A stretch of DNA of 64,000 nucleotides from an uncultured Lachnospiraceae bacterium (GTDB lineage: Bacteria; Bacillota; Clostridia; Lachnospirales; Lachnospiraceae), in contig CALWGV010000028.1 in assembly GCA_944380185.1 (NCBI GenBank), positions 38,796 through 102,795 of the forward strand, given 5' to 3'. Shown piece by piece: positions 1 to 64,000 of the stretch; the first letter of the stretch is position 1, and each line of letters opens with the position of its first letter. The notes under the pieces are model-generated. The model saw only the letters and a program-made list of their open reading frames with translations. It searched no databases and was not told the origin of the DNA. Both the position numbers and the translations under genes were made by a program.

Positions 1-895
1 TCTCAATCAGCTCGCAGGCTGCAATACAGCGATCTGTGGAGATCACCGGCAGACCGCAGGCCATAGCCTCATTGATGACTAATCCCCAGATGTCCTCCCT
101 GGTCGGCAGAACAAAGAGATCCGCCGCCTTATAGTACTGGAATACCTGCTCCTTGGGGAGAAAACCTCTGATCTGCACATCGGTCAATCCCAGTTTTTCT
201 ATCTGGGTTCGATAAGCCTCTTCCAGATCTCCGCCGCCGATCAGCACCAGCTGACCGTCGGCAGCTTTGCGCGCCCAGGCCTCCAGCAGAATGTCGATGC
301 CTTTTCTGGGAATAAACTGGCCGATAAACAGCACCATAGGCTTTACCCCAAGCCCCAGTGCCAGACGGATGTCTTGTTTCTCTTTCTCCGCCACGGGAGC
401 ACTCAGAATATCCCCTTCTTCCAGAGAAGTAAAAGGATGAAAATAAATATTTTCCTTCTTCGCACCATAATGCAGGAAGTATTTTTCCGCATAATGTCCG
501 CTGGCAAAGCAAGCTCTGGCATGGGAAATATAGCAGCGCTTGACCAGATCCTTCAGCCAGTGAGGACGAATGAAGGCGCCGTCGCAGTTGACAATATAGG
601 GAACTCCCTTTCGGATGCAGGAGCGCATCAGCCGACCTGCATTTGGGTTGTTATAATCATAGGCCAGAGCGAGATCGTACTCTTTAAGACTGCGCAGACA
701 TCGCTTAAAGGCCTCCTGATTTTCGCGAGTATTCAGCACGCGAAAGGCTGGATTGCGCACAAACCACTGGGCGCTGCGGCTCTGATCTTCAATGAACTCG
801 AAGAATACGTCCGTCTGATAATATTGTCCCAGCCGTTCAAATACGGCCGCCCGATAGGGAGCCGGATAACTGGAAACGATCAGCAGTCTTTTCAT
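1..895 (-). CDS. GT4-family glycosyltransferase, C-terminus beyond window
   Basis: This gene encodes a cytosolic glycosyltransferase with the GT-B fold that probably adds one sugar to the glycan made by this operon. The protein starts MKRLLIVSSYPAPYRA at 895 and stays open to the left edge, so about 298 residues are visible. The family acceptor-domain start, the FIGQFIPRKGIDILLEAW strand and helix that open the donor domain, and the GLPVISTD segment with its upstream catalytic glutamate region are all visible. The start codon overlaps the stop of the acetyltransferase gene upstream (ATGA), which points to translational coupling. The substrate cannot be read from the sequence. The end of the protein is missing only because the window stops. 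Confidence 0.9.
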   Translation of the reverse strand, partial: MKRLLIVSSYPAPYRAAVFERLGQYYQTDVFFEFIEDQSRSAQWFVRNPAFRVLNTRENQEAFKRCLRSLKEYDLALAYDYNNPNAGRLMRSCIRKGVPYIVNCDGAFIRPHWLKDLVKRCYISHARACFASGHYAEKYFLHYGAKKENIYFHPFTSLEEGDILSAPVAEKEKQDIRLALGLGVKPMVLFIGQFIPRKGIDILLEAWARKAADGQLVLIGGGDLEEAYRTQIEKLGLTDVQIRGFLPKEQVFQYYKAADLFVLPTREDIWGLVINEAMACGLPVISTDRCIAACELIE

Positions 896-1536
896 TTCTG
901 CTCCTCCATATACTGCAGAAATGCCTGCACATCCGTCACCAGGGGAGCAAATTTCTCGATTTCCTCATCACTCTTCTCCCACCATCTGGTCGCCAAAAGC
1001 CTTTCTATAGTCTCATCGTCAAATCTCTTTCGGATCATCCTAGCCGGGTTGCCCGCCCAGATTTCATATGGCCCCACATCCTTGGTCACCACGGCTCCCA
1101 TGCCGATTACCGCACCGTCGGCTATCGTTACTCCCGCCTTAATCAATACATTGGTACCAATCCAGACATCATTTCCGATCGTCGTCTGCTTGAAAATTTC
1201 AAACTCATGGCGGGCAAAATTTTTCTTAAAGACATTCTCCCATTTGTGAAAAGTGGAGGAGGTGGAAACCCAGTCCAGGGGATGGCTGGTCCCCCCGATA
1301 TCACAGCCGCCGCCGATAGACGTAAAATTGCCGATAGAGGCATTGGTGACAAAACCGTTTCTCCCCACGTAAGAATACCTCCCTATGCTGCTGCGGTAGA
1401 AACGGGTGCCGCTGTGAATCGCCGCATGAGGATCCACCTGTGCATCCGATAAAAGCGCCAGGAGCGATATTTTTGTACAAAAAAGGCGTTTGGGCAGCCC
1501 CAATATGTTGCGAAGCAGAATAAACAGTCGTCTCAT
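892..1536 (-). CDS. hexapeptide-repeat acetyltransferase (CatB/WbbJ-like)
   Basis: The protein of 214 residues is a left-handed beta-helix acyltransferase that probably O- or N-acetylates a sugar of the surface glycan using acetyl-CoA. The hexapeptide turns are visible as VGRNGFVTNASIGNFTSIG and as IGNDVWIGTNVLIKAGVTI. The TSHPLD stretch around residue 85 supplies the histidine expected at the active site of the xenobiotic acyltransferase branch. The C-terminal AGNPARMIRKRF motif is also typical. I chose the ATG at 1534-1536, which has AGGAGG five bases upstream, over a GTG one codon earlier. The stop overlaps the start of the next gene. The acceptor is unknown. Confidence 0.88.
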   Translation of the reverse strand: MRRLFILLRNILGLPKRLFCTKISLLALLSDAQVDPHAAIHSGTRFYRSSIGRYSYVGRNGFVTNASIGNFTSIGGGCDIGGTSHPLDWVSTSSTFHKWENVFKKNFARHEFEIFKQTTIGNDVWIGTNVLIKAGVTIADGAVIGMGAVVTKDVGPYEIWAGNPARMIRKRFDDETIERLLATRWWEKSDEEIEKFAPLVTDVQAFLQYMEEQK

Positions 1537-1557
1537 CACTACCTCCTATACCAGCGC

Positions 1558-2436
1558 CTAGGCCTTCAGATCACGGGAATCCTTCAAGGGCGCCAGACCC
1601 TCTTGATATTCGTAAAGCTTTGCATCCACCAGGAAGCGATACCAGTACCCCTGCAGAAAATGGTAGATCAGTCCCGCCTTTCCATCCAGGAACCCAAGCC
1701 GGATGAAATAGCGGTAGATGAAATACCAGTGGGCCCGCCTCATGAGGGGCGTCTTATAATAAAACATATATTTGATCCAGCGCTTTCTCTCCGCCTGGCT
1801 GCCAAAAAGTCTAGGGCGAATGACATCGTTTTCCGCCAGCTGCCTCTGTTTCTCCAGATAATCCGCGACTTCCCGGTCAGAGTACCAGTTGTGTTTCTGT
1901 ATCCACCAGGCGATATCCTTGGTATTGTTATCGATAAAATCGCAGGAAAACTGTACTGCCCTGCCCTCCTTCAGAAGAATGTGCTCATCCATCAGCGTCT
2001 GCTCACATTCTCCCTTTCCCGTCCGGAAGATTCGAAGTACCCAGGTAGGATATATTCCCCCATGGGCAATAAAGCGTCCCAAAAAGTAGATGCGGCGTTT
2101 CAGCTCGACCCCCGTCACCTCCGCAGGCAGTTCATCCAGACGTTTTTCGATCTCCTGCGCCAGCTCCGGCATCAGCTCTTCATCCGCATCCATTCGCATG
2201 GTCCATGCCGTCGTAATCTGCGTATGCTCAAGTGCCCAGTTGAATTGTGTCGCATAGTTCACCCACGGGTTTTCATACACATCGGCCCCCAATTCACGGG
2301 CCAGCGCCACTGTGGAATCCGTGCTGTAGCTGTCCACTACCACAAAACGGCTGGCTATACCGCGAAAGGATTCGATACATTTCCTCAGATTATTTTCCTC
2401 GTTTTTGGTCATGATAACCACAGTCAGATCCGCCAT
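1558..2436 (-). CDS. GT2 glycosyltransferase (WaaE/KdtX-like)
   Basis: This 292-residue protein is an inverting GT-A glycosyltransferase. It starts MADLTVVIMTKNEENNL, has the nucleotide-binding DSYSTDST segment near residue 37 and the metal-binding RMDADE motif near residue 81. The C-terminal half is rich in basic and aromatic residues (for example KRWIKYMFYYKTPLMRRAHW), as in WaaE-type core or capsule transferases, and suggests membrane-surface contact. A GAGGAA ribosome site precedes the ATG. It lies 21 bases upstream of the acetyltransferase gene in the same operon. The sugar and linkage cannot be told. Confidence 0.88.
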   Translation of the reverse strand: MADLTVVIMTKNEENNLRKCIESFRGIASRFVVVDSYSTDSTVALARELGADVYENPWVNYATQFNWALEHTQITTAWTMRMDADEELMPELAQEIEKRLDELPAEVTGVELKRRIYFLGRFIAHGGIYPTWVLRIFRTGKGECEQTLMDEHILLKEGRAVQFSCDFIDNNTKDIAWWIQKHNWYSDREVADYLEKQRQLAENDVIRPRLFGSQAERKRWIKYMFYYKTPLMRRAHWYFIYRYFIRLGFLDGKAGLIYHFLQGYWYRFLVDAKLYEYQEGLAPLKDSRDLKA

Positions 2437-2450
2437 AATTCTTCCTCATT

Positions 2451-3200
2451 TTAGGATAAAATAAATTTTCCCAGTTCCATCGCCACAGCCTCCAGCAAAT
2501 AAAGTCTGCTGTATCCGTTCTGACGGTAGATGCGATATTTCAGTTTCATCCTTTTCCATGCGTCCTTCAGACTCTTTTTATTGCTGGCTCCCCCCAGACG
2601 ATAATTGGCCAATACCTTGTTTACAACAACCACACGGCGATGATCCTTTCGAATCTTCAGAAGCACGTCAAGATCGTCGTAAACAGACTGACAGGGATAA
2701 TGATAGATTTCATACATTTCCCGCGTGATAAACGTAGTCGGATGATTCCAATCCCTGGTCGTGATATAGTGTTTGCGCAGCCGCGCTCTCTTGATTCCTG
2801 TATTTCCATTTCGCAGAATCATCCGCAGATCTGCATACATCATATCAAAGGGCGACCGCTCATAGGTGCTCGCCACAGTCTCTACTGCATCCCTTTCGTA
2901 CCAGTCGTCACTGTTAATCATTCCCACGATAGTGCCGGTACACCTGGCGATCCCCTTGTTCATGGCATCGTAAATTCCCCGGTCAGGCTCCGATACCACC
3001 AAAAAAGGGATATTCTTTTCCGCAAAAAGCGGACGATATTCCTCCAAAATATCCAATGTGCGGTCGGTGGACCCGCCGTCCATGACAATATACTCCTTGC
3101 AGGACCGCGTCTGATTCAAAACGGATTCAATGGTATCTCTTATCGTTTTTTCGCTGTTATAGGATACGGTCACTATGCTGACGGTAATTTCACTGTTCAT
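2451..3200 (-). CDS. GT2 glycosyltransferase (WcaA/WcaE-like)
   Basis: The protein is a GT-A family 2 glycosyltransferase of 249 residues. It carries SIVTVSYNSEKTIRDTIESV at the N-terminus, the MDGGSTDRTLDIL nucleotide-binding motif and the INSDD metal motif near residue 95. The start used is the ATG at 3198-3200, because GGAGAG lies directly upstream with proper spacing. An ATG five codons earlier lies inside the preceding gene and has no ribosome site. The two reading frames overlap by 11 bases, so translation is probably coupled to the initiating transferase gene. It is expected to extend the undecaprenyl-linked repeat unit in the cytosol. Confidence 0.87.
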   Translation of the reverse strand: MNSEITVSIVTVSYNSEKTIRDTIESVLNQTRSCKEYIVMDGGSTDRTLDILEEYRPLFAEKNIPFLVVSEPDRGIYDAMNKGIARCTGTIVGMINSDDWYERDAVETVASTYERSPFDMMYADLRMILRNGNTGIKRARLRKHYITTRDWNHPTTFITREMYEIYHYPCQSVYDDLDVLLKIRKDHRRVVVVNKVLANYRLGGASNKKSLKDAWKRMKLKYRIYRQNGYSRLYLLEAVAMELGKFILS

Positions 3201-4599
3201 CTTTCTCTCCTGCATGATACATCTTTTCAGAGGCAGAAGCCGTAAAACCTTCCGTGCTCTCCTTCATAAACATAACTTTTATGGTCATCAGCATCAGCTT
3301 CAGATCCAGAAGCACGGAATAATTCTCAATATACATCAGGTCCAGCTTCAGCTTGTCGTAAGCAGTGGTGTTATACTTGCCATAGATCTGCGCATACCCT
3401 GTCAGACCGCCTTTCACCTTCAGCCGATAGCAAAACTCAGGGATTTCCCTGGTATACTCCTCCACATGCTCGACTCGTTCCGGTCTGGGCCCCACAATAC
3501 TCATATCCCCCCGAAAAATATCGAACAGCTGCGGTAGCTCATCCAGGCGAGTGGCCCGGATTACCCGGCCTACCGGCGTGATCCGGGGGTCTCTCTCTGT
3601 GGCCGGCACGGAATGTCCGTCTTTTTCCGCATCCACGATCATGCTGCGGAACTTCGTAATCATAAATACCTTGCCGCCCATAGTCACCCTGGCCTGTCTG
3701 AAAAAGACCGGCCCTCCGTCATACAGTTTGATGGCAATGGCCGTAATCAGCATAAAAGGGGATGCCACCAATATTCCTATACCGGATATCAAAAGGTCCA
3801 GTATTCTCTTGGCCAATTTCTGTTCAATGGAGAGACCTGAATTTCTCGCCAGCAAAAGAGGCGTATCGAAGAAATGGAGATTCTCCGCATTACCCAGAAT
3901 AATATCCGATATGTTAGGCGCTACATAGACACGAATGGCCGCCCCATAGCAGAATTTTACCAGCCTGTTGCGCAGATGCACATTGACGTCCAGAAGTACT
4001 ACGCCCTGATACTGACAAATCTTCTCTGTCAGCGTATCATAACCGGCATCCTGATTGATTTTCTCGCCGATTCTGTACTTTTCCTTCATCCCATTCATCT
4101 TTTCCGCCAGGATATCTGCCGACTCCGGATAATCGCCGTAGATCATCAGCAGACTGCGAGGAGGAAACAGATGGTCATATATGCCGGTCAGCAGCCAGGC
4201 GAAAAAAGCGATGCCGCAGATTTGGGCTGCCGTCGCCGCAAGAAGCCAGCCCGGACTGATCAGTCTCCCCGTCACCAGATAAGTATTGCGGGAAAGAAGG
4301 ACAATTACCAGATATTCCACTACATTGGTGCCGATTAACGCAATGGACTGAGACAGCGTCAAATTGCCCGGTTTCTGATAACCAATCTTAAAGCCGCCGT
4401 ACACCTGCGTAAACAAAAGAAGAATAACCAGATACAGACCTAAGATCACCCAGTTTCCGCGCATGGCAAAAGACTGATCTATCTCAGAATTATAATATTT
4501 GTCCCATACTATGGAAAATACTGCCGTCTGGAAAAATGCGATCCAGATCATACCGCAAAAGCGAAATATCCGCTTATATTTCTCATTCTTTACCGTCAT
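3190..4599 (-). CDS. polyprenyl glycosylphosphotransferase (WbaP/CpsE type)
   Basis: This membrane enzyme of 469 residues is expected to start glycan synthesis by moving a sugar-1-phosphate from a nucleotide sugar to undecaprenyl phosphate. Four N-terminal membrane segments come first, then a cytosolic Rossmann-like middle domain (starting near LLMIYGDYPESADIL). The C-terminal bacterial sugar-transferase domain has ILDLLISGIGILVASPFML, FRQARVTMGGKVFMITKFRS, TRLDELPQLFDIF, MSIVGPRPER and the GLTGYAQI motif. I chose the ATG at 4597-4599 with AGAGG five bases upstream. The ATG at 4654-4656 has no ribosome site. It sits directly after the Wzz-like gene, the usual pairing in polysaccharide loci. 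Confidence 0.92.
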   Translation of the reverse strand: MTVKNEKYKRIFRFCGMIWIAFFQTAVFSIVWDKYYNSEIDQSFAMRGNWVILGLYLVILLLFTQVYGGFKIGYQKPGNLTLSQSIALIGTNVVEYLVIVLLSRNTYLVTGRLISPGWLLAATAAQICGIAFFAWLLTGIYDHLFPPRSLLMIYGDYPESADILAEKMNGMKEKYRIGEKINQDAGYDTLTEKICQYQGVVLLDVNVHLRNRLVKFCYGAAIRVYVAPNISDIILGNAENLHFFDTPLLLARNSGLSIEQKLAKRILDLLISGIGILVASPFMLITAIAIKLYDGGPVFFRQARVTMGGKVFMITKFRSMIVDAEKDGHSVPATERDPRITPVGRVIRATRLDELPQLFDIFRGDMSIVGPRPERVEHVEEYTREIPEFCYRLKVKGGLTGYAQIYGKYNTTAYDKLKLDLMYIENYSVLLDLKLMLMTIKVMFMKESTEGFTASASEKMYHAGEKDEQ

Positions 4600-4658
4600 G
4601 CTTACCTCTTGTGTGACCGGAGCCTTTAAATCCTCATGGCAATCCGTCTTATCCATCT

Positions 4659-5717
4659 TTATTCTACAAAAATATATCCCAATACCTGCGCCTGTATCAT
4701 CTCCAGGTTTGTCTGAAGTCGGCGGACAGAAGCCACATTATCTTTGTTTCTTCGGACCGTAAAGACCACCCCCTGAGACTCACGGCACTTCTCAAGCGTC
4801 TCCGGCGAACCGGCCCCATTCTCTCCTAAAACCACCGACAGCGCTTCGTCTGCCCCCTCCTTAATCGACGAGGCTATAGCCGCCAGCTGTAGTTCTGCTG
4901 AAACAGACACCAGGGAAAGTCTGCTTATCTGTCTGTCATGACACATTGCCGTGATCAAAGCCACGCATAATTTTTTCTCTTTCTCGCTCTTCTTTTTCAC
5001 CGTTCCAATACAGGCAAACCGGCAGATTTCCTCCAATTCCTCATGAGAACGAATCTTTTGATCAAAAAGGATGGCGACAAAGATGAGTGCCAGCCCCAAA
5101 AATACGCCGGCGCAGAGTATCATTAATTTCTGCCAAGTCAAAAAGTCCCGAAGCGACAGAGAAACCTGCTTCTGTGATACATCGGAATAAATAATCGTAC
5201 TGCCGGAGGCATCAATCATACAAGGGGCGACCGAAGCTTCGTCCACTATATATCCCCGGATACCGGTGGCCTCCTCCATGACATCCAGCATACACTCGGC
5301 AAAAGCCTGTCCCATACAGAGCATGCGATCTTCGCCCTCGCCGATCAGCGTGATTCCATAGGACCCCATCGTATGGCCCAGCTCCAGGCTGTCCGTATCT
5401 TCATTAAATGGAGCGTATCCGTTCTCCTCCAGTATGCCGTCTACTTTTTCCATGGTGTTGCTGCTCTGAAAAATCACCATGTTTCCCTTTCCTGTTTCCT
5501 CATCCGGCGTAGGATAATACACCAGCGCACTGGCAATATAGGTATCCCTTCCAGCAGCTGCGACATTCAGCCTGTACGTATTCATCGTATCCCGATAGAC
5601 CACAATGACGCACAACACCAGCGGAATTACACAGAACCACCAGAAACGCTTCATGTTCTCCCATATTTTCCGGGGAGTGATAATATTCTCTCCTGTCCGA
5701 TTCTCTTTGCTGCCCAT
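4659..5717 (-). CDS. Wzz-like polysaccharide copolymerase with degenerate kinase-like tail
   Basis: The 352-residue protein has the layout of a polysaccharide co-polymerase. There is an N-terminal membrane helix (WFCVIPLVLCVIVVY, about residues 28-43), an extracytoplasmic region of about 150 residues and a second helix (MILCAGVFLGLALIFVAILF, about residues 195-215). A cytosolic tail follows. Tails of Gram-positive copolymerases can carry or recruit a tyrosine kinase (CpsD/BY-kinase). Here the tail ends VVFTVRRNKDNVASVRRLQT followed by a sequence like the last helices and strand of that fold, but I see no Walker A motif and no tyrosine cluster. It probably sets glycan chain length without its own kinase activity. 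The assignment rests on topology more than on motif identity. Confidence 0.65.
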   Translation of the reverse strand: MGSKENRTGENIITPRKIWENMKRFWWFCVIPLVLCVIVVYRDTMNTYRLNVAAAGRDTYIASALVYYPTPDEETGKGNMVIFQSSNTMEKVDGILEENGYAPFNEDTDSLELGHTMGSYGITLIGEGEDRMLCMGQAFAECMLDVMEEATGIRGYIVDEASVAPCMIDASGSTIIYSDVSQKQVSLSLRDFLTWQKLMILCAGVFLGLALIFVAILFDQKIRSHEELEEICRFACIGTVKKKSEKEKKLCVALITAMCHDRQISRLSLVSVSAELQLAAIASSIKEGADEALSVVLGENGAGSPETLEKCRESQGVVFTVRRNKDNVASVRRLQTNLEMIQAQVLGYIFVE

Positions 5718-5738
5718 ATCTGCTTCCTTTCAAAGTTT

Positions 5739-7340
5739 CTATTCCGTTTCTCCCAGTTTCACAATCACACAGTTCTCAAGCTCCAGAATGCTTCCCTCTT
5801 TAGGCCAGACTGTCATATTGTCCGCATAGCCTTCTACCTCAGCCTTCTCCTCCCTGGTCGCCACCTGGATAGGATATCCATGATAGGCAAAGAAATTGGC
5901 GATTTCCGTAGCCTGCTCGTCAAAGGCGTCCACACCCCAGTCAAACACAGAATACCAGGCCAGATTCTGCACTATCTCATATTTTTTATCGGCTTCCCCG
6001 CTGCCGTCCAGCCGGCTGAACAACTGATACTGCCAGGAATCGTTGTCCACATAGGCATAGGTATCCAGCGTACCGTAGTCCGTTATCCTGCCCACAAACA
6101 CAAGCGGTTTGTCCAATGTCGCCTCCCGCTCCAGATCATAGGCCATCTGACGGCAAATGGCTGCTTCTTCCTGATATTTCATATAATCAACGTAATACCA
6201 TTTATTGGTCTCATAGACCTGATTATACAGCAGAATGAACAGAACCACAAATCCTGCTCTTTTAACCAGCCCTCTGTGGGGTTTCTGCTCAAGCCAATGA
6301 AATACCAAAAGCATGGCAAGTCCCACCAGAATGGGGAACGTCTGCATGGTGCGGTAGGCGCCCACAGATCCCTCAATAATGCTGATCACCCAGGATATTC
6401 CCAGGACTCCCAACAGATTTAATACGCACAGCCAGCTTTTTTTTCTGACCGAGACCCAGATGCCAAAGCAGAAGAGCACAAGCATAGCAACCCAAAACAT
6501 AGCCACTGCATAATTGACCGTGGCATTCAGTATATAATATCGCCCGAAAGTGCGTATCATGGACAGAAGCGTGGAACCGGCCTCCGGCGAAAAGAGCCAG
6601 CCTATTTCCTTGCCGATCGAGTGCAGATAAGGCTCCACATCAATAATCCGGAGAATCAGCTGATCTATACCGTTGCGTATGAGCATTGCTGCCACAATGA
6701 CAAAACAGCTTTTCAGAAAGAGCCACCCCCACTGCCTCCCCTTTACCCCTTCTTTATCGAAGGCAAAACGGATCAGTGTATCTGCAAACAGCAGCAGCAA
6801 AAATACTTCGGCAAAAGTCTCATAGCATCCCAACGCCAGAGTCAGCAAGCCTATAGCTCCGGCCAGCTCTCTCTTCTTCTCTCCAAACCGCAGCAAATAA
6901 TAGGCCATGACCGTCATCACATAGGCCATACCAATGCCATTGTGGAGATAATATACATACACTTCATTAATCAATGAATAGGAGAGAAAAAAGCAGCCAA
7001 AAGCTGAGCAGGCGCCTACGGACAGTCTGCCCTGGGACGACTTTCTTAAAATCACTCCGATCATCAGCGTCGAAAGTCCCATCAAAACCACGCCGATAAA
7101 GTCCGTTACCAACGGCGTAAATTCTATCATACGAAATATTTTTCCCAGAACAAATATTGTCCACCGCCCCAAATGAGGCGCAAATCCCTCTACAAAGTAC
7201 CGCGTCATAGCGGTATCGTCCACGCCCATGGAAGGATGCGTCCACAAATAGCCATAGCTCAGAACAGCTGTCAGGCAGAGGGGGATCCAAACTCTTTTAT
7301 CCTTTATCAGTTTTCGTATTTCTTCACACATCTCTCTCAC
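5739..7340 (-). CDS. GtrII-like membrane glycosyltransferase
   Basis: The 533-residue integral membrane protein has about ten hydrophobic segments. Near the N-terminus it carries HPSMGVDDTAMTRYF, the acidic-loop signature of the GtrII/GtrV type of glucosyltransferases that decorate polysaccharides outside the membrane from an undecaprenyl-phosphate sugar. The C-terminal 130 residues look soluble and external. GtrA-like and GtrB-like genes occur in the same operon, which completes the known three-part Gtr decoration scheme. The start may be the GTG at 7338-7340 or the ATG three codons later. Neither has a strong ribosome site. The transferred sugar is unknown. Confidence 0.78.
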   Translation of the reverse strand: MREMCEEIRKLIKDKRVWIPLCLTAVLSYGYLWTHPSMGVDDTAMTRYFVEGFAPHLGRWTIFVLGKIFRMIEFTPLVTDFIGVVLMGLSTLMIGVILRKSSQGRLSVGACSAFGCFFLSYSLINEVYVYYLHNGIGMAYVMTVMAYYLLRFGEKKRELAGAIGLLTLALGCYETFAEVFLLLLFADTLIRFAFDKEGVKGRQWGWLFLKSCFVIVAAMLIRNGIDQLILRIIDVEPYLHSIGKEIGWLFSPEAGSTLLSMIRTFGRYYILNATVNYAVAMFWVAMLVLFCFGIWVSVRKKSWLCVLNLLGVLGISWVISIIEGSVGAYRTMQTFPILVGLAMLLVFHWLEQKPHRGLVKRAGFVVLFILLYNQVYETNKWYYVDYMKYQEEAAICRQMAYDLEREATLDKPLVFVGRITDYGTLDTYAYVDNDSWQYQLFSRLDGSGEADKKYEIVQNLAWYSVFDWGVDAFDEQATEIANFFAYHGYPIQVATREEKAEVEGYADNMTVWPKEGSILELENCVIVKLGETE

Positions 7341-7392
7341 GCCGATTATATCCCTTTCCGCATTTTCTGATATTTATCTTTCCGGCCTGCCG

Positions 7393-9915
7393 TCACATGG
7401 AACGTTTTCTATATCTGACCAGTATCCCCACTAATAATACGACAGAAAGGACGGAAAGTCCAGCCCCAAGGAAAATGCCCTGGGGATAAAATTGCGCTTC
7501 AATCTCGTGTACCCCTTCTCCCGCTTCGATTCCCAGAAACAATCCAAAGGCTTCGCTTGTCTGTGCCGGCGCTCCATCCACCAATACTCTCCAGCCTGTA
7601 TCATAAGGTATGGCAAGGACAATCTGCTCGTTTTCCCTCACTTCGATCTGCCCCTTTAGCGTCATCCGCAATGCGCTCTCCGACTTGATCAGCCGTCCCT
7701 GCCGCCAGTCCTGTGCAGCCTTCATTTCGGCCAGTATATCTCTTTGCTCTGTGTAAAGGGCGCAGACCGCCGCGCTCTCTTGAAAGTGCACCTCTATTTC
7801 CAGCTGGTCACCTTCTTTGTATTCCCCCAGCAGCTGGAGAGAAGGACTGTAATATGAGGAATAGAATCCCACTCGTTCTCCATTCACATACATTTCTGCG
7901 TAGGGTGTGTTCCCCTGGGAATCTCTCTCCACTGCCAGATAAAGCGGGCCATCGTCCTCCACCATATAAGAGCCCGCATATGTTCTTTCGTCGGTCTGCC
8001 GCCATACGGCATCCTCCTTCTGAAAAACATCCTCATCAACCCCGGAAACAGCTTTCAGAATACGGTTCAGCTCCAATGCACTGTCGGCTCCGCCCCAGGC
8101 ATCAGCCGCCTCTTTTCTGTCTGCACTCCAAATCAGAGAAAAGGCACTCTCATTTGTTTTTATCTCATTATCCGCATCGATCCGATAGCGCACGCCAAGC
8201 AAAGTATCCAGCGCTGCGCTGGAGGGAACTGCCTCCCGCCAGTTGCAGATGCCCACTTTTGCCAGCCAGTCTTCCGTTCGCGCATCCTCCGCTGAGGAAT
8301 AGAAGGAAATTCCCGCATAGTCGTAGATCATCGCATCGTTATATCCCCGGCGTCTCTCCTGCGCGATTTCCATGCGAAACAGATTTTCATCGGATGTCAG
8401 CACTGCATCCACCGCCTCCTGTGAAGAAGCAATTTTTTCCCCATAAGTGTCGACAGTATCCGCCTCATAGTGAATCGTCTGTACCCACACAAGCTTTCCA
8501 TTGTGAAACACGTCGGCTACCGTTAAGATCATCAGTCCCAGCATCAGGATCTGACCGCCCTGCTGTCTCACCCATCCATTTTTTCTTTCCGCACCGCATG
8601 TAACTGCTTTTAATCGTCTTTGGATCAGAAGGACAACCATGATCGCCAATAAAATTCCCAGAGAAAACGCTGCATACAAAGATTCTGTGCCACCGAATTT
8701 CCATGCTGCTATAAGCATCGCAGACAAAATCCCGGCAGGAATAAAGATATCTCTGCCTCTCCTCCTTCTGTCCTCGCTTTCATCCGCAGCCATAATCAGC
8801 GAAAAACCTTTTTCCGCGCAGATCAGAAGGAGAAAGCATACGATGAAAGAATACCTGTACGGGCACCCTGACGGCTCACGAAAGCCATGCCAGATTAAGT
8901 CCAGTGGTTTCACTGCCATTACAAGACCCATGAACAGCAAAAGGGCAAAGTATCTCCCCCTGTTCCTCGTCTCCTCCCGTGCCTTTCTTCTGGAGGTCAG
9001 ATAATATATGGCAAAATACAGACTTCCTATTCCGCAAAAAATTTTAGGCGCTGAGGTGTTGGCAACCTCTTCGATGGTAAAAGAATGCAGAAAAAAGGAA
9101 CGGCACAATTCCCCTATTGAAAAATTCAGCTGTAGCGGCCACAGGGAAAAGGCCTCCCCCGCCTGCTCCGATGCATTTCTCAGAGCCATAAACTCCGGAA
9201 GCAGCACACAGGCTGCCATTCCCCCAGCCAGAAGAGACGACCACATGTAACGCAGCAATGCCCTCTTTTTTTCGGAAAGAAAAACCCAGCCGGACAGAAA
9301 GAAGACAACGGAGAAAAGGCACAGCATATAGCCGATATAATAACAGGTCGCCAGACTGTAGGCAAGGCTGAGCACATATAACGTCGGTCTTTTCCCCTGG
9401 AATATTCTCTCAATTCCTGCCGCCACAAGAGGGAGCGCAATCACTCCGTCCAGCCACATAATATTGTATCCATAGGCGAACGCATAACCGCTCAGCCCAT
9501 AAACTATGGAAAAGACAGCCGTATGCCACTTTGGTTCTTTACGCTGATTCAGGTATGCCTGAAATGCAGCGCTGCCGGCACATAGCTTCATGACATAAAT
9601 CAAAGTATAGGCAACGGGCATCTGCACCTTATCAAAAAAAAGGACAATCAGGTGAAAAGGGCTCAGCAGATAGTAACCCACTATAGCCGCCATATTGTTC
9701 CCCAGCGTAGTTGAAAAGCTGTACCAAATGCTGCGTTCTCCGCTAAGCACCTCTTTCCAATAAACCAGATAATCAATATACTGCCAGTTTCCATCCCAGA
9801 AGACCAGAGACTTTTCACCAAAAGGCCATATGCCCAGAAGAGCTGCAATTACGGTCAGCAGAATCAGCGTCCCCATGGCCGCGCCCAGGCATAACCATAA
9901 TTTTTTGTGCTTCAC
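7393..9915 (-). CDS. YfhO-family membrane protein
   Basis: This 840-residue protein has an N-terminal membrane helix, the external FWDGNWQYIDYLVYWKEVL loop and the AYGYNIMWLDGVIALPLVAA segment typical of the YfhO family. About a dozen transmembrane segments are followed by a soluble external domain of about 350 residues with a last helix at the C-terminus ending in RYRKRSM. Some YfhO-family members glycosylate lipoteichoic acid from undecaprenyl-linked sugars, and a similar late decoration step is likely here. It starts with GTG, with AAGGAG seven bases upstream, and the GTGA overlaps the stop of the gene before it. The acceptor is unknown. Confidence 0.88.
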   Translation of the reverse strand: MKHKKLWLCLGAAMGTLILLTVIAALLGIWPFGEKSLVFWDGNWQYIDYLVYWKEVLSGERSIWYSFSTTLGNNMAAIVGYYLLSPFHLIVLFFDKVQMPVAYTLIYVMKLCAGSAAFQAYLNQRKEPKWHTAVFSIVYGLSGYAFAYGYNIMWLDGVIALPLVAAGIERIFQGKRPTLYVLSLAYSLATCYYIGYMLCLFSVVFFLSGWVFLSEKKRALLRYMWSSLLAGGMAACVLLPEFMALRNASEQAGEAFSLWPLQLNFSIGELCRSFFLHSFTIEEVANTSAPKIFCGIGSLYFAIYYLTSRRKAREETRNRGRYFALLLFMGLVMAVKPLDLIWHGFREPSGCPYRYSFIVCFLLLICAEKGFSLIMAADESEDRRRRGRDIFIPAGILSAMLIAAWKFGGTESLYAAFSLGILLAIMVVLLIQRRLKAVTCGAERKNGWVRQQGGQILMLGLMILTVADVFHNGKLVWVQTIHYEADTVDTYGEKIASSQEAVDAVLTSDENLFRMEIAQERRRGYNDAMIYDYAGISFYSSAEDARTEDWLAKVGICNWREAVPSSAALDTLLGVRYRIDADNEIKTNESAFSLIWSADRKEAADAWGGADSALELNRILKAVSGVDEDVFQKEDAVWRQTDERTYAGSYMVEDDGPLYLAVERDSQGNTPYAEMYVNGERVGFYSSYYSPSLQLLGEYKEGDQLEIEVHFQESAAVCALYTEQRDILAEMKAAQDWRQGRLIKSESALRMTLKGQIEVRENEQIVLAIPYDTGWRVLVDGAPAQTSEAFGLFLGIEAGEGVHEIEAQFYPQGIFLGAGLSVLSVVLLVGILVRYRKRSM

Positions 9916-10754
9916 CCTGAGGCTCCTTCCAATTTCAAAATCACATATGTGTCAGTTTCCGCCATCCATGTCAATCCCTGCGAATATAAATACGGCATAT
10001 TCGGGTATGTCTTCTTTACCACTACGTAATCCGTATCCAGATACGATAAGGCCCCCTGGAATTCTGCCCCCTCGATTTCCTTTTCCCGGTACAGAACCTG
10101 ATAGATATGCATCTGAGACAGCATATTGGGCGGGAAACGGTCTTTGTAATCGGTATCCGCCTGGGACTCCATATACGAAATATCCGAGTAGGCCAGCGCC
10201 AGTTGAATGGACGGATCATACTGCCCCATCAACACAATCAGATCGAAATCCATCGCTGCCCTGGGTTCGGCATCCTCGCTGTCCTCATGGATAAGTTCAC
10301 TTATCTCTATCAGCTCATCCGGTACTTTATACAGATTTTCCGCCATTGTCAGTCCTCTTGCCAGGATCGACTTTCCCGGAAAAGCAAGCAGCGCAGCCAT
10401 ACAGACAATAAGAACAGCACGTCCCCACCTGTGCTTAATCTTTTCCTCCAAACTGACAGCCAGCCAGCTAATCAGCACAGTAAAAGGAAGAAGCCAGATA
10501 AATCGATAATATTCATCATCCATATCGAGGACATCGACGATTTTCGTGATCAGAAGCGGATTGTACACCGTAAGCGCCAGCAATAGGAAATATCCCAGCG
10601 CTCCTTTTTCCCACTGTCCCTGCCGCCGCCAAGTCAAAAAAACCATGTAGAGCAGCGCGGCTGCAAAAAACAGATAAAACACGCCTTCTCCCTGGAACCG
10701 GCGGAAACATTCCGCCACAAATTCCCATCCCCATTCTGAAACCTGAATATTCAT
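9912..10754 (-). CDS. C-terminal part of split DUF6077-type membrane protein
   Basis: This 280-residue reading frame holds about four membrane segments (such as VFYLFFAAALLYMVF and RAVLIVCMAALLAF), the YYRFIWLLPFTVLISWLAV stretch and a soluble C-terminal region. It corresponds to the second half of large clostridial DUF6077-type membrane proteins. It lies in the same frame as the gene just upstream, separated from that gene by one TAG codon and five codons. An AAGGAAG ribosome site seven bases before the ATG would allow it to be made separately. It could be a natural two-gene form, or one gene with a nonsense change. The role is unknown, but the context suggests a glycan polymerase or glycosyltransferase function. 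Confidence 0.7.
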   Translation of the reverse strand: MNIQVSEWGWEFVAECFRRFQGEGVFYLFFAAALLYMVFLTWRRQGQWEKGALGYFLLLALTVYNPLLITKIVDVLDMDDEYYRFIWLLPFTVLISWLAVSLEEKIKHRWGRAVLIVCMAALLAFPGKSILARGLTMAENLYKVPDELIEISELIHEDSEDAEPRAAMDFDLIVLMGQYDPSIQLALAYSDISYMESQADTDYKDRFPPNMLSQMHIYQVLYREKEIEGAEFQGALSYLDTDYVVVKKTYPNMPYLYSQGLTWMAETDTYVILKLEGASG

Positions 10755-10769
10755 CGGCCGTCTTCCTTT

Positions 10770-11846
10770 CTATCGGCTGGTATATATATACAGCAGGCCC
10801 AATCGATTTAGCAAATAGCAGGCCAGAACGACGCCTGCCGGCACCATACATGCCATGCTGCAAAGCACGACCCGAAAATGGCGCGTCCGCACCCATTGTA
10901 CAACAGCGAAAATACCCAGGGCAGCGGGAACCAGGAACATTGCCGATGATGAAACAGCGACGGCTCCCCATGAAACAATAAATAAACCTTCCCACTCTAT
11001 TTTTCCCGCACTTCGGAACAGACGAATAAACCAGTAAAACAAAAATGGAGCGACGACAGCTCCTGCGATCGCCTTTCCCTCATACGTCCGAAGCAGTACA
11101 AAGGCAGAAGACGTATAATCACTGAAGGTGCACAGATTGATCAGAAAACCAAATCCCAAAAACAACGCTTTGGCTCTGGGATTCCCAGGGAAAAAGAAAT
11201 CGGCAAAACAGGAGTATATTAAATTCAGCAGAATGGTCACCACAATTACCATAACCGTCTTCGTTTCAATTAACGGATGAAGAGAAAACAACTGGCAAAA
11301 CACAGCGTCATTCATGTGGTATGTCGCCAGGCAATGCTTCAGATCAAAGGTTTCGAAAGCTGCTCCCAGAAGGGGATTGATCGTATTGATCGTATTATGA
11401 TAGACCGAATAGGATACACTTCCCACGTAATAAGTGGCATCCCAATAGCTGGAATAGATAAGAGAAACCGCCAGAACGTTTGCGAGAACAATCGCCACCG
11501 CTGCCAGCCGCCACAATCGCTCATACACGGTTTTGCCGCAGACATTTCTCCATAGGTCCCGAAATATCCGCCCCCAGACTTTATGATTTTTCCAGACAGA
11601 AAACAGCACGATTCCCAGAGCCAGCACCGTCCAGAGCAGCGTCAGACGGCTCAGAGGCTGTAACGCAAACATCAGCGGAATCGTAATAATCTGAAAAATA
11701 ATATGATACAAAAAAAAGCCAATTAATACTGTCAGGCCAACGGATTTTCCGCCTCTGTCTTTTCTGCAGGTAATCAGACTTCCAAAAGAAAAAAACAGGA
11801 TAAAATAAGTACATAAGACAATCATACTCTTTATCCAGTTATCCAT
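10770..11846 (-). CDS. N-terminal part of split DUF6077-type membrane protein
   Basis: The 358-residue protein has about nine membrane segments. It matches the pattern I know for DUF6077 proteins, with an external loop near DATYYVGSVSYSVYHNTINT, an RTYEGKAIAGAVVAPFLFYW stretch and a final VLACYLLNRLGLLYIY helix. Such proteins are usually near 600 residues and this one ends at a TAG at 10770-10772. The following gene continues in the same frame after 15 bases. Together the two halves give about 640 residues, which fits the family. The position between YfhO and GtrB-like genes suggests a membrane step in glycan assembly. No catalytic residue can be named from the sequence. Confidence 0.75.
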   Translation of the reverse strand: MDNWIKSMIVLCTYFILFFSFGSLITCRKDRGGKSVGLTVLIGFFLYHIIFQIITIPLMFALQPLSRLTLLWTVLALGIVLFSVWKNHKVWGRIFRDLWRNVCGKTVYERLWRLAAVAIVLANVLAVSLIYSSYWDATYYVGSVSYSVYHNTINTINPLLGAAFETFDLKHCLATYHMNDAVFCQLFSLHPLIETKTVMVIVVTILLNLIYSCFADFFFPGNPRAKALFLGFGFLINLCTFSDYTSSAFVLLRTYEGKAIAGAVVAPFLFYWFIRLFRSAGKIEWEGLFIVSWGAVAVSSSAMFLVPAALGIFAVVQWVRTRHFRVVLCSMACMVPAGVVLACYLLNRLGLLYIYTSR

Positions 11847-11883
11847 TCGCTGTTCTCTCCCTTCCTTTTGCTTGCAGTCTTTT

Positions 11884-12849
11884 TCACTTCAGCCGTGCTT
11901 CCTCAATGATATATCTGGGCCTTGCTTTCGTTTCATTATAAATTTTCCCGATATATTCCCCTACTACACCGATGCAGAGGATCTGTGCTCCGCCGAAAAA
12001 GCAAATCAGGACCGCCAGGGTGGCCCACCCCGCCACAGTCTGCCCGGCCAGCCCTCCCACGATCACGTAAATCAGATAGATAAAGCTTAATAGTGAGATT
12101 ATCATCCCGCAAACGGTGATCAGCCGCAGCGGTTTGACGCTGCAGGAGGTGATTCCCTCAATGGCAAAGGAGATCATTTTACCGAGAGGATATTTGGACT
12201 CCCCGGCGAATCGTTCCTCGCGCACATACTCTACCGTAGCCGTCTGAAAGCCGATCATCGGGATAATTCCCCGCAGGAAAAGGTTGACCTCTTTAAATTT
12301 TGCCAGCTCATCCAGGGCTCTTTTGGTCATCAGACGATAATCCGCATGATTGTACACCGTCTCCACGCCCATGGCCGCCATCAGACGATAGAAAGCCAGT
12401 GCCGTGTATTTTTTAAAAAACGAATCCTTTTTGCGCGAGCTGCGCACACCATATACGATATCGGCGCCTTTCTTATATTCGTCCACAAAACGATCCACCG
12501 CATGGATATCATCCTGAAGATCTGCATCCATGGAAATAACAATATCCGCATATTTTCTGGCGGTCATCAGTCCCGCTAACAGTGCGTTCTGATGGCCGCG
12601 GTTGTGCGCCAGGCTGATCCCCGATACATATGGATTTTCTTCACACAGTCTGCAGATAATCTCCCAGGTCCTGTCTTTTGATCCGTCATTTACCAACAGA
12701 AAACGGCTGTTTGAAGCAACTTGTTTTTGTTCGATCATCCCGTCTATTTTCTCTGTCAGCCGCCGCACGGTCTCCTCGATGACCGCTTCTTCGTTATAAC
12801 AAGGAATCACTATATACAAAATTGGATTTTCTTTTACTTGGGCCGCCAT
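11884..12849 (-). CDS. GtrB-like undecaprenyl-phosphate glycosyltransferase
   Basis: This protein of 321 residues resembles GtrB/DPM1-type GT2 enzymes, which make undecaprenyl-phosphate sugar on the cytosolic face. It has YIVIPCYNEEAVIEETVRRL, the NDGSKDRTW motif, the SMDADLQDD metal motif near residue 104 and the RSSRKKDSFFKKYTALAFYR amphipathic segment. The MGVETVYNHADYRLM stretch is also characteristic. Two membrane helices close the protein (about residues 228-290). GGAGG precedes the ATG. With the GtrA-like and GtrII-like proteins of this operon it likely forms a lipid-linked sugar decoration pathway. Confidence 0.9.
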   Translation of the reverse strand: MAAQVKENPILYIVIPCYNEEAVIEETVRRLTEKIDGMIEQKQVASNSRFLLVNDGSKDRTWEIICRLCEENPYVSGISLAHNRGHQNALLAGLMTARKYADIVISMDADLQDDIHAVDRFVDEYKKGADIVYGVRSSRKKDSFFKKYTALAFYRLMAAMGVETVYNHADYRLMTKRALDELAKFKEVNLFLRGIIPMIGFQTATVEYVREERFAGESKYPLGKMISFAIEGITSCSVKPLRLITVCGMIISLLSFIYLIYVIVGGLAGQTVAGWATLAVLICFFGGAQILCIGVVGEYIGKIYNETKARPRYIIEEARLK

Positions 12850-12872
12850 GATTTCCTCCTCATAACCGGTAT

Positions 12873-13667
12873 CTATTTGCTGTAAGTATCGTATGCCTTC
12901 TTATAAAATACCATAATCAGACGGACCATCCATTCCGGCCAAAATTTCCGGAACATGGAGATATCGTCGTTGATTCTCAGATGGTTTTCAATAAACTCTT
13001 TGCTGGTGGCTCCATCATGGACGCGGTAGTAGGTAAGCGGCTGATCAGCGTAGACGAAGCGCCCCGGCTGGCATGCAAATTTATAGAAGGTATCCCAGTC
13101 CAAATTATATTTGTACACGGAGGTAAAGACATCTGCGCCTAACATTTCTTTATGATAGGTCACCGACGGACAGCAGATACTGTTGCCCAGACATAACACT
13201 CGCTTTTTCCACCAAATCTTGTTCGCTAAACGCGCACTCTTTAGAGGAGTCCGAAGCAAACGACGGATCTTGCTGTTTATATCCCTCTTTCCGATCCTTC
13301 CTCCCTTGATGGGCAGATAATCCGTCAGAAAAAGACTGACATCCTCATACTTTGCGCACATTTCCAACATTATCCTGGCGTAATCGGGGTGATACTGATC
13401 ATCCTGATGAGCGATTGTCACATAGTCTGCCTGTGCCTTATCATACGCAAAATTCCAGTCATCCTGTATATCGCTTTTTCCCTGCCGCACATAGTAAGGA
13501 ATCTCATATTTTTTCGCCAGGTTCTCAATAAACTCACTGGGCGTGGAAGTAGCCAGCAGTATGTTCGTCTTTACCGTCTGCGCCTTCAGCGACTGAATAC
13601 AATTTTCCAGATACGGAGAATCCTTATAGGCACAGATGGCAAAACAATGTGTTATCGATGATTTCAT
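12873..13667 (-). CDS. GT2 glycosyltransferase with IQDDWN motif
   Basis: The protein of 264 residues is a GT2-type glycosyltransferase that begins MKSSITHCFAICAYKDSPYL. It has the GKSDIQDDWNFAY segment, followed by TIAHQDDQYHPDY where the acidic pair likely binds the metal. The tail (RLIMVFYKKAYDTYSK) is basic and aromatic. A close paralogue lies at 24626-25465 in the neighbouring operon, with the same opening and the same IQDDWNFAY block. The start overlaps the stop of the GtrA-like gene (ATGA) and has GAGGAG upstream. Donor and acceptor are unknown. The paralogue suggests the two glycans share one linkage type. Confidence 0.86.
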   Translation of the reverse strand: MKSSITHCFAICAYKDSPYLENCIQSLKAQTVKTNILLATSTPSEFIENLAKKYEIPYYVRQGKSDIQDDWNFAYDKAQADYVTIAHQDDQYHPDYARIMLEMCAKYEDVSLFLTDYLPIKGGRIGKRDINSKIRRLLRTPLKSARLANKIWWKKRVLCLGNSICCPSVTYHKEMLGADVFTSVYKYNLDWDTFYKFACQPGRFVYADQPLTYYRVHDGATSKEFIENHLRINDDISMFRKFWPEWMVRLIMVFYKKAYDTYSK

Positions 13668-14077
13668 TTTTTCTCTCCTCGAAACGCCCAGAATTTATTC
13701 AGCACAAAATTGAGCGGAATCGTCACCAGCAGATTGATAATCGGTGCAATTTTATCGGAAATATGCAGCCCGTCTACCCACAAAGCCAAGAGCACTGTGG
13801 AGAGAGCCAGAGTAAAACCATAGCTGACAAATACTCTAACCACAGATCTGCCTGTGCTTCGCACTTCACCTTCCGCCTTTTTGAATACATAACGGTTATT
13901 CCAAAAATAGGCATTAATCGTTCCCAAGACAAAGCCGGCTGCATTGGCTGCCACGTAATGGACACCTAACGCCAATCCCAGATAGTAAACGACAAGAGAA
14001 ATCAGTGTATTGGAAATTCCAACAAATCCAAATTTAATAAACTGCACAGCAAGCTTCCACAGGCTTCTGTCCTGCAT
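13664..14077 (-). CDS. GtrA-like membrane protein (lipid-linked sugar flippase)
   Basis: The protein of 137 residues has four membrane segments and the GtrA family pattern, including LVQFIKFGFVG-like and SLVVYYLGLALGVHYVAANA sequences, then FVLGTINAYFWNNRYVF. GtrA-type proteins are thought to move undecaprenyl-phosphate sugars to the outer face. I chose the ATG at 14075-14077, whose first base overlaps the preceding TGA (TGATG), over the GTG one codon earlier. The neighbour on one side is the large multi-domain transferase and on the other a GT2 gene. The GtrB-like and GtrII-like partners are further along the operon. Confidence 0.88.
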   Translation of the reverse strand: MQDRSLWKLAVQFIKFGFVGISNTLISLVVYYLGLALGVHYVAANAAGFVLGTINAYFWNNRYVFKKAEGEVRSTGRSVVRVFVSYGFTLALSTVLLALWVDGLHISDKIAPIINLLVTIPLNFVLNKFWAFRGEKK

Positions 14078-17000
14078 CACGTAAAGTCCTCCCTCACCTT
14101 ATCCCACAGGGCATCCATGCTGAAATGCTCCCGAATATAGCTCTGGGTGCGGCAGGATATCTCCGCCAGCCCTTCTGTATCCCGATAGAGCTCCACCGTG
14201 CGGCTGGCAAAAGCTTTCGCCTCATCCTCCACCGCTACCACATTTCTCACCTCAGGGATGCCTTCGGCGCCGATAGAGGTAGTAATCATCGGGATGCCGT
14301 TGTAGATGGACTCGATAACCTTGCCCTTGACGCCTGCGCCGAAGCGCAGAGGGCAGACTACCAGACGGCACCCGTCATAGAGACGGGTAAGCTCCTCGTC
14401 GCTGACAAATCCCTTTACTTCGATAGGCCCCGGTCCTCCGCTCCCATCCGTGCCGTTTAGCTCCGTAATCTCCCTGGGCGCCCGGGAACCGACGATATAG
14501 AAGGGTACCCGATCAGCCTCAGCCCCAAGTTTTTCCCGAATCAGAGGATAAATTTCTTTCACAAACCACAAAACAGCGTCCGCATTGGGCCTATGCCCAA
14601 AGCCTCCCACAAACAGGAATCCTTTTCTGGCTGCAAAATCCTGAGGAATCTGATCACGAAACACATCATAGCTGTAGACCGACACGCTCTTTACCGGGAT
14701 ATTGGGATCCACCTTGCGAATCTCCTCCTCCTCCATGGTAGAAGGGTAGTAAACCGCCTCACAGTTGTGCATGATGGAAAATTCCAGCTTGCGCCAGTGC
14801 TCAGACTCTTCTTTTTTCGTTTTATCCCCGGTCAGGGCATATTCCCTGCCCTCACGCAGATAGTGGAGATCGTGCCCGTAGTAGATGCAGCGGATATTGG
14901 TATGCTCCCGGATAAACTCCAGATATTTCACCGTGATATGGGGACGATTTAAGAAAGCAAAATCGATATACTCTCCGTTGGTCTCGATCCACTGCAAAAT
15001 CCGGCCATCCCGGAATTCGTCGCCGTAGAGAACCTCCACGCCCAGCTGCTCCAGGGCACTGGTGTAGGGCTCTTCGTGGTTGAAATTATCTCCGATAAAC
15101 TTGACCACATAGCCGTGCTTCAAAAACATCCGGATAAACTGATAGGTACTGCGTGATCCGGCGTCCCGGTCAAACTGCGGCACATAGTGATCGATGACCA
15201 GGATGGTCTTCCTCCCCTGAGAGCGCTCCCTGGCCTCAAAAAGAGCCGGCGGATCGCTGTAATCCGTCTGCAGGGCGAATTCCTCCGCCCATTTTTCCCG
15301 GAGCTTTACGCTGTTTTCCACCTGATATCTCTTGATGCCGCTGCCGGTGTCGGTGCCGTTGCTGACACCCTCGTAGTGAACCACCACCGACTGAGGCTGA
15401 TAGACCACCCGGTAGCCCGCATCGCGCACGGCAAAGGCCAGATCTGCATCCTCACAGTAGGCCGGGGCAAAGCGCTCATCAAACCCGCCCAGCTCCTTCC
15501 ACAAGGACACAGGCAGCATAATGGAGGCGCCGGAGATATAATCCACATCCTTCACATAGTTATACGCGGCCTTGTCCGGATCGTCAAAACGTCCGTAATT
15601 CCAGCCGGTGCCGTTGCTCCACAGGATGCCGCCGGCCTCCTGCAGTCTTCCGTCGGGGTAAACTAACTTAGACCCCACCATACCGATGGACGGGTCCGAC
15701 TGGGTAAGACGCACCAGACTGGAAAGCCAGCCGGGCTGCACGCGAGTGTCATTATTCAGAAACAGAATATATTTTCCTCGGGCAAGTTCTGCCGCCAGAT
15801 TGCAGTTCTTTAAGAAGCCCAGATTCTCCGGCGTCCGGCTGATGCGGATGCCCTTTACTTTCTCGTGCAGCCGCACCGTGTCGTCGGTGGACTGATCGTC
15901 CGCCAGGATGACCTCATAAGTCACATCCTTCGTGTTCTCCAGGATGGATTCCAAACAGTGATAGGTATAATCCACCTGGTTGTAGGCAGGAATCACGATG
16001 GAAACGGCAGGTTCCGCCACCGTTTCAAAGCGCAGAGACTTTTTGCCCTTTATCGAACCGCTGCCGGGCTTATCTGCCGCGCCGGCGGCCTTTCCTCCTG
16101 CCGTGCCCGCCTCTGCCGTCGTCACGGTTTTTTCTGGAGTCAACTTTTTACCGGTATGATACAGGGCCTTGGCCGCCCGGTAAACCGGTCCCGCGCCGAA
16201 TTTCTTGGCAATACTCTTGACCCTGCTGTACTTATCGATGATCTCCTGCTGCCCGGCAATCAGACCATTCAGGTTCTGGATATGGTTCTCCTTGAGCTGC
16301 ACCGCTGTATTCAGCGACTGGATCTGCACGTCATAATCGTAGATCGTCTTGGCAAAATCCATGGATTTTTTCGCATAGCGGTCTACATAGGTGTAGCAAT
16401 TATTTTCACCGTGGACATACTCCTGAAAGGACTTCTCCATCTTGGCATACTGAATGGCCATGGGGCGGCTGATGCCGCATCGCTCCAGCAGACCCGTGCA
16501 GTCCATCTTCCCTTCGAACAGACTTTCATGATGGCGATAAAAATAGAGCAGGATGCGATAGCGCACAAAATCCACCGGGATCGGAAAATCAAAAACCCAT
16601 TCATAGTCCAGACACTGAAGTTTCTCCTCCTGGACCATAATGTTCTCAAAAAGCATATCGATATTGGACACAAGAAATGCCGGCCCCTCCGCTCTTTTTA
16701 CAGGTCCGAAGATTTCAGTAAATTTTTCCGTTTTTTCGAAAGGAGCAAGTCCTTTATCCTCGACAGCCAGAATCCGGTCAAGGGCTTCCCGCAGCACAGA
16801 GACTGCATCCTCACCTCCGCGGATTTTCTCATCCAGGAGCTCGTCCAGGGTAGGAGCCTCCAAATAGGCGTAGCGCATCACATCGCCATGAAATTCCGGC
16901 TCCAGGAAGGACACGTTGCGGTAGATAGAACTCAGCTGTCTGAAGCTTTCGGCGAAACGCCGGATATGCACTGCCCCCTCTGGACGCAGCGCTTCCTTTT

Positions 17001-17097
17001 CCACGAAGCGCACGCCGTTCTCCTCACGGATCTGCGTCTTGATCTGAAAGGCCTCCCGACGCATTTTATTGTATTTAACATACTGAATCTGTTTCAT
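14077..17097 (-). CDS. multi-domain transferase: kinase-like, coiled coil, GT2, GT4
   Basis: The 1006-residue protein has several domains. Residues 1-200 look like an atypical kinase fold, with SNIDMLFENIMV near 144-155 (Asp147 and Asn152 where a catalytic loop would be) and DYEW at 164-167 in place of DFG. A helical region follows, with a short coiled coil at about 255-290. A low-complexity Ala/Gly/Lys linker spans about 320-350. Residues 364-620 form a GT2 domain (SIVIPAYNQVDYTYHCLESI, then DDQSTDDTV and the NNDTR motif). Residues 640-1006 form a GT4 domain (ILVIDHYVPQFDRDAGSRST, then PLRFGAGVKGKVIES). The start overlaps the methyltransferase stop (ATGA). The kinase reading is an inference from weak motifs. 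Confidence 0.82.
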   Translation of the reverse strand: MKQIQYVKYNKMRREAFQIKTQIREENGVRFVEKEALRPEGAVHIRRFAESFRQLSSIYRNVSFLEPEFHGDVMRYAYLEAPTLDELLDEKIRGGEDAVSVLREALDRILAVEDKGLAPFEKTEKFTEIFGPVKRAEGPAFLVSNIDMLFENIMVQEEKLQCLDYEWVFDFPIPVDFVRYRILLYFYRHHESLFEGKMDCTGLLERCGISRPMAIQYAKMEKSFQEYVHGENNCYTYVDRYAKKSMDFAKTIYDYDVQIQSLNTAVQLKENHIQNLNGLIAGQQEIIDKYSRVKSIAKKFGAGPVYRAAKALYHTGKKLTPEKTVTTAEAGTAGGKAAGAADKPGSGSIKGKKSLRFETVAEPAVSIVIPAYNQVDYTYHCLESILENTKDVTYEVILADDQSTDDTVRLHEKVKGIRISRTPENLGFLKNCNLAAELARGKYILFLNNDTRVQPGWLSSLVRLTQSDPSIGMVGSKLVYPDGRLQEAGGILWSNGTGWNYGRFDDPDKAAYNYVKDVDYISGASIMLPVSLWKELGGFDERFAPAYCEDADLAFAVRDAGYRVVYQPQSVVVHYEGVSNGTDTGSGIKRYQVENSVKLREKWAEEFALQTDYSDPPALFEARERSQGRKTILVIDHYVPQFDRDAGSRSTYQFIRMFLKHGYVVKFIGDNFNHEEPYTSALEQLGVEVLYGDEFRDGRILQWIETNGEYIDFAFLNRPHITVKYLEFIREHTNIRCIYYGHDLHYLREGREYALTGDKTKKEESEHWRKLEFSIMHNCEAVYYPSTMEEEEIRKVDPNIPVKSVSVYSYDVFRDQIPQDFAARKGFLFVGGFGHRPNADAVLWFVKEIYPLIREKLGAEADRVPFYIVGSRAPREITELNGTDGSGGPGPIEVKGFVSDEELTRLYDGCRLVVCPLRFGAGVKGKVIESIYNGIPMITTSIGAEGIPEVRNVVAVEDEAKAFASRTVELYRDTEGLAEISCRTQSYIREHFSMDALWDKVREDFT

Positions 17098-18017
17098 TGC
17101 GCTTCCTCCCGCGAACTGATGATCAAAAAGGAATTAGCAAAATAGGGGAACTGCCCGTCCTCCGTCAAGGCCTCGTAGGCTGCCGCTTCGTCAAACATCA
17201 CGTAGCGGTCCCGGTCATAACTGACCGTAATATCGCTCAACATCCCTTTTTGGGGAAGAAATGCGTCCGAATAGACGGCCGTGGGGAGCTTATAGTCCGG
17301 CATCGGATAATAAAATTCGTTTTTCGTAAATCCAGCCTTCTGCAAGAGCCGGGTGATCTCCGCCTTAGAGAACGTGCGCACACCGGGATTTCCCGCATAT
17401 CCCCCTATCCCGTCGAAAAAGCCGCCAGTATGATCCTCCGCTGCTCCGGCCCAGTATTTGAGGCCAAATTTATTTTCGATGGCGATAATCAGCTTTCCGC
17501 CGGGTTTCAAAAAACCCTGCACGCGCTCCAGCATCGCCTGATAGGGCTCCCTGCTCTGGATATAATAGCCGGAATACTCCAAGACACCGATCAGCGTCAC
17601 ATAATCAAATTTCTCATCTAGTCTTAAATCCTCAAAATTGCCCACATAAATCTCCAGGTTGCCTTTTTCCCCGTTGCGGGTAGCGTTGATCGTGGAGCGC
17701 CGCTTGGATAGATCATTGCAGACCACTCTTTTCACCCTGCGGCAAAACAGTCCCGTGATGGCGCCGCACCCGGCCCCAATCTCCAGAAGGCTAGCCTCCG
17801 GATCAAAATCATACCACTCCAGCACATTTTCCCGCACATCGGACAGATGATACAGAATCGGCCAGTCGTTGTTTTCCATCAGGATCTCCTGCATGGGCCT
17901 GCCGCTCTCGCACAGAGCCAGAATTCTGTCCTCCACATCGCCGTCGCTGTAGAGATCCTCTCCTTTATAAAATTTCAGATTTAAAGCCGCTTCCACCGCT
18001 GCTTTTGTCGCGCTCAT
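17094..18017 (-). CDS. class I SAM-dependent methyltransferase
   Basis: The protein of 307 residues has a Rossmann methyltransferase core. The glycine-rich SAM loop is LLEIGAGCGAITGLFCRRV near residue 87, followed by the acidic NLEIYVGNFEDL strand and the VTLIGVLEYSGYYIQ post-core motif. It may methylate a sugar, possibly at the chain end of the exported glycan, since it lies between the ABC exporter and the kinase-like transferase. The ATG at 18015-18017 is preferred because GGCAGGAG lies eight bases upstream. A TTG ten codons earlier is weaker. The stop overlaps the next start by four bases, so the two proteins are probably made in step. The acceptor is not visible from sequence. Confidence 0.88.
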   Translation of the reverse strand: MSATKAAVEAALNLKFYKGEDLYSDGDVEDRILALCESGRPMQEILMENNDWPILYHLSDVRENVLEWYDFDPEASLLEIGAGCGAITGLFCRRVKRVVCNDLSKRRSTINATRNGEKGNLEIYVGNFEDLRLDEKFDYVTLIGVLEYSGYYIQSREPYQAMLERVQGFLKPGGKLIIAIENKFGLKYWAGAAEDHTGGFFDGIGGYAGNPGVRTFSKAEITRLLQKAGFTKNEFYYPMPDYKLPTAVYSDAFLPQKGMLSDITVSYDRDRYVMFDEAAAYEALTEDGQFPYFANSFLIISSREEAQ

Positions 18018-18086
18018 TTGCCCGCTCCTGCCTTTCTCGACCGACAATGCCTGCCTTGCGCAGGCAGACCTGTTTATAATTTTTGT

Positions 18087-19469
18087 TTATTCTATGGTAA
18101 CCCGGGAGTTCATATCGAAATAGCCCACCGTGTTTTTATCGGAAATCACCGTCAGGTTTACCACATCATAGAGACGATCATAGACCACAAACTCACCGTG
18201 CTCAAAACCGGTGCACCCCAGAGACAGCAAGTAATCTTTGCCCTGCAGATCCATCCGCTGTCTAAAGGAGGCCGTCACCGTCTGTCCTGCCTGCACCGTA
18301 CCGGTATCGCAGCCCTCGATCATGCTGTTAGTCCCTGTGATCTCCGTTCCCTTGGAATCCTTGATGGTAAAGGCAAAGATCGGGTCCTTTATCTGCCGCG
18401 TAAAGCGAACCTTCATCCGTATGGTAAATTCTTTTCCCTTAAACAGCAGATTAGTCAATTCTCCCTTGTGATCAAATATTCCCAGATCCACGATCCTGGC
18501 GCTTCCGTCACCGTACTGAAGCTGCTCCTTATTTATGCTCAGGCGCTCCATCCACGGCCCATCCTGTTCAGTCTGAGAAATCCCCGGCGCACTATCTTCT
18601 CCGGCAGCCGCCTTGCCGTCCGCCTCGGCCTTCCCGCTATTCTCCGGCTGTTTCTGCGTTTTTTCCTTTTCGGACTCCCGCAGCAGCTGATCGGCAAAGT
18701 CCGCCTTCTGACCGATTCCTTCCAGCTCCCGTTCGTCAAACTGGCCGGCCAGGATCTTTTTATACAAGTCCACCATCTTGCCCGGCTCGCCCTCCGCCAC
18801 AAAATGGCCTCTGTTGAGCACAATTACCTTATCGCAGTACTTGATGACGGTCCCCATATCATGGGTTACCAGGATGACCGTGGTTCCCCCCTCGCGGATC
18901 TCGTTGATCTTTTTATAGCACTTGGCCTGGAAAAACACATCGCCCACGGCCAGAGCCTCATCCACAATCAGAATCTCCGGATCCACATTGATGGCCAGCG
19001 CAAAAGCCAGCCGTACAAACATACCGCTGGAATATGTTTTGACCGGCTGATAGACAAAATCGCCGATGTCGGCGAAATCCAAAATCTCAGGGAGTTTCTT
19101 ATCCATCTCCTGCCGGCTGTAGCCCATCATGGTACCGTTCATATAAATATTTTCAATGCCGGTATACTCCATATTAAAACCGGCCCCCAGCTCAAGCAGA
19201 GCTGAAACTCGGCCGTTCACCGTCACCGTACCCGTCGTCGGCGTGAGCACGCCGGTGATAATTTTCAGCATCGTAGACTTACCCGAGCCGTTGGTGCCGA
19301 TAATACCCACAAACTGCCCTTCCTCCACATCGAAGGAAATATTATTCAGGGCATAAAACTTGCGATGATACTCTTTATGTCCCGGCCGCAGCGATTCCTT
19401 CAGCCGATCGATCGGCCGTTCAAAAAGCTTATATACTTTGGTTACATTGTCAACCTTGATTGCCGTCAA
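18087..19469 (-). CDS. wzt: polysaccharide ABC exporter ATPase with Wzt-type C-terminal domain
   Basis: The 460-residue protein is the ATPase of a glycan exporter. Residues 1-250 form the nucleotide-binding domain with GIIGTNGSGKSTML (Walker A), the YSSGMFVRLAFALA signature and ILIVDEALAVGD (Walker B). A linker rich in Glu, Lys and Ala follows. The last 150 residues (from about LSINKEQLQYGDGSARI) are a beta-rich domain like the Wzt C-terminus, which in Gram-negative O8/O9a systems binds the modified chain end. The start is a TTG at 19467-19469 with AGGAGG seven bases upstream. It is 17 bases after the permease stop. The symbol reflects family resemblance. Confidence 0.9.
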   Translation of the reverse strand: MTAIKVDNVTKVYKLFERPIDRLKESLRPGHKEYHRKFYALNNISFDVEEGQFVGIIGTNGSGKSTMLKIITGVLTPTTGTVTVNGRVSALLELGAGFNMEYTGIENIYMNGTMMGYSRQEMDKKLPEILDFADIGDFVYQPVKTYSSGMFVRLAFALAINVDPEILIVDEALAVGDVFFQAKCYKKINEIREGGTTVILVTHDMGTVIKYCDKVIVLNRGHFVAEGEPGKMVDLYKKILAGQFDERELEGIGQKADFADQLLRESEKEKTQKQPENSGKAEADGKAAAGEDSAPGISQTEQDGPWMERLSINKEQLQYGDGSARIVDLGIFDHKGELTNLLFKGKEFTIRMKVRFTRQIKDPIFAFTIKDSKGTEITGTNSMIEGCDTGTVQAGQTVTASFRQRMDLQGKDYLLSLGCTGFEHGEFVVYDRLYDVVNLTVISDKNTVGYFDMNSRVTIE

Positions 19470-19485
19470 TGCTCTTCCTCCTGCG

Positions 19486-20289
19486 TCACAGCACATCGGC
19501 GAAATGGGGCCTCAGACGTCCGAAGATCGCCACACCGGCCGCAAATACGCCCAAAGTAAACACCCAGAAATACAGAGTATATCCCGGCTGCTCCCAGAAC
19601 CATTCTCCATAGAGCAGGGCTCCCCGCATTCCCTCCGCCACATAAAACATGGGATTCAGCTTCAGAAAAGGCACAAATCGCCCGGCCAGAGAATACTGCC
19701 ACATGATCGGCGTCACCCAGACGCCAAACTGCAGAATAATATTTACGATCTGTCCCATATCCTTGAAAAAAACCATGATGGACGAGGTCAGATAGGACAG
19801 GCCCAGAGATAAAATCAATACGCCGAGGGAATAGTAAGGGATCTGCAGCCAGTACACGCTCGGCATCCTGCCCATGACCAGATATACCACCAGCAGAATT
19901 CCCAGGAAAATCAGATGGATAAACACTGCACTGACGATTTTGATCGCCGGCAGAATATTCACCGGAAACACCACTTTTTTAACCAGATAATTGTATTCGT
20001 TCAGACTGTTGGTGGCGCCGTTTAAGGCTTCGCTGAAGAAAAACCAGGGAACGATTCCCGCCAGCATCCACAAAAGATATGGGTACTCCTCTGTCTGGGG
20101 CACGATGTCCCCCCGCAGCACGCCAAACACGATGTAATAGATGATGACCGTCACCACCGGCTGGACAAACATCCAAAGAACACCGAAATAGGAGCCGACA
20201 AACTTCTTTTTAAAATCCGCCTTGGACAGTTCCCAGATCAGATGACGCTTCACCCACAGCTGGGAGATATCCGAAAAAACACTCTTCAT
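19486..20289 (-). CDS. wzm: polysaccharide ABC exporter permease (Wzm/TagG-like)
   Basis: The protein of 267 residues is an ABC-2 type permease with six membrane segments. Family marks are the N-terminal amphipathic stretch HLIWELSKADFKKKFVGSYF, then LWMFVQPVVTVIIYYIVFG, and ENIVKKVVFPVNILP-like residues near the second cytosolic loop. It pairs with the ATPase encoded next to export an undecaprenyl-linked glycan across the membrane. I prefer the ATG at 20287-20289, with GGAAAG five bases upstream, to a GTG eight codons earlier that has no ribosome site. It lies second in the operon after rfbC. Confidence 0.92.
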   Translation of the reverse strand: MKSVFSDISQLWVKRHLIWELSKADFKKKFVGSYFGVLWMFVQPVVTVIIYYIVFGVLRGDIVPQTEEYPYLLWMLAGIVPWFFFSEALNGATNSLNEYNYLVKKVVFPVNILPAIKIVSAVFIHLIFLGILLVVYLVMGRMPSVYWLQIPYYSLGVLILSLGLSYLTSSIMVFFKDMGQIVNIILQFGVWVTPIMWQYSLAGRFVPFLKLNPMFYVAEGMRGALLYGEWFWEQPGYTLYFWVFTLGVFAAGVAIFGRLRPHFADVL

Positions 20290-20321
20290 ATACTTTCCAA
20301 ATACTCTTTGCACTCTATATT

Positions 20322-20879
20322 TTATTGAAATGCGAAGGTCTCAGACAGACCGCCCCATTTCTGGTCTTTCTCCGAGATGATCAGTTTCATTCCTTCCTCA
20401 ATAGGCCACTGAACGCCGATCTCCGGGTCATTCCAGGCCAGGCCGCCCTCATCGCCGGGGTGATAGAAATCCGTGCATTTGTAGGCAAACTCCGCCTCAT
20501 CGGACAGCACGATAAAGCCATGGGCAAAGCCCTCCGGAATATAAAACTGCTTCTTGTTCTCCGCCGACAGCTCCACCCCGAACCATTTGCCATAGGTCTC
20601 GGAAGATCTTCGCAGATCCACCGCCACGTCAAAAACCTTCCCCCGAATGCAGCGGACCAGCTTGCCCTGGGGATATTGCTTCTGATAGTGCAGCCCTCTC
20701 AGCACGCCCTTCACCGACATAGACTGATTGTCCTGGACAAACTGCATGTCCAGACCCTCTTCCTTAAAATCGTTATAATTATAAGTCTCTACAAAATATC
20801 CTCTCTCATCATAAAAAACCTTAGGCTCGATGACGCAGAGGCCGGGGATCTCACAGCGTGTTACTTTAATTTTTCCCAT
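20322..20879 (-). CDS. rfbC: dTDP-4-dehydrorhamnose 3,5-epimerase
   Basis: The protein of 185 residues epimerises dTDP-4-keto-6-deoxyglucose on the route to dTDP-rhamnose. It has the cupin motifs VIEPKVFYDERGYFVETYN, FVQDNQSMSVKGVLRGLHYQ with the catalytic His, the VAVDLRRSSETYGKW strand, and PEGFAHGF. The length fits the family once the ATG at 20877-20879 is used, which has AAGGAAAGG upstream. The rest of the rhamnose pathway (rfbA, rfbB, rfbD) is not in this window. It is the first gene behind the promoter at 20979-21007, so the exported glycan probably contains rhamnose. Confidence 0.94.
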   Translation of the reverse strand: MGKIKVTRCEIPGLCVIEPKVFYDERGYFVETYNYNDFKEEGLDMQFVQDNQSMSVKGVLRGLHYQKQYPQGKLVRCIRGKVFDVAVDLRRSSETYGKWFGVELSAENKKQFYIPEGFAHGFIVLSDEAEFAYKCTDFYHPGDEGGLAWNDPEIGVQWPIEEGMKLIISEKDQKWGGLSETFAFQ

Positions 20880-20978
20880 TTTATATAAATTTCCTTTCCT
20901 TGATATTCTGTATCCCATATACATATATATAAAAGCTTTTTCGCCCGAGCATCGAGCCGCGCCGATGCTGTCCTGGAC

Positions 20979-21007
20979 ATTATAGCATCTTCGGTGGGGG
21001 GGTGCAA
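20979..21007 (-). promoter_or_regulatory. promoter of the rfbC glycan operon
   Basis: On the minus strand a -35 box TTGCAC (21002-21007) lies 17 bases from a perfect -10 box TATAAT (20979-20984). The start would be near 20972, giving a leader of about 90 bases before rfbC. The early transcribed bases resemble those at the other promoter in this window (36119-36124), sharing TATAATGT and GACAGCAT at the same spacing. Confidence 0.85.
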
Positions 21008-21044
21008 GCTTTCGGGGGGATTTTACTGGGTTTTAAGGGGTTTG

Positions 21045-21099
21045 TAAGGAAAAAATGGTGCCGATTCGTCCTCAAAATACGACGAAACGCACCATTTTT
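21045..21099 (-). terminator. Rho-independent terminator after the DUF2142 gene
   Basis: Read on the minus strand, the arms ATGGTGC plus TTCGTC and their partners form a long imperfect stem around a short loop (about 21051-21099). A run of six T followed by CC comes next. It lies 12 bases beyond the stop of the gene at 21111-23114 and just before the rfbC promoter, so it separates the two glycan operons. Confidence 0.85.
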
Positions 21100-21110
21100 C
21101 ATCTTTTTTC

Positions 21111-23114
21111 TCACCCGCACAGCGTGAGCATTGTCCGCGCTGCCACAGCTGCCGTGATCACCGCTGCCCCCGCAAGGGCCAGCGGATACAGTTTTTCCCG
21201 GCCGACGGATATCTTCAGGCCATCCGGGCAGAGACACAAATACAGCACAGGCAGCAGCGGAATATAGTAGCGGGCCTGCACCCCATTAATGTGATCGGAG
21301 CCCACCGGAGTAAAGGCCAGATACATGGCCACCCACACCATGGCAATAATGCCTGCGCACAGAAGCAGCACCCACGCTCTGGCCGGCCAGGCCATACGCA
21401 TCCCTTGCCTCTCTGTCTGCTTTTCTGCCTGCCCTTCCGTCTTTTCCCATCTCTTTTCATCCGCAAAAAGCACAGCCAGCACAAAAAGAGGAATAATCGT
21501 GCCAAACAGTTCCTGACCCAGATGGCCCACGCTTCCATAGACTGCCGCCCCTATGGTAAAGCCGGGGAAAGAAATTCGAATCGAGGAGATCAGCATCTGC
21601 AAAAAGCCTGGAATATTGCTGAGAATATAAGGAATCTGCCCAGCCTCGCTGGTGTTTCCCCCGCGCAGGTCATTGGACTCTGCCGGCGACAAGATCGTGG
21701 GAAGTACAAAGCTTGCCATCAGTGCCAGAAAGAGTGCCACCGCTGCACCCTTCATCAGGATTTCCTGACGCCTGCCGGCAAATTTCTCCCGAGGAAGAAG
21801 GAAGACAATCAAAATCAGGGGCACATAGATGGCCTTCGGCATGGAGCCGACGGCAAAGCAAAGGGCAATCGTGCTGAAAGCTGGCCAGGTTATTTTCCGC
21901 TCCCGATGATAATACTCATCCATAAAACAGGAAAAGCCCAGGAAAAACAAAGCTGAAATAAAGGCGTCATAAGAATAAGTAGCCATCAGAAACAAAGGCG
22001 TGGGCAAAAGCCCGATCACGGCCAATACGGCCTTGCCCACCGGAATTTTCCGAATGGCCCAGGCGATGATCAGGGCACAGAACAGTAGATTTCCCAGCCG
22101 TCCAAGCTGGTAGGCAAGGGTAAAGGGAAGGCCCAGCAGCAGGCCCAACCGCAGCCCCAATGCCTGGGGAATATAGGCCGGCGTATAGATTCCCGCCAGT
22201 GCATGTCCCCTGCTGGTATCGTAAGGCTCCTCCTCCACTCTCCTATTCAGCGTCTCGTTCATTTCCCTGCGCTCATCCAGGTTGGCGGGCAGACTGTAAG
22301 GCCAGTTCTCCTCGTCGGCCACAAAGAGTTTTTCCAGTATCTCATTGGATTTCACCTCTGTGCCGAAATAGGAGACGCAGTAAGTGTGGAAAAAATGGAC
22401 CTCCTCATCCCAGCTAACCTTGTTGGCCGGGATAAGAACAATCATAAGCAGCCCTGCAGCCAGAGCCGTCACCAGATAAGCTGCCTCCAGCCTTCTGGCC
22501 AGCAGACGGCGTCCGCGCCACAGAAATACGGCCAGGAAAAGCACCGTCCAGACGAAAAACATCCTGTGCCAGTTAGGCGAATAGGCGTTGACCAGGTAAA
22601 CATCCGTCACCGTCAGCGGAGAGGAATCTTCATCTAAGGTCCATTCGATGCGGATCTGCTCCACATTCTTATCCAGCCTCTCCACCGACGTGCCGATCAG
22701 CGCACTGTTGCTGTCCTCGATGATCTCCGGCTGTTCATCCTGTCCGTCCCAGACATACCAGGTTGCCTCCAGTCGCCCTTCATATTGGTAGGAAAAGCAA
22801 AAACGCCCCACAAATGCGCCGTCCGCATCCACAGTCAGTGCCCCGCTCCCTCCGGACAGCATCCAGCCGTTCTCTGTCTGTTGAAATCCATCAAAGAGCA
22901 TAGAATCGTCCGACACGGTGAAAATCCCTTTTTCCTCCTTCGGCAAAGCCAACGTCTCCCACTGGCAGGCCAGATCCACCGCCAAACCGGCCAAAACGAT
23001 GAACAGAGCTGAAGCAAAGAGGAGTAAAAGAGTCTTTCTCTTCTTTTTTGCCGCTGTCTGCAATTTTCTCAGTTTATCTCTCCACATAAATCCTATAATT
23101 TTTTTCTCCGTCAT
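21111..23114 (-). CDS. DUF2142 membrane protein (long paralogue)
   Basis: This 667-residue integral membrane protein belongs to the DUF2142 group of predicted lipid-linked-sugar or polysaccharide membrane enzymes. After a short cytosolic start (MTEKKIIGFMWRDKL) and one helix there is a beta-rich external domain of about 150 residues. About ten further helices follow. Family marks are the DEEVHFFHTYC loop (about residue 225), the LLPTPLFLMATYSYDAF segment and the TPVGSDHINGVQARYYIPLL stretch near the end. A shorter paralogue lies just upstream, two bases away. GGAGG precedes the ATG. It is the last gene of its operon. The exact reaction is unknown. Confidence 0.85.
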   Translation of the reverse strand: MTEKKIIGFMWRDKLRKLQTAAKKKRKTLLLLFASALFIVLAGLAVDLACQWETLALPKEEKGIFTVSDDSMLFDGFQQTENGWMLSGGSGALTVDADGAFVGRFCFSYQYEGRLEATWYVWDGQDEQPEIIEDSNSALIGTSVERLDKNVEQIRIEWTLDEDSSPLTVTDVYLVNAYSPNWHRMFFVWTVLFLAVFLWRGRRLLARRLEAAYLVTALAAGLLMIVLIPANKVSWDEEVHFFHTYCVSYFGTEVKSNEILEKLFVADEENWPYSLPANLDERREMNETLNRRVEEEPYDTSRGHALAGIYTPAYIPQALGLRLGLLLGLPFTLAYQLGRLGNLLFCALIIAWAIRKIPVGKAVLAVIGLLPTPLFLMATYSYDAFISALFFLGFSCFMDEYYHRERKITWPAFSTIALCFAVGSMPKAIYVPLILIVFLLPREKFAGRRQEILMKGAAVALFLALMASFVLPTILSPAESNDLRGGNTSEAGQIPYILSNIPGFLQMLISSIRISFPGFTIGAAVYGSVGHLGQELFGTIIPLFVLAVLFADEKRWEKTEGQAEKQTERQGMRMAWPARAWVLLLCAGIIAMVWVAMYLAFTPVGSDHINGVQARYYIPLLPVLYLCLCPDGLKISVGREKLYPLALAGAAVITAAVAARTMLTLCG

Positions 23115-23116
23115 CC

Positions 23117-24562
23117 CTACATCCTCCCCACGATTCCCTGGAGAACCAGCAGGTTGACTACACAGTAGCCGCCCAGCAATATTCCATCAATATTCTGTTC
23201 CACAACCAGGCGGCGGCTGCGAAGTGCCGTCAGCGCCAGAGGCAGTACGGGCAGGAAATATCTCCCCTGCACCCCTTCCACTACCGAAGAACCCAAAGGT
23301 GTCCAGGACATCAGCATCACCAGCATGGTCGCAAGCAGCACCAGGAAGCACGCCAGCAGGCTCACTGTCCTGTGCCCTGCCGGCATACATTGCCGCAAAC
23401 ATTGCGCCTCTCCTCTCGCCGGCAAAACAGTGAGAGCTGTCCAGGCCAGCAAAAAGAGCACCAGCACACCATCCGTCTCATACTGCAGCCACCCCAGGGA
23501 ACCGCCCAGCATCCCATAGACATACTCCGGCAGCCGTCGAAACAGCGTATTAAGAAGAATCCCTATAGTACCCGCCGGATCAGCAAGCACCCGGGAAAAG
23601 CTGTAGCCTTCAGCCCCTCCGGCCCACTCCACAGGCCCTTCCGTTCCCTGCAGATAGACCGCCAGCTTATCAAAATTTACCAGAAGCACACCTGCCGCCA
23701 TGCAGGCTGCCACCGTCAGGGCCGCAGCCGCAAAGTGTTTTTTTGCTCCGAATTTTTCTCTGGGAATCAGGAAGCACAAAAGGGCCATGGGAATGTACAC
23801 CATCTTGCAGGGAGCAAGCAGGGCCAGCAGGATTCCCAGAGCTGCCAGCTCCCTCTTTCCTATCCTGGGCGCCTCGTAGATCAAATACATCATGTAGGCC
23901 GTGCAGAGAAGACCCAGGCTGATGGCAAAACCGTCGTAAGACAGAGACGAGACCAGCTCCAGCGTCATCGGAAGCAGCGCCGTGCCAAAGAAAGCCATTT
24001 TTCCGAAAGGAGCCAGCCGAACAGCCAGCCAGCCGCACAGGACAAAAAAGGCCAGGTTGAACAGTCTCCCCAAATAGATTGTCAGGACCTGCCCCAGGGA
24101 CAGCAGCCTTCCCAGAGTAATCCCCAGCGCTTGGGGCAGATAAGCGTGAAGAGAGACATCCATCGGCTCATGACCATAGCCGATCTCTTCCTCGCTTTCA
24201 TCTAGGGCAAGAAAATTTTCATAAACCTGGTCATAGGCATCCAGATTCAGCTCCTGGCTCAGCAGGTTTCCGTCCTCCTCCCGAACCAGTACCTGTCCTT
24301 CATCGTTGACCGTCTCCCTAAACATCAGCTGGCTGGACAATTTATATGCCGAGGCAAAATGAGCGTACTCATCGGGAGCCGAAAAAGGAATAAACACCAG
24401 AGAATAGAGCACCCCCCAAAACAGCACACAGGGCACAAACAGCCGGCTGAGCCTGAGCTCTTCCTTTCCCTTATTTCTTTTATACAGATATATGAAAAGG
24501 CCTGCCGTAAAGGCAAGCATCGCCGCCAGGAAAACAGGCTCCAGGATATGCAAAATCCTCAT
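23117..24562 (-). CDS. DUF2142 membrane protein (short paralogue)
   Basis: The 481-residue protein has about eleven membrane segments and the same marks as its neighbour: a FSAPDEYAHFASAYKL loop, MTLELVSSLSYDGFAISLGL and TPLGSSVVEGVQGRYFLPVL. It lacks the external beta-rich insertion of the larger paralogue. Proteins of this group sit in polysaccharide loci and are thought to act on lipid-linked sugars outside the membrane, but the reaction is not established. The start codon has a poor ribosome site of its own and overlaps a possible 12-codon reading frame upstream. The two paralogues may form a pair. Confidence 0.85.
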   Translation of the reverse strand: MRILHILEPVFLAAMLAFTAGLFIYLYKRNKGKEELRLSRLFVPCVLFWGVLYSLVFIPFSAPDEYAHFASAYKLSSQLMFRETVNDEGQVLVREEDGNLLSQELNLDAYDQVYENFLALDESEEEIGYGHEPMDVSLHAYLPQALGITLGRLLSLGQVLTIYLGRLFNLAFFVLCGWLAVRLAPFGKMAFFGTALLPMTLELVSSLSYDGFAISLGLLCTAYMMYLIYEAPRIGKRELAALGILLALLAPCKMVYIPMALLCFLIPREKFGAKKHFAAAALTVAACMAAGVLLVNFDKLAVYLQGTEGPVEWAGGAEGYSFSRVLADPAGTIGILLNTLFRRLPEYVYGMLGGSLGWLQYETDGVLVLFLLAWTALTVLPARGEAQCLRQCMPAGHRTVSLLACFLVLLATMLVMLMSWTPLGSSVVEGVQGRYFLPVLPLALTALRSRRLVVEQNIDGILLGGYCVVNLLVLQGIVGRM

Positions 24563-24597
24563 CTGTCTCTCATCCCTTCTTTCTGATCCTTATTCAT
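24559..24597 (-). CDS. possible 12-codon leader ORF coupled to DUF2142 gene
   Basis: The frame reads MNKDQKEGMRDR and its TGA overlaps the ATG of the DUF2142 gene (ATGA). It has a strong purine ribosome site (GGGAGG about five bases before the ATG), while the downstream gene has none that is clear. It may serve only to deliver ribosomes by coupling. No peptide function is implied, and such short frames can occur by chance. Confidence 0.35.
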   Translation of the reverse strand: MNKDQKEGMRDR

Positions 24598-24625
24598 CCT
24601 GCCCCTCCCTTTTTCGTCCCGCTCC

Positions 24626-25465
24626 TCATTCCCCCGATCTTTCTTCTCTCCTCTCCCCATCTTCCCCTTTATCGTAGGTGGAATAGGACTTGGTGTAAAA
24701 GCGCATCAGCAAGCGCACCACCGGACGAGGCCAGAAATGGGAAAACATCTCTGCCTCCTCAGTACTTCTCCCCTGATTGGCCGTAAAGTCAGAAGTGGTA
24801 GCCCCCTTATGAATCCGGAAAAAGCCTTTGGGACGGGGTTCATAATAGAAACGGCCCGGCCTTTCTGACAGTTTCCAGTACATCTCCCAGTCCAGGGCAA
24901 ATTTGAGCCGGGACTGAAACGGCCTCTCTCCCGCAATCTGCCGATTATAAGTCGTCATCGGACAGGAAATGCTGTTGCCCAGGCACAAACAGCTCTTTTT
25001 GACCCAGCGAAGCGACGCCAGACGGTGAAAACGCACCAAGCTGCACAGCAGACGTTTTACCCGGCAAGTCCGTTCTGCCGGGTCAGGTCTTCCGCCGCAA
25101 ATAGCCGTATATGCTGTAAAATACAATGAGATATCCGGATATCTTTTCACCGCCGCAAGAAAGCTCTCCAGATAATCCGGCTCATAAATATCATCCTGGT
25201 GAGCCAGCGTCACATAGCGGGTCTTCGTCTGACCATAGGCAAAATTCCAATCATCCTGAATATCGCTCTTTCCCTCCCTCACACAGACGGGAATCCCATA
25301 TTTTCCAGCGATCGCCTCAATATAAGGGCTGGGCGTCGATGTACACAGAATAATATTTGCAGGTACCGTTTGATTCACCAGAGAGCGGACACACTCCTCC
25401 AGATAGGGAGAGTCCTTATAAGCGCAGATGGCAAAGGTGTGATCCAGATCAGTTTTTGTTTTCAT
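24626..25465 (-). CDS. GT2 glycosyltransferase, paralogue of 12873-13667
   Basis: This 279-residue protein is a GT2-type enzyme. It has HTFAICAYKDSPYLEECVRS at the start, the CTSTPSPYIEAIA stretch, then GKSDIQDDWNFAY and TLAHQDDIYEPDYL. These match the GT2 at 12873-13667 block by block, although the two lie in different operons. The tail is charged (KGEDGERREERSGE). Start at 25463-25465 uses AGAGG about ten bases upstream and overlaps the end of the preceding gene by 17 bases. It probably transfers a sugar in the cytosol. Donor and acceptor are unknown. Confidence 0.86.
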   Translation of the reverse strand: MKTKTDLDHTFAICAYKDSPYLEECVRSLVNQTVPANIILCTSTPSPYIEAIAGKYGIPVCVREGKSDIQDDWNFAYGQTKTRYVTLAHQDDIYEPDYLESFLAAVKRYPDISLYFTAYTAICGGRPDPAERTCRVKRLLCSLVRFHRLASLRWVKKSCLCLGNSISCPMTTYNRQIAGERPFQSRLKFALDWEMYWKLSERPGRFYYEPRPKGFFRIHKGATTSDFTANQGRSTEEAEMFSHFWPRPVVRLLMRFYTKSYSTYDKGEDGERREERSGE

Positions 25466-26465
25466 GATACCAGTACCTCTTATTCATTGTCAATGCCAGC
25501 ACCAGACGGCAGGGCAGCCTTTTATAGTGTTTGCCCAGTAGATACCCCAAGTATTTGCAGCCCGACTGCCAGACCAGAGCCGGCAGCAGCCAAGGCTTCC
25601 CCCGCCGCAGCAGATAGCCTGCCGTAGATTTCACCAGACGGATTCCCTCTCCCTCGGAGGGCAGACCGGAGAAGATTTCCGGATGATCCGCCTGAGACAC
25701 CGCCAGATCAAAATTGCGGTGCAGCTGGGCAAGACCGCTGTAATTATGAGAATGAATCACTCTGGCTTCAGCCGCATAGGCAATCCGATATCCGGCCTTA
25801 ATGAGACCGGCTGCAAAAATCATATCCTCGTTAAAGATTGTGTGCCTTGCAAAACCGCCCAGCTTCAGATAGATTTCTCTTCGGTAGGCGGCACATACAT
25901 TGGAGCAAAAATAAGTTTTAATACCCAGATAGGAGAGGTCCTTGCGGCTTTTGACCCGACTCTCTGCAGGGTAATTAAAATCCCGTGTATATTTTTCGAT
26001 CAGACGGCAATCCTCCCGCGGAAGCTGTCTGGCGTAGGCCGCTGCGATAACGCTTGCTCCGTCTTCTTGTTCTTTTTTTTCCTCTTCTTCCTTCAGGGCC
26101 TGCAGAAGGTTTTCCAGCAGATTTCGGTCTGCGGGTACTGCATCCTGGGTCATAAAGACCAAAACATCTGCCTGACTCTCCCTCGCCCCTCTGTCTCTGG
26201 TGCCGCCGTGATCAAATTCTTCCGGGGCGACGGGAATTGCGGTGATGTTATTTCCATATTGATTGTACTTGGCGGGATCAAAATTTTCCCGGCGCACCGT
26301 CTCCAGAATGATGATCCGGCCAGGCTGCCGTGTCTGCACCGTGAGACGCTTCATCAGCTCGTCGAATTCCGGCCCCGGATGGTATACCGGAATCAATACG
26401 TCCACCGTTAGCTCCGCCACTTTTCCGGCCGCATTTTCTGTCTGTTTCATCTCCTGCCCACTCAT
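25449..26465 (-). CDS. GT2 glycosyltransferase (rhamnosyltransferase-like)
   Basis: The protein of 338 residues has the GT2 fold with VDVLIPVYHPGPEFDELMKR, a FDHGGTRDRGA segment and FMTQDAVPAD holding the metal-binding acidic residue. HGGTRN-type and QDA-type motifs recur in bacterial rhamnosyltransferases, which fits the rfbC gene nearby. The catalytic area NEDMIFAAGLIKAGYRIAYA follows. The ATG at 26463-26465 overlaps the stop of the flippase gene by one base (TGATG), so it is preferred over an upstream start that lies within that gene. An exact donor cannot be given. Confidence 0.86.
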   Translation of the reverse strand: MSGQEMKQTENAAGKVAELTVDVLIPVYHPGPEFDELMKRLTVQTRQPGRIIILETVRRENFDPAKYNQYGNNITAIPVAPEEFDHGGTRDRGARESQADVLVFMTQDAVPADRNLLENLLQALKEEEEKKEQEDGASVIAAAYARQLPREDCRLIEKYTRDFNYPAESRVKSRKDLSYLGIKTYFCSNVCAAYRREIYLKLGGFARHTIFNEDMIFAAGLIKAGYRIAYAAEARVIHSHNYSGLAQLHRNFDLAVSQADHPEIFSGLPSEGEGIRLVKSTAGYLLRRGKPWLLPALVWQSGCKYLGYLLGKHYKRLPCRLVLALTMNKRYWYHENKN

Positions 26466-27775
26466 CAGTCTCCCCCTTCCCGCCGATTTCTTTCCTGTTG
26501 GCTGCGCGCCTGGCGCCAGCCGGCAAAGGTCGCCGCGCCGAAGATCAGCATCTGCAGCAGCATGACAAGGCAGTAGGATACAGCCGCTCCCATCAGGCCG
26601 AAGCTGCGCACACTCCAATGGCTGATCAGCAGAGTAACCAAAGCAACTGCCCCGTAGGAGAACAAGATACCTCTCTGGCGGCGCATCACGGTCATGGCAT
26701 AGTAGAGAATGATTCCCGCGGCGTTGAAGCCTCCCCCCAGGATCAGCACCAGAAGCTGCGGCAGATAGCCTTCCAAATTATAGCCATAAATCAGAGAAAG
26801 AACAGGGATGCCAAGAAGAGCGCCGCCCGCCAAGGCCAGCGCCGTGAGAGCCGTCACTCCCAGCAAAAGTTTTCCCACCAGCAAGCCGAAAGAGGACAGC
26901 CGCCCCTCCACATAGTGGGCCGCCATGGTGGTGAGCACCGGTTTAAACACAAAGCCGCTGGCCAGATTGATCACCGACGTGGGCATAAAAATGCAGGCAT
27001 AGACATAGCGGATATCCTCCGACACCGCGTCCGCCCCCTGATAGACCGCATCCACCGCGTAATTGGAGGCATTGAAAATGTAGAGACAGAGGATTGAGCC
27101 GATAAAAAGGAAAATCGTGCTCTGGACCAGACGTCTGAGCCTCACCCAGTCAAAGGACAGAGACAGGCGGGCAAAAGCGCCGATTAACGTCACGTCAAAG
27201 ATGAGAACTCCCGCTGCAGCGGCTGCCACCATAACGCAGACAGAAAAGACTACATCGCGGGTCAGATAAAGGGCGACGCCGTAGGCCGTCACGGAAAGCA
27301 CCGTGCGAAAGGCCACTGATTTGCCGGCCAAATCCATCCGCCCGTTTTTCTGAAATTCTCCTTCAAAAACGTCAGCCGCTCCGTCCATCAGCTTGTACAG
27401 ACAGAGAAGAGCGAAGAGAGCGAATCTCTCCCCCTCCTCCCCGCTCACCGCCGGGTACAGAAAACCCAGGGCCGCCATGACCGCGCAGGTAATCACGCGC
27501 AGGCTCAAGTAGTCCTGGAAGCTGTACTCATTGTTCACATCCGTAACCTGAAAGGGCCGGATTTCAAAATAACCAACAGTCAAAAGAATCTGCCCTGTCT
27601 TGAAGGCAATATTAAAATCGGCCCCGGCCCCAGTCCCGGCGGCTCCTCTGGTCAGCCGGACCAGAAGAATCGTCGCCGCCGCATACAGGACGCTGCCGAT
27701 CATATTCCACAGAAAATTGTCTTTCGCGTGATCCCGGTCAGCACCCAGAATCCGCCGTCTCAGTTTCTCTACCAT
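26465..27775 (-). CDS. Wzx-type polysaccharide flippase (MOP family)
   Basis: The 436-residue protein has about twelve membrane segments and belongs to the oligosaccharide flippase group that moves undecaprenyl-linked repeat units outward. Family-like features are FLWNMIGSVLYAAATILLVR at the N-terminus, YFEIRPFQVTD and the FMPTSVINLASGFVFKPVLT stretch in the middle. The start taken is the ATG at 27773-27775. A TTG three codons earlier has no better ribosome site. It lies beside LicD and two GT2 genes. No Wzy polymerase is obvious in this operon, although the DUF2142 proteins could fill a related role. Confidence 0.87.
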   Translation of the reverse strand: MVEKLRRRILGADRDHAKDNFLWNMIGSVLYAAATILLVRLTRGAAGTGAGADFNIAFKTGQILLTVGYFEIRPFQVTDVNNEYSFQDYLSLRVITCAVMAALGFLYPAVSGEEGERFALFALLCLYKLMDGAADVFEGEFQKNGRMDLAGKSVAFRTVLSVTAYGVALYLTRDVVFSVCVMVAAAAAGVLIFDVTLIGAFARLSLSFDWVRLRRLVQSTIFLFIGSILCLYIFNASNYAVDAVYQGADAVSEDIRYVYACIFMPTSVINLASGFVFKPVLTTMAAHYVEGRLSSFGLLVGKLLLGVTALTALALAGGALLGIPVLSLIYGYNLEGYLPQLLVLILGGGFNAAGIILYYAMTVMRRQRGILFSYGAVALVTLLISHWSVRSFGLMGAAVSYCLVMLLQMLIFGAATFAGWRQARSQQERNRREGGD

Positions 27776-28619
27776 AAATTCCAAAATCCAATTCGTACGG
27801 CAAATGATTCCTGCGCTTCTCCACCGGAGGAAGCGTCATATAGTCCGGATACATCTGTGCCAGCATTTTCTCCACGTGATTGGGAAAATTGACCTTGATA
27901 TCCTCGAAATCCAGCTGTCGGATCGGATAGAGATCCGACAGTGCAATGGTATTCCAGAAACGGTCCGTATCGCACAGATAACTGATCCGGCTGGTCTTTC
28001 TGTCATTATACCGGGTCATTGCCTCCTTGCACCTGAGATAAATCTTGCGGCGGGAAAAGCCAAAAAGCCCCAGGAAAAAATTAATGACCACACAGACCGC
28101 CGTCACCAGAGATGCTTTTATCCCCTTGAAGCGCAGCATAGGTCTGGGCAGACAGCGCAGAATCAGCACCTTGCTCCAAAACCAGGCATCCCAAGCCTGA
28201 CGGCGATACTCCTTTTCGTCGTCGGACACATTGTCAAAAGGATAGATATCCAGGAAAATCCCCATCTCGCAGGGCACATCTTTGAGGGGCATCTCCTTGA
28301 ATTTGGTCCCTTTGAGCATCAGTCTGGTGGTGGTAAGGGGATAGCGATCGTCCGTCTCCGCGTTTAATATCGCATATTTGTCCGGGAACTCCGCCTGGGC
28401 AGCCTGCAAAAATTTCTCAAAATCCGGTCTGGGCAGACATACGTCTATATCATCATCCCAGGGGATAAAGCCGCGATGCCGTATAGCCCCGATCGCCGTC
28501 CCGGCAAAGGAAAACCAGGTCAGCTCATATTTATCACAGATATAAATAAAATCCTTCAGAATGCCCAGCTCCAGCTGCTGCAGCCGCCTAAGCGTGGCAT
28601 CGTCGTACTCTCTTGCCAT
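27738..28619 (-). CDS. LicD-family phosphotransferase
   Basis: The protein of 293 residues belongs to the LicD family, which transfers a phospho-amino-alcohol such as phosphocholine from a CDP-activated donor to a sugar. The family core is visible as ELTWFSFAGTAIGAIRHRGF followed by IPWDDDIDVCLPRPDFEKFL, with the metal-binding acidic cluster WDDDID. The C-terminal part (MYPDYMTLPPVEKRRNH) is also typical. The next genes encode a GT2 and a nucleotidyltransferase-aminotransferase fusion that could supply the donor. Start has GGGAG nine bases upstream. The group transferred could be choline, ethanolamine or aminoethylphosphonate. Confidence 0.92.
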   Translation of the reverse strand: MAREYDDATLRRLQQLELGILKDFIYICDKYELTWFSFAGTAIGAIRHRGFIPWDDDIDVCLPRPDFEKFLQAAQAEFPDKYAILNAETDDRYPLTTTRLMLKGTKFKEMPLKDVPCEMGIFLDIYPFDNVSDDEKEYRRQAWDAWFWSKVLILRCLPRPMLRFKGIKASLVTAVCVVINFFLGLFGFSRRKIYLRCKEAMTRYNDRKTSRISYLCDTDRFWNTIALSDLYPIRQLDFEDIKVNFPNHVEKMLAQMYPDYMTLPPVEKRRNHLPYELDFGIYGRETETADSGC

Positions 28620-28658
28620 GTCGTTACTCCCAGCTTTTCACTTGCCCGGCGACGGACA

Positions 28659-29792
28659 TTATTTGTGGCGGATATTCAAAATACCGATGAAAAAGCCGCC
28701 GAAAATCATCTGTACCCCCACCGCCATAGCCGTCAGGGCCGGTATGGTCAGACGCATGATCTGCTGCGGGTCCAGAGCGCCAAAGGAATTCTCTCCCCAG
28801 ACCACCAGAGCCACCACCGTAGCGATAATACCGATAATGAGCAGGATAACGCCGCCCAAAATTACGCGGTCCTCCGTAATTTTGTCCACGGTCTTGGTGT
28901 CCACCGGGATAAAACCGGAATTCTTCGCATAAGTTTTGGTAAATACGGCAAACTGTATCGTGCTGGCGCCAATGATGGTAAACGCCGAGCCGTAGAGCAT
29001 GGTGTGAATATCCAGCGTGACGCTGCCGATGGACACCGGGCCAAACATCAGACCCACCATCAGGATCAAACCCAGGGCCACAAAAAAGATACCCGGATAG
29101 AGGAAAAGCCAGTTGGGGCTGTGCATCAGCAAAAATTTCAGGTGACGCCACCCATCTCGGAAGCTGCGCAGATGGGGCGCATGGGTCCGGCCGTCCTTTT
29201 TCAGCGTAGTCGGCACTTCCGTGATTTTCAGTTTATAGAGCGTCGCCTTCACCACCATCTCGCTGGCGTATTCCATGCCGGTAGTCTGCAGTCCCAGTTT
29301 CAGGATAGACTCCCGCTTATATCCCCGCAGACCGCAGTGAAAATCACCGATGTTGCTGGGGTAAAACAACCTGCCGATAAAAGACAGAACCGGATTGCCC
29401 AGATAACGGTGCAGAGGCGGCATAGCCCCCGGCTCGATCCCGCCTTTGAAACGGTTGCCCATAACCAGGTCATAGCCCTCCCGCAGCTTTTCCATAAAAG
29501 GATCCAGATGCAGAAAATCGTAGCTGTCATCGGCATCGCCCATAATCACATATTTGCCCTGGGCCGCATTGCAGCCGCCGATCAGCGCAGCCCCGTACCC
29601 CCGTTCCGGCACCTCCACTACCCTTGCGCCGCATCGCAGGGCAATCTCTCGGGAACCGTCCGTGCTTCCATTGTCGGCGATCAGAATCTCTCCGTCTATC
29701 CCGCTTTTGTCCAGGTATGTTCTGGCTTTGCGGATACAGGTCTCCAGAGTCTCCGCCTCATTGAGGCAGGGCATCAGTATCGTCAGTTCCAT
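28659..29792 (-). CDS. DPM1/GtrB-like GT2 with C-terminal membrane helices
   Basis: The 377-residue protein has a GT2 domain (ELTILMPCLNEAETLETCIR, then DNGSTDGSREIA and MGDADDSYDF) followed by four membrane helices from about residue 225. The PNWLFLYPGIFFVALGLILM segment marks the first of these. This arrangement is seen in enzymes that make polyprenyl-phosphate sugars. It lies between LicD and the nucleotidyltransferase fusion, so it may supply a lipid-linked sugar for the same decoration. The GGGGG-GAAAG-CCCCC hairpin just downstream (about 29829-29843) may dampen readthrough. The sugar is unknown. Confidence 0.88.
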   Translation of the reverse strand: MELTILMPCLNEAETLETCIRKARTYLDKSGIDGEILIADNGSTDGSREIALRCGARVVEVPERGYGAALIGGCNAAQGKYVIMGDADDSYDFLHLDPFMEKLREGYDLVMGNRFKGGIEPGAMPPLHRYLGNPVLSFIGRLFYPSNIGDFHCGLRGYKRESILKLGLQTTGMEYASEMVVKATLYKLKITEVPTTLKKDGRTHAPHLRSFRDGWRHLKFLLMHSPNWLFLYPGIFFVALGLILMVGLMFGPVSIGSVTLDIHTMLYGSAFTIIGASTIQFAVFTKTYAKNSGFIPVDTKTVDKITEDRVILGGVILLIIGIIATVVALVVWGENSFGALDPQQIMRLTIPALTAMAVGVQMIFGGFFIGILNIRHK

Positions 29793-29869
29793 TGTGTCCC
29801 GTTTCCTCTCGTCCTAAAATATCCGGGGGCTTTCCCCCCTGTCCGCTGCTTTCTCTGTCCGCTTCTTAG

Positions 29870-31681
29870 TCAGCATGATAAGAGTTCTCGCAGAGCACTG
29901 AGCAGCCTTTCATTTTCCTCCGGCCGGCGCACGGCCAGACGGATAAACTCTCCGTCCAGTCCCTTCTTGCCGGACAAATCCTTGATCAGAATCTTGTACT
30001 TTTCCAGCAGAGCTATTGTCAGCTCCGTGGCCGTCATGGAGCCGGTCAGGCGGCACATGATATAATTGGCCTGGCTGGGATAAACCTCCAACCCGTCCAC
30101 GGCCCGCAGCCCCTCGGCGAAATCCGCCCTCACTCTGCGAAAACGCGCAAGGCCGGCCTCATAATCCGAGCGGTATTTCTCCGCAATCTGCATATAAAAT
30201 TCGCCGAAAGAATTGATATTCCAAATCGCCACTGATTTTTTGACCGCGCCGATGAGGCTGCGGTCTCCTCCGGCCACCACGCCCAGACGCAGCCCGGGTA
30301 CGCCAAAGGACTTGGAGATGCTCTTGACCACCAGCAGCTGCGGATAGTCCTGCAGGACCTGACGGTCGAGAAGACTCCCCTCCTCACAGTCGCAAAAATC
30401 CACAAAGGACTCATCCACAATCAGGCGAATTCCCTTTTGGGCAGCCCACTTTGCCAGGGCCAGCACATCTGCTCTGGGAATATAGTTGCCGGTGGGATTG
30501 TCGGGATTGATCAAGGTCAGCACGGCGATGTCTTTGTCCGCAAAATGATCCATCAGATCCTTCGCCGAATAAGCGTATCCTCGGGAAGCCTCCGGGCAGT
30601 AAGCGCAGATCTCTCCGGGCTTGCGGTTAGGATACTCCTCAAAGGTGGGAAGCACTGTTCCCAGGCGCCCCGGCAAAAGCTCCATCAGCGCCTTGATCAG
30701 CTCCGCCGCTCCATTGCCCACGGCGATCTGTTCTTTCTTTACCCCGAAATATTTGGCCGCCAGAAGACTGTTGACCTCCATTCCCGAGGGATAGTTGGTC
30801 AGCAGCACCTCAAAGTTATTCTTCATCTCGGCCACCAGCTTGGGGCCGGGATAAAAAGGGTTAACCAGATAACAATAATCCAGAAGTCCCGGATAACGCC
30901 AGTATCCGCCATATCGTCTGGCAAAACGTCTGAGCTTGTCCTCGCCTGTGGCAAAGATCGATTCGGCGATATCCAGATCCTGTATATCGTCGATCTCGTA
31001 CCAGCTCTCTCCCTCCAGCCGGGCAGCCTTGATTACCGGCCGGTCCAGATAGGCAATGACCTTTAAGACCTGCTCATAGTATTCATTGTGTCCCAGCGCA
31101 CGGCAGTATGCCTCCAGAAAGGGTACATAATAGCTGCAGGAGAAATCACGGCCGAATTTGTAAATATTGACCGTCTTATAATAGGAATCCGTCCTGGTAA
31201 AGTCAAAATCCTTTTTGCCGATGAACCCGGTGATGTTGTCCTCATCGTCCAAAGTCACCACCGTTCCATCCATCCAGCTTTCGTAGCGGGCCACCAGGGC
31301 CAGGCTGGGATAAGGGTTGTCCAGCAGACGGCGAAGCACCGCCTCCTCAAAAATCAGATCGGATTCCAGAAGCAGAGTGTCATCCTCCAGCAGATAATTT
31401 CTGGCCAGATACAGAGAATAGATATTGTTGGTCTTGTCATAGATGGGATTTTCCACATACACGATAGGCGTGCGGATATCCAGACTGTCCACATATTCCC
31501 GCAGTCTCTGGCCCTCATATCCCACCACCAAAACGATGCGACCCAGGGAAAGCTTATCCAGAGCCCACAGAGCGCGCTCGATCAGCGTCACGCCATTTAC
31601 CTTTACCATGCATTTGGTGGCGTCCTTTGTCAGCTCCTTCAGCCGCTTTCCCATGCCTGCCGCAAGTATGATTGCCTGCAT
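29870..31681 (-). CDS. nucleotidyltransferase-aminotransferase fusion (LicC/PntC-like)
   Basis: The 603-residue protein joins two enzymes. Residues 1-240 form a nucleotidyltransferase with LAAGMGKRLKELTKDATKCM, a KTNNIYSLYLARNYL block as in LicC/PntC proteins, and the ESDLIFEE metal site. Residues 260-603 form a fold-type I PLP aminotransferase like HisC/CobD, with NPDNPTGN at 392-399, VDESF at 422-426 and SISKSFG with the PLP lysine at 457. The pair could make and then activate an amino-alcohol phosphate or aminoethylphosphonate with CTP for LicD. No phosphonate mutase is in the window, so the substrate is open. The ATG overlaps the HPr stop (TAATG). Confidence 0.88.
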   Translation of the reverse strand: MQAIILAAGMGKRLKELTKDATKCMVKVNGVTLIERALWALDKLSLGRIVLVVGYEGQRLREYVDSLDIRTPIVYVENPIYDKTNNIYSLYLARNYLLEDDTLLLESDLIFEEAVLRRLLDNPYPSLALVARYESWMDGTVVTLDDEDNITGFIGKKDFDFTRTDSYYKTVNIYKFGRDFSCSYYVPFLEAYCRALGHNEYYEQVLKVIAYLDRPVIKAARLEGESWYEIDDIQDLDIAESIFATGEDKLRRFARRYGGYWRYPGLLDYCYLVNPFYPGPKLVAEMKNNFEVLLTNYPSGMEVNSLLAAKYFGVKKEQIAVGNGAAELIKALMELLPGRLGTVLPTFEEYPNRKPGEICAYCPEASRGYAYSAKDLMDHFADKDIAVLTLINPDNPTGNYIPRADVLALAKWAAQKGIRLIVDESFVDFCDCEEGSLLDRQVLQDYPQLLVVKSISKSFGVPGLRLGVVAGGDRSLIGAVKKSVAIWNINSFGEFYMQIAEKYRSDYEAGLARFRRVRADFAEGLRAVDGLEVYPSQANYIMCRLTGSMTATELTIALLEKYKILIKDLSGKKGLDGEFIRLAVRRPEENERLLSALRELLSC

Positions 31682-31956
31682 TACTTCTCGTCCTTTTCTC
31701 CGAAATTATTTTTCACCACCCGGACCATAGCTGCCAGAGCTTCCTCCTCGTCCGGTCCTTCACAGATAAACTCAATCTCATCGCCGGATTTAACACAGGC
31801 CGCCAGCACACTGAGCACACTCTTGGCATTGACCGTGGTGGTGCGAAACTGAAACATCACCGATGATTTGTACTTGATGGCTTCATTGCACAGAGTCCCC
31901 GCGGGTTTTAAATGCAGCCCCGTACGATTGGTTACCGTTACTTTTTCTTTTACCAT
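31681..31956 (-). CDS. HPr-family phosphocarrier protein
   Basis: The protein of 91 residues is an HPr-like phosphocarrier. With the ATG at 31954-31956 (AAGGAAGG upstream) the active histidine falls at position 15 in NRTGLHLKPAG and the regulatory serine at position 46 in VNAKSVLSVLAA, exactly as in HPr. Position 17 is Lys instead of the usual Arg. Crh-type homologues lack His15, so this is more like true HPr. No PTS genes are near. It lies between cdaR and a glycan gene, and its stop overlaps the next start (TAATG). A regulatory role is possible, but a housekeeping ptsH cannot be excluded. A hairpin (GAAGGC/GCCTTC) lies before its ribosome site. Confidence 0.85.
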   Translation of the reverse strand: MVKEKVTVTNRTGLHLKPAGTLCNEAIKYKSSVMFQFRTTTVNAKSVLSVLAACVKSGDEIEFICEGPDEEEALAAMVRVVKNNFGEKDEK

Positions 31957-32089
31957 AATGAATCCTTCCTTTCCCCCAGAAGGCTTGACGCCTTCCTTGC
32001 CTTTTTCTATTGTCATCGGATGTCTTGCTTTTTAAGCGCAATCATCCGGAAGCAAACCATGCCGCATTTCTTTTGCGAAAGATCCTGAT

Positions 32090-33496
32090 TCAGCGGCCGG
32101 CAGAGCTCGCCTGAGTGCTGCCCGAAGTTTCCTCCTGCGTCCCCCTTGTACTTTCGCGGGTACTCTCCTGCGTCTGTCTCGTCGTCTCCTCCTCCGTCTC
32201 ATCTTCATCGGCGGAAGTCGCAGCCGTCTGCGTTTCTTCAATTCTCTCCTTGGTCACCGTCACATCTCCCACATCGATCAGGGTAAATCCAGTGCCCACC
32301 GTCACACTCACCGGCACGGTGGAAGTGCCCTCCTCCAGATCTGCCACGGAAATCCGCGCATCCAGCATATCGTCTGTCAGCGCATTCAAATCCTCCTCCA
32401 GACCCTCAATGGAAACGGAAGCACTGCTCCTTATCGTATAACTGTAGCCCTCCTCTGCATCCTCGATGCGGATCTGCTCCGGCAGGATCTGTCTGATCTG
32501 CGTCACCAAAGGCTCCACCACCAGAGTAACCGTCACAACACTGTTGCCCTCCACGGTTACTCCCTCGGGCACATACTGCGCAGTGTCAATTTCTACCACT
32601 ACATTTTCATCTGCTCCATCGATGGAGAGCAGGTCCGACGGGATTTCGATGGCGTCAATATCCGCCAGCACGGCCCTCAGCCCGGCGATATTGACCGTCT
32701 GATTGGCCCCCTCGATCTCCGTAAACCGGTAGCCCTCGGCGACTTCTCCCTGCGGCGTGCCAAAAGCAAGTCTTACCTCCTTTGTCTTCAGCAGAGGAAT
32801 CGTATAGTCAATCTGGCTGGCGCTGACAGAGAATTCATAGTCCTCCAGATTTTCCGACGCCAGATCTAACTCCTGTCCGGAAACATCATAATATTTGAGG
32901 TCGGCCGTCCCTGTTGTCTCGCTGTTAAAGCCCTCCACATTGACCTCTATGCCGACGGAACGAATCCGCTCCATCACCGATGCCGGGGCAGTGATCTGAA
33001 CCGTTCGGGGACTGAGCTGCACATCCCCGATAATATAGCTTTCCTCCGGATCACCGGAAGTGATAAACTGTACGGAATAGTTTCTGTCGATGATGTCCTC
33101 CAAAGTGACCTGCACCGTGGTCGTCCGCCAGCTGATCGTGGACTCGTCTATGGTGTAGGTGCCGGGGTTTTTCCACTCCACATCGATTTCTACCGCTCCA
33201 TAGGGTCCCATCTTGGCCAGGTCCACGACAATCACAAAGTCATCGCCCCTGACCTTATTGGCATCCATCTTGCGCACCTGAACCGAAACGCTGATCCCGC
33301 GGTCCTCCAGTTCCTCCACCGTAAAGGTTTTGCCGCTGTCGATGACCACATCTTCATTGCGGTACTCCACATTGCGGACCGTAACCGTCCTGGTCTCAAT
33401 AGGGTCGTTCTCGTTGATCACGATCAGCCACATGGAGATGGCCAGACAGACGGAAATCAGCTTTAAAACCCAGTTATTGGTCAGCTTTTTCCTCAT
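32090..33496 (-). CDS. cdaR: CdaR, regulator of diadenylate cyclase (YbbR repeats)
   Basis: The 468-residue protein begins with a short cytosolic part and one membrane helix (LKLISVCLAISMWLIVI, about residues 11-28). Several beta-rich YbbR repeats follow outside the membrane, with patterns like RTVQITAPASVMERIRSVGI that recur. The tail after about residue 415 is rich in Thr, Glu and Ser and is probably disordered. CdaR binds CdaA and modulates c-di-AMP synthesis. Its start lies inside the cdaA gene (23-base overlap), the order seen in Firmicutes. The glmM gene that often follows is absent here, replaced by the HPr gene. Confidence 0.93.
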   Translation of the reverse strand: MRKKLTNNWVLKLISVCLAISMWLIVINENDPIETRTVTVRNVEYRNEDVVIDSGKTFTVEELEDRGISVSVQVRKMDANKVRGDDFVIVVDLAKMGPYGAVEIDVEWKNPGTYTIDESTISWRTTTVQVTLEDIIDRNYSVQFITSGDPEESYIIGDVQLSPRTVQITAPASVMERIRSVGIEVNVEGFNSETTGTADLKYYDVSGQELDLASENLEDYEFSVSASQIDYTIPLLKTKEVRLAFGTPQGEVAEGYRFTEIEGANQTVNIAGLRAVLADIDAIEIPSDLLSIDGADENVVVEIDTAQYVPEGVTVEGNSVVTVTLVVEPLVTQIRQILPEQIRIEDAEEGYSYTIRSSASVSIEGLEEDLNALTDDMLDARISVADLEEGTSTVPVSVTVGTGFTLIDVGDVTVTKERIEETQTAATSADEDETEEETTRQTQESTRESTRGTQEETSGSTQASSAGR

Positions 33497-34358
33497 TCTT
33501 CTGCAGTCCTTTCAACAGTTTATAGCCCAGACCACGATTGGTCTCGTCATCTTTTTTCAGTTTCATCAGCTCCGCCTTTAATTGTTCGCTGGTAATCGCC
33601 CGCATCAGATGTCCCTTTTGTACCAGAGACACGGCCCCCGTCTCCTCGGACACGATGATGGTGACGCTGTCTGTCACCTCGCTGATTCCCAGTCCGGCCC
33701 GATGCCTGGTGCCCAGCTCCTTGCTGATCTCCATATTGTCGGACAGCGGCAGATAACAAGTGGCCGCCGTTACCCGGTTGCCTCGGATAATCACTGCACC
33801 GTCATGAAGGGGAGTATTTTTTTCAAATATATTAAGAAGAAGCTGACTGGTCACGATTCCATCCACCTGGATGCCCGTGCGCTCATACTCGCCCAGTGGA
33901 GTGTCCTGCTCGATAACAATCAGAGCTCCCGTCTTGGCCTTGCCCATTTCAAAGCTTGCCTTCACCAGCTCGTTGACCGTCTTGTCGCTGAATTTATCAT
34001 CTCCCTGCTTGCGGTTCTCCGAACTGAGCAGAGGGATCATCCTCTTTCTGCCCAGCTCTTCCAGAGAGCGGCGCAGCTCCGGCTGGAAGATAATGACCAG
34101 TCCCACCAGACCTACGCTCAGCAGATTCTGAACCAGCCACATAATCGTATTCATCTCCAGCGCATTGGCAATAAGAATAAACACAATAAGCACCAGAGCG
34201 CCCTTCATCAGACCCCAGGCCCTGGTGTTCTTGATCCAGCGCAGAATCCGGTAAAACAGCCAGGACAGAATGATAATCTCCAGCACATCGGCAAATCGGA
34301 TACTGGGCAGGTTCGTCAGTCTCAGATATCGGTCAAAAAAATCGGTTAACACATCCAT
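33474..34358 (-). CDS. cdaA: diadenylate cyclase CdaA (DisA_N domain)
   Basis: The 294-residue membrane enzyme joins two ATP molecules to cyclic di-AMP. Three membrane helices come first (within about residues 20-90). The DisA_N domain follows, with the signature PLHDGAVIIRGNRVTAATC (DGA motif) and GTRHRAGLGISEV (RHR motif). The sequence then runs EVTDSVTIIVSEETGAVSLV. A good GGAGG ribosome site precedes the ATG. It is cotranscribed with cdaR downstream and two membrane protein genes upstream. Cyclic di-AMP controls potassium, osmotic and cell-wall state, so the glycan genes downstream may fall under the same promoter. Confidence 0.95.
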   Translation of the reverse strand: MDVLTDFFDRYLRLTNLPSIRFADVLEIIILSWLFYRILRWIKNTRAWGLMKGALVLIVFILIANALEMNTIMWLVQNLLSVGLVGLVIIFQPELRRSLEELGRKRMIPLLSSENRKQGDDKFSDKTVNELVKASFEMGKAKTGALIVIEQDTPLGEYERTGIQVDGIVTSQLLLNIFEKNTPLHDGAVIIRGNRVTAATCYLPLSDNMEISKELGTRHRAGLGISEVTDSVTIIVSEETGAVSLVQKGHLMRAITSEQLKAELMKLKKDDETNRGLGYKLLKGLQKNEEKADQ

Positions 34359-34375
34359 GGTGTGCCGCCTCCAAA

Positions 34376-35398
34376 TTACTTTTCATCAGTCTCATTCATC
34401 AGCTCGCGGACATCCTCGCCCAGGTCTACCGTTTCTGACAAGCCCTGTTCCCGTCCTTTGCTGTTGACCGCAAAACGTTTTACCTCCCTCTGCGGAGGCG
34501 TCACCGTCAGTTTGGGCACGGCCTTCACATAATAGTAATAGTCGTCATCCTCAAACTGGACGTACTCTGTACGGTTATAGTCCACAGAAAACAGGAAGAA
34601 TTCCAGTGCCAGCGACAAAAGCACGGAGATAAGAATATCGATCACCATTTGCACCACAGGGAAGTTTGTGCGGGAAACCTGGAGAATCGTCATTCCCGCC
34701 AGAATAATGGCAAGCTCCGTGATTGCACCCACGCCCACGGCAATTTTCCAGCTGTGCGGCACGGAAAGACGGCGAATAACGTAGACCAAAACGATAGTTA
34801 CCGCAAAAGCCATGATCATAATCCAGGCGGCACGATTGGCCACCGTCTGATCCACCATCAGCTGAAATCTGGTCAGCATGCTGCTGGTCTCCGTCTCTGT
34901 CAGTGCCGTGGCATTTTGTTTGACTGCGGTAATCATATAGAAAATCAAAGTGCCGAAACCGGCAGGCACTGCCGAAAGCGCCGTGGCTGACAGTCCCAGG
35001 ACCAAGGGCACCAGGTAAGGCATTCTGAGCCAAAACAGAAGCGGCACCAGCACCAGAATAATGCTGTCTCCCGGCTTAAAGACATAATAGGCAAAAAACA
35101 TTATGCCAAAGAGAATAAAACAGACCAGGAAGGCTTCCAGAGAGAGCGCATATATATGCCCCAGCATAAAAATGGCGGAAAACAGTACCACCGACCCCAG
35201 GGGGAGCAGCGAGCATAAAAGGGATACCACCAGAATCACGGCCAGGCTGTTGAATCTGGTCATATAACCCAGATTGGTCCTCAGCATCCACAGCGACAAA
35301 AAAGCCACTAAAAATTTTATCACCGGATTTATATATATGTCGTACTTCGCATAGAATTCCTTCAGCTTTTCTTTAAAAAGCAGCAATTTCATTATCAT
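34376..35398 (-). CDS. conserved multi-pass membrane protein of unknown function
   Basis: I do not recognise this 340-residue protein. It has about eight membrane segments, including MRTNLGYMTRF-like N-terminal residues, FGIMFFAYYVFKPGDSIILV and VLVPLLFWLRMPYLVPLVLG, and a charged cytosolic tail (KRFAVNSKGREQGLSETVDL). It lies second in the operon that leads into cdaA, with an ATGA overlap to the upstream gene and AAGGAG eight bases before the start. The position next to cdaA suggests a link to envelope or osmotic regulation, but this is only context. No enzymatic motif was found. Confidence 0.8.
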   Translation of the reverse strand: MIMKLLLFKEKLKEFYAKYDIYINPVIKFLVAFLSLWMLRTNLGYMTRFNSLAVILVVSLLCSLLPLGSVVLFSAIFMLGHIYALSLEAFLVCFILFGIMFFAYYVFKPGDSIILVLVPLLFWLRMPYLVPLVLGLSATALSAVPAGFGTLIFYMITAVKQNATALTETETSSMLTRFQLMVDQTVANRAAWIMIMAFAVTIVLVYVIRRLSVPHSWKIAVGVGAITELAIILAGMTILQVSRTNFPVVQMVIDILISVLLSLALEFFLFSVDYNRTEYVQFEDDDYYYYVKAVPKLTVTPPQREVKRFAVNSKGREQGLSETVDLGEDVRELMNETDEK

Positions 35399-35808
35399 AA
35401 TGAGCGCTCCTTCTGTCTATCTTCTTCCTGATATACTTTCAATAATCTTCTCAGACTGCTGCGGTATCCCTTGAGCTTTCCCTGCGCCCGCGAATAACGG
35501 ACGGCATGGACAGCCGCTGAAACAGCCAAAAAGGCGACCAGGGCCGCCGCATACCACAGAAGGATGGTTCTTCCGATTCCGATCAGTTGCTCTATGCTTT
35601 TCTGCGTCATCAGCTCTTCGGAAAAATACAGGCCCCACATGCAGACCCCCAGTCCAAATGCAAATGTCAGAGAAATAGCTGATTTCAGCATGCCGAAGCC
35701 AATGTAGTCCGTTTTAAAAAATTGACTGATATACAGGGCGCCTCTCTCCTCGTGTTTTTCAAAAACAGCCGCCCTAGTCATAATCTTTACTTTATTTGTG
35801 CGAATCAT
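35395..35808 (-). CDS. small membrane protein of unknown function
   Basis: The 137-residue protein has two membrane segments (about residues 40-60 and 80-102) between a charged start and a basic tail (KGYRSSLRRLLKVYQEEDRQ). I do not recognise a family. It is the first gene after the promoter at 36119-36124 and its ATGA overlaps the next gene. The two may work as a pair. AAGGAG seven bases upstream supports the start. Confidence 0.75.
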   Translation of the reverse strand: MIRTNKVKIMTRAAVFEKHEERGALYISQFFKTDYIGFGMLKSAISLTFAFGLGVCMWGLYFSEELMTQKSIEQLIGIGRTILLWYAAALVAFLAVSAAVHAVRYSRAQGKLKGYRSSLRRLLKVYQEEDRQKERSL

Positions 35809-35848
35809 TCAAAATCTCCTTATCACGTCGCTCACGGGCTTTCGCAGC

Positions 35849-35958
35849 TCCGCTTTGCTCCATCTCGCTCACGGGCTTTCGCCCTATGCACCGCTGCTCC
35901 GCTGCGGCCTTGCTCGCACCTTCGGTGCGGCAGCCCACAGCTGCGCATCTGTGCGCAC
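35849..35958. repeat. 110-base direct repeat, copy 1
   Basis: This 110-base unit is identical to 35989-36098, with a period of 140 bases. It includes the GCTCACGGGCTTTCGCC block and the GCACCTTCGGTGC hairpin. A partial third copy of the GCTCACGGGCTTTCGC block lies at 35829-35845. It looks like a genomic repetitive element and not a coding sequence. Confidence 0.93.
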
Positions 35959-35988
35959 CTCGCATCCTATTTCGCCGTGCCGCTCGAT

Positions 35989-36098
35989 TCCGCTTTGCTC
36001 CATCTCGCTCACGGGCTTTCGCCCTATGCACCGCTGCTCCGCTGCGGCCTTGCTCGCACCTTCGGTGCGGCAGCCCACAGCTGCGCATCTGTGCGCAC
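35989..36098. repeat. 110-base direct repeat, copy 2
   Basis: This unit is identical to 35849-35958. It ends 21 bases before the -10 box at 36119-36124, so it starts within the first transcribed bases of the cdaA operon. The 30 bases between the two copies differ from the repeat unit. Confidence 0.93.
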
Positions 36099-36118
36099 GG
36101 CTCAATGCTGTCGTGAAC

Positions 36119-36147
36119 ATTATACCATAGGTGCTGGAAAAATTCGA
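36119..36147 (-). promoter_or_regulatory. promoter of the cdaA operon, extended -10
   Basis: On the minus strand TATAAT (36119-36124) is preceded by TGG, which makes an extended -10 element. The -35 region at 17 bases is poor (TCGAAT), which an extended -10 can offset. The bases after it (GTTCACGACAGCAT) resemble those of the rfbC promoter. Confidence 0.7.
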
Positions 36148-36257
36148 GGTAATTATATTATTTTTTTGTTGCGGAAATATGACGATATAAAAAAGACAGG
36201 ATGAATTGCCAGAAAAGAACGGGGACAACTCTGTTAAAATTACCTATTGACAAGGGG

Positions 36258-36266
36258 TGGTATAAT
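36258..36266 (+). promoter_or_regulatory. extended -10 promoter of rplY
   Basis: TGGTATAAT on the plus strand is an extended -10 with a perfect hexamer at 36261-36266, about 90 bases before the L25 start. A TTGACA at 36247-36252 is only eight bases away and too close to be its -35. It diverges from the cdaA operon promoter at 36119-36124. Confidence 0.7.
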
Positions 36267-36357
36267 AAAGATGTAGCAAAGAAATACACTTAACACGACC
36301 TGTCATGGAAAGTGGAAGGCTGCTAAGCGTGATTCAGATTTTTGGAGGAAAAGATAA

Positions 36358-36939
36358 ATGAATACTTTGAAAGCTGAAAAACGAGACATGAACACAAAGG
36401 CCAAGAAACTTAGAAGAGAGGGATATGTCACCGGCACGGTTTTCGGACGTGAGATCAGTGAGACAATTCCGCTGAAGATGGATAAGGCCGCCGTAGAGCG
36501 TCTTCTGAAATCGGAGGGCAAAGGCGGACGCGTTCTTCTGGATGTGGAAGGCCAAATCTATAATGCACTGATCAAAGAAGTGGATTACAATCCGTTGAAG
36601 CGTCAGGTGGATGAGATTGATTTCCAGGCTCTGGTGAGCGGCGAGAAGGTACACTCCACTGCGGAAATTCATCTGGTGGGTGCTGATCTGTGCGCCGGTG
36701 TTCCGGAGCAGATGCTGCAGGAGATATCTTACCGTGCTCTGCCGGATTCTCTGACCGATCGCATTCAGGTGGATATCAGCCATCTGAAACCCGGCGATTC
36801 CATAAAGGTGCGCGATCTGGACATAGCAAAAGATGAGAACGTTGATCTGATGACCGATCTCGATAAGGTTGTGGTAACCGTTACAGAGGTTCACGCTGCT
36901 CCTGCCGACGATGAAGAAGCCGCCGGGGACGCTCAATAA
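36358..36939 (+). CDS. rplY: 50S ribosomal protein L25 (CTC form)
   Basis: The 193-residue protein binds 5S rRNA on the large ribosomal subunit. It is the long general-stress or CTC form, with an N-terminal L25 domain (MNTLKAEKRDMNTKAKKLRR, then GYVTGTVFG) and a C-terminal TL5-type domain (from about residue 95, DFQALVSGEKVHSTAEIHLV) ending in an acidic tail (DDEEAAGDAQ). GGAGG lies eleven bases before the ATG. It is the only credible plus-strand gene in the window and stands alone between two minus-strand operons. Its own terminator follows at 37026-37075. Confidence 0.95.
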   Translation: MNTLKAEKRDMNTKAKKLRREGYVTGTVFGREISETIPLKMDKAAVERLLKSEGKGGRVLLDVEGQIYNALIKEVDYNPLKRQVDEIDFQALVSGEKVHSTAEIHLVGADLCAGVPEQMLQEISYRALPDSLTDRIQVDISHLKPGDSIKVRDLDIAKDENVDLMTDLDKVVVTVTEVHAAPADDEEAAGDAQ

Positions 36940-37025
36940 GGGATGTCGGCGATAGGGGCTGTAATTCGCACAAGTTTTCTGACTGGCCTCTGAATACTCT
37001 ACCAAACGCAAAAAGATCACAAAAG

Positions 37026-37075
37026 GACCGCAGATTCTCTGCCTGAAAGGCAGCAGGATCTGCGGTCTTTTTTTT
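37026..37075 (+). terminator. Rho-independent terminator after rplY
   Basis: The arms GACCGCAGAT and ATCTGCGGTC (37026-37066) enclose a second small stem (CTGCC/GGCAG) and are followed by a run of nine T (37067-37075). It may also work on the minus strand, where the T-tract is weaker, because the type VII operon ends nine bases away at 37084. Confidence 0.93.
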
Positions 37076-37083
37076 AACTCTGA

Positions 37084-37380
37084 CTACCGGGCTGACTGGA
37101 AGCTGTTTTTGAGCTCCTCATCGATACTCTCAAAGGCCTGAGCCGAAGCTGTCGTGGCCTCACCTAAGGCTTCTACCAGCTCCGGAAATTGATCCAGACT
37201 CTCCTTCATGGTCATGTACATGTCATAGTAAGCATCCTGGGCAAGTCCATCCCAGCCATCGACAATTTCATTGATCTTGGTGTTGATGGCCGCGAGGATG
37301 TCCCTGAGATCTCCGGCGCTTCCGATCAGATCATTCCCCTGCGAGTGCAAAACCTCCGGTGACACTTTAATATTTGCCAT
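37084..37380 (-). CDS. WXG100-family protein (ESAT-6-like)
   Basis: The 98-residue protein has the two-helix WXG100 pattern with the turn IVDGWDGLAQDAYYDMY (Trp-Asp-Gly) between helices and EELKNSFQSAR at the end. These proteins are secreted as dimers by the EssC machine and are often needed for its activity. The N-terminal half is LHSQGNDLIGSAGDLRDIL. It is the last gene of the type VII operon. An AAAGGAGAAG ribosome site comes right after a hairpin (37394-37417), which may stabilise or process the RNA end. It is a structural or substrate protein. The secretion signal YxxxD/E is not obvious at the C-terminus. Confidence 0.9.
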   Translation of the reverse strand: MANIKVSPEVLHSQGNDLIGSAGDLRDILAAINTKINEIVDGWDGLAQDAYYDMYMTMKESLDQFPELVEALGEATTASAQAFESIDEELKNSFQSAR

Positions 37381-37393
37381 TTTCTTCTCCTTT

Positions 37394-37417
37394 CTTCATC
37401 CGTCCTTCCGGATGAAA
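37394..37417 (-). other. hairpin before the last WXG100 gene
   Basis: The arms CTTCATCCG and CGGATGAA pair around a TCCTT loop. It lies just before the ribosome site of the WXG100 gene and may act as an RNA processing or stability element. A second hairpin (CCTGA/TCAGG) is at 37426-37440. Confidence 0.5.
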
Positions 37418-37533
37418 GCTGCGGCCCTGATCCCCTCAGGGCATTTCTTAGTTTAATACAACAGGCGGCATAGCTGCCGCTAGGCTTCGGTTGTGCCGCA
37501 GTGCTTTTCATCATTTCGCCTCCGTCATATCCC

Positions 37534-37851
37534 TCAGTATTTCGTCTTTTCGATATGCTCTGCCGTCAGCTCTTCATACTGGCCGGCCGCCTCGGCGACA
37601 ACATCGGCAAGAGCCTCCAGCAGCCCGGCATATTTTTCTATATTCTCCTTCCAATTTATTTTGGTCATCTCGTGAAATTCCTTTCCCGCTCCGGTTGTCC
37701 AGCCCGAATCCGACAGCTCCTGCAGACATTCATCCAATCCGGCAGCCATATTGCGCAGCTCAACTGCGATCTGCCTGTATCGTCTGCCGTATTCCCTGAA
37801 GGAAGCCGCGTCAAAAGCCAGATCTGTATTGCCCTCATAAGCCAGTGCCAT
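37534..37851 (-). CDS. WXG100-like small protein
   Basis: The 105-residue protein has two helices around a SGWTTGAGKEFHEM turn, which looks like a WXG variant with the sequence Trp-Thr-Thr-Gly. A YEELTAEHIEKTKY tail with YEEL is close to the YxxxD/E export pattern. The start used is the ATG at 37849-37851 with GGGGGAAAG before it. The first 17 bases overlap the TPR gene. It could be a secreted partner of the WXG100 protein at 37084-37380, or an LXG-type chaperone. Confidence 0.78.
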   Translation of the reverse strand: MALAYEGNTDLAFDAASFREYGRRYRQIAVELRNMAAGLDECLQELSDSGWTTGAGKEFHEMTKINWKENIEKYAGLLEALADVVAEAAGQYEELTAEHIEKTKY

Positions 37852-39148
37852 GCTTTCCCCCCGCCTTTTCCCATTCCTTTTCCGCCAGATCTTTTTTCCC
37901 TTGAATCTGATAAATATCGGCCCGCACCAGATGAAGCTCCGCATCCGAAGTCTTCAGACTTTCCAGAAACTCCAGTATTTCCAGGGCCTTTTCATAATCA
38001 CCCAGGTCTTTTAAACACATGGCCCGGTAAAGATACAGATCGACTGCCGGCCGGTTTTCAGGCCGGTTCTCAAGAGATGCCAGGCGATAGATGCGATTGG
38101 CCTCCCTGTACAGTGTCTTCGCCTCCTCTGTCCTGCCCAGACACCGCAGGCAGAAGGGTCTGCAGTACAGGGCGGCATAATAATACGGACCATCCCTGTT
38201 TCCGCCGATAATCCTCTCCGCCTGCTGCCGGGCTTCTTCGTAGTTTTCATCCGCCAGGTACAGGTTCATCAGCAGGAAGTCCACTTCGCCGTCAGACTTT
38301 ATCTCCGCTTCCATCTCCAGGCATCGCTTAAAGGTCTGTATTGCCCTGTCAGACTGACCGGATTGCGCCCAGATCTTTCCCTCCAAAAGAGCAAGCGGGT
38401 ATCTGGCCTGGTCAAAATACTTCATTTTTTCTGCGCTGTTGATAAGCCGCAGCGCCTCCTCATCTCTCTTCGCCAGCGCAAGAGCCTTCGCATAATCACA
38501 GAGAAGCTCCACATCCTCCGGAAAGCGCTCCAGAGCTGCCTTTGCAAAGGTAACCGCCTCCTCGTGTTTTTCCCGAATAAGCAGAAGCTGGGTTTTTATG
38601 TGATATCCCTCAAAGGTTTCCGGTGATTTCAAAAGGAGCTCCTCCGCCGCCTCCTGAGCCCTGTCAAATTTTCCAAGCCTTATCCATGCGCTGATTTTTT
38701 TGATCATATAGTCTGGTCTCATCGGATTTTTGATACAGGCCTTCTGATAATACCGCAGCGCCATATCGTCATCATCCATATGCTCGTAGGCCATCCCCAT
38801 AAAAAACATCATTTCATCACTGTCATAGCCCTCATGAATCGCCCGATTGTAATTTTCCAGTCCCTCCGCAAGTTCATCGTTCATGAAGCAGGCGCTGCCG
38901 TACAGAAAATACAACCGTCCGCTTTTCCCGATACACAGCGCTTTTCTGTAGGCATTCTTTGCCTTCTCATATTCCTGTAAAGACATATAGAGATCGCCGT
39001 AATTTCTATAGCTGTCAGGCAGCTCCGGACAAATATCCATGGCCTGGTCAAACTTCTGCCCGGCCTCCCGTATCCTGCCGGCCACAAGAAGCATTTCTCC
39101 CTGTGCATTGAGATCCTGTGCCTCCAGACGTGCTTCTCCTATATCCAT
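37835..39148 (-). CDS. tetratricopeptide repeat protein
   Basis: The 437-residue protein is made of TPR units, for example EKAKNAYRKALCIGKSGRLY, then ALRYYQKACIKNPMRPDYMI and a YRAMCLKDLGDYEKALEILE unit. It has no signal or membrane segment, so it acts in the cytosol. In this locus it may gather substrates or the WXG proteins for secretion. The last 17 bases overlap the next gene. It could also be a general adaptor. No catalytic domain is present. Confidence 0.85.
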   Translation of the reverse strand: MDIGEARLEAQDLNAQGEMLLVAGRIREAGQKFDQAMDICPELPDSYRNYGDLYMSLQEYEKAKNAYRKALCIGKSGRLYFLYGSACFMNDELAEGLENYNRAIHEGYDSDEMMFFMGMAYEHMDDDDMALRYYQKACIKNPMRPDYMIKKISAWIRLGKFDRAQEAAEELLLKSPETFEGYHIKTQLLLIREKHEEAVTFAKAALERFPEDVELLCDYAKALALAKRDEEALRLINSAEKMKYFDQARYPLALLEGKIWAQSGQSDRAIQTFKRCLEMEAEIKSDGEVDFLLMNLYLADENYEEARQQAERIIGGNRDGPYYYAALYCRPFCLRCLGRTEEAKTLYREANRIYRLASLENRPENRPAVDLYLYRAMCLKDLGDYEKALEILEFLESLKTSDAELHLVRADIYQIQGKKDLAEKEWEKAGGKHGTGL

Positions 39149-39164
39149 ATCGATCCCGCCCCCT

Positions 39165-39743
39165 TTATTCTTCCTCGATAATCACCCGGAGAGGAGAGTG
39201 ATCCTCTATTTCCTTTACAAAATCAATATCCGGCTCGAGACGGGTGCTGAAATAGAGCATCCCTCTGTCCCAATGTCTGACCTTAACCGGTTCTGACAAG
39301 GCAAGTCCATTGCCGCAGCGATACCAGGCCGAATCACCCGCTCCATAAAAATGGATTCTCATTGACTGCCTCTTATAAGCGCATTTGGTTATCTGCGCAT
39401 ATTTCATCTTGTTTATCTCTCTGCGGACCTTTTTCCTGCCATAATGCCTTTCCGGCAGACAAAGGGTCAGACAGTCGTCATAAAACCGGAGCTCCATCAA
39501 AGAAGGGGTCCACTCCATTTTTTCCGTGCAGAAAAATCCCGCTGCCACCAGCAGCACCAGCAAAATTCTCGAAGGCCAGGACAGAGCAAAAACCAGATTG
39601 TCCTGAAAGACAAAGGATCCTGCCAGAATAATACCGGTTATCAGACCCGCCCCTATCTTCAGCGTTCGGCGGACCGCACTTGGCTCCCGCACCGGCAGCA
39701 GTACGGCCTCATTTGCCCTCAGTACATAATTTGGCTCGTCCAT
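39165..39743 (-). CDS. small membrane protein with PH-like tail (YcxB-like?)
   Basis: The 192-residue protein has two neighbouring membrane segments (about residues 29-48 and 58-73) and a C-terminal beta-rich domain (ELRFYDDCLTLCLPERHYGR, then YAQITKCAYKRQSMRIHFYG). This recalls YcxB-like proteins with a PH-type fold. Its start overlaps the end of the candidate effector gene by 25 bases and has AAGGAGG. The tight overlap suggests it is made with the effector, perhaps as its immunity protein, but this is a guess from position. Confidence 0.7.
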   Translation of the reverse strand: MDEPNYVLRANEAVLLPVREPSAVRRTLKIGAGLITGIILAGSFVFQDNLVFALSWPSRILLVLLVAAGFFCTEKMEWTPSLMELRFYDDCLTLCLPERHYGRKKVRREINKMKYAQITKCAYKRQSMRIHFYGAGDSAWYRCGNGLALSEPVKVRHWDRGMLYFSTRLEPDIDFVKEIEDHSPLRVIIEEE

Positions 39744-41143
39744 AGCGCCTCCTTCTGTCCCTCGGCAAAAGAAAAGATTTTTTTAATCTCCGCCCTCAGC
39801 CGTCCGCCCTTCGCAAACAAATCCGCTATGTCGCCGGCTGTAATATTTTCAGTGAAATCCCACCGTATCTGTCCGTCTTTGTCCTGGACCATTGCCGCCT
39901 CCGTACCGGCAACAGTAAAGACAGTAAGCCCCGGAAGCAGAACACTATTAACCGTAATCCGAAACACATTGCCCGCCGTAAAACCCTCCGACAGCAGTTC
40001 TCTGGGGAGGCTAATCAGATGCTTTAAGGAGGCGCACTTATCCCGCACACTTGAAAAATCAAAGAATTCTTTTTTCAAATTGCGTCCCAGATCCCAGAAC
40101 ATCTGTCTTCCAAACTCTCCGGCCCCTGCCCAGCCCCGCGCTCGGAATACTTCGCTTACGTCGTTGAGCTTTGTTCGGACAGCAGCCAGCGTTTCCCGAG
40201 AAAATATATCGCTCCAGGCGATATCACTTAATCGGGCCGCCTCTCCCGTAATCCACTTATATCCGTTTTTCAGCAGCTTTCCGGCCCCTCTGACTGCAAT
40301 AACAGCTGTGCATACCAGACTGACTGTATCCATCCTCGCGGCAAACTCATGGTAATAGGCATTATACCCATAATACTCTCCATCTGCCCCGAAAATGAAC
40401 GAAGAGCGCAGGAATTCCTGACAGCTGTCGATCTCTCCCCATCTTCTTCCCGTAGACGGATCACCCGCGCAGGCTATTTTTAGTCCCTGCCATTCGCTGA
40501 TGATGCTGCCCAAACCGTTGGATACGGCGATCAGACCGCTTAGCGTCCCGGCAATCACAAAGATAACCCCTCCGCCGCAGACAAAGGCCGAGACAACAGT
40601 AAGCACGCCAAGAGCAGTCTCCATCAGCCCTACAGTCGTTCCCTTTAAAAATTCCTTTCCGCCGCCGAAATTAAACTGCTCCTCGATCCATTCTCTGAAT
40701 CCCTTCCCCGCAGCCGCAACATCATCCCGTCTGTCACCCAGGAATCGCCCGGTCGCCGAGCCGTTCTCCATGGCCACAAAAAAGTAGCTGACTGCATTTA
40801 TAATCGTGCTGTTGTTTATCCCATGATTCTTCTTAAACGCCGCGGTCAGCTCCGAGACTTTGCTCCTCACCGTCTGATCTGTCTGCCGACATTGCTCCTC
40901 CAGCCGGGAGAGAGCCTGGGCATAGGCCATATACCGGTCTCTTCGGTCCCCCAGCTGAGACATCTTCTCCTTTATCTTCTGTGCACCTGCCGTCTCGCCG
41001 CAGCCGCACAGCTTCCGGTATACCCCGTCGCACAGAGAATTTCTGTATTGATCCAGTTTACCCGCCGCGGCCTCCGCCTTTTCTGCGGCATCTCTCAGAC
41101 TGCCATAGGATATTGCGGTCGCGGCTGTACTTATCTCTCCCAT
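39719..41143 (-). CDS. candidate type VII secreted effector
   Basis: I do not recognise the 474-residue protein as a known family. Residues 1-110 are helical with a pattern like WXG/LXG proteins (AAEKAEAAAGKLDQYRNSL). A hydrophobic stretch (about residues 175-225, with GVLTVVSAFVCGGGVIFVIA) could cross a membrane twice. The C-terminal 230 residues are mixed alpha and beta with no motif I can name. The gene lies directly after the YwqH-like gene and overlaps its end, which is the usual place of a secreted toxin such as YwqJ. Its ribosome site is weak (GAGAGG). Confidence 0.65.
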   Translation of the reverse strand: MGEISTAATAISYGSLRDAAEKAEAAAGKLDQYRNSLCDGVYRKLCGCGETAGAQKIKEKMSQLGDRRDRYMAYAQALSRLEEQCRQTDQTVRSKVSELTAAFKKNHGINNSTIINAVSYFFVAMENGSATGRFLGDRRDDVAAAGKGFREWIEEQFNFGGGKEFLKGTTVGLMETALGVLTVVSAFVCGGGVIFVIAGTLSGLIAVSNGLGSIISEWQGLKIACAGDPSTGRRWGEIDSCQEFLRSSFIFGADGEYYGYNAYYHEFAARMDTVSLVCTAVIAVRGAGKLLKNGYKWITGEAARLSDIAWSDIFSRETLAAVRTKLNDVSEVFRARGWAGAGEFGRQMFWDLGRNLKKEFFDFSSVRDKCASLKHLISLPRELLSEGFTAGNVFRITVNSVLLPGLTVFTVAGTEAAMVQDKDGQIRWDFTENITAGDIADLFAKGGRLRAEIKKIFSFAEGQKEALWTSQIMY

Positions 41144-41523
41144 CTCTCTTTCTCCCTCTCCTGCCAGTATCGGCTGTAATAGTAATCTCTGTCTTCTTCT
41201 GTCTCGTGCTTTTTTGCCCTTGTCCGCTCTATTTTTTCTTCCAGTTCCCGAACTGCCTCACTCAGTTCTGGATCGGCCGAAATGTCTCCCTCTCTGTCTT
41301 CTGCTGCTTCCCGGCCGCTGCAGGCAAATTCGGCGTTCCCGCGAATTCCCTGTTCTATGGCTTCATGCAGATCATCAAGCTTTCTGTTGACTGTTCCTGC
41401 CCCCTCTTGTACAACATCCCTCAGGCTGTTTAGGATCTCCGACAGCATCTGCTGATATTTTGCCCATTCCTCTGCCTCAGAAGCCTTCTGCTGATACAGC
41501 TTATAATACTCTGCACTGTTCAT
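41131..41523 (-). CDS. YwqH-like small protein (DUF5082)
   Basis: The 130-residue protein starts MNSAEYYKLYQQKASEAEEW and is almost all helical, with charged coiled-coil regions and a DRDYYYSRYWQEREKERWER tail. The N-terminal YKLYQQK block resembles DUF5082/YwqH proteins that precede LXG toxins in Bacillus and help their secretion. The ATG at 41521-41523 has GGGAG upstream. Its stop overlaps the start of the candidate effector gene. It is probably a chaperone or partner of that protein. Confidence 0.78.
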   Translation of the reverse strand: MNSAEYYKLYQQKASEAEEWAKYQQMLSEILNSLRDVVQEGAGTVNRKLDDLHEAIEQGIRGNAEFACSGREAAEDREGDISADPELSEAVRELEEKIERTRAKKHETEEDRDYYYSRYWQEREKERWER

Positions 41524-41539
41524 CTGTTCGCACTCCCGT

Positions 41540-41875
41540 CTAACTCCACAAAGCCTTAACAAATTCCTGACGCAGCTTATCGTCCGCCGTCTCATACTGT
41601 GCCTGCGCATCGACAAGAGCGTCATAGATATCAAGCAATGCCTCGCCGAAATCGTCAATTTTGCGAACCAGGAGATTATACTGACTCTCAAACTCATTTC
41701 GGCCCCTGCCCACCCAATTCTCCTTGATCCTGTCTGTTATCTCGTGTACCTGCTCGCCGGTGTCTCTGTAAGCCGCCACAATTTCCTTTATTCTGCGATG
41801 CGCTTCATCGATCCTGACACTCTCAATGATCTCCCTCTGTCTGTCCTTCCTCTTCCCTGCCGCAGCTTTTCCCAT
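41540..41875 (-). CDS. WXG100-like protein (YwqI/DUF5344-like)
   Basis: The 111-residue protein has two helices with a turn IKENWVGRGRNEFESQYN (Trp-Val-Gly), a clear WXG motif. The N-terminus is basic (MGKAAAGKRKDRQRE). It precedes the YwqH-like gene and the candidate effector gene, as YwqI-type proteins do. It is probably secreted with or as a partner for the effector. AAGGGAG precedes the ATG. Confidence 0.85.
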   Translation of the reverse strand: MGKAAAGKRKDRQREIIESVRIDEAHRRIKEIVAAYRDTGEQVHEITDRIKENWVGRGRNEFESQYNLLVRKIDDFGEALLDIYDALVDAQAQYETADDKLRQEFVKALWS

Positions 41876-41949
41876 TTCGTCTCTCCCTTCCGCTCGGTTT
41901 TCACCGCTGACCCTGATAAATTCTGACCGGCTCCTTTTCCTATCGGTCT

Positions 41950-44900
41950 TCAGTCAAAAATTTTAATGCGAAAATACGTGCTTCCCCTGAATCGATACCC
42001 CATGGTGGAATCAAAGGTCACGTCTCGTTTTACCCTGCCGGGCACCTCAAACAGCCGGCAGTCGGCCAGATCTGCAAACACAATGCCCTGCCGCTCCTCC
42101 TTGACTATTTTTAATACATCGCAGGAGCTGTAATTCACCGGCTGGTTTTCCACTGCTGCTAAGAGCACAAAGCAGGGGGTGCCGGACGCATTTTTCAAAA
42201 CCCGGGCCAGATGCCCGCCAAGCAGCTTATCCGCACAGACTTTCCGGAAGACTTCCGTCCCGGCTATAATCAGCATTTGACAGGTCTCGTCTTTCCCCTC
42301 GCCATCAAACCCCCGCAGCGCAGCTTCACAAAATTCGCCTATCAGGCTGATACCACTCTTGGAATCTGACGCATATCGTCTGACAAAGCTGCGCGAAAGA
42401 AAAGGTGAAAGCTTTCTGCTCCTGTCGTCCGCAATCGAAACCTCCATGCCGTGCTTTGCGCCTGTCCGCGATTCGATCAGTGAGATCATCTTCAGAAGAT
42501 TGGCAACGAATCTGAACCGCTGATTCTCATCTCCCGAAAGTGCCAAAAAGCCGTCGGCAAAGACATTGATCGAGGTCAGCGATACAGTGGCATATTCCAT
42601 CCCTATGGGTAAGACTCCGGGAGCCCGAAACGCTCCTTCATCTGCCGTCAGCACCTCATTCAGGTACAGCCGTTCCGGGACCATAGGGATCCGCGCCGCC
42701 CTGCTCCTGCATTTTTTATTGCGGGCCCCGATAAAATCCATCAGTTCTCTGCTCCTGTCCGCCTCCCGTTCACCGCGCCCGACAATTGCCGCCTGATATT
42801 CCAAAATCCGTTTATCCTGTACAAACAATCCACGGCCGGGATTGCCGCCCGGCGTCCTCCTGCCGTATCCTAACAGGGCGCTGTATTCTCCTTCATCATT
42901 GCAGTTTAAGGCCAGCCTCCGGCTAAAATTGGCCTGAGTGCGGTAATTGAGGGCGCTGGAAGCGGCGGCGGTGACTACAAAAGAAATACCTGCCCCCAGA
43001 GCTTCGCGGGTCATCACGCCTATTTCCTCCGCCTGTTCGGGAAAATATTCGCGAAAGGCGGCCACATTATCAATGGCAACAACGATAAGCGGCATAGCCT
43101 CATAGCCCGCTTCCAGATAGGCGGCATAGCTTCCCACTCCTCTGTCCGCCAGAATTTTCTTTCTCCCGAAGATGAGATCATTGAGCATTCGAAAAAGATT
43201 TCTGCACTTTTCTTCTTCTCCTGCCATCACCACTCCGCCCACATGAGCGCTTTCCTCAAAAATCCGAAGCATCATGCTGCCGCAGTCGACAATATATATG
43301 TTTACCTGCTCTGTCGTATATCTGCGTATCAGACCGTAGAGAATCGTCTGCAGCAGGGTAGATTTTCCTGTCTGGGCAGAGCCGACGATATAGATATTTT
43401 CCTTCCAGGGCTCCAGCCAGACGGTTTCCTGGAGCTGTCGTCCCGGATCATCATATATGCCGGCCGGCACGCTGAGCCGTCCCTCCTGCCGATCCGGCAA
43501 TTCATCCGCGCAGATTCTGTCGCACAGCGGCGGCAGACAGATTCCGGGAAGCCTTTCTATCCCCTGCCGCCTGCAATAGTCGCTCACATAAGTGACAATG
43601 GCTTTGAGCTGAGTGAGACTGCTCTCTTTTTGCTCACTTCCTCTGTTGGTGTACTTCAAGGTCCTCTTTCCCCAAAGATTCCGCTCATATATAACATAAA
43701 ATTTTTCCCGCTTTTCTTCTTCCTCCGGCACCGGCGCCCCGCTGTAGGCCGACTGGAACAGCGCAAAAACTTCATTGTTTCCCACTTGCAAGTAGGCCCG
43801 CCCCGGCTCGACGATCTCCGCCGCCAGCGGCGTTTTGATCATCTCGCTGCTGTCCTCCTTGGTCTGTACCTTCAGGCAGAGCCGAAAACGGGAGTTGGAC
43901 CAGATCTGAGCGTCCACCACACCGGCAGGCTTCTGTGTTGCCAGGATCAGATGGATTCCCAGCGTACGGCCGATACGGGCCGCTGAGATCAGCTCTCTCA
44001 TAAAATCCGGATATTCCTGCTTAAGCTGGGCAAATTCGTCCACGATGATAATCAGATGCGGCAGCGGTATGCGGCTTCTTCCGCTCCGGTAAAGCTTCAT
44101 GTAGTCATCAATGTGATTGACGCCCGCCCGCGAAAATATTTCCTGCCGTTTAAAGAGCTCGGCTTTGATGGAGAGAAGAGAGCGATCTATCTCTCTGCCG
44201 TCAATATTGGTGACAGTCCCCAAAAGATGAGGCAGCTGGCGGAATTGATTTGCCATCCCTCCCCCTTTAAAGTCAATGAGGACAAAACCCGCCTCATACG
44301 GGTGAAACAAAGTCGCCATCGACAGGATATATGTCTGCAGCACTTCCGATTTGCCGGACCCTGTCGTGCCGGCCACCAGGCCATGGGGTCCATGAGCTCC
44401 GGTCTTATCCCCGATGTCCAAATAAACCGTCTGATTCTTAGCCCTGACACCGATAGGCGCCGCAAGGCTCTGCCAGCACGCCGACGAGCCCCACCTCTCC
44501 TGCAGATTCAGATCCTGCACCGTCAAAATATCCAGCAGCTCAAACAACGTTATGTTTTTGGTCAGTTCTCCCGCCAACGCTATCTCATCCACCTGCACCG
44601 CCCCCAGCCTCCAGGCGGTAAAAGCCGCCGTCTTATCCGAAATAGCCGGGAAAATAAAGCTCTGCTGCACTTTTGCGTTTTCCGTCTCGAAAATGCTTCC
44701 TCTGTCTGAGGCCTTTAGCCGAATCAGCTGCCTGCAGCCCCAGGGCAGAAATTCTTCATGTTCCGCAAAGAATACAAAGGTAAATCCATAATCCGCCCCG
44801 TTTTTGACATAGCGCGCGAGAGGATGGGTACTGACAGACGGAACATCCGTGACAAACACCACATAGTTTTCTCGGGAAACTTCCCGGTTTTTCCCGTTTT

Positions 44901-46482
44901 CCTCCCTTTTCTTTTCTCTGTCCGAAAGCAGGGCGCACAGATCCTCCAGCACCAGATTTCGGCTCTCCTCATCGCAGACAATATTTCTTATGTCCAGTCT
45001 CTCATTTTCCACGTGGGGCAGCCATCTGACCCACCGGAGAGCCGAAGCCGCTTCCTCCGTCAGCACGAAAACCATCCTCACATTTTTATGGAAATGACGA
45101 ATGGCAATGTCCAGCGTCATGTTTTTGAGCATTTGCTCCAGGGCCTCCCGGGGACCGACGACTCCTATCCCTCCGGCCTCGCCAAAATTCGCTGCAACCG
45201 GCGCATCATCCAAATACTGATAATTCTCCGCCAGTCTTTCCGCTGCCTCTGCCAGCGGATCCTCCAGATCTGCGCGTTCATTTTTCTCCGTCATCACCGG
45301 ATTTGCCGACCGGACTCTGCCCTTTCCCAGATAGACCTGTAGGAAATCCTTTTCCCCCGGACTTTTTTCAAAAAGCCGGCTGCCGAAGGCCTCCACTTCA
45401 CGAATACTCTCTTCCAGAGGAATATATATTTGATTTCTGGCTCTCCATTCATCCCGCCTGGCGTTTTCAACGGACCGGCGTTTTTCTTCCATATATTCTG
45501 CCCAGTACGCCTGCCGTCTTGCGCATTCCCTTTGATAGTCCCGCCTCTGCGCCGCGGTTGCCGCTAAGGACATCAAAATGCCCAGACCCATGGACAGCGC
45601 GCTGTAGAGAACAAAGAGGCCTCCGCCGCCGATAAATCCCCGCAGGACAATCGTCATTGCCAGCATGGCGATGGAAGGAATGAGAGTTATAACAGGATCT
45701 CTCTTTGGTTTTGCCGGCGGAACCAGCGCCTGCCGTATTTCCAGCTGTATGCGCGGTATCGCGCACTGCACACGGCTGCTGCGGTTAAAATGAGGATAGC
45801 AAAACTGGGAACGGAAAACATTTACTTTACGGCTGGCAAGCCCCCGCAGACGCATACCCTCCTGCCCGGAGGTATAAAGTCTGTCCGACCGGTAATAGAA
45901 AGAAAACCCCGACAGGCAAAAAAAGTCATGTTCCTTTATTTCTGCCTGGTCATCCATCGGCACTCCGTTTACAAGTATCCCCGAGCCGCTTTCTCCCGCA
46001 CGAAGCAGCCATTCCTCCCCCGCCCGCTCAAGCACGGCAAAATCCTCCCCCGGATAAGGATCGGCAAAGCAGATGTCACTGTCCTCGTCTTTGCCGATCT
46101 TAATACTGTTCCTGCCTGCAATATCTATTTCTACGTCATAATCTCTCCCCTTCTCCGCAAAGTCAAGGTGAAAGGACAGCGCAAAAACCTCATGATCCGA
46201 ATCTCTGTATTTTACCTGCAGCTCGTCCCCGTGAACCAGTTTTCTGGCAAAAAGGCGATACGCCTGGCCTGCGGTGAAATACAGATTGTCAGAGCAGAAT
46301 ATATGCCATTCCCCTTCCGCCCGGCAAAGAGTCAGCTCCACCGGTTCCCAGAAAAGTCCTCTTCCCAGCCTGACGGCGCAGTCTGCGGCCGTACCGATCC
46401 GGACCTCATCCAGCTTTGGTCCCAGCTCCACTTCCCTATAAATCCTGTCGCTTGAGATGGTAAGCCTGTAGCTGTACTCCAT
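41950..46482 (-). CDS. essC: type VII secretion ATPase EssC
   Basis: The 1510-residue membrane ATPase drives ESX secretion. Two N-terminal FHA-like domains (about 1-220) come first. Two membrane helices follow at about 270-320 (LIPSIAMLAMTIVLRGF and LFVLYSALSMGLGILMSL). The first FtsK/SpoIIIE domain has GTTGSGKSE with Lys711 and a clear Walker B (IIIVDEFAQL). The second has SAQTGKST near Lys1040, while its Walker B region reads IVVAIDNVAAF (Asp-Asn). A third domain after about 1270 has no P-loop, as expected. The start at 46480-46482 uses GGGAGG nine bases upstream. The coding start overlaps esaB by 47 bases. It is the core of the locus. Confidence 0.95.
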   Translation of the reverse strand: MEYSYRLTISSDRIYREVELGPKLDEVRIGTAADCAVRLGRGLFWEPVELTLCRAEGEWHIFCSDNLYFTAGQAYRLFARKLVHGDELQVKYRDSDHEVFALSFHLDFAEKGRDYDVEIDIAGRNSIKIGKDEDSDICFADPYPGEDFAVLERAGEEWLLRAGESGSGILVNGVPMDDQAEIKEHDFFCLSGFSFYYRSDRLYTSGQEGMRLRGLASRKVNVFRSQFCYPHFNRSSRVQCAIPRIQLEIRQALVPPAKPKRDPVITLIPSIAMLAMTIVLRGFIGGGGLFVLYSALSMGLGILMSLAATAAQRRDYQRECARRQAYWAEYMEEKRRSVENARRDEWRARNQIYIPLEESIREVEAFGSRLFEKSPGEKDFLQVYLGKGRVRSANPVMTEKNERADLEDPLAEAAERLAENYQYLDDAPVAANFGEAGGIGVVGPREALEQMLKNMTLDIAIRHFHKNVRMVFVLTEEAASALRWVRWLPHVENERLDIRNIVCDEESRNLVLEDLCALLSDREKKREENGKNREVSRENYVVFVTDVPSVSTHPLARYVKNGADYGFTFVFFAEHEEFLPWGCRQLIRLKASDRGSIFETENAKVQQSFIFPAISDKTAAFTAWRLGAVQVDEIALAGELTKNITLFELLDILTVQDLNLQERWGSSACWQSLAAPIGVRAKNQTVYLDIGDKTGAHGPHGLVAGTTGSGKSEVLQTYILSMATLFHPYEAGFVLIDFKGGGMANQFRQLPHLLGTVTNIDGREIDRSLLSIKAELFKRQEIFSRAGVNHIDDYMKLYRSGRSRIPLPHLIIIVDEFAQLKQEYPDFMRELISAARIGRTLGIHLILATQKPAGVVDAQIWSNSRFRLCLKVQTKEDSSEMIKTPLAAEIVEPGRAYLQVGNNEVFALFQSAYSGAPVPEEEEKREKFYVIYERNLWGKRTLKYTNRGSEQKESSLTQLKAIVTYVSDYCRRQGIERLPGICLPPLCDRICADELPDRQEGRLSVPAGIYDDPGRQLQETVWLEPWKENIYIVGSAQTGKSTLLQTILYGLIRRYTTEQVNIYIVDCGSMMLRIFEESAHVGGVVMAGEEEKCRNLFRMLNDLIFGRKKILADRGVGSYAAYLEAGYEAMPLIVVAIDNVAAFREYFPEQAEEIGVMTREALGAGISFVVTAAASSALNYRTQANFSRRLALNCNDEGEYSALLGYGRRTPGGNPGRGLFVQDKRILEYQAAIVGRGEREADRSRELMDFIGARNKKCRSRAARIPMVPERLYLNEVLTADEGAFRAPGVLPIGMEYATVSLTSINVFADGFLALSGDENQRFRFVANLLKMISLIESRTGAKHGMEVSIADDRSRKLSPFLSRSFVRRYASDSKSGISLIGEFCEAALRGFDGEGKDETCQMLIIAGTEVFRKVCADKLLGGHLARVLKNASGTPCFVLLAAVENQPVNYSSCDVLKIVKEERQGIVFADLADCRLFEVPGRVKRDVTFDSTMGYRFRGSTYFRIKIFD

Positions 46483-46756
46483 GATCCGCATCCTCCCGGT
46501 CCGTAAAATAGATTATGGTGCCCTTTCGGATACCAAACTCTTCAAGCGTCCGCCCTCCTTTCAGCAGGGCAATGGGATTCTCCGCCTTGAGACAGTACTT
46601 ATCTCTGTCGGACAGATCTATCTTCAGCCCATATGCCTCCCGCAAGGCTAAAAGCAGTTCGTTGGCCGTGATAGACAGCGGAATTTCGATATCATGGCAT
46701 TCTCCTCGGACTGTCATCGCAAAGACGACCGTTACTCTGTCATCCGTTCCGCTCAT
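46436..46756 (-). CDS. esaB: EsaB/YukD-like ubiquitin-fold protein
   Basis: The 106-residue protein has the ubiquitin-like YukD pattern: RVTVVFAMTVRGECHDIEIP strands, a TANELLLALREAYGL helix and GGRTLEEFGIRKGTIIYFTD at the end. In type VII systems it helps regulate or assemble the machine. The ATG at 46754-46756 has GGGAGGG upstream. The C-terminus is longer than usual by about 20 residues and overlaps essC. Confidence 0.85.
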   Translation of the reverse strand: MSGTDDRVTVVFAMTVRGECHDIEIPLSITANELLLALREAYGLKIDLSDRDKYCLKAENPIALLKGGRTLEEFGIRKGTIIYFTDREDADHGVQLQAYHLKRQDL

Positions 46757-46779
46757 TTTTCTCCCTCCCCATCGCCGGC

Positions 46780-47874
46780 TTACCTCACCAGAAAGGCCGT
46801 TCTCTGCAATCCTCTGCTTTTCATCCAATCCCTCTTCTCGCCGCCCTCCTCCCTTTCGATGTATTCGTCCACCGAAAAATCCAGCCTCAGCGACGGCGAG
46901 AGCAGTGCATTAGGTCTGTTTTTGTCAAAATCACTGCAGACATAGACGTATTTTTCTCCCGCCGCATCCGCTATGGCGCGGACTAAAAGTCCCGTAGCAT
47001 ATGCGCAGCAAAAGTCCTGCCCCGTCACCACGACGATCTTATCCGCCAGACCGAAGAGCCGCATCTTGTCTCCGTCAAAAACGGCGTCCGCGTCCACCAC
47101 AACGTAATCAAAGTCTCCGGATGCGGCGGCGCAGCGGATAATTCTCTCGTAGACGCCGTAATCCATATCCAGGGCGGACAGCGCCGCACCGAATGGAGGA
47201 AGATAGAAGAAGCCCTCCTTGCGAATCTCATGGCGTATCGCCTCATAGACATCGCCTCTCTCCTCTCTCAGGCGCAGGTATATCTCTCTCCCTTCGATCG
47301 GAGCTGAATTTTTCAGCAGGCAGGAAAACCACTGGAGATGTCCGGCATTCAGATACAGCACTCTCCCGGGACTATCCGCCAGACAGGCGCTAAGCCCCAT
47401 GGCCGTCGTCGTCCTGCCCGCCTCCTCACAGGCAGCATATACCAAAATTATCTGTGTTTTCTTTGTCTGTTTCTCTATCCGGTTAAACCCGCCCCGGCAT
47501 CGGGCTTCGATCTCTCGAAAGATCTCCTTTGGACTCGTATACTTAAAAATCCGATTTATTTCAATGCTCTCCGCTTTCCTCTCTGCCCGCACCCGGCTCC
47601 GCCCCTGCTCCGGCCGGTCTTCACCGCACTCGTCTTCCTCCGTCAGCAGAAAAATAGTATCTATGTCATGTCGGCACAGGTGCGGTTCATAGAGAGTCTC
47701 CGATACCAGCAGCAGCTTTGCCCGCTGCGGCAGGGCAAAGACCTCGCCAAAACACTCGGGCTCTGTGATAATCTCCAGGTCTGCCGCATCCGGATACGTT
47801 CGCATAAATTCCCGTTCCAGCGCAGCCGCATAGCGTTCATCCGTATCCGCAATGATAATTCTAAATCCAGCCAT
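46780..47874 (-). CDS. MinD/CpaE-like protein with degenerate P-loop
   Basis: The 364-residue protein has an N-terminal receiver-like region (FRIIIADTDERYAAALEREF) and a C-terminal MinD/ParA-type domain. The P-loop position reads ACEEAGRTTTAMG, with Arg where the invariant Lys belongs, so it may bind nucleotide poorly or not at all. Later strands (DYVVVDADAVFDGDKMRLFG) match the family. The ATG at 47872-47874 is preferred, with AAGGAG five bases before it. It lies between esaB and an FHA protein gene. Position of the secretion machine at the cell pole is a possible role. Confidence 0.7.
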   Translation of the reverse strand: MAGFRIIIADTDERYAAALEREFMRTYPDAADLEIITEPECFGEVFALPQRAKLLLVSETLYEPHLCRHDIDTIFLLTEEDECGEDRPEQGRSRVRAERKAESIEINRIFKYTSPKEIFREIEARCRGGFNRIEKQTKKTQIILVYAACEEAGRTTTAMGLSACLADSPGRVLYLNAGHLQWFSCLLKNSAPIEGREIYLRLREERGDVYEAIRHEIRKEGFFYLPPFGAALSALDMDYGVYERIIRCAAASGDFDYVVVDADAVFDGDKMRLFGLADKIVVVTGQDFCCAYATGLLVRAIADAAGEKYVYVCSDFDKNRPNALLSPSLRLDFSVDEYIEREEGGEKRDWMKSRGLQRTAFLVR

Positions 47875-47905
47875 TTCCACTCCTTTGCTGCAGACGCCCA
47901 GATAC

Positions 47906-48796
47906 TCACTGAATATTCACCCGGAAAGCACTGTCAGCCAGACACAGACGGTCTCCTGTCTCCAGGCGCCTTTCTTCTCCCGGCCGCAGTCTCACTCCAT
48001 TTACAAAGGTCCCATTGGTACTCCCCAGATCCCTGACCGCAAACTGCCCGTTTCTCCGGCTGATGCGGCAGTGTCTGCGGCTGATCATTTTGTTGCCGGG
48101 AATAACCAGGGCTGACGCTCCAGCCTTCTTTCCGATGACAGCATCATCCTCCGATATCCAGAGAACGGAGTCCGTCGCCCCATTTACGGCCGTCAGCTTC
48201 AGAATCCGGTCAGCGGAAGCTGCCTGACCAGCTGCCGACCTTTTTAATCTGTCCTCTATCTCCGCCCAGGAGAGCTTCTCATCAGCCAAGGCCTGTGCGA
48301 ATTCTTTCCACTTCGGCGAAGCCGCAGTCGGTATCCCTGCCATGAGACCGGCCAGCCCGGTTCTCAGCTTCATCTCAAAGATTGCCTCACTGGCAAACAG
48401 CCTCCGGTCAAGGGGCAGATACACCAGCCTGATCCCGCAGGTAGCAGGATCCACATATATCCTCTCCGGAGAGGGACAGATGCTCTGACAGGACAAAAAG
48501 CTGTTCTGCTTTACGGCATTGACACTTGAAAACAAGTTCAGAACAAGTGCGCGGAATCTATTTTCAGAAAAAGAAGAAGCCGCCGACGCCAGCATTTCGA
48601 GACCCTCCGTCAGATAATAAAGTTTAAGCCTGCCGTTGTAGAGCATTTTTACGCACCGGACAAGACCGGTCTGCGTCTGTCCCCGCAGAACCTTGTATTC
48701 GGTGGCAAGAAAAAGCTCTCTGTCCGCCAGCACAAAAGCAAGGTTTGGGCCGCAGAACATTTCAAAAATATCTTTCTCCGGTCTCAGCACATTCAT
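47906..48796 (-). CDS. FHA domain protein with DUF6382-type N-terminus
   Basis: The 296-residue protein has an N-terminal region (EMFCGPNLAFVLADRELFLA, later YVDPATCGIRLVYLPLDRRL) of the type I associate with DUF6382. A C-terminal FHA domain follows, with MISRRHCRISRR and LGSTNGTFVNGVRL, which bind phosphothreonine. In this locus a Ser/Thr kinase (53888-55540) can provide the phosphate. The start at 48794-48796 overlaps the preceding stop (ATGA) with GGAG upstream. It likely links phosphorylation to EssC or another component. Confidence 0.88.
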   Translation of the reverse strand: MNVLRPEKDIFEMFCGPNLAFVLADRELFLATEYKVLRGQTQTGLVRCVKMLYNGRLKLYYLTEGLEMLASAASSFSENRFRALVLNLFSSVNAVKQNSFLSCQSICPSPERIYVDPATCGIRLVYLPLDRRLFASEAIFEMKLRTGLAGLMAGIPTAASPKWKEFAQALADEKLSWAEIEDRLKRSAAGQAASADRILKLTAVNGATDSVLWISEDDAVIGKKAGASALVIPGNKMISRRHCRISRRNGQFAVRDLGSTNGTFVNGVRLRPGEERRLETGDRLCLADSAFRVNIQ

Positions 48797-51700
48797 GGTT
48801 TCTTTCTCCGTCGGCGAAGGAGGCACACGACGAGCAGAAAGAGAATTCCCAAAGCCGCTGCTGCACCTACGCTTCCCCAGAACAATCGCCGATTGGCATA
48901 CCAGCGAACCATAAAATTGGTGGAGACCGTCACCTTGTCCTGAAACCCATAAGCCCTTCCCGCACGCCAGATGTCATCCGATGTGTCAGCCACGTTTCCT
49001 GCCAGATCCGTCGCTACAAGGCGAACGGTCTGCACATTTTCATCCTCTCTCAAGGTGAACCGGCCGGTATAGCTGTGTTTGTTTTCCCCGAAATCCGTAA
49101 CCCGCTGAAAAAGCTCTCCATTTACCATGACCTCCACACAGGCCAGGCCCCCTTCGTCCACAATGGTATACGGTATATCCAAGCTGGCCGCATCAACGAC
49201 CTCTTTTTCCAAATTGGCAATGTTGCGGATCTCAGGCGCCGTGGTATCCACGGTAAAGCTCAGGACATCCACCACTCTCTCTCCTCTGCTATCCATGGAA
49301 TTCTCCGGAACACTGGCGGACCGGTTTTTTCCGGAATCCGCCGTGGAGTAGGCAGAGCTTAAGGATATCCGATAGACCCCATCCTCAGCAAAATTGTCCG
49401 CCGCAATGGTATAGACATAGCGGTACCAGTCCAGCGCGTCTGATGTTTCGGCTCCCGTGGCAGAGGAAACCACCTGATAGTCCGCATCCACAGCTTCTCC
49501 GTCGCGAGTCACCAAAAGTTGCAGTGATCCGTCCAGCAGGGGGCCCGGACTGTACTCTGCAATCACCAAATCCTGTGTGATCGCAGGACCTTTATCGCCG
49601 GAGAAAGTGATATACCGGCCGCCATCCTGAATCAGGGAGATCAAATAGTCATCATATACGTAGACCGATCCAAACCGATTCAGTGCAAAGACAATCTCCT
49701 CTGTCTCCTCATTGCCGGCCAGGTCGCGCACGGTGACAATCAGCCTGTAAATGCCGTCGTTTTCCTCCGCCCGTGCAAAGGTATCGTAGGTTCCGCCGCC
49801 TCCTCTGTGGTTTTCCTCTACCGAAGGGATAAATTGATCCGTCACGTCCGCATTTTTTTCACCCAGGCGTGTTCGAAGCAGCCTAATCTCACAGGAATCA
49901 TAATATCGGTCGCCAAAGGTAAGCTCCGGGATCACCTGACGGCTGTAGACGCAGCCGTTTTCCACTCCGCCGATCGTCAAAGAGGGTATCGTCTGATCGA
50001 TGACAAAGTTTTGGCCTGCCGTACTCTCGCCGTAATCTGTTCCTTCGCTTTCATTGGACGCCAGATCTGCAGCCGTCACCTCCAGACTGTATTCCCCGTC
50101 CTCGCTGTAGGCCAGGCGCGCCGTATGCACATCTCCTTCGCTGGTCCAGCGAACTTCCGGAACTGCCACTGCTTCGCCGTCCCGATCGGCCGTCTGGGTA
50201 AGGCTCACCCGGTCTGCATCAAAATTATGTTCCGTGATCACAACCGTCGCCGTGCGGGCCTCAGAAAAGTACCTGCCATTTTTTGCGTCATTATTACTGT
50301 AATTTACCGAGACAACGGGAGGCGTCCGGTCGATCGTAAACCGCACAGGAGCCGCACTGTTTCCATAATCCGCCTCGCCGGACATGTTTCCCGCCATATC
50401 CCGGCAGGCAATATGAAATGTGTAGTCTCCGTCCTCACTATAAGTAAGGGCGGCTGTAAAACGAGTGTCGTCCAGATTGCCGGTGCCCTCCGCGCGGGTC
50501 CATTGGCTTAGCACGGGAATTGCTCCGTCCGCGCCGGCAATGGAGAGCTGTACATTCTCCGGAAGGAAATTTCTCTCTGTCACAGTGATAAAAGCTGTCC
50601 TGGGCTTGTTGAAGTAAAGCCCTCCTGCTGCTTCATTGTTGTCATAGCTTACCTCGACAATCGGCTGCGTGATGTCGATGGCGATATTTCTCTGTTTCTG
50701 GCTGTAATTCAGAGCATTGTCCTGCGCATAAATCAGAATCTGCACATCATTGCTGTTGTTGAGCTCGCTGTCCACGACAAATTCTCCGGACCACTCCCTC
50801 AAAAGCTCCGCCCGTTCCGGCTCCCTGTCATCAGCCTCATACAGCGTCCCCGCCTGCGTCTCAACTCCCCTGTTCAGTATCTGGTAGGCGATGGTGCGCA
50901 GGCCGGAATAAGCTCCGTTTGCAACAGGCTCCTCCACCCTTACCGTCACCGGGACATCTCCCCCGTAGAGTTCCGCGCCGCCGCCCGAATCCCCCAGTAT
51001 CATCGTAACGCCGAGAGGCCCACTCTCTTCAGCCTGAGGCGACAGATGGTCCACAGTCAGACCGTCCGTGCCGAGATAAGCATAGTTGCCGGCAGGGTCG
51101 GTGATCCGAAAATAAAATACAGACTGTTCGTCTTCGGTAAGCTCCAGGCGCTCAAAGGGCTGCCATTCTGCCACCCGATCCAGCCTCTCTGCGCTGAGCC
51201 GCTCTATCACATCCTCCGGCGTCTTTGCCTGCACCTTATAATACTCCACCGCCGCCAAGAACGCAGAGGTCTCATCCTCAAACTCACCGGTAATCACTAT
51301 CGCTTCCCGTGAGGCAAAGCCAAAAGTCAATCCTGACGGCAGGCCGTCCCAGACCCTCTCTCCTCCCTCGGCCGCTGCGGCCCTCACCCTGCCGAAAGGA
51401 ACCGTTGTGTCCACAGTGAAGATGAAGGGGGCTTTTGAATCCCCGGTATCCGGCTCTCCGCTGTCGTTACCGGCCATGTCCCTGCAGGAGACAGACCAGC
51501 TGTAATTGGCGTCCTCCTCGAAGGAGAGCACAGCGGTATGCCTCGCTCCATCCGGATCTATGGCATCCTCCTCGGTAGCCCACTCCCCCAGGCTCCACGC
51601 TCCCTCCACCGGCACCCCTGCCGCATCTGTCGCCAAAACCCGTACCGCTCCCGCCGCCTTATCAGGGTCGAAATGCGCGCTTCTCTCCCTGATCTCCACC

Positions 51701-53427
51701 AGCGCCCTGCGCGGCGCATCAAAATAACCGTTGCCGTTATTGTCGCTGTTGTTGTCAAAGGTGATCCTGATCTGCGGCGGCGTGATATCGATATCCAGCA
51801 AGACTTTCTCCACAGTCTGATTGCCAGCCCGGTCGGCGGCAGTCACCTCCACAATCACCTGACTGGAGTTATTGTCCTGCGCCTTCACCACTATTCCGGT
51901 TTTGACAATATTCTGAATCGGATTTCCATCCTCATAGCTGTACAGAACACCAGAGTCCGTCTCCTCTTCTTTGCAGGTGACGCGATACGCCACCCAGCCG
52001 ATCCCTGAGCATTCTCCGGGGTCCTCCGCCGAGATATCCACGCTGACGTCGCCGCGGTAAATATCGTTCTCATTGGTCCCAGAGGGAACCAGCGATATTC
52101 CGGCCGCAGTCCCGTCCATAACAATCCGCAGAGGCGTATCGCAGGTTACGCCCGCCACCTCATGCCAGGCTGCCGTCCACTCCTCCTGCGCTTGATAGTA
52201 GAGACAAATCCGCCCTATATCCGTATCCTTCGTCACGGTTATCTCCCGAACATTCCTGCCCCCTCCGATCAGTCGATTCTCCAGGTCATAGAGCTGCATA
52301 CCGTTTTTTTCCGTCGTAAAGACAGCCTCACCGTCCCCGGCAAAGACATAGATCAGTCCTTCCGCCCGCAGGGCGTCTTCTCTATTGAGGGAAAAATCAT
52401 CCAAAGACGCCGCGAGAATCTCTCCGAAGCGAACTTCTATTTCCTTGTGCTCGTCGATATCCTCCAGCACAAAATAGATTTCCTCCGCTGCCCCCTCAGC
52501 GCAGACTTCCTGATCCTTTCCATTTACCTGAACGCTCTTTACCGTGTATCCTTCATCGGGAGTCAGCGTCACTTTGCTCGTCCCGCCATAGTCCACCCAT
52601 GGCTCCTCCACAGAAATCGTGCCATGCTCCGCGGGCTTGGCCGTCACGCGATACCGATTGGGCGCAAAAGACACCTCTATCCAATAATTCTGGTCTGCGG
52701 CAAACTCTCTCTCATAAACCTCATTCCGGTCAAAATTCTCTCCGGTTACCCCCTCGTCGGCCACTCCATTGATCATCACCTTTTCCACCCGATGATAATC
52801 CTCCGGGTCCGCCGTGATCTTTACCTTTTCTCCCTGATCTGCCGTGACAAAGCCGCTGCGGCCACCGTCGAACAGGCTGAGCTCCGGCTCAGCCTCTACT
52901 TCCCCCTGTTCTCCCCAGCTCACGGAAATGGTATGCTGCCGGATAAAGTCCGCTCCGATCTGCATGTCTGACGTAATAACAATATCCGTCTCATATTCAG
53001 CGATCCTGTCATCAAACTGCAGCTCCTTTTCCCCCACGATGACTGCCCCGATCCGGTAATTCTCATGCGCCCGAACCAGAACCGTTATCCGCGTGTTTTC
53101 CCGGACGGTAAGTGATGTCCCTTCTTTGCCATCTGCCTTTAAGACAATCTCACCGCCTTCCAGCTCCTCCGATGCGGCAACTGTGTATACGGCGGCTTCC
53201 GAGGTTTCCTCCTCTGATGTTTCCTCGGCCGTCTCCTCCGTGGTCTCATCTATGGTTTCCTCCACGGTTTCCTCGGCCGTCTCTTCTGTCTCCCATATGA
53301 CTTCTGTGACTTCCTCCGGCGCACCCATAGCTTCCTTTCCTGCAAAAGGCACCAAAATCATCATTGCCAGCGCGCACACCCCCATTGCCGCAAGCCCTCT
53401 CATCCATTCCCTTATTCTTTTTTTCAT
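48793..53427 (-). CDS. large Ig-like-repeat surface protein of the type VII locus
   Basis: The 1544-residue protein has a signal peptide (about 1-35, with GVCALAMMILVPFAGKEAMG), a Thr/Glu-rich stretch (about 40-80) and a long external part of beta-sandwich repeats. A final membrane helix (FWGSVGAAAALGILFLLVVC) and a basic tail (RRRRKKP) close it. A repeated motif, DNN followed by YF, PR or AR, and ER or EH, occurs in three places (codons near 51664-51765, 50562-50655, 50220-50310). It has no sortase motif. It lies inside the type VII operon and may be a surface scaffold or receptor for secreted substrates. The function is not known. Confidence 0.82.
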   Translation of the reverse strand: MKKRIREWMRGLAAMGVCALAMMILVPFAGKEAMGAPEEVTEVIWETEETAEETVEETIDETTEETAEETSEEETSEAAVYTVAASEELEGGEIVLKADGKEGTSLTVRENTRITVLVRAHENYRIGAVIVGEKELQFDDRIAEYETDIVITSDMQIGADFIRQHTISVSWGEQGEVEAEPELSLFDGGRSGFVTADQGEKVKITADPEDYHRVEKVMINGVADEGVTGENFDRNEVYEREFAADQNYWIEVSFAPNRYRVTAKPAEHGTISVEEPWVDYGGTSKVTLTPDEGYTVKSVQVNGKDQEVCAEGAAEEIYFVLEDIDEHKEIEVRFGEILAASLDDFSLNREDALRAEGLIYVFAGDGEAVFTTEKNGMQLYDLENRLIGGGRNVREITVTKDTDIGRICLYYQAQEEWTAAWHEVAGVTCDTPLRIVMDGTAAGISLVPSGTNENDIYRGDVSVDISAEDPGECSGIGWVAYRVTCKEEETDSGVLYSYEDGNPIQNIVKTGIVVKAQDNNSSQVIVEVTAADRAGNQTVEKVLLDIDITPPQIRITFDNNSDNNGNGYFDAPRRALVEIRERSAHFDPDKAAGAVRVLATDAAGVPVEGAWSLGEWATEEDAIDPDGARHTAVLSFEEDANYSWSVSCRDMAGNDSGEPDTGDSKAPFIFTVDTTVPFGRVRAAAAEGGERVWDGLPSGLTFGFASREAIVITGEFEDETSAFLAAVEYYKVQAKTPEDVIERLSAERLDRVAEWQPFERLELTEDEQSVFYFRITDPAGNYAYLGTDGLTVDHLSPQAEESGPLGVTMILGDSGGGAELYGGDVPVTVRVEEPVANGAYSGLRTIAYQILNRGVETQAGTLYEADDREPERAELLREWSGEFVVDSELNNSNDVQILIYAQDNALNYSQKQRNIAIDITQPIVEVSYDNNEAAGGLYFNKPRTAFITVTERNFLPENVQLSIAGADGAIPVLSQWTRAEGTGNLDDTRFTAALTYSEDGDYTFHIACRDMAGNMSGEADYGNSAAPVRFTIDRTPPVVSVNYSNNDAKNGRYFSEARTATVVITEHNFDADRVSLTQTADRDGEAVAVPEVRWTSEGDVHTARLAYSEDGEYSLEVTAADLASNESEGTDYGESTAGQNFVIDQTIPSLTIGGVENGCVYSRQVIPELTFGDRYYDSCEIRLLRTRLGEKNADVTDQFIPSVEENHRGGGGTYDTFARAEENDGIYRLIVTVRDLAGNEETEEIVFALNRFGSVYVYDDYLISLIQDGGRYITFSGDKGPAITQDLVIAEYSPGPLLDGSLQLLVTRDGEAVDADYQVVSSATGAETSDALDWYRYVYTIAADNFAEDGVYRISLSSAYSTADSGKNRSASVPENSMDSRGERVVDVLSFTVDTTAPEIRNIANLEKEVVDAASLDIPYTIVDEGGLACVEVMVNGELFQRVTDFGENKHSYTGRFTLREDENVQTVRLVATDLAGNVADTSDDIWRAGRAYGFQDKVTVSTNFMVRWYANRRLFWGSVGAAAALGILFLLVVCLLRRRRKKP

Positions 53428-53446
53428 CAGCCCTCTCCTTCTCCCA

Positions 53447-53884
53447 TCACAGATATTTATCCCCGGTATGGATGATCAGGACCTCATCGATCATCACCAC
53501 GGGAAGCTGTGCCGTCTCTGTCAAATCTATAGGTTCCGTTTCCTTTGGCTCCACCTGCTGCCCATCTGACGTAGCCGGGCCTGTCCGGCATTCTCTGCCC
53601 CTCCTCCCGGATGCAGGTTTTTCCTCCCCCTCTCCCTGCGCCTGCGGTATATCCGCCGTCACTCTGCCCCTCACTGCATTGACCGTGCTGACCCGGTAGG
53701 TTTTGCGTCCGGACTGCCTGTTGACCGCCCGCATTTTCTCTATGGCCTTTCGCGCCGTGCGCCCTGTCAGATCGCCGATCACAGCAGGTATGCGAAAGAA
53801 AAACCAGAAAAACACAGTCAGCCCCAGGCTCATCAGCGCCGCAGACAGAGCGAAAAAAGAAAGACTCTTTAAAGTTTCTGCCAT
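53447..53884 (-). CDS. small membrane protein of the type VII locus
   Basis: The 145-residue protein has one N-terminal membrane segment (about 8-32, with SAALMSLGLTVFFWFFFRIP) followed by a basic and then Pro/Gly/Glu-rich region. The end (AQLPVVMIDEVLIIHTGDKYL) is more ordered. I do not recognise a family. It lies between the kinase gene and the Ig-like protein gene with short gaps, so it probably works in the secretion machine. GGAGG precedes the ATG. Confidence 0.75.
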   Translation of the reverse strand: MAETLKSLSFFALSAALMSLGLTVFFWFFFRIPAVIGDLTGRTARKAIEKMRAVNRQSGRKTYRVSTVNAVRGRVTADIPQAQGEGEEKPASGRRGRECRTGPATSDGQQVEPKETEPIDLTETAQLPVVMIDEVLIIHTGDKYL

Positions 53885-53887
53885 CTT

Positions 53888-55540
53888 CTACTCCTCCCCG
53901 TGCCTGCGTTTCTCTACCTCGCTGTATTTGGCGCAGATATTGGCGACAAAAGAATCATAGGTCTCTTCCATTTCTTCCCGCAGCTCATCCACATAGGCAA
54001 GAGTGGACGTAAGCCCCTGCGCCTGCCTTTTCACGGTCTCCATCCGCCCAATCACCTCCTGCCGGCCAACCCCCACTCCCGCCAGGTATTCCGCCTGGTC
54101 GTTTAAAAAAAGCATGGTCACATAGCAGAGCGAAATTCTGTCGTAATTGGCCTCCCTGCCGGATGCCGCCTCTGCCTCCGCCAGCGCTGCATCGATCTGC
54201 CCCAAAAGCTGGCGGTAGTCCTCCAGCGAATGTTCCGAAGCGGTGCTCTGATAGGTCATAAAACGGCAGATCATCACATAACAGGCGGCGATTCCCTTTT
54301 CCGCAAATTCCGCCTCTGCCTCTGCAGCAGCCAGAAAAAAATTCTGCGCATTTACCGCACGGACCTTAAAGGAGCCGTCGTATTCGGAAAAATAAAGCTT
54401 CCCCATGTCATAGTACAGGCAGGCAACCTCCGGATCCGACCGGTTTAAATCTGCTGCGTGGTTTTCAATGACATTGCCGACCCGCACAATTTCGTTATTG
54501 TCGACCTGGTGGTTTCTGCAGTAGTCAATCAGCCTTTGATATGCCTGCGGCCTCTCCGGATAGATTTCCACCGCGTCATAATACCGTGCAGGATCGGAAC
54601 CGGAGATATTGACCTCATAGTCCTGATTATTCATTCTGGCGGCAGCCAGACCAAACCCTGCCCCGGCTATTCCCAGGGCAGCCGTCATGCCTGCACAGAC
54701 GAGGAAGACGGCCAGCTTGATTGTCTGTCTTCTCTTATACCCTCCGGTAATCAGCTCCGGATGCTCCAGATCATACAGTAGCTCACCGCAGTTCTGATAG
54801 CGGTTCTCCAACGCCGGCTCCACACAGCGGCCGACAATCCGTTCGATACCCTCGGACAGCTCTGGATTCCAGTACCTCACCGGCGCATAGATCTCTCCGC
54901 TTCGCGGGTCTATCCCTGTCAGAAGATGATACATGGTCATGCCCAGGGCAAAGATATCTGAGCGGGGATCCGTCTGTCCCGCGTACTGCTCCGGCGGGGC
55001 GTATCCACGAGTACCCAGCACTGTGGTATCGGCAAGATTCTGTTCCTTATACTCTCTGGCAATGCCAAAATCAATGATCTTTATATTTCCCTCCGGCTTC
55101 AGCATCACATTGGCCGGTTTCATGTCCCGGTAGATGATGGGCGGCTTCTGTCCGTGCAGATAGCCAAGGACATCGCAGAGCTGCTTTGCCCAGCCGATGA
55201 CCAGTTTTTCCGGCTGCGCGCCGTATTCCCTCAATATTTTGTCCAGAGACTCTCCTTCGATATAGTCCATAACCACATAGACCGTCACCCCATTGTCAAT
55301 AATATCCACAATGCGCGGCAGGGCGGGATGATCCAGCCTCTTCATCAGATCCGCTTCGGCCATCAGACTGTTTACCACAAGTTCATCGTTTCGTCCGGTC
55401 CCTTTTTTGCGGATCTCCTTGACTGCCCACTGTTTATTCAATCGCCTGTCCATGGCCAGATAGACGACCGACATGCCTCCTCGGCCGATTTCCTTCAGCA
55501 CCTCATATTTGCCGTCGATGACCATTCCCACCCGGGCCAT
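53888..55540 (-). CDS. membrane Ser/Thr protein kinase with EssB-like layout
   Basis: The 550-residue protein has a full Hanks-type kinase domain (1-260): a Gly-rich loop IGRGGMSVVYLAM, the ATP-binding Lys41, the catalytic loop YRDMKPANVM with Asp139 and Asn144, and DFG at 157-159. An APPEQY segment follows. One membrane helix is at 274-301 and an external helical domain of about 250 residues comes after. That order (kinase fold, membrane helix, external helices) is that of EssB/YukC, but EssB is a pseudokinase. Whether this protein replaces EssB or only regulates the locus is not shown. The gene follows the PP2C gene. Confidence 0.9.
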   Translation of the reverse strand: MARVGMVIDGKYEVLKEIGRGGMSVVYLAMDRRLNKQWAVKEIRKKGTGRNDELVVNSLMAEADLMKRLDHPALPRIVDIIDNGVTVYVVMDYIEGESLDKILREYGAQPEKLVIGWAKQLCDVLGYLHGQKPPIIYRDMKPANVMLKPEGNIKIIDFGIAREYKEQNLADTTVLGTRGYAPPEQYAGQTDPRSDIFALGMTMYHLLTGIDPRSGEIYAPVRYWNPELSEGIERIVGRCVEPALENRYQNCGELLYDLEHPELITGGYKRRQTIKLAVFLVCAGMTAALGIAGAGFGLAAARMNNQDYEVNISGSDPARYYDAVEIYPERPQAYQRLIDYCRNHQVDNNEIVRVGNVIENHAADLNRSDPEVACLYYDMGKLYFSEYDGSFKVRAVNAQNFFLAAAEAEAEFAEKGIAACYVMICRFMTYQSTASEHSLEDYRQLLGQIDAALAEAEAASGREANYDRISLCYVTMLFLNDQAEYLAGVGVGRQEVIGRMETVKRQAQGLTSTLAYVDELREEMEETYDSFVANICAKYSEVEKRRHGEE

Positions 55541-55564
55541 AGCACTTCCCCCGCTTTTCTCTTG

Positions 55565-56344
55565 TCAAAACACCCGGACCAGAATCACGGAGATATTATC
55601 CCTCTCTCCCCGCTCCTTGGCCCGGCTGATCAGACAGCGCGCCCTCTCTCCCAGCTTTCCCTTGTCCGACAGGGCGAAGGGCTCCAGCGTTTCCGCCATC
55701 TCCCCGTCATTCAGCTCATGGCACAGGCCATCTGAGCAAAGCATATAAATCCCTGCCCGGATCTGTCCGCAGATCACCTGGGGCTCCACAATACGCGAGC
55801 TTCCTATGCACTGGAGAAGCAGATTTCTGCGCCGGTCCCTCTTTGCCTGCTCTGCCGAAAGTCTGCCCCGGCTTATCTCCCTGGCCACATAGGTATGATC
55901 CTGCGTCAGCTGCCGCATGGACGAACCAAGCTCATAGATGCGGGAGTCCCCCACATGGGCGATCACATACCGTCCGCCCGCAAGCAGCAGGCCGGAAAAC
56001 GTTGTCCCCATCTTCTCCGCCCCTGTCCCGCGGCCGTACTCAGATATTCTGGCATTCAGCCGCTTCAGCATCACTGTCCATCTGTTTGCAATCTCCTGCA
56101 TATCCATCCGGACAAGGTCCGCAGGTGAAAGCCCTGGCATCAATTCCTGCTTAAACCAGCGTGAAAAAGATCGAACGGCTATGGCGCTGGCCAACTCTCC
56201 TCTGGCCAGGCCTCCCATACCGTCGCAGACTGCTGCCAGCAAAATCTCCTCCTCTCCCACTCGTCCATGCTGAACCAGAATACTGTCCTGATTGGTCTCG
56301 CGAAAGTCTCCCTTGTCCGTCTCCGCCACAGCCATATACCTCAT
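55565..56344 (-). CDS. PP2C-type protein phosphatase
   Basis: The 259-residue cytosolic phosphatase has the PP2C motifs RETNQDSI, CDGMGG, AHVGDSRIY, CSDGLCHEL and ERDNISVILV, with the acidic residues that hold the metal ions. It probably reverses the phosphorylation made by the kinase encoded next (53888-55540), on FHA-bound targets of the locus. The ATG at 56342-56344 has AGGAGG six bases upstream. Its gene follows that of an FHA protein. Confidence 0.93.
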   Translation of the reverse strand: MRYMAVAETDKGDFRETNQDSILVQHGRVGEEEILLAAVCDGMGGLARGELASAIAVRSFSRWFKQELMPGLSPADLVRMDMQEIANRWTVMLKRLNARISEYGRGTGAEKMGTTFSGLLLAGGRYVIAHVGDSRIYELGSSMRQLTQDHTYVAREISRGRLSAEQAKRDRRRNLLLQCIGSSRIVEPQVICGQIRAGIYMLCSDGLCHELNDGEMAETLEPFALSDKGKLGERARCLISRAKERGERDNISVILVRVF

Positions 56345-56445
56345 GCCGCTCCTCCTTGCCCATCCTCTTTCCACTGGGTGCAGGCTCTTCTGCTGTCAGA
56401 TTTTCCCCTCTTATCAGACATCTCTCAAATCAGGCCTCTCTCAAA

Positions 56446-57438
56446 TCAGACCTCTCTCAAATGGAACACAAATTCTTCGTTGGCCAGACAGAGCCTGTCT
56501 CCTTCATGAATCTCAAATTCCATCCGGACCGGTATTTTCTGTCCGTTGACATAAGTGTGATTGCGGGAATTGAGATCCTTTACAAAATAGCGGTCATCCC
56601 GCGCAATGATATCTGCATGGCTTCTGCTGACAGCGATATTGTTGTTCACAAAATAATCCACATAGCTTTTCTCTTTGCCCAGGCGATACACCGGTTTGTC
56701 TATGACGATCATCTCTCCTGTAAGACAACGGTGCAGGACTGGAAGGAAAGCGGCCGCATGTCCGCCGGCGGACCATTCTTCATTCAGTAGCCCTGTCTCT
56801 TCATCCCCAGGCTCTGCCAGCAGACCTGTCTCTTCGCCTCCCACCCCTCCTTCCCGGCTGGGGTCTGGCTGTACCGGCTCACCTGCTGTACGCTCTGCCG
56901 CTCTTGCCTCACCGCGGACAAATCTTTCGATCCGGCGGACATCGAGGGGAGCAGTGCTTTTCAGCAGCTTGGCAAAATCTGACATTATCCCGGCATCCTG
57001 CTCTTGCGCCGGCCGCGCCGAGTATAGAATCGATGCCAAAAACTCCGACGGTTTAGGCGACTTCTGCTTGCCTGAGAGAGGAAGGTAGAGAAACACTACC
57101 TCTTTTGTCACCTCATTAAAAAATGTACAGCGGATATCCATGACCAGATGAGAGAGCGGCAGTCCGCTTCCCTGCAGCCTGCCCATGGCGGCCCCGGTCT
57201 GCCCTACAATAGACAGAAAATCCCCGCCCGTCACAGGACTCTTCAGACGATCCCGCAGACTTATCCCAATAGGTCCCCGGAATCTGGCCGCCCGCTTTCT
57301 TGCTTTCTCCGGCATAAAAAAGCCGTCCAAATGCATCTGTGCAAATCGCCCCAGCTCCCCTCTGTCCACTGTCTCGCCAAGGGCTGTTTTCACTTTTACC
57401 AGTAGCCGATAATCTTTGATCCGGGCAGTGACCCTCAT
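56446..57438 (-). CDS. FHA domain protein, first gene of the type VII operon
   Basis: The 330-residue protein has an N-terminal region (LLVKVKTALGETVDRGELGR, then FFNEVTKEVVFLYLPLSGKQ) and a C-terminal FHA domain (SRSHADIIARDDRYFVKDLN, then SRNHTYVNGQKIP). A repeated GGEETGLL/GDEETGLL block near residues 210-225 may hold threonines for the locus kinase. The ATG at 57436-57438 has GGAGGAGGG upstream. It is the first gene behind the promoter at 57607-57634, followed by the phosphatase and the kinase genes. It probably acts as a phospho-sensor of the secretion machine. Confidence 0.88.
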   Translation of the reverse strand: MRVTARIKDYRLLVKVKTALGETVDRGELGRFAQMHLDGFFMPEKARKRAARFRGPIGISLRDRLKSPVTGGDFLSIVGQTGAAMGRLQGSGLPLSHLVMDIRCTFFNEVTKEVVFLYLPLSGKQKSPKPSEFLASILYSARPAQEQDAGIMSDFAKLLKSTAPLDVRRIERFVRGEARAAERTAGEPVQPDPSREGGVGGEETGLLAEPGDEETGLLNEEWSAGGHAAAFLPVLHRCLTGEMIVIDKPVYRLGKEKSYVDYFVNNNIAVSRSHADIIARDDRYFVKDLNSRNHTYVNGQKIPVRMEFEIHEGDRLCLANEEFVFHLREV

Positions 57439-57483
57439 GCTGTTCCCTCCTCCCAAACCAAAAGGATATTTTTCCTATTTTCA

Positions 57484-57508
57484 GTGCAGGCAAGCCTGCG
57501 GGCTGCAC
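57484..57508 (-). other. hairpin in the type VII operon leader
   Basis: Two overlapping pairings are possible in the leader: GTGCAG with CTGCAC (whole span) and GCAGG with CCTGC (inner). They cannot both form fully. It may be an attenuator or a translation control element. No known riboswitch pattern was recognised. Confidence 0.4.
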
Positions 57509-57606
57509 TTTCGGCGTCATATTTTACGTTGCCTTTTCATCGGGATTATTAACGATAGGTCAAATCAGACTGATTCAGAACAGATAAAAAAGATAGGTAT
57601 ACATAT

Positions 57607-57634
57607 ATTGTACATGATTTTATCAGCTTTGCAA
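57607..57634 (-). promoter_or_regulatory. promoter of the type VII secretion operon
   Basis: On the minus strand TTGCAA (57629-57634) and TACAAT (57607-57612) are separated by 16 bases. The start would be near 57600, so the leader is about 160 bases long. The area is AT-rich, unlike the genes on both sides. Confidence 0.65.
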
Positions 57635-57660
57635 GTATTATTTTGTATTGTTTATGTGAC

Positions 57661-57695
57661 ACAAAAACACCCTCTGAGGTTGCCCTCAGAGGGTG
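57661..57695 (-). terminator. Rho-independent terminator of the lamin-tail/phosphoesterase gene
   Basis: A perfect 12-base stem (CACCCTCTGAGG and CCTCAGAGGGTG, 57668-57695) with a four-base loop is followed on the minus strand by a T-run (57663-57667). It lies 18 bases beyond the stop at 57713 and separates this gene from the type VII operon. Confidence 0.93.
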
Positions 57696-57712
57696 CCGCA
57701 AGAACATGCCGA

Positions 57713-60700
57713 TCAGTTTTCTTTCTTCATCAGGGCACGCATTTTCTTTTCCGCCAGAACGGCAAGAGCCGTCAGCCCTGACACAAGTCCGATCACATAG
57801 ACCGGCAGCCAGGCGCCGGCCACGTCTCCCGTAGCCGTAGAGCTTCCTGTCTGCTGACCGGAACCGCCGCCGTCCTGTCCGTTTCCACTGCCGCCGGCAT
57901 TGCCGCTGCCGCCAGGATTTCCGCCGGAACCTTCCGTACCGCCGGGATTCTGGCCGGATTCTCCGGTATCCGCAGCCATCACGCGGATAACGCGTACAGC
58001 CGATGCCGTATTTCCTGCCTCGTCCGTCACGGTATAGGTCAGCTCATATGTGCCGGGAACAGAAGTATCTACCTCTCCCTTCACGGTAATGCGGCCTGTG
58101 ATGTCTCTGCCCTGGTAATCCACTGCGCTGACACCAGCCATGGGATCGAAGCTGTCGCCCTGCTTTACGGTGTTCTCGTCGCTGCCCGGCAGCGTGAGCA
58201 CCGGCTCATATCCGCTCTTTACTATGGTCACGTAGTTTACATCCGTCCTGGTCAGGCCGCCGTACGCATCAGTGATTTCCGCATACCAGCCGATGGTGCC
58301 CTCGGGAGCCCCGGTCCAGGTATAGCTGGCTGCAGTACCGCTGGCCACATTTTCCACTGTCCCGATCACCGTATCGCCGTACACATCCACAGTCAGTCCC
58401 GTGGTTTCCAGGGTCTTGACCCTGGGTGTGATTCCCAGATCAGCAAAGCTGATCTCAAACTCTTCCTCTCCGTTGATTCCTGCCACATCACCGATGCCTG
58501 TCTCATCCTTGGCATCGTAATCGTCCAGAGAAGGCGAATAGGTGCGGAAGATGATTTTCTCATTTTCCATATCAAAGTGCATCAGACGGATATAGCCCAT
58601 ACCGCCCTGATTCAGCCCCTGATAATCGAACAGCAGCTGGTAGACATTGCGCTCGGCGATTCCGTCGCCGTCGTCATCGAAGGAGTCAATGCGAGTCTGC
58701 GCATTGTGATAGTGGCCGGAGAGTACCATGCAGACATTGGGGTTGGCCGCCACCACCTCGTCATAGATCCGCTGCGGCTCCTCGCCCAGTCCGCCGCTGG
58801 CCAGCAGGTACTCGTGGAAATTCAGGATGGCCTTTCTCTCCGGATACTGAGCCAGCACATCGTTCATCCACTGGATCTCCTCGTCGCCGATGCCCCAGCC
58901 CATATAGATCATGATGAAATCAATGCCATCCACCGTGATCAGATCGTAATGACCTCTGTTGTCCTTATAGCTCCCGCCGTACCAGGGATTGCCGCTGTAG
59001 CGGGCTTCGCCGAAATATCTGCTGAAATTAGTGTAGTCTCCGCTCAGATGGCCCACATCATGGTTGCCGGCCAGGACGCCGTAGGGAATGCCTGCCTCGT
59101 CCAACATCCGATAGGCCTGATCGGCATTCTCCCACTCCGGAATCAGCGGCTCATCATCAATAATGTCTCCATCGTGGAACAAATACTGGATGTTCATCCT
59201 TTCACGGTTGTTGATGATCCAGCTGTGGATATCCAGCTGATACTGATACTGCCCATCTACATCCTGGCTGGGATTGCCGTCATAATCCTCATTATAATAC
59301 TGCGTGTCACTCTCCACCACAAAAGTGAAGTCGTAATCTTCTCTGGGCGTATCCTCTTCGTTGTAGGTGGCGTTTTCCGAAGCCTCGCCCGGCGCATACT
59401 GAGCAGGCGTATAGCCCTCTCCATTCTGCACCATCACATGGACAAGAGAACCATCCATATGATCTGCCAGCTCTACATCCGCGGTCAGCGTCATATTGTC
59501 CCCGTCCCAGGTCTGCTCCGCCTCCACCTGCTCCCAGGCACTGTCGGCGGTATTGTACACATAGAGATAAGTCTTTTCGTTGTTGGAGGTCCCCTGCCAG
59601 CTGATCCGGATCTCGCTTTCATCGCCCAGTCCGCTGCCCAGCTCAATATCAAACATCTCCCAGGGGAAGCCGTCCCCGGTTTCCTCTCCAAATTCCTGCC
59701 CGTCAGAACCCGCCGTATCGCTGATGCCGCTGCTCTGGGCAATATTGGCATCACCCAGCTCAAAGCGCTCGCCCCGCTTGAAGGTAACGGTCATGTCATC
59801 ACCGGTGGGGTCTACCGCACGGACGATGAACGTAGGATCGCCATTGACCGTGGCTCCATTTTCCGGCAGGAGGTCACCCTCTACATCTGCATTTTCCTCG
59901 GGAGTGATAAAGGTAATGCTCGTCTCCGCCGTATTGCCGGCTGCATCCACGGCCGTCAGCCGGAGAGTATGGCTTCCCGCCTCCATCTTCTGGTTGTCAA
60001 TCGTATAGGGAAGCTCTATGGCCTCGTCATCCAGCCAGGCGGTAAGCTCTGCCTGACCGCTGAGGGCATCCGTCGCCTCCGCCTCGATCACCAGATCCCG
60101 GTAGGTCTCTCCCTCCTCCAGGTTGGTGGTAATCACAGGAGCCGTATTGTCAACGATAACATGTACCGTGTACTCGCCGGAGCTGATGCTGTGACTGCCG
60201 TCAGACAGAACGGTAGTATCCAGATCACAGCGCAGCGCATTGAAGCTGGACGCATTCAGCTGGAATGTCACATACAGGATCTCCACCTTGCTGGTACCAT
60301 CGCCCATGCTGATCTCCGTCTCCGGGGAAATCATTCCCATATCGTAGGGATCGTCGGGGTGCCAGTTATCCGCTGTATGCTCGATGGCTCCGATTCCGTC
60401 CACCGCCTCGTATTTGACCGGGCGCAGAGAGACGCCATCCGGCAGAATCAGGCGGATATTCTTCAGCACAAAGTCGTCGTTGTTCTCAATGTCATGCTCC
60501 AGTGTATTGGCCTTGTTTCCTGCATGGAAGGCAATCGTAACTTCCCTCGTCTCTACGTCAAAGTAGTGCTCGTCCACGGCATAGGAATATGTGGCCCAGG
60601 CATCATAGGTCCCCTCATTAAATACACCCAGCACATCGCTGCCGATGGCCACTGCATTTTTGAAGAACACATCCGTCTGACTGGCGTCAAAAGCAATCCG

Positions 60701-63700
60701 GGCGTCTCCGTTGATGGAAGCCACAGTCTCCACTTCCTCGCCATCTACCTTCAGATCCTCCCCGGTGCCGATGATAGCCTCCGTGCCGGACAGATACTGT
60801 CCCTCGGTCACATTCAGGCTGTCTCCGGTCTGCTGAGGATTCTCGTTTTCCACCGTCCTGACCTCTGTGGTCACCGTCTGATAGCCGTCACTGACCTCAA
60901 AATAGTATTCGTAGGACTGCTTGCCATAGAGGTCCACGGAAGGCAGCTCCTTTGTAAACACGTCTCCTCCTTCTCTGAGGAGATTATAGACCTCATAGGA
61001 ATCCGAATTATTGTCCTTGACATACAGGCGAACCGTCTTGATGGTCGTCTCCTCGGACACCGCCTCCAGCCCAAAGATCAGGCTTTCCTCCTGATTAAAG
61101 GTGGACGGTGTGCGGTCCGTCAATACAGGCTCTCCCACCTGAGCCGGAAGTTGGGCCTGATATCGGGGTCTCTCACTGTCCGTAACCTGTCCCGGCGTAG
61201 GATCAGAATTATCCGATACCATAACACTGACAAAGGTGCTGCCGGAATAACGGTTCTGGTAAGTGATGGACCGATCTGCCGTGGTGTTGTCCGCCCCGTT
61301 CATATTGTAGGTCACATAGTCCAGAACATCCTTTACATTGGTGGCGATCTTCACGCCGCGGGCGCCGGAATTGGCCATACCGCCGCTGGATATCTCGATC
61401 AGCTGATCTGCCGTCAGGCTGGTGCCGAATTTCTGGTTGAAATCATCGATGGTCAATTCGTCATTGCCTCCGTTTTTCACCCAGAATACCAGAGTTTCTC
61501 CTGCCGCCAGGATTTTGCTCTCCGAGGTCTCCCACCAGATCACATCGCTGCTGTCCCCGTTGTCGGGATAGTTATAGTAAAGCTTGTAATCCTTCAGATC
61601 AATATCGCGGTTGGAATTATTGTAGATCTCGATAAACTCATAGGCATCAGCGCCATTCATATTGGATGTATCCGGAATAATCTCCGTGATCGTCAGGGCC
61701 GGCGCCTTGGTCACATCCACCTCGCTGGCATTTTCCACCGTCACGGTCTGCCGGCCGGATACGGCTGTATTCACTCCATCGGAGATCTCAATGTCATACT
61801 GGAATTCCCCGACTTCGCTGACCAGATCATAGGAGAGACTGGCCTGCAGCACTTCCTCCTGATAAGTCATATCCACCACAGCCGCAGGCTCGGCGCCATC
61901 TGCCGCATAGAGACGCAGGCTGGCGCTCAGAATCGTTCCCGTCAGATTGGTGGACTCCACCTGCGCAGTCCAGCTCTCACCCGTGCCGATATAGTCGGGA
62001 GCCTGCGCTGTCACAGACGGGTTCTCCACCGCTGCCGGCGATGTGTACTGCCCCTGAACAGACTGACTGGCATTCAATCCGCCGGGCGCAGGTGCTCCGT
62101 CGTAACGGGCGGCGATCTCTGTGCCGTTATAGTCAAAGGTGATGGCCTCATCTACGCCCAGAGAGCCGTCCGACGAGTCGGAGGCCGAATAGCTCACCGT
62201 ATAGAGTGTGATCCCCGTCCTTGTCCGCAGCGACAGACTTCTGGAGCCTGAATTGGAAAAGCCGTCGGAATTCACCGTCGTGAGATTTTCCCCCATCACA
62301 AAGGACGTTCCGTAATTTTCATTAAACTGGGCCTCGGTATATCCGGCCTCTGTATTGGCAGTATTTTTTACCCAGACTACCAGGCTCTCGCCGGCATCCA
62401 GAGTCAGTCCCGCATCATTCAGCTGCCACTCTCTTACCGTGTTTCCGTTGTCATAATAAAAGCTGTACTGATCCAGGTTTACCGTCTGTCCGCCGCCGTT
62501 ATACAGTTCAAAAAATTCAAAGGCATCCGAACCGCCCACGTTGTCTGTGTTGGGGACAATCTCCGTGATCAAAAGGGGAGCAGGAAGCTCCGCCTGGGTC
62601 GCCTCATTGTCTACCTGGACAGTCTGCACACCGCTGACTGCCGTGTTTACTCCGTCGCTCATAAATACCTGGAAGGTAAACTGCGTCTCACCGTCGAAAG
62701 CATCCGCCGGAACAGACGCCGTAAAGATTCCGTCAGCATAGTTCATGGAGTACTGCGTGCTGCCCACGGAGGTAGTCACCTCTGTATAGGCGGTAGTCAC
62801 AATGGCCCGAAGATCTGTTGACGCCGATATAGTATAGGAAGCCCCTGCGCTAGCCTGACCGTCCGCCGTCACCGACACGGCTGCCCCCGGCTGCTCAGTC
62901 ACCTGATACTGCCCGTCAAACTGCTGACTGTCCAGACGGGTCCCCGGCGTAGGATCCTGATCATAGGAAAGAGTGGGCTGACTAATCTGACCCGGCGTGT
63001 AACCGAAATTGATGCCCTTCTTGGTCTGTGCTTTCTGATCCCCGTCGTTATAGGTGATCTGCGTGATGATCTGACCGGTGGTCTTGACCACGATGCGGAT
63101 GGATCTCATTCCGCTGTTGGAAAATCCGTTGACCTTTTCCGTCGTTTTCACCACCTGGACGTCCTCTCCTATCCCATAATAAGAGCGAAATGCCGCATCC
63201 TCCAGACTGTCGCTTGCGTCATTGCGAATCCAGACCACCAGAGTCGCTCCTGCTTCCAGGGTGATTCCACCGGGGATCTCCCAGTCCGTCACTGTGCTTC
63301 CATTGAGGTTCTGGATCAGATACTGATCGAGAGCCACCGGTCCATTGGAAGAGTTGTAGATTTCCACATACTCAAAGGCATCGGTGCCGGAAGCCGTCGT
63401 CCCATCCGCCTGATGGGTATCCGCCACAATCTCCGTGATCAGTAACGGCGTGGAAACCGATGCGTTGTCCTGCTGCGCCGCTTCTGCGGGGATCCCCTCA
63501 TTTGCCGCCGCCTCGGTCGGCTCCGCTTCACTCAGCGCTGTCCCATTCAGCACTTCCTCATATACAGCCGGTATCTCCGCTGCATATGCCGGAACAGCCA
63601 TTCCCAGGCCCAGAGACGATACGGCCATCGCTGCGCTGAGCCCTCCTACAGCCAGGCGACGCAGCATCCCACCCGCGTATCTCCTGCTTCTGTCCTTTTT

Positions 63701-63703
63701 CAT
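57713..63703 (-). CDS. exported lamin-tail and metallophosphoesterase surface protein
   Basis: The 1996-residue protein has a signal peptide ending in PAYA (residue 41) and three lamin-tail domains starting near residues 89, 378 and 671 (ITEIV/ITEII openings). Beta-sandwich segments follow. A calcineurin-like phosphoesterase lies at about 1455-1670, with ESDTQYY, HDGDIIDD, GNHDVGH (His1548) and SGHYHNAQ (His1664). A cell-wall-associated Ig-like domain near 1880, a Gly/Ser/Asn-rich stretch and a C-terminal helix (about 1970-1990) close it. The TATGD near the end lacks a normal LPxTG. It may cleave phosphodiesters of extracellular substrates. The GTG at 63728-63730 is an alternative start. Confidence 0.88.
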   Translation of the reverse strand: MKKDRSRRYAGGMLRRLAVGGLSAAMAVSSLGLGMAVPAYAAEIPAVYEEVLNGTALSEAEPTEAAANEGIPAEAAQQDNASVSTPLLITEIVADTHQADGTTASGTDAFEYVEIYNSSNGPVALDQYLIQNLNGSTVTDWEIPGGITLEAGATLVVWIRNDASDSLEDAAFRSYYGIGEDVQVVKTTEKVNGFSNSGMRSIRIVVKTTGQIITQITYNDGDQKAQTKKGINFGYTPGQISQPTLSYDQDPTPGTRLDSQQFDGQYQVTEQPGAAVSVTADGQASAGASYTISASTDLRAIVTTAYTEVTTSVGSTQYSMNYADGIFTASVPADAFDGETQFTFQVFMSDGVNTAVSGVQTVQVDNEATQAELPAPLLITEIVPNTDNVGGSDAFEFFELYNGGGQTVNLDQYSFYYDNGNTVREWQLNDAGLTLDAGESLVVWVKNTANTEAGYTEAQFNENYGTSFVMGENLTTVNSDGFSNSGSRSLSLRTRTGITLYTVSYSASDSSDGSLGVDEAITFDYNGTEIAARYDGAPAPGGLNASQSVQGQYTSPAAVENPSVTAQAPDYIGTGESWTAQVESTNLTGTILSASLRLYAADGAEPAAVVDMTYQEEVLQASLSYDLVSEVGEFQYDIEISDGVNTAVSGRQTVTVENASEVDVTKAPALTITEIIPDTSNMNGADAYEFIEIYNNSNRDIDLKDYKLYYNYPDNGDSSDVIWWETSESKILAAGETLVFWVKNGGNDELTIDDFNQKFGTSLTADQLIEISSGGMANSGARGVKIATNVKDVLDYVTYNMNGADNTTADRSITYQNRYSGSTFVSVMVSDNSDPTPGQVTDSERPRYQAQLPAQVGEPVLTDRTPSTFNQEESLIFGLEAVSEETTIKTVRLYVKDNNSDSYEVYNLLREGGDVFTKELPSVDLYGKQSYEYYFEVSDGYQTVTTEVRTVENENPQQTGDSLNVTEGQYLSGTEAIIGTGEDLKVDGEEVETVASINGDARIAFDASQTDVFFKNAVAIGSDVLGVFNEGTYDAWATYSYAVDEHYFDVETREVTIAFHAGNKANTLEHDIENNDDFVLKNIRLILPDGVSLRPVKYEAVDGIGAIEHTADNWHPDDPYDMGMISPETEISMGDGTSKVEILYVTFQLNASSFNALRCDLDTTVLSDGSHSISSGEYTVHVIVDNTAPVITTNLEEGETYRDLVIEAEATDALSGQAELTAWLDDEAIELPYTIDNQKMEAGSHTLRLTAVDAAGNTAETSITFITPEENADVEGDLLPENGATVNGDPTFIVRAVDPTGDDMTVTFKRGERFELGDANIAQSSGISDTAGSDGQEFGEETGDGFPWEMFDIELGSGLGDESEIRISWQGTSNNEKTYLYVYNTADSAWEQVEAEQTWDGDNMTLTADVELADHMDGSLVHVMVQNGEGYTPAQYAPGEASENATYNEEDTPREDYDFTFVVESDTQYYNEDYDGNPSQDVDGQYQYQLDIHSWIINNRERMNIQYLFHDGDIIDDEPLIPEWENADQAYRMLDEAGIPYGVLAGNHDVGHLSGDYTNFSRYFGEARYSGNPWYGGSYKDNRGHYDLITVDGIDFIMIYMGWGIGDEEIQWMNDVLAQYPERKAILNFHEYLLASGGLGEEPQRIYDEVVAANPNVCMVLSGHYHNAQTRIDSFDDDGDGIAERNVYQLLFDYQGLNQGGMGYIRLMHFDMENEKIIFRTYSPSLDDYDAKDETGIGDVAGINGEEEFEISFADLGITPRVKTLETTGLTVDVYGDTVIGTVENVASGTAASYTWTGAPEGTIGWYAEITDAYGGLTRTDVNYVTIVKSGYEPVLTLPGSDENTVKQGDSFDPMAGVSAVDYQGRDITGRITVKGEVDTSVPGTYELTYTVTDEAGNTASAVRVIRVMAADTGESGQNPGGTEGSGGNPGGSGNAGGSGNGQDGGGSGQQTGSSTATGDVAGAWLPVYVIGLVSGLTALAVLAEKKMRALMKKEN

Positions 63704-63816
63704 TCCGCGATAATACTCCTTCCTTTTCACAGGCTGGAAACTTCCCTCCCCGGTCCTGCCGGCAGATTTCTATTTGGCAGCCTTATTCTGCAAACAGGAA
63801 GAGTATGGCACAAAAT

Positions 63817-63844
63817 ATTTTAAGGTAAGCGAAAGTCAGGTAAA
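63817..63844 (-). promoter_or_regulatory. possible promoter of the lamin-tail protein gene
   Basis: On the minus strand TTTACC (63839-63844) and TAAAAT (63817-63822) are separated by 16 bases, about 115 bases before the start codon. The -35 box matches the consensus only partly. Other AT-rich sites near it could serve. Confidence 0.35.
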
Positions 63845-63881
63845 TATTCGGTTAAATTTTCCCTGTGTGCGGCAAATCACG

Positions 63882-64000
63882 ACCACCGGCTTAGCCGGTG
63901 GTTTGTTTTGGCCCTATAAGGGCCTATTACCGGCACTAGAGTCTAAAGACTCATCGAAAGGTTCGCCAGCCGCAACATCATTTACTTAGAGAGCCCTTGA
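63882..64000 (+). other. cluster of short hairpins, possible IS200/IS605-type end
   Basis: Three small stems lie close together: ACCACCGGC-TTA-GCCGGTGGT followed by TTTGTTTTG (63882-63902), GGCCC-TATAA-GGGCC (63910-63924) and GAGTCT-AA-AGACTC (63939-63952). Hairpins of this kind occur at the ends of IS200/IS605 elements, and the first stem also resembles a terminator. No transposase or TnpB gene is inside the window, so the identity is open. Confidence 0.35.

Follow-up and report, generated by a model that had tools for sequence, protein, structure and literature searches.

A non-canonical type VII secretion operon with an active-looking kinase and a DUF6382-FHA protein possibly related to EssB

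Results

Gene content of the locus

The window is a stretch of 64,000 nucleotides from an uncultured Lachnospiraceae bacterium (contig CALWGV010000028.1 of assembly GCA_944380185.1). Sixteen of its minus-strand genes follow one another with a spacing of -56 to 153 bases (the starts of two small genes have since been slightly refined). EssC, an EsaB-like protein, WXG100 proteins, a PP2C phosphatase, a membrane kinase, two FHA proteins, a P-loop protein and an Ig-repeat protein are confirmed to form one tight operon. A first-pass annotation had placed these genes correctly but extended the operon to 57634, whereas its first gene starts at 57438. The component letters below were assigned by likeness to the descriptions in the available text of PMC11217815, not to its sequences.

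56446..57438, minus strand: J1, divergent DUF6382-like domain and FHA domain joined by a linker that carries two EETGLL motifs
55565..56374, minus strand: F, PP2C/PPM phosphatase, TseF/TsfF-like by description
53888..55540, minus strand: D, Ser/Thr kinase with one TM helix and a helical external domain of weak TPR likeness, TsxD-like
53447..53884, minus strand: H, short protein with one TM helix and a long tail on the cytoplasmic side, TsdH/TseH-like by description
48793..53427, minus strand: I, Ig-repeat protein of 1544 residues, TsdI/TseI-like
47906..48826, minus strand: J2, DUF6382 domain resembling the EssB pseudokinase domain, and FHA domain
46780..47880, minus strand: V, P-loop ATPase-like protein that resembles TsfV by description; the P-loop of the window's copy is degenerate
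46436..46756, minus strand: B, EsaB/YukD-like, called from sequence and position
41950..46491, minus strand: C, EssC ATPase with a degenerate N-terminal FHA region
41540..41875, minus strand: WXG100-like partner (Lap-like), called from sequence and a match to WXG profiles built in this analysis
41131..41523, minus strand: another small helical partner (Lap-like), with MNSAEYY as the inferred start
39719..41143, minus strand: LXG-like protein, candidate substrate, with a central hydrophobic stretch and no LXG Pfam match
39165..39743, minus strand: small two-TM protein, a candidate for immunity or partner function, adjoining the LXG-like gene
37835..39148, minus strand: TPR protein without a TM helix (TPR_2, 3.2e-28)
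37534..37851, minus strand: A2, WXG100 family (Pfam, 4.6e-8), start inferred at MALAYEG (longer ORF 37534-37944)
37084..37380, minus strand: A1, WXG100 protein, EsxA/TsxA-like (Pfam, 2.9e-15)

The two FHA proteins, the phosphatase, the membrane kinase and the large Ig-repeat membrane protein named in the first pass were borne out by Pfam and a TM scan. J1 matches FHA at 5.2e-13 and DUF6382 at 0.01, and J2 matches the same families at 5.3e-19 and 2.2e-7. F matches PP2C_2 (4.4e-12) and the Stp1 family (1.2e-51, below the cut-off of that equivalog), D matches Pkinase (3.9e-47), and I matches Big_13 (1.7e-13). The TM scan gave I a signal-peptide-like hydrophobic N-terminus and a C-terminal TM helix, and relatives of I are present in two congeners. 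The protein described as MinD-like, V, has only a weak Pfam match (AAA_31, E 0.012, below cut-off); its P-loop lysine is lost, and an alignment of eight contains relatives with a normal P-loop. H was absent from the first-pass gene list.

EssC scores 1067 bits with TIGR03928 (cut-off 778), so that both general marks of a type VII secretion system (T7SS), an EssC/EccC-type ATPase over that cut-off and a WXG100 protein, are present. The N-terminal region of EssC matches FHA at 5.8e-4, without the SRxH/SxNG signature. The TPR protein matches the EccA1 N-terminal domain at 1.3e-5, below cut-off.

Absence of EssB, EssA and EsaA

The locus had been described as lacking EsaA, EssA and EssB, and profile searches extended this to the genome itself. 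EssB (PF10140) was found neither in the window's own genome (84% complete) nor in a congener, G065 (98% complete), and EssA (PF10661) in neither of two genomes. Of the five genomes searched for EsaA (TIGR03929), the window's own (G000), G065 and that of locus L104 gave no match, and the remaining two, both Clostridium, gave matches below the cut-off. Thus, none of the T7SSb marks EssB, EssA and EsaA was found for the window system.

Distribution of the gene order and EssC phylogeny

An EssC alignment search of genomes returned at least 588 stretches, and the best 80 of 568 relatives were used; these 80 loci did not include the named T7SSf references C. acetobutylicum and C. felsineum. L104, L109, L115 and L162 were left out of the counts as duplicate loci. 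Searched across the class, V is matched in 204 of 391 genomes at 1e-10, many of the matches spanning just the P-loop half and probably representing other ParA/TadZ-like proteins; V counts were therefore limited to loci adjoining EssC. Of the 65 such V loci, 62 contain J, all 65 contain a match to the EsaB-like B profile, and none contains EssB. The kinase, H, I and F were seen in at least 27, 16, 28 and 16 of them, respectively, which are lower bounds because the flanks reach at most 10 kb. The complete order J1-F-D-H-I-J2-V-B-C was found on a single contig in 10 genomes, namely the window's, G065, G123 (locus L104) and seven of nine further loci with extended flanks. V together with D, H and I was seen in Lachnospiraceae, Clostridium and Oscillospiraceae. 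A Rossellomorea carries a split locus, in which F-D-H-I and J2-V-B-C lie on one contig some 265 kb apart.

EssC was matched in 31 of 120 genomes sampled from the window's family. In a 31-row EssC tree, the window falls in a clade of 10 rows (eight with V, two in which V was not seen; support 100/99), which stands apart from a seven-row EssB clade. In a 98-row quick tree, the presence of V over all rows takes 14 changes, because many loci end before V could appear, and the single-change result holds for the labelled rows only; L119, which has V, lies outside the main V group. By sequence, the window's EssC belongs to a V-marked, T7SSf-like clade, and the operon also carries the kinase, the H protein and the Ig protein, which are components of T7SSe/j. 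The data further suggest that kinase-less T7SSf loci may be reduced or split forms.

Kinase D and its external domain

The first pass had proposed that the kinase could be an active form of an EssB-like core part. The catalytic residues are indeed kept (Lys41, Glu62, Asp139, Asn144 and Asp157 of the DFG motif), which shows D to be an active-looking kinase, and its activation loop contains DTTVLGT. In the AlphaFold model (pLDDT 84.8, pTM 0.53), a cytoplasmic kinase fold, one TM helix and a helical outer part are arranged as in EssB. The notion of an active kinase with EssB-like topology is already in print for TscD (PMC11217815, available text), as is a similar bitopic arrangement of TsxD kinases and the EssB-like TraF (PMC13037476, available text). 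Among the best 50 Foldseek matches, filled by kinase domains, the kinase domain of D is closest to Stk1/PknB.

The external domain was compared with that of EssB as a candidate relative and rejected: the hhalign probability was 0.2-0.4% versus 0.1% for reversed decoys, so that the two domains are unlike at the level of sequence profiles, a result that the first pass had named as one that would refute its proposal. No EssB chain is among the 53 PDB sequences matched by the external-domain profile. With the full-length D profile, a weak pairing with EssB was seen around the membrane helix and the first external helices (1.7%, p 0.029). The external-domain profile leans weakly to TPR proteins, its best PDB matches lying mainly on one 35-residue stretch. 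Among 13 members scanned with Pfam, TPR_11 was found in two external domains and Sel1 in three; the window's own has no TPR-like match.

Similarity between the DUF6382 domain of J2 and the EssB pseudokinase domain

The DUF6382 domain of J2 aligned with the EssB pseudokinase domain over 161 columns at an hhalign probability of 94.0% (p 1.5e-7; reciprocal 93.2%), with controls reaching at most 15%. The score was 51.7, and 100 column-shuffled decoys reached 21.5. The EssB set comprised 11 rows, among which L003 and L059 are one gene and were both kept. The eight EssB rows of the window's family alone gave 93.5%, and the three Bacilli rows alone 3.4% (p 0.013). The DUF6382-like domain of J1 gave 0.3% with EssB, and the J1 and J2 profiles matched each other at 99.3%.

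The AlphaFold model of J2 (pLDDT 89.6, pTM 0.72) predicts the DUF6382 order strand-strand-helix-strand-strand-helix-helix-strand-strand-helix, which we take to suit a kinase-like fold. With the whole J2 model, the best 50 of 1995 Foldseek matches were dominated by FHA domains. The DUF6382 profile searched against PDB sequences found no EssB and one weak, unrelated match. Unlike EssB, J2 ends in an FHA domain and does not combine a TM helix and an external domain in the same protein. Taken together, a relation between the DUF6382 domain and the EssB pseudokinase domain is supported, not proved, and the profiles place the EssB relation better with J2 than with kinase D.

T-x-x-L motifs and FHA signatures

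FHA domains favour a fixed residue at position +3 of the phosphothreonine, and SRxH/SxNG is the hallmark signature of such domains. SRxH was found in 54 of 62 J2 proteins and S[RN]xH in 18 of 19 J1 proteins. Neither SRxH nor SxNG occurs in any of 64 EssC proteins of V loci, the window's included; among seven other EssC proteins of the family, they occur in two and three, respectively.

An acidic T-x-x-L motif, defined after inspection of the sequences, recurs in both H and J1. H tails contain 60 sites in 21 of 22 tails (shuffle mean 2.5, maximum 9) and J1 linkers 48 sites in 14 of 19 (mean 1.7, maximum 6), five linkers having none; the sites are not independent, since tandem repetition accounts for many of the copies. 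For L107, L110, L130, L143 and L151, longer H copies had been substituted, that of L143 being the edge-cut L204. Tandem expansion is seen, for example, in J1 of L202 and H of L135. Many tails hold the same acidic core without such expansion, and it occurs in this form in two different proteins. No strict motif is present in the H of the window, which has TETAQL only and ends in IHTGDKYL. A scan of 8303 ORFs returned 27 with at least two acidic motifs within 60 residues: 13 H, 7 FHA proteins and 7 others. T-x-x-L does not rise above background in the C, V, I, F and LXG proteins, and TPR proteins have 22 versus 11.3 expected (shuffle maximum 25). In L039, the kinase and H are fused. From these sequences, H is proposed to be the kinase substrate and an FHA docking site.

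Discussion

A possible phosphorylation switch

We propose a non-canonical T7SS in which a switch formed by the kinase, H/J1 and FHA domains would dock an EssB-like domain of J2 on the ATPase, a reading to which we give a probability of roughly 55%. Kinase D would sense through its helical external domain and phosphorylate the H tail and the J1 linker at threonines of their acidic T-x-x-L stretches. These marks would be read by the FHA domains of the two J proteins and erased by F. J2 may thereby carry its EssB-like domain to the membrane and dock it on the FHA region of EssC, which would make the ATPase switchable in its assembly or activity; in T7SSb, the same docking would be done by EssB without phosphorylation. 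In B. subtilis, the FHA region of EssC and the pseudokinase domain of EssB copurify (PMC9600267, available text). I would be an envelope-spanning stalk replacing EsaA, as the available text of PMC11217815 proposes for TsdI, and V may be a positioning ATPase. With both motifs and an FHA domain of its own, J1 could also switch itself in the manner of GarA/OdhI. GarA and OdhI are known for such self-switching. More tentatively, and with somewhat less confidence than in the switch, the job of EssB may be split between the sensor kinase, as the membrane and outside part, and J2, recruited on phosphorylation of H/J1, giving an eleventh arrangement beside T7SSa-j.

This leads to the question whether D could by itself be the EssB equivalent, an active core part doing the structural job of EssB. 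The shared topology, the kept catalytic residues, the printed views on TscD and on TsxD and TraF, and the weak pairing near the TM helix speak for it, but the external domains are unmatched, that of D leans weakly to TPR proteins, and the EssB-like domain sits in J2; we consider it unlikely. Similarly improbable is a regulatory cassette for expression or envelope homeostasis, formed by the kinase, the phosphatase, H and the FHA proteins and only co-transcribed with the secretion system. Kinase-dependent transcriptional activation has been reported for the Enterococcus T7SSb (as told in the available text of PMC11217815), and the Rossellomorea cassette lies far from J2-V-B-C. However, J2 lies between I and V-B-C in the 10 genomes and contains the EssB-like domain, and no DNA-binding domain was found among the operon proteins scanned with Pfam.

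The T-x-x-L stretches might also be neutral low-complexity repeats of disordered tails and not phosphosites, as their tandem growth in some proteins and the lack of the strict motif in the window's H would allow. The same acidic core is nevertheless present without repetition in many tails and across two different proteins, the C, V, I, F and LXG proteins have the motif at background level, and the kinase activation loop has DTTVLGT, so that we rate this slightly lower still. The proposed docking of J2 by a phosphorylation switch is preferred. The first-pass interpretation is partly supported: the motifs in H/J1, together with FHA signatures that most J1/J2 retain and EssC has lost, lend indirect support to its idea that secretion is tied to phosphorylation with FHA proteins as readers, and its equation of the kinase with EssB was not upheld.

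That non-canonical T7SS can be accompanied by kinases, phosphatases and FHA proteins is already in print (PMC11217815, available text). In the available text of PMC11217815, PMC13037476 and PMC9600267, we found no proposal of a substrate or docking site for these T7SS kinases and FHA proteins. The T-x-x-L motifs would name likely phosphorylation sites, and the DUF6382-EssB relation offers a possible answer to where EssB went. Together they make the statement "may be regulated by phosphorylation" testable by single-peptide binding and deletion.

Comparison with known secretion systems

T7SS without standard parts are in print as T7SSc-j, and by description none of the ten published sets agrees with the window, which has the T7SSf marker V beside D, H and I of T7SSe/j (PMC11217815, available text, also for the published sets below). 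T7SSf, found in Clostridia, shares A, B, C, F, J and V by description and a weak EssC FHA phosphothreonine motif. V, likened by description only, lies among the J, B and C genes as in T7SSf. Published T7SSf is without kinase, H and I and has a J with two TM helices, whereas the window has D, H and I and two J proteins without TM helices by hydropathy; D lies within its operon and, in further genomes, beside H-I-J2-V-B-C. T7SSe shares A, A2, B, C, D, F, H, I and J by description. It lists K and no V, and its EssC keeps the phosphothreonine motif that the window's EssC lacks; of its two short TM proteins (H and K), the window has one, which may be either and is called H by description. Loci of the family that resemble T7SSe, having a kinase and FHA proteins and no V, belong to a different EssC clade from that of the window. 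T7SSj shares F, I, J, a kinase D whose external domain is of the TPR type, and one short single-TM protein, labelled K in T7SSj and H in the window, but lists neither V nor H and has a conserved EssC FHA motif, whereas the window has V and lacks the signature.

T7SSb of Bacillus and Staphylococcus shares EssC, EsaB and WXG100 proteins, and its EssB has a pseudokinase domain that resembles the DUF6382 domain of J2. In the window, EssB, EssA and EsaA were not found, and an active-looking kinase, a phosphatase and FHA proteins are present instead. Although the T6SS of Agrobacterium is a machine unrelated to that of the window, where the switch is deduced from sequence only, its own switch has the same kinds of parts: a membrane kinase, a phosphorylated membrane protein and an FHA reader (as told in the available text of PMC11217815).

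Organization of the secretion operon

The first-pass annotation had described a 20-kb minus-strand type VII secretion (T7SS) operon. Its presence was confirmed, and Pfam and NCBIfam scans located its EssC, WXG100 proteins, PP2C phosphatase, kinase, two FHA proteins and Ig-repeat protein at the following positions.

56446-57438, minus strand, J1, DUF6382-FHA protein
55565-56374, minus strand, F, PP2C phosphatase
53888-55540, minus strand, D, membrane Ser/Thr kinase
53447-53884, minus strand, H, short TM protein
48793-53427, minus strand, I, Ig-repeat protein
47906-48826, minus strand, J2, DUF6382-FHA protein
46780-47880, minus strand, V, P-loop ATPase-like protein
46436-46756, minus strand, B, EsaB-like protein
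41950-46491, minus strand, C, EssC
37084-37380, minus strand, A1, WXG100 protein, last gene of the run downstream of EssC

The component set reads A1, A2, B, C, D, F, H, I, J1, J2 and V, with letters assigned by likeness to the descriptions in the available text of Garrett et al. (2024, PMC11217815). The gaps between the 16 genes range from -56 to 153 bases, and the EsaB-like gene extends into the start of EssC. For V, the suggested MinD-like protein, the scans gave a weak P-loop match. The P-loop of V is degenerate in the window (AACEEAGRTTT) and in the congener G065 (SACDSIARTAV), and intact in the congener G123 (SACGGVGKTTA). As proposed, the kinase D keeps Lys41, Asp139 and the DFG aspartate Asp157; Glu62 and Asn144 are also kept.

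Downstream of EssC, the window and G123 carry genes for a WXG-like protein, a second helical partner, an LXG-like protein, a small TM protein, a TPR protein, A2 and A1, and the same run is present in G065, where two segments of a single contig hold it. The LXG-like proteins of the window and G123 are 42% identical; because its position is kept, this protein may be a core part instead of a variable, polymorphic toxin. In several distant loci, too, runs similar to 37084-41875 trail EssC.

Immediately upstream of the operon (57713-63730) lies a gene for a 2005-residue protein with lamin-tail domains in three stretches, a metallophosphatase domain, an Ig-like domain and a C-terminal TM helix. Downstream, 32090-34358 encodes a CdaA-like protein (DAC domain 6.3e-44, CdaA_N) together with a YbbR-like one; the two genes probably form a pair for c-di-AMP synthesis. 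The stretch 7393-24562, encoding YfhO, a large glycosyltransferase and two DUF2142 membrane proteins, is perhaps a cell-surface polysaccharide region.

Absence of EsaA, EssA and EssB and conservation of gene order

The lack of EsaA, EssA and EssB was upheld by profile searches, none of the three profiles giving a match in the source genome (84% complete) or in G065 (98% complete). Across 120 genomes of the family, the EssB profile matched in 11 at 0.001, 7 of them above the cut-off; EssC was matched in 31 of the 120, including all seven genomes with EssB above the cut-off. A 31-row EssC tree places the window within a 10-row clade (eight rows with V, two in which V was not seen; support 100/99), and the seven EssB rows form a separate clade. 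In a 98-row quick tree, in which the loci of named genomes are the best 80 of at least 568 relatives, its nearest neighbours are L104 (an uncultured Lachnospiraceae locus), Rossellomorea aquimaris, Clostridium folliculivorans and locus L107.

The gene-order survey suggested in the first-pass annotation found J1-F-D-H-I-J2-V-B-C complete on a single contig in 10 genomes: the window's own, G065 (counted although its EssC runs past the contig end), G123 and seven of nine loci with extended flanks (C. folliculivorans, C. sartagoforme, Ruminococcaceae HV4-5-B5C, L107, L143, L149 and L151). C. polynesiense has J1-F-D-H-I-J2 ending on one contig and J2-V-B-C on another, and in R. aquimaris (L206, L105) the locus is split, with F-D-H-I about 265 kb from J2-V-B-C-J1 on the same contig. 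Among seven genomes of the genus, I was matched in three, the source genome, G065 and G123, the latter two both having the operon. D is the most conserved of the genes compared with G065 and G123 (72.5 and 73.5% identity, versus 52-62% for EssC pieces), and its profile found a full-length D in 10 of 12 genomes searched, at 2.9e-185 or better. The EssC loci with V, 65 after removal of four duplicates, have B in 65, J in 62 and EssB in none; within the flanks fetched, a kinase was seen in 27, H in 16, I in 28 and F in 16. G065 also has a second, different EssC locus (contig C52), which includes a PP2C, a kinase and several WXG100-like genes of its own.

J2 as the more probable EssB counterpart

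It had been proposed that D is an active version of an EssB-like core part. The external domains of D and EssB matched at only 0.2-0.4% (hhalign), which speaks against that assignment. The external domain of D has a weak TPR likeness (31.7% against a TPR profile); its profile had a best PDB match of 1.6e-9 across a 35-residue stretch, and Pfam assigned no TPR family to the window's own domain.

The DUF6382 profile of J2 (64 domains), a family given no function in the available text of PMC11217815, matched the EssB pseudokinase profile (11 domains) at 94.0% (p 1.5e-7, 161 columns) and at 93.2% in reciprocal. For this pair of profiles, reversed decoys stayed at or below 0.3% and other families at or below 14.7%, and the score of 51.7 compares with 21.5 for the best of 100 column-shuffled decoys. 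Against kinases, J2 reached 46.0% one way, with the catalytic loop aligned in register; the opposite direction gave 18.7%. Two results weigh against the EssB relationship: the three EssB rows from Bacilli by themselves gave 3.4% (the eight from the family, 93.5%), and the J1 domain matched EssB at 0.3% although it matched J2 at 99.3%. An earlier run of full-length J2 against six EssB rows gave 39.9%. The strand and helix order of the AlphaFold model of J2 (pLDDT 89.6) suits a kinase-like fold; the Foldseek run on this model did not isolate the DUF6382 domain. Because of the J2-EssB profile match, set against the 0.2-0.4% of D, the more probable counterpart of EssB, as judged by sequence, is J2 and not D.

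Sequence signatures of possible phosphorylation

The FHA signature SRxH occurs in J2 (54/62) and, as S[RN]xH, in J1 (18/19). It was found in none of 64 EssC sequences from loci with V, in none of seven T7SSb EssC and in two of seven other EssC of the family.

Homologues of H have in common a TM helix, a GRTARK-like box (12/22) and a C-terminal HTxE/D box (14/22, one of the remainder being cut), with variable tails between. The motif T[TEGASQ][VIAL]L, a T-x-x-L pattern fixed only after inspection and with repeat copies that are not independent, occurs at 60 sites in 21 of 22 H tails (shuffle mean 2.5, maximum 9, 1000 shuffles) and at 48 sites in 14 of 19 J1 linkers (mean 1.7, maximum 6), with flanks mainly acidic on both sides. 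It stayed within the shuffle range in TPR proteins (22 versus 11.3 expected, maximum 25) and J2 linkers (9 versus 3.3, maximum 10), and at background in C, V, I, F and LXG proteins. At least two acidic sites within 60 residues were present in 27 of 8303 ORFs scanned: 13 H, seven with FHA, four unassigned, and a single ORF under each of the labels A2, I and kinase. The H of the window is an exception, having TETAQL only; its J1 has EETGLL twice. The activation loop of D reads DTTVLGT. At locus L039 (11612-12940), a kinase domain is fused with hydrophobic helices and with an H-like tail that ends in THTDEVL; a second kinase gene lies beside it.

Comparison with known systems

In the available text of PMC11217815, eight T7SS types, c to j, are added to T7SSa and T7SSb; they are described without EsaA, EssA and EssB and with varying sets of kinase D, phosphatase F, DUF6382-FHA protein J, short TM proteins H/K, Ig protein I and V, an AAA ATPase with a TadZ-like receiver domain. 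TscD is described there as sharing the topology of EssB while having its active site intact, and phosphorylation as a possible regulator of some types. The available text of a 2026 paper (PMC13037476) notes that an EssB-like T4SS protein and the TsxD kinases other than TscD closely resemble each other in their bitopic arrangement. Both the missing parts and the kinase idea are thus known already from these papers. The window system is ordinary as a non-canonical T7SS; what is unusual is its component mix, the EssB-like domain of J2 and the threonine motifs. Going by the descriptions available, V in T7SSf comes without a kinase, H or I, whereas the window has V with D, H and I; D and I are also part of T7SSe and T7SSj, for which V is not listed, whereas the window combines D, I and V.

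From the observed parts, gene order and sequence signatures we infer a phosphorylation switch. D would phosphorylate H and J1, the FHA domains of J1 and J2 would bind the phosphorylated H and J1, and F would reverse the modification. J2 would dock its EssB-like domain onto the FHA region of EssC, as happens in B. subtilis with the pseudokinase domain of YukC, in that case apparently without phosphorylation, according to the available text of PMC9600267. The closest working analogy to such a switch is the Agrobacterium T6SS, in which, as told in the available text of PMC11217815, an FHA protein is bound by a phosphorylated membrane protein and secretion is activated.
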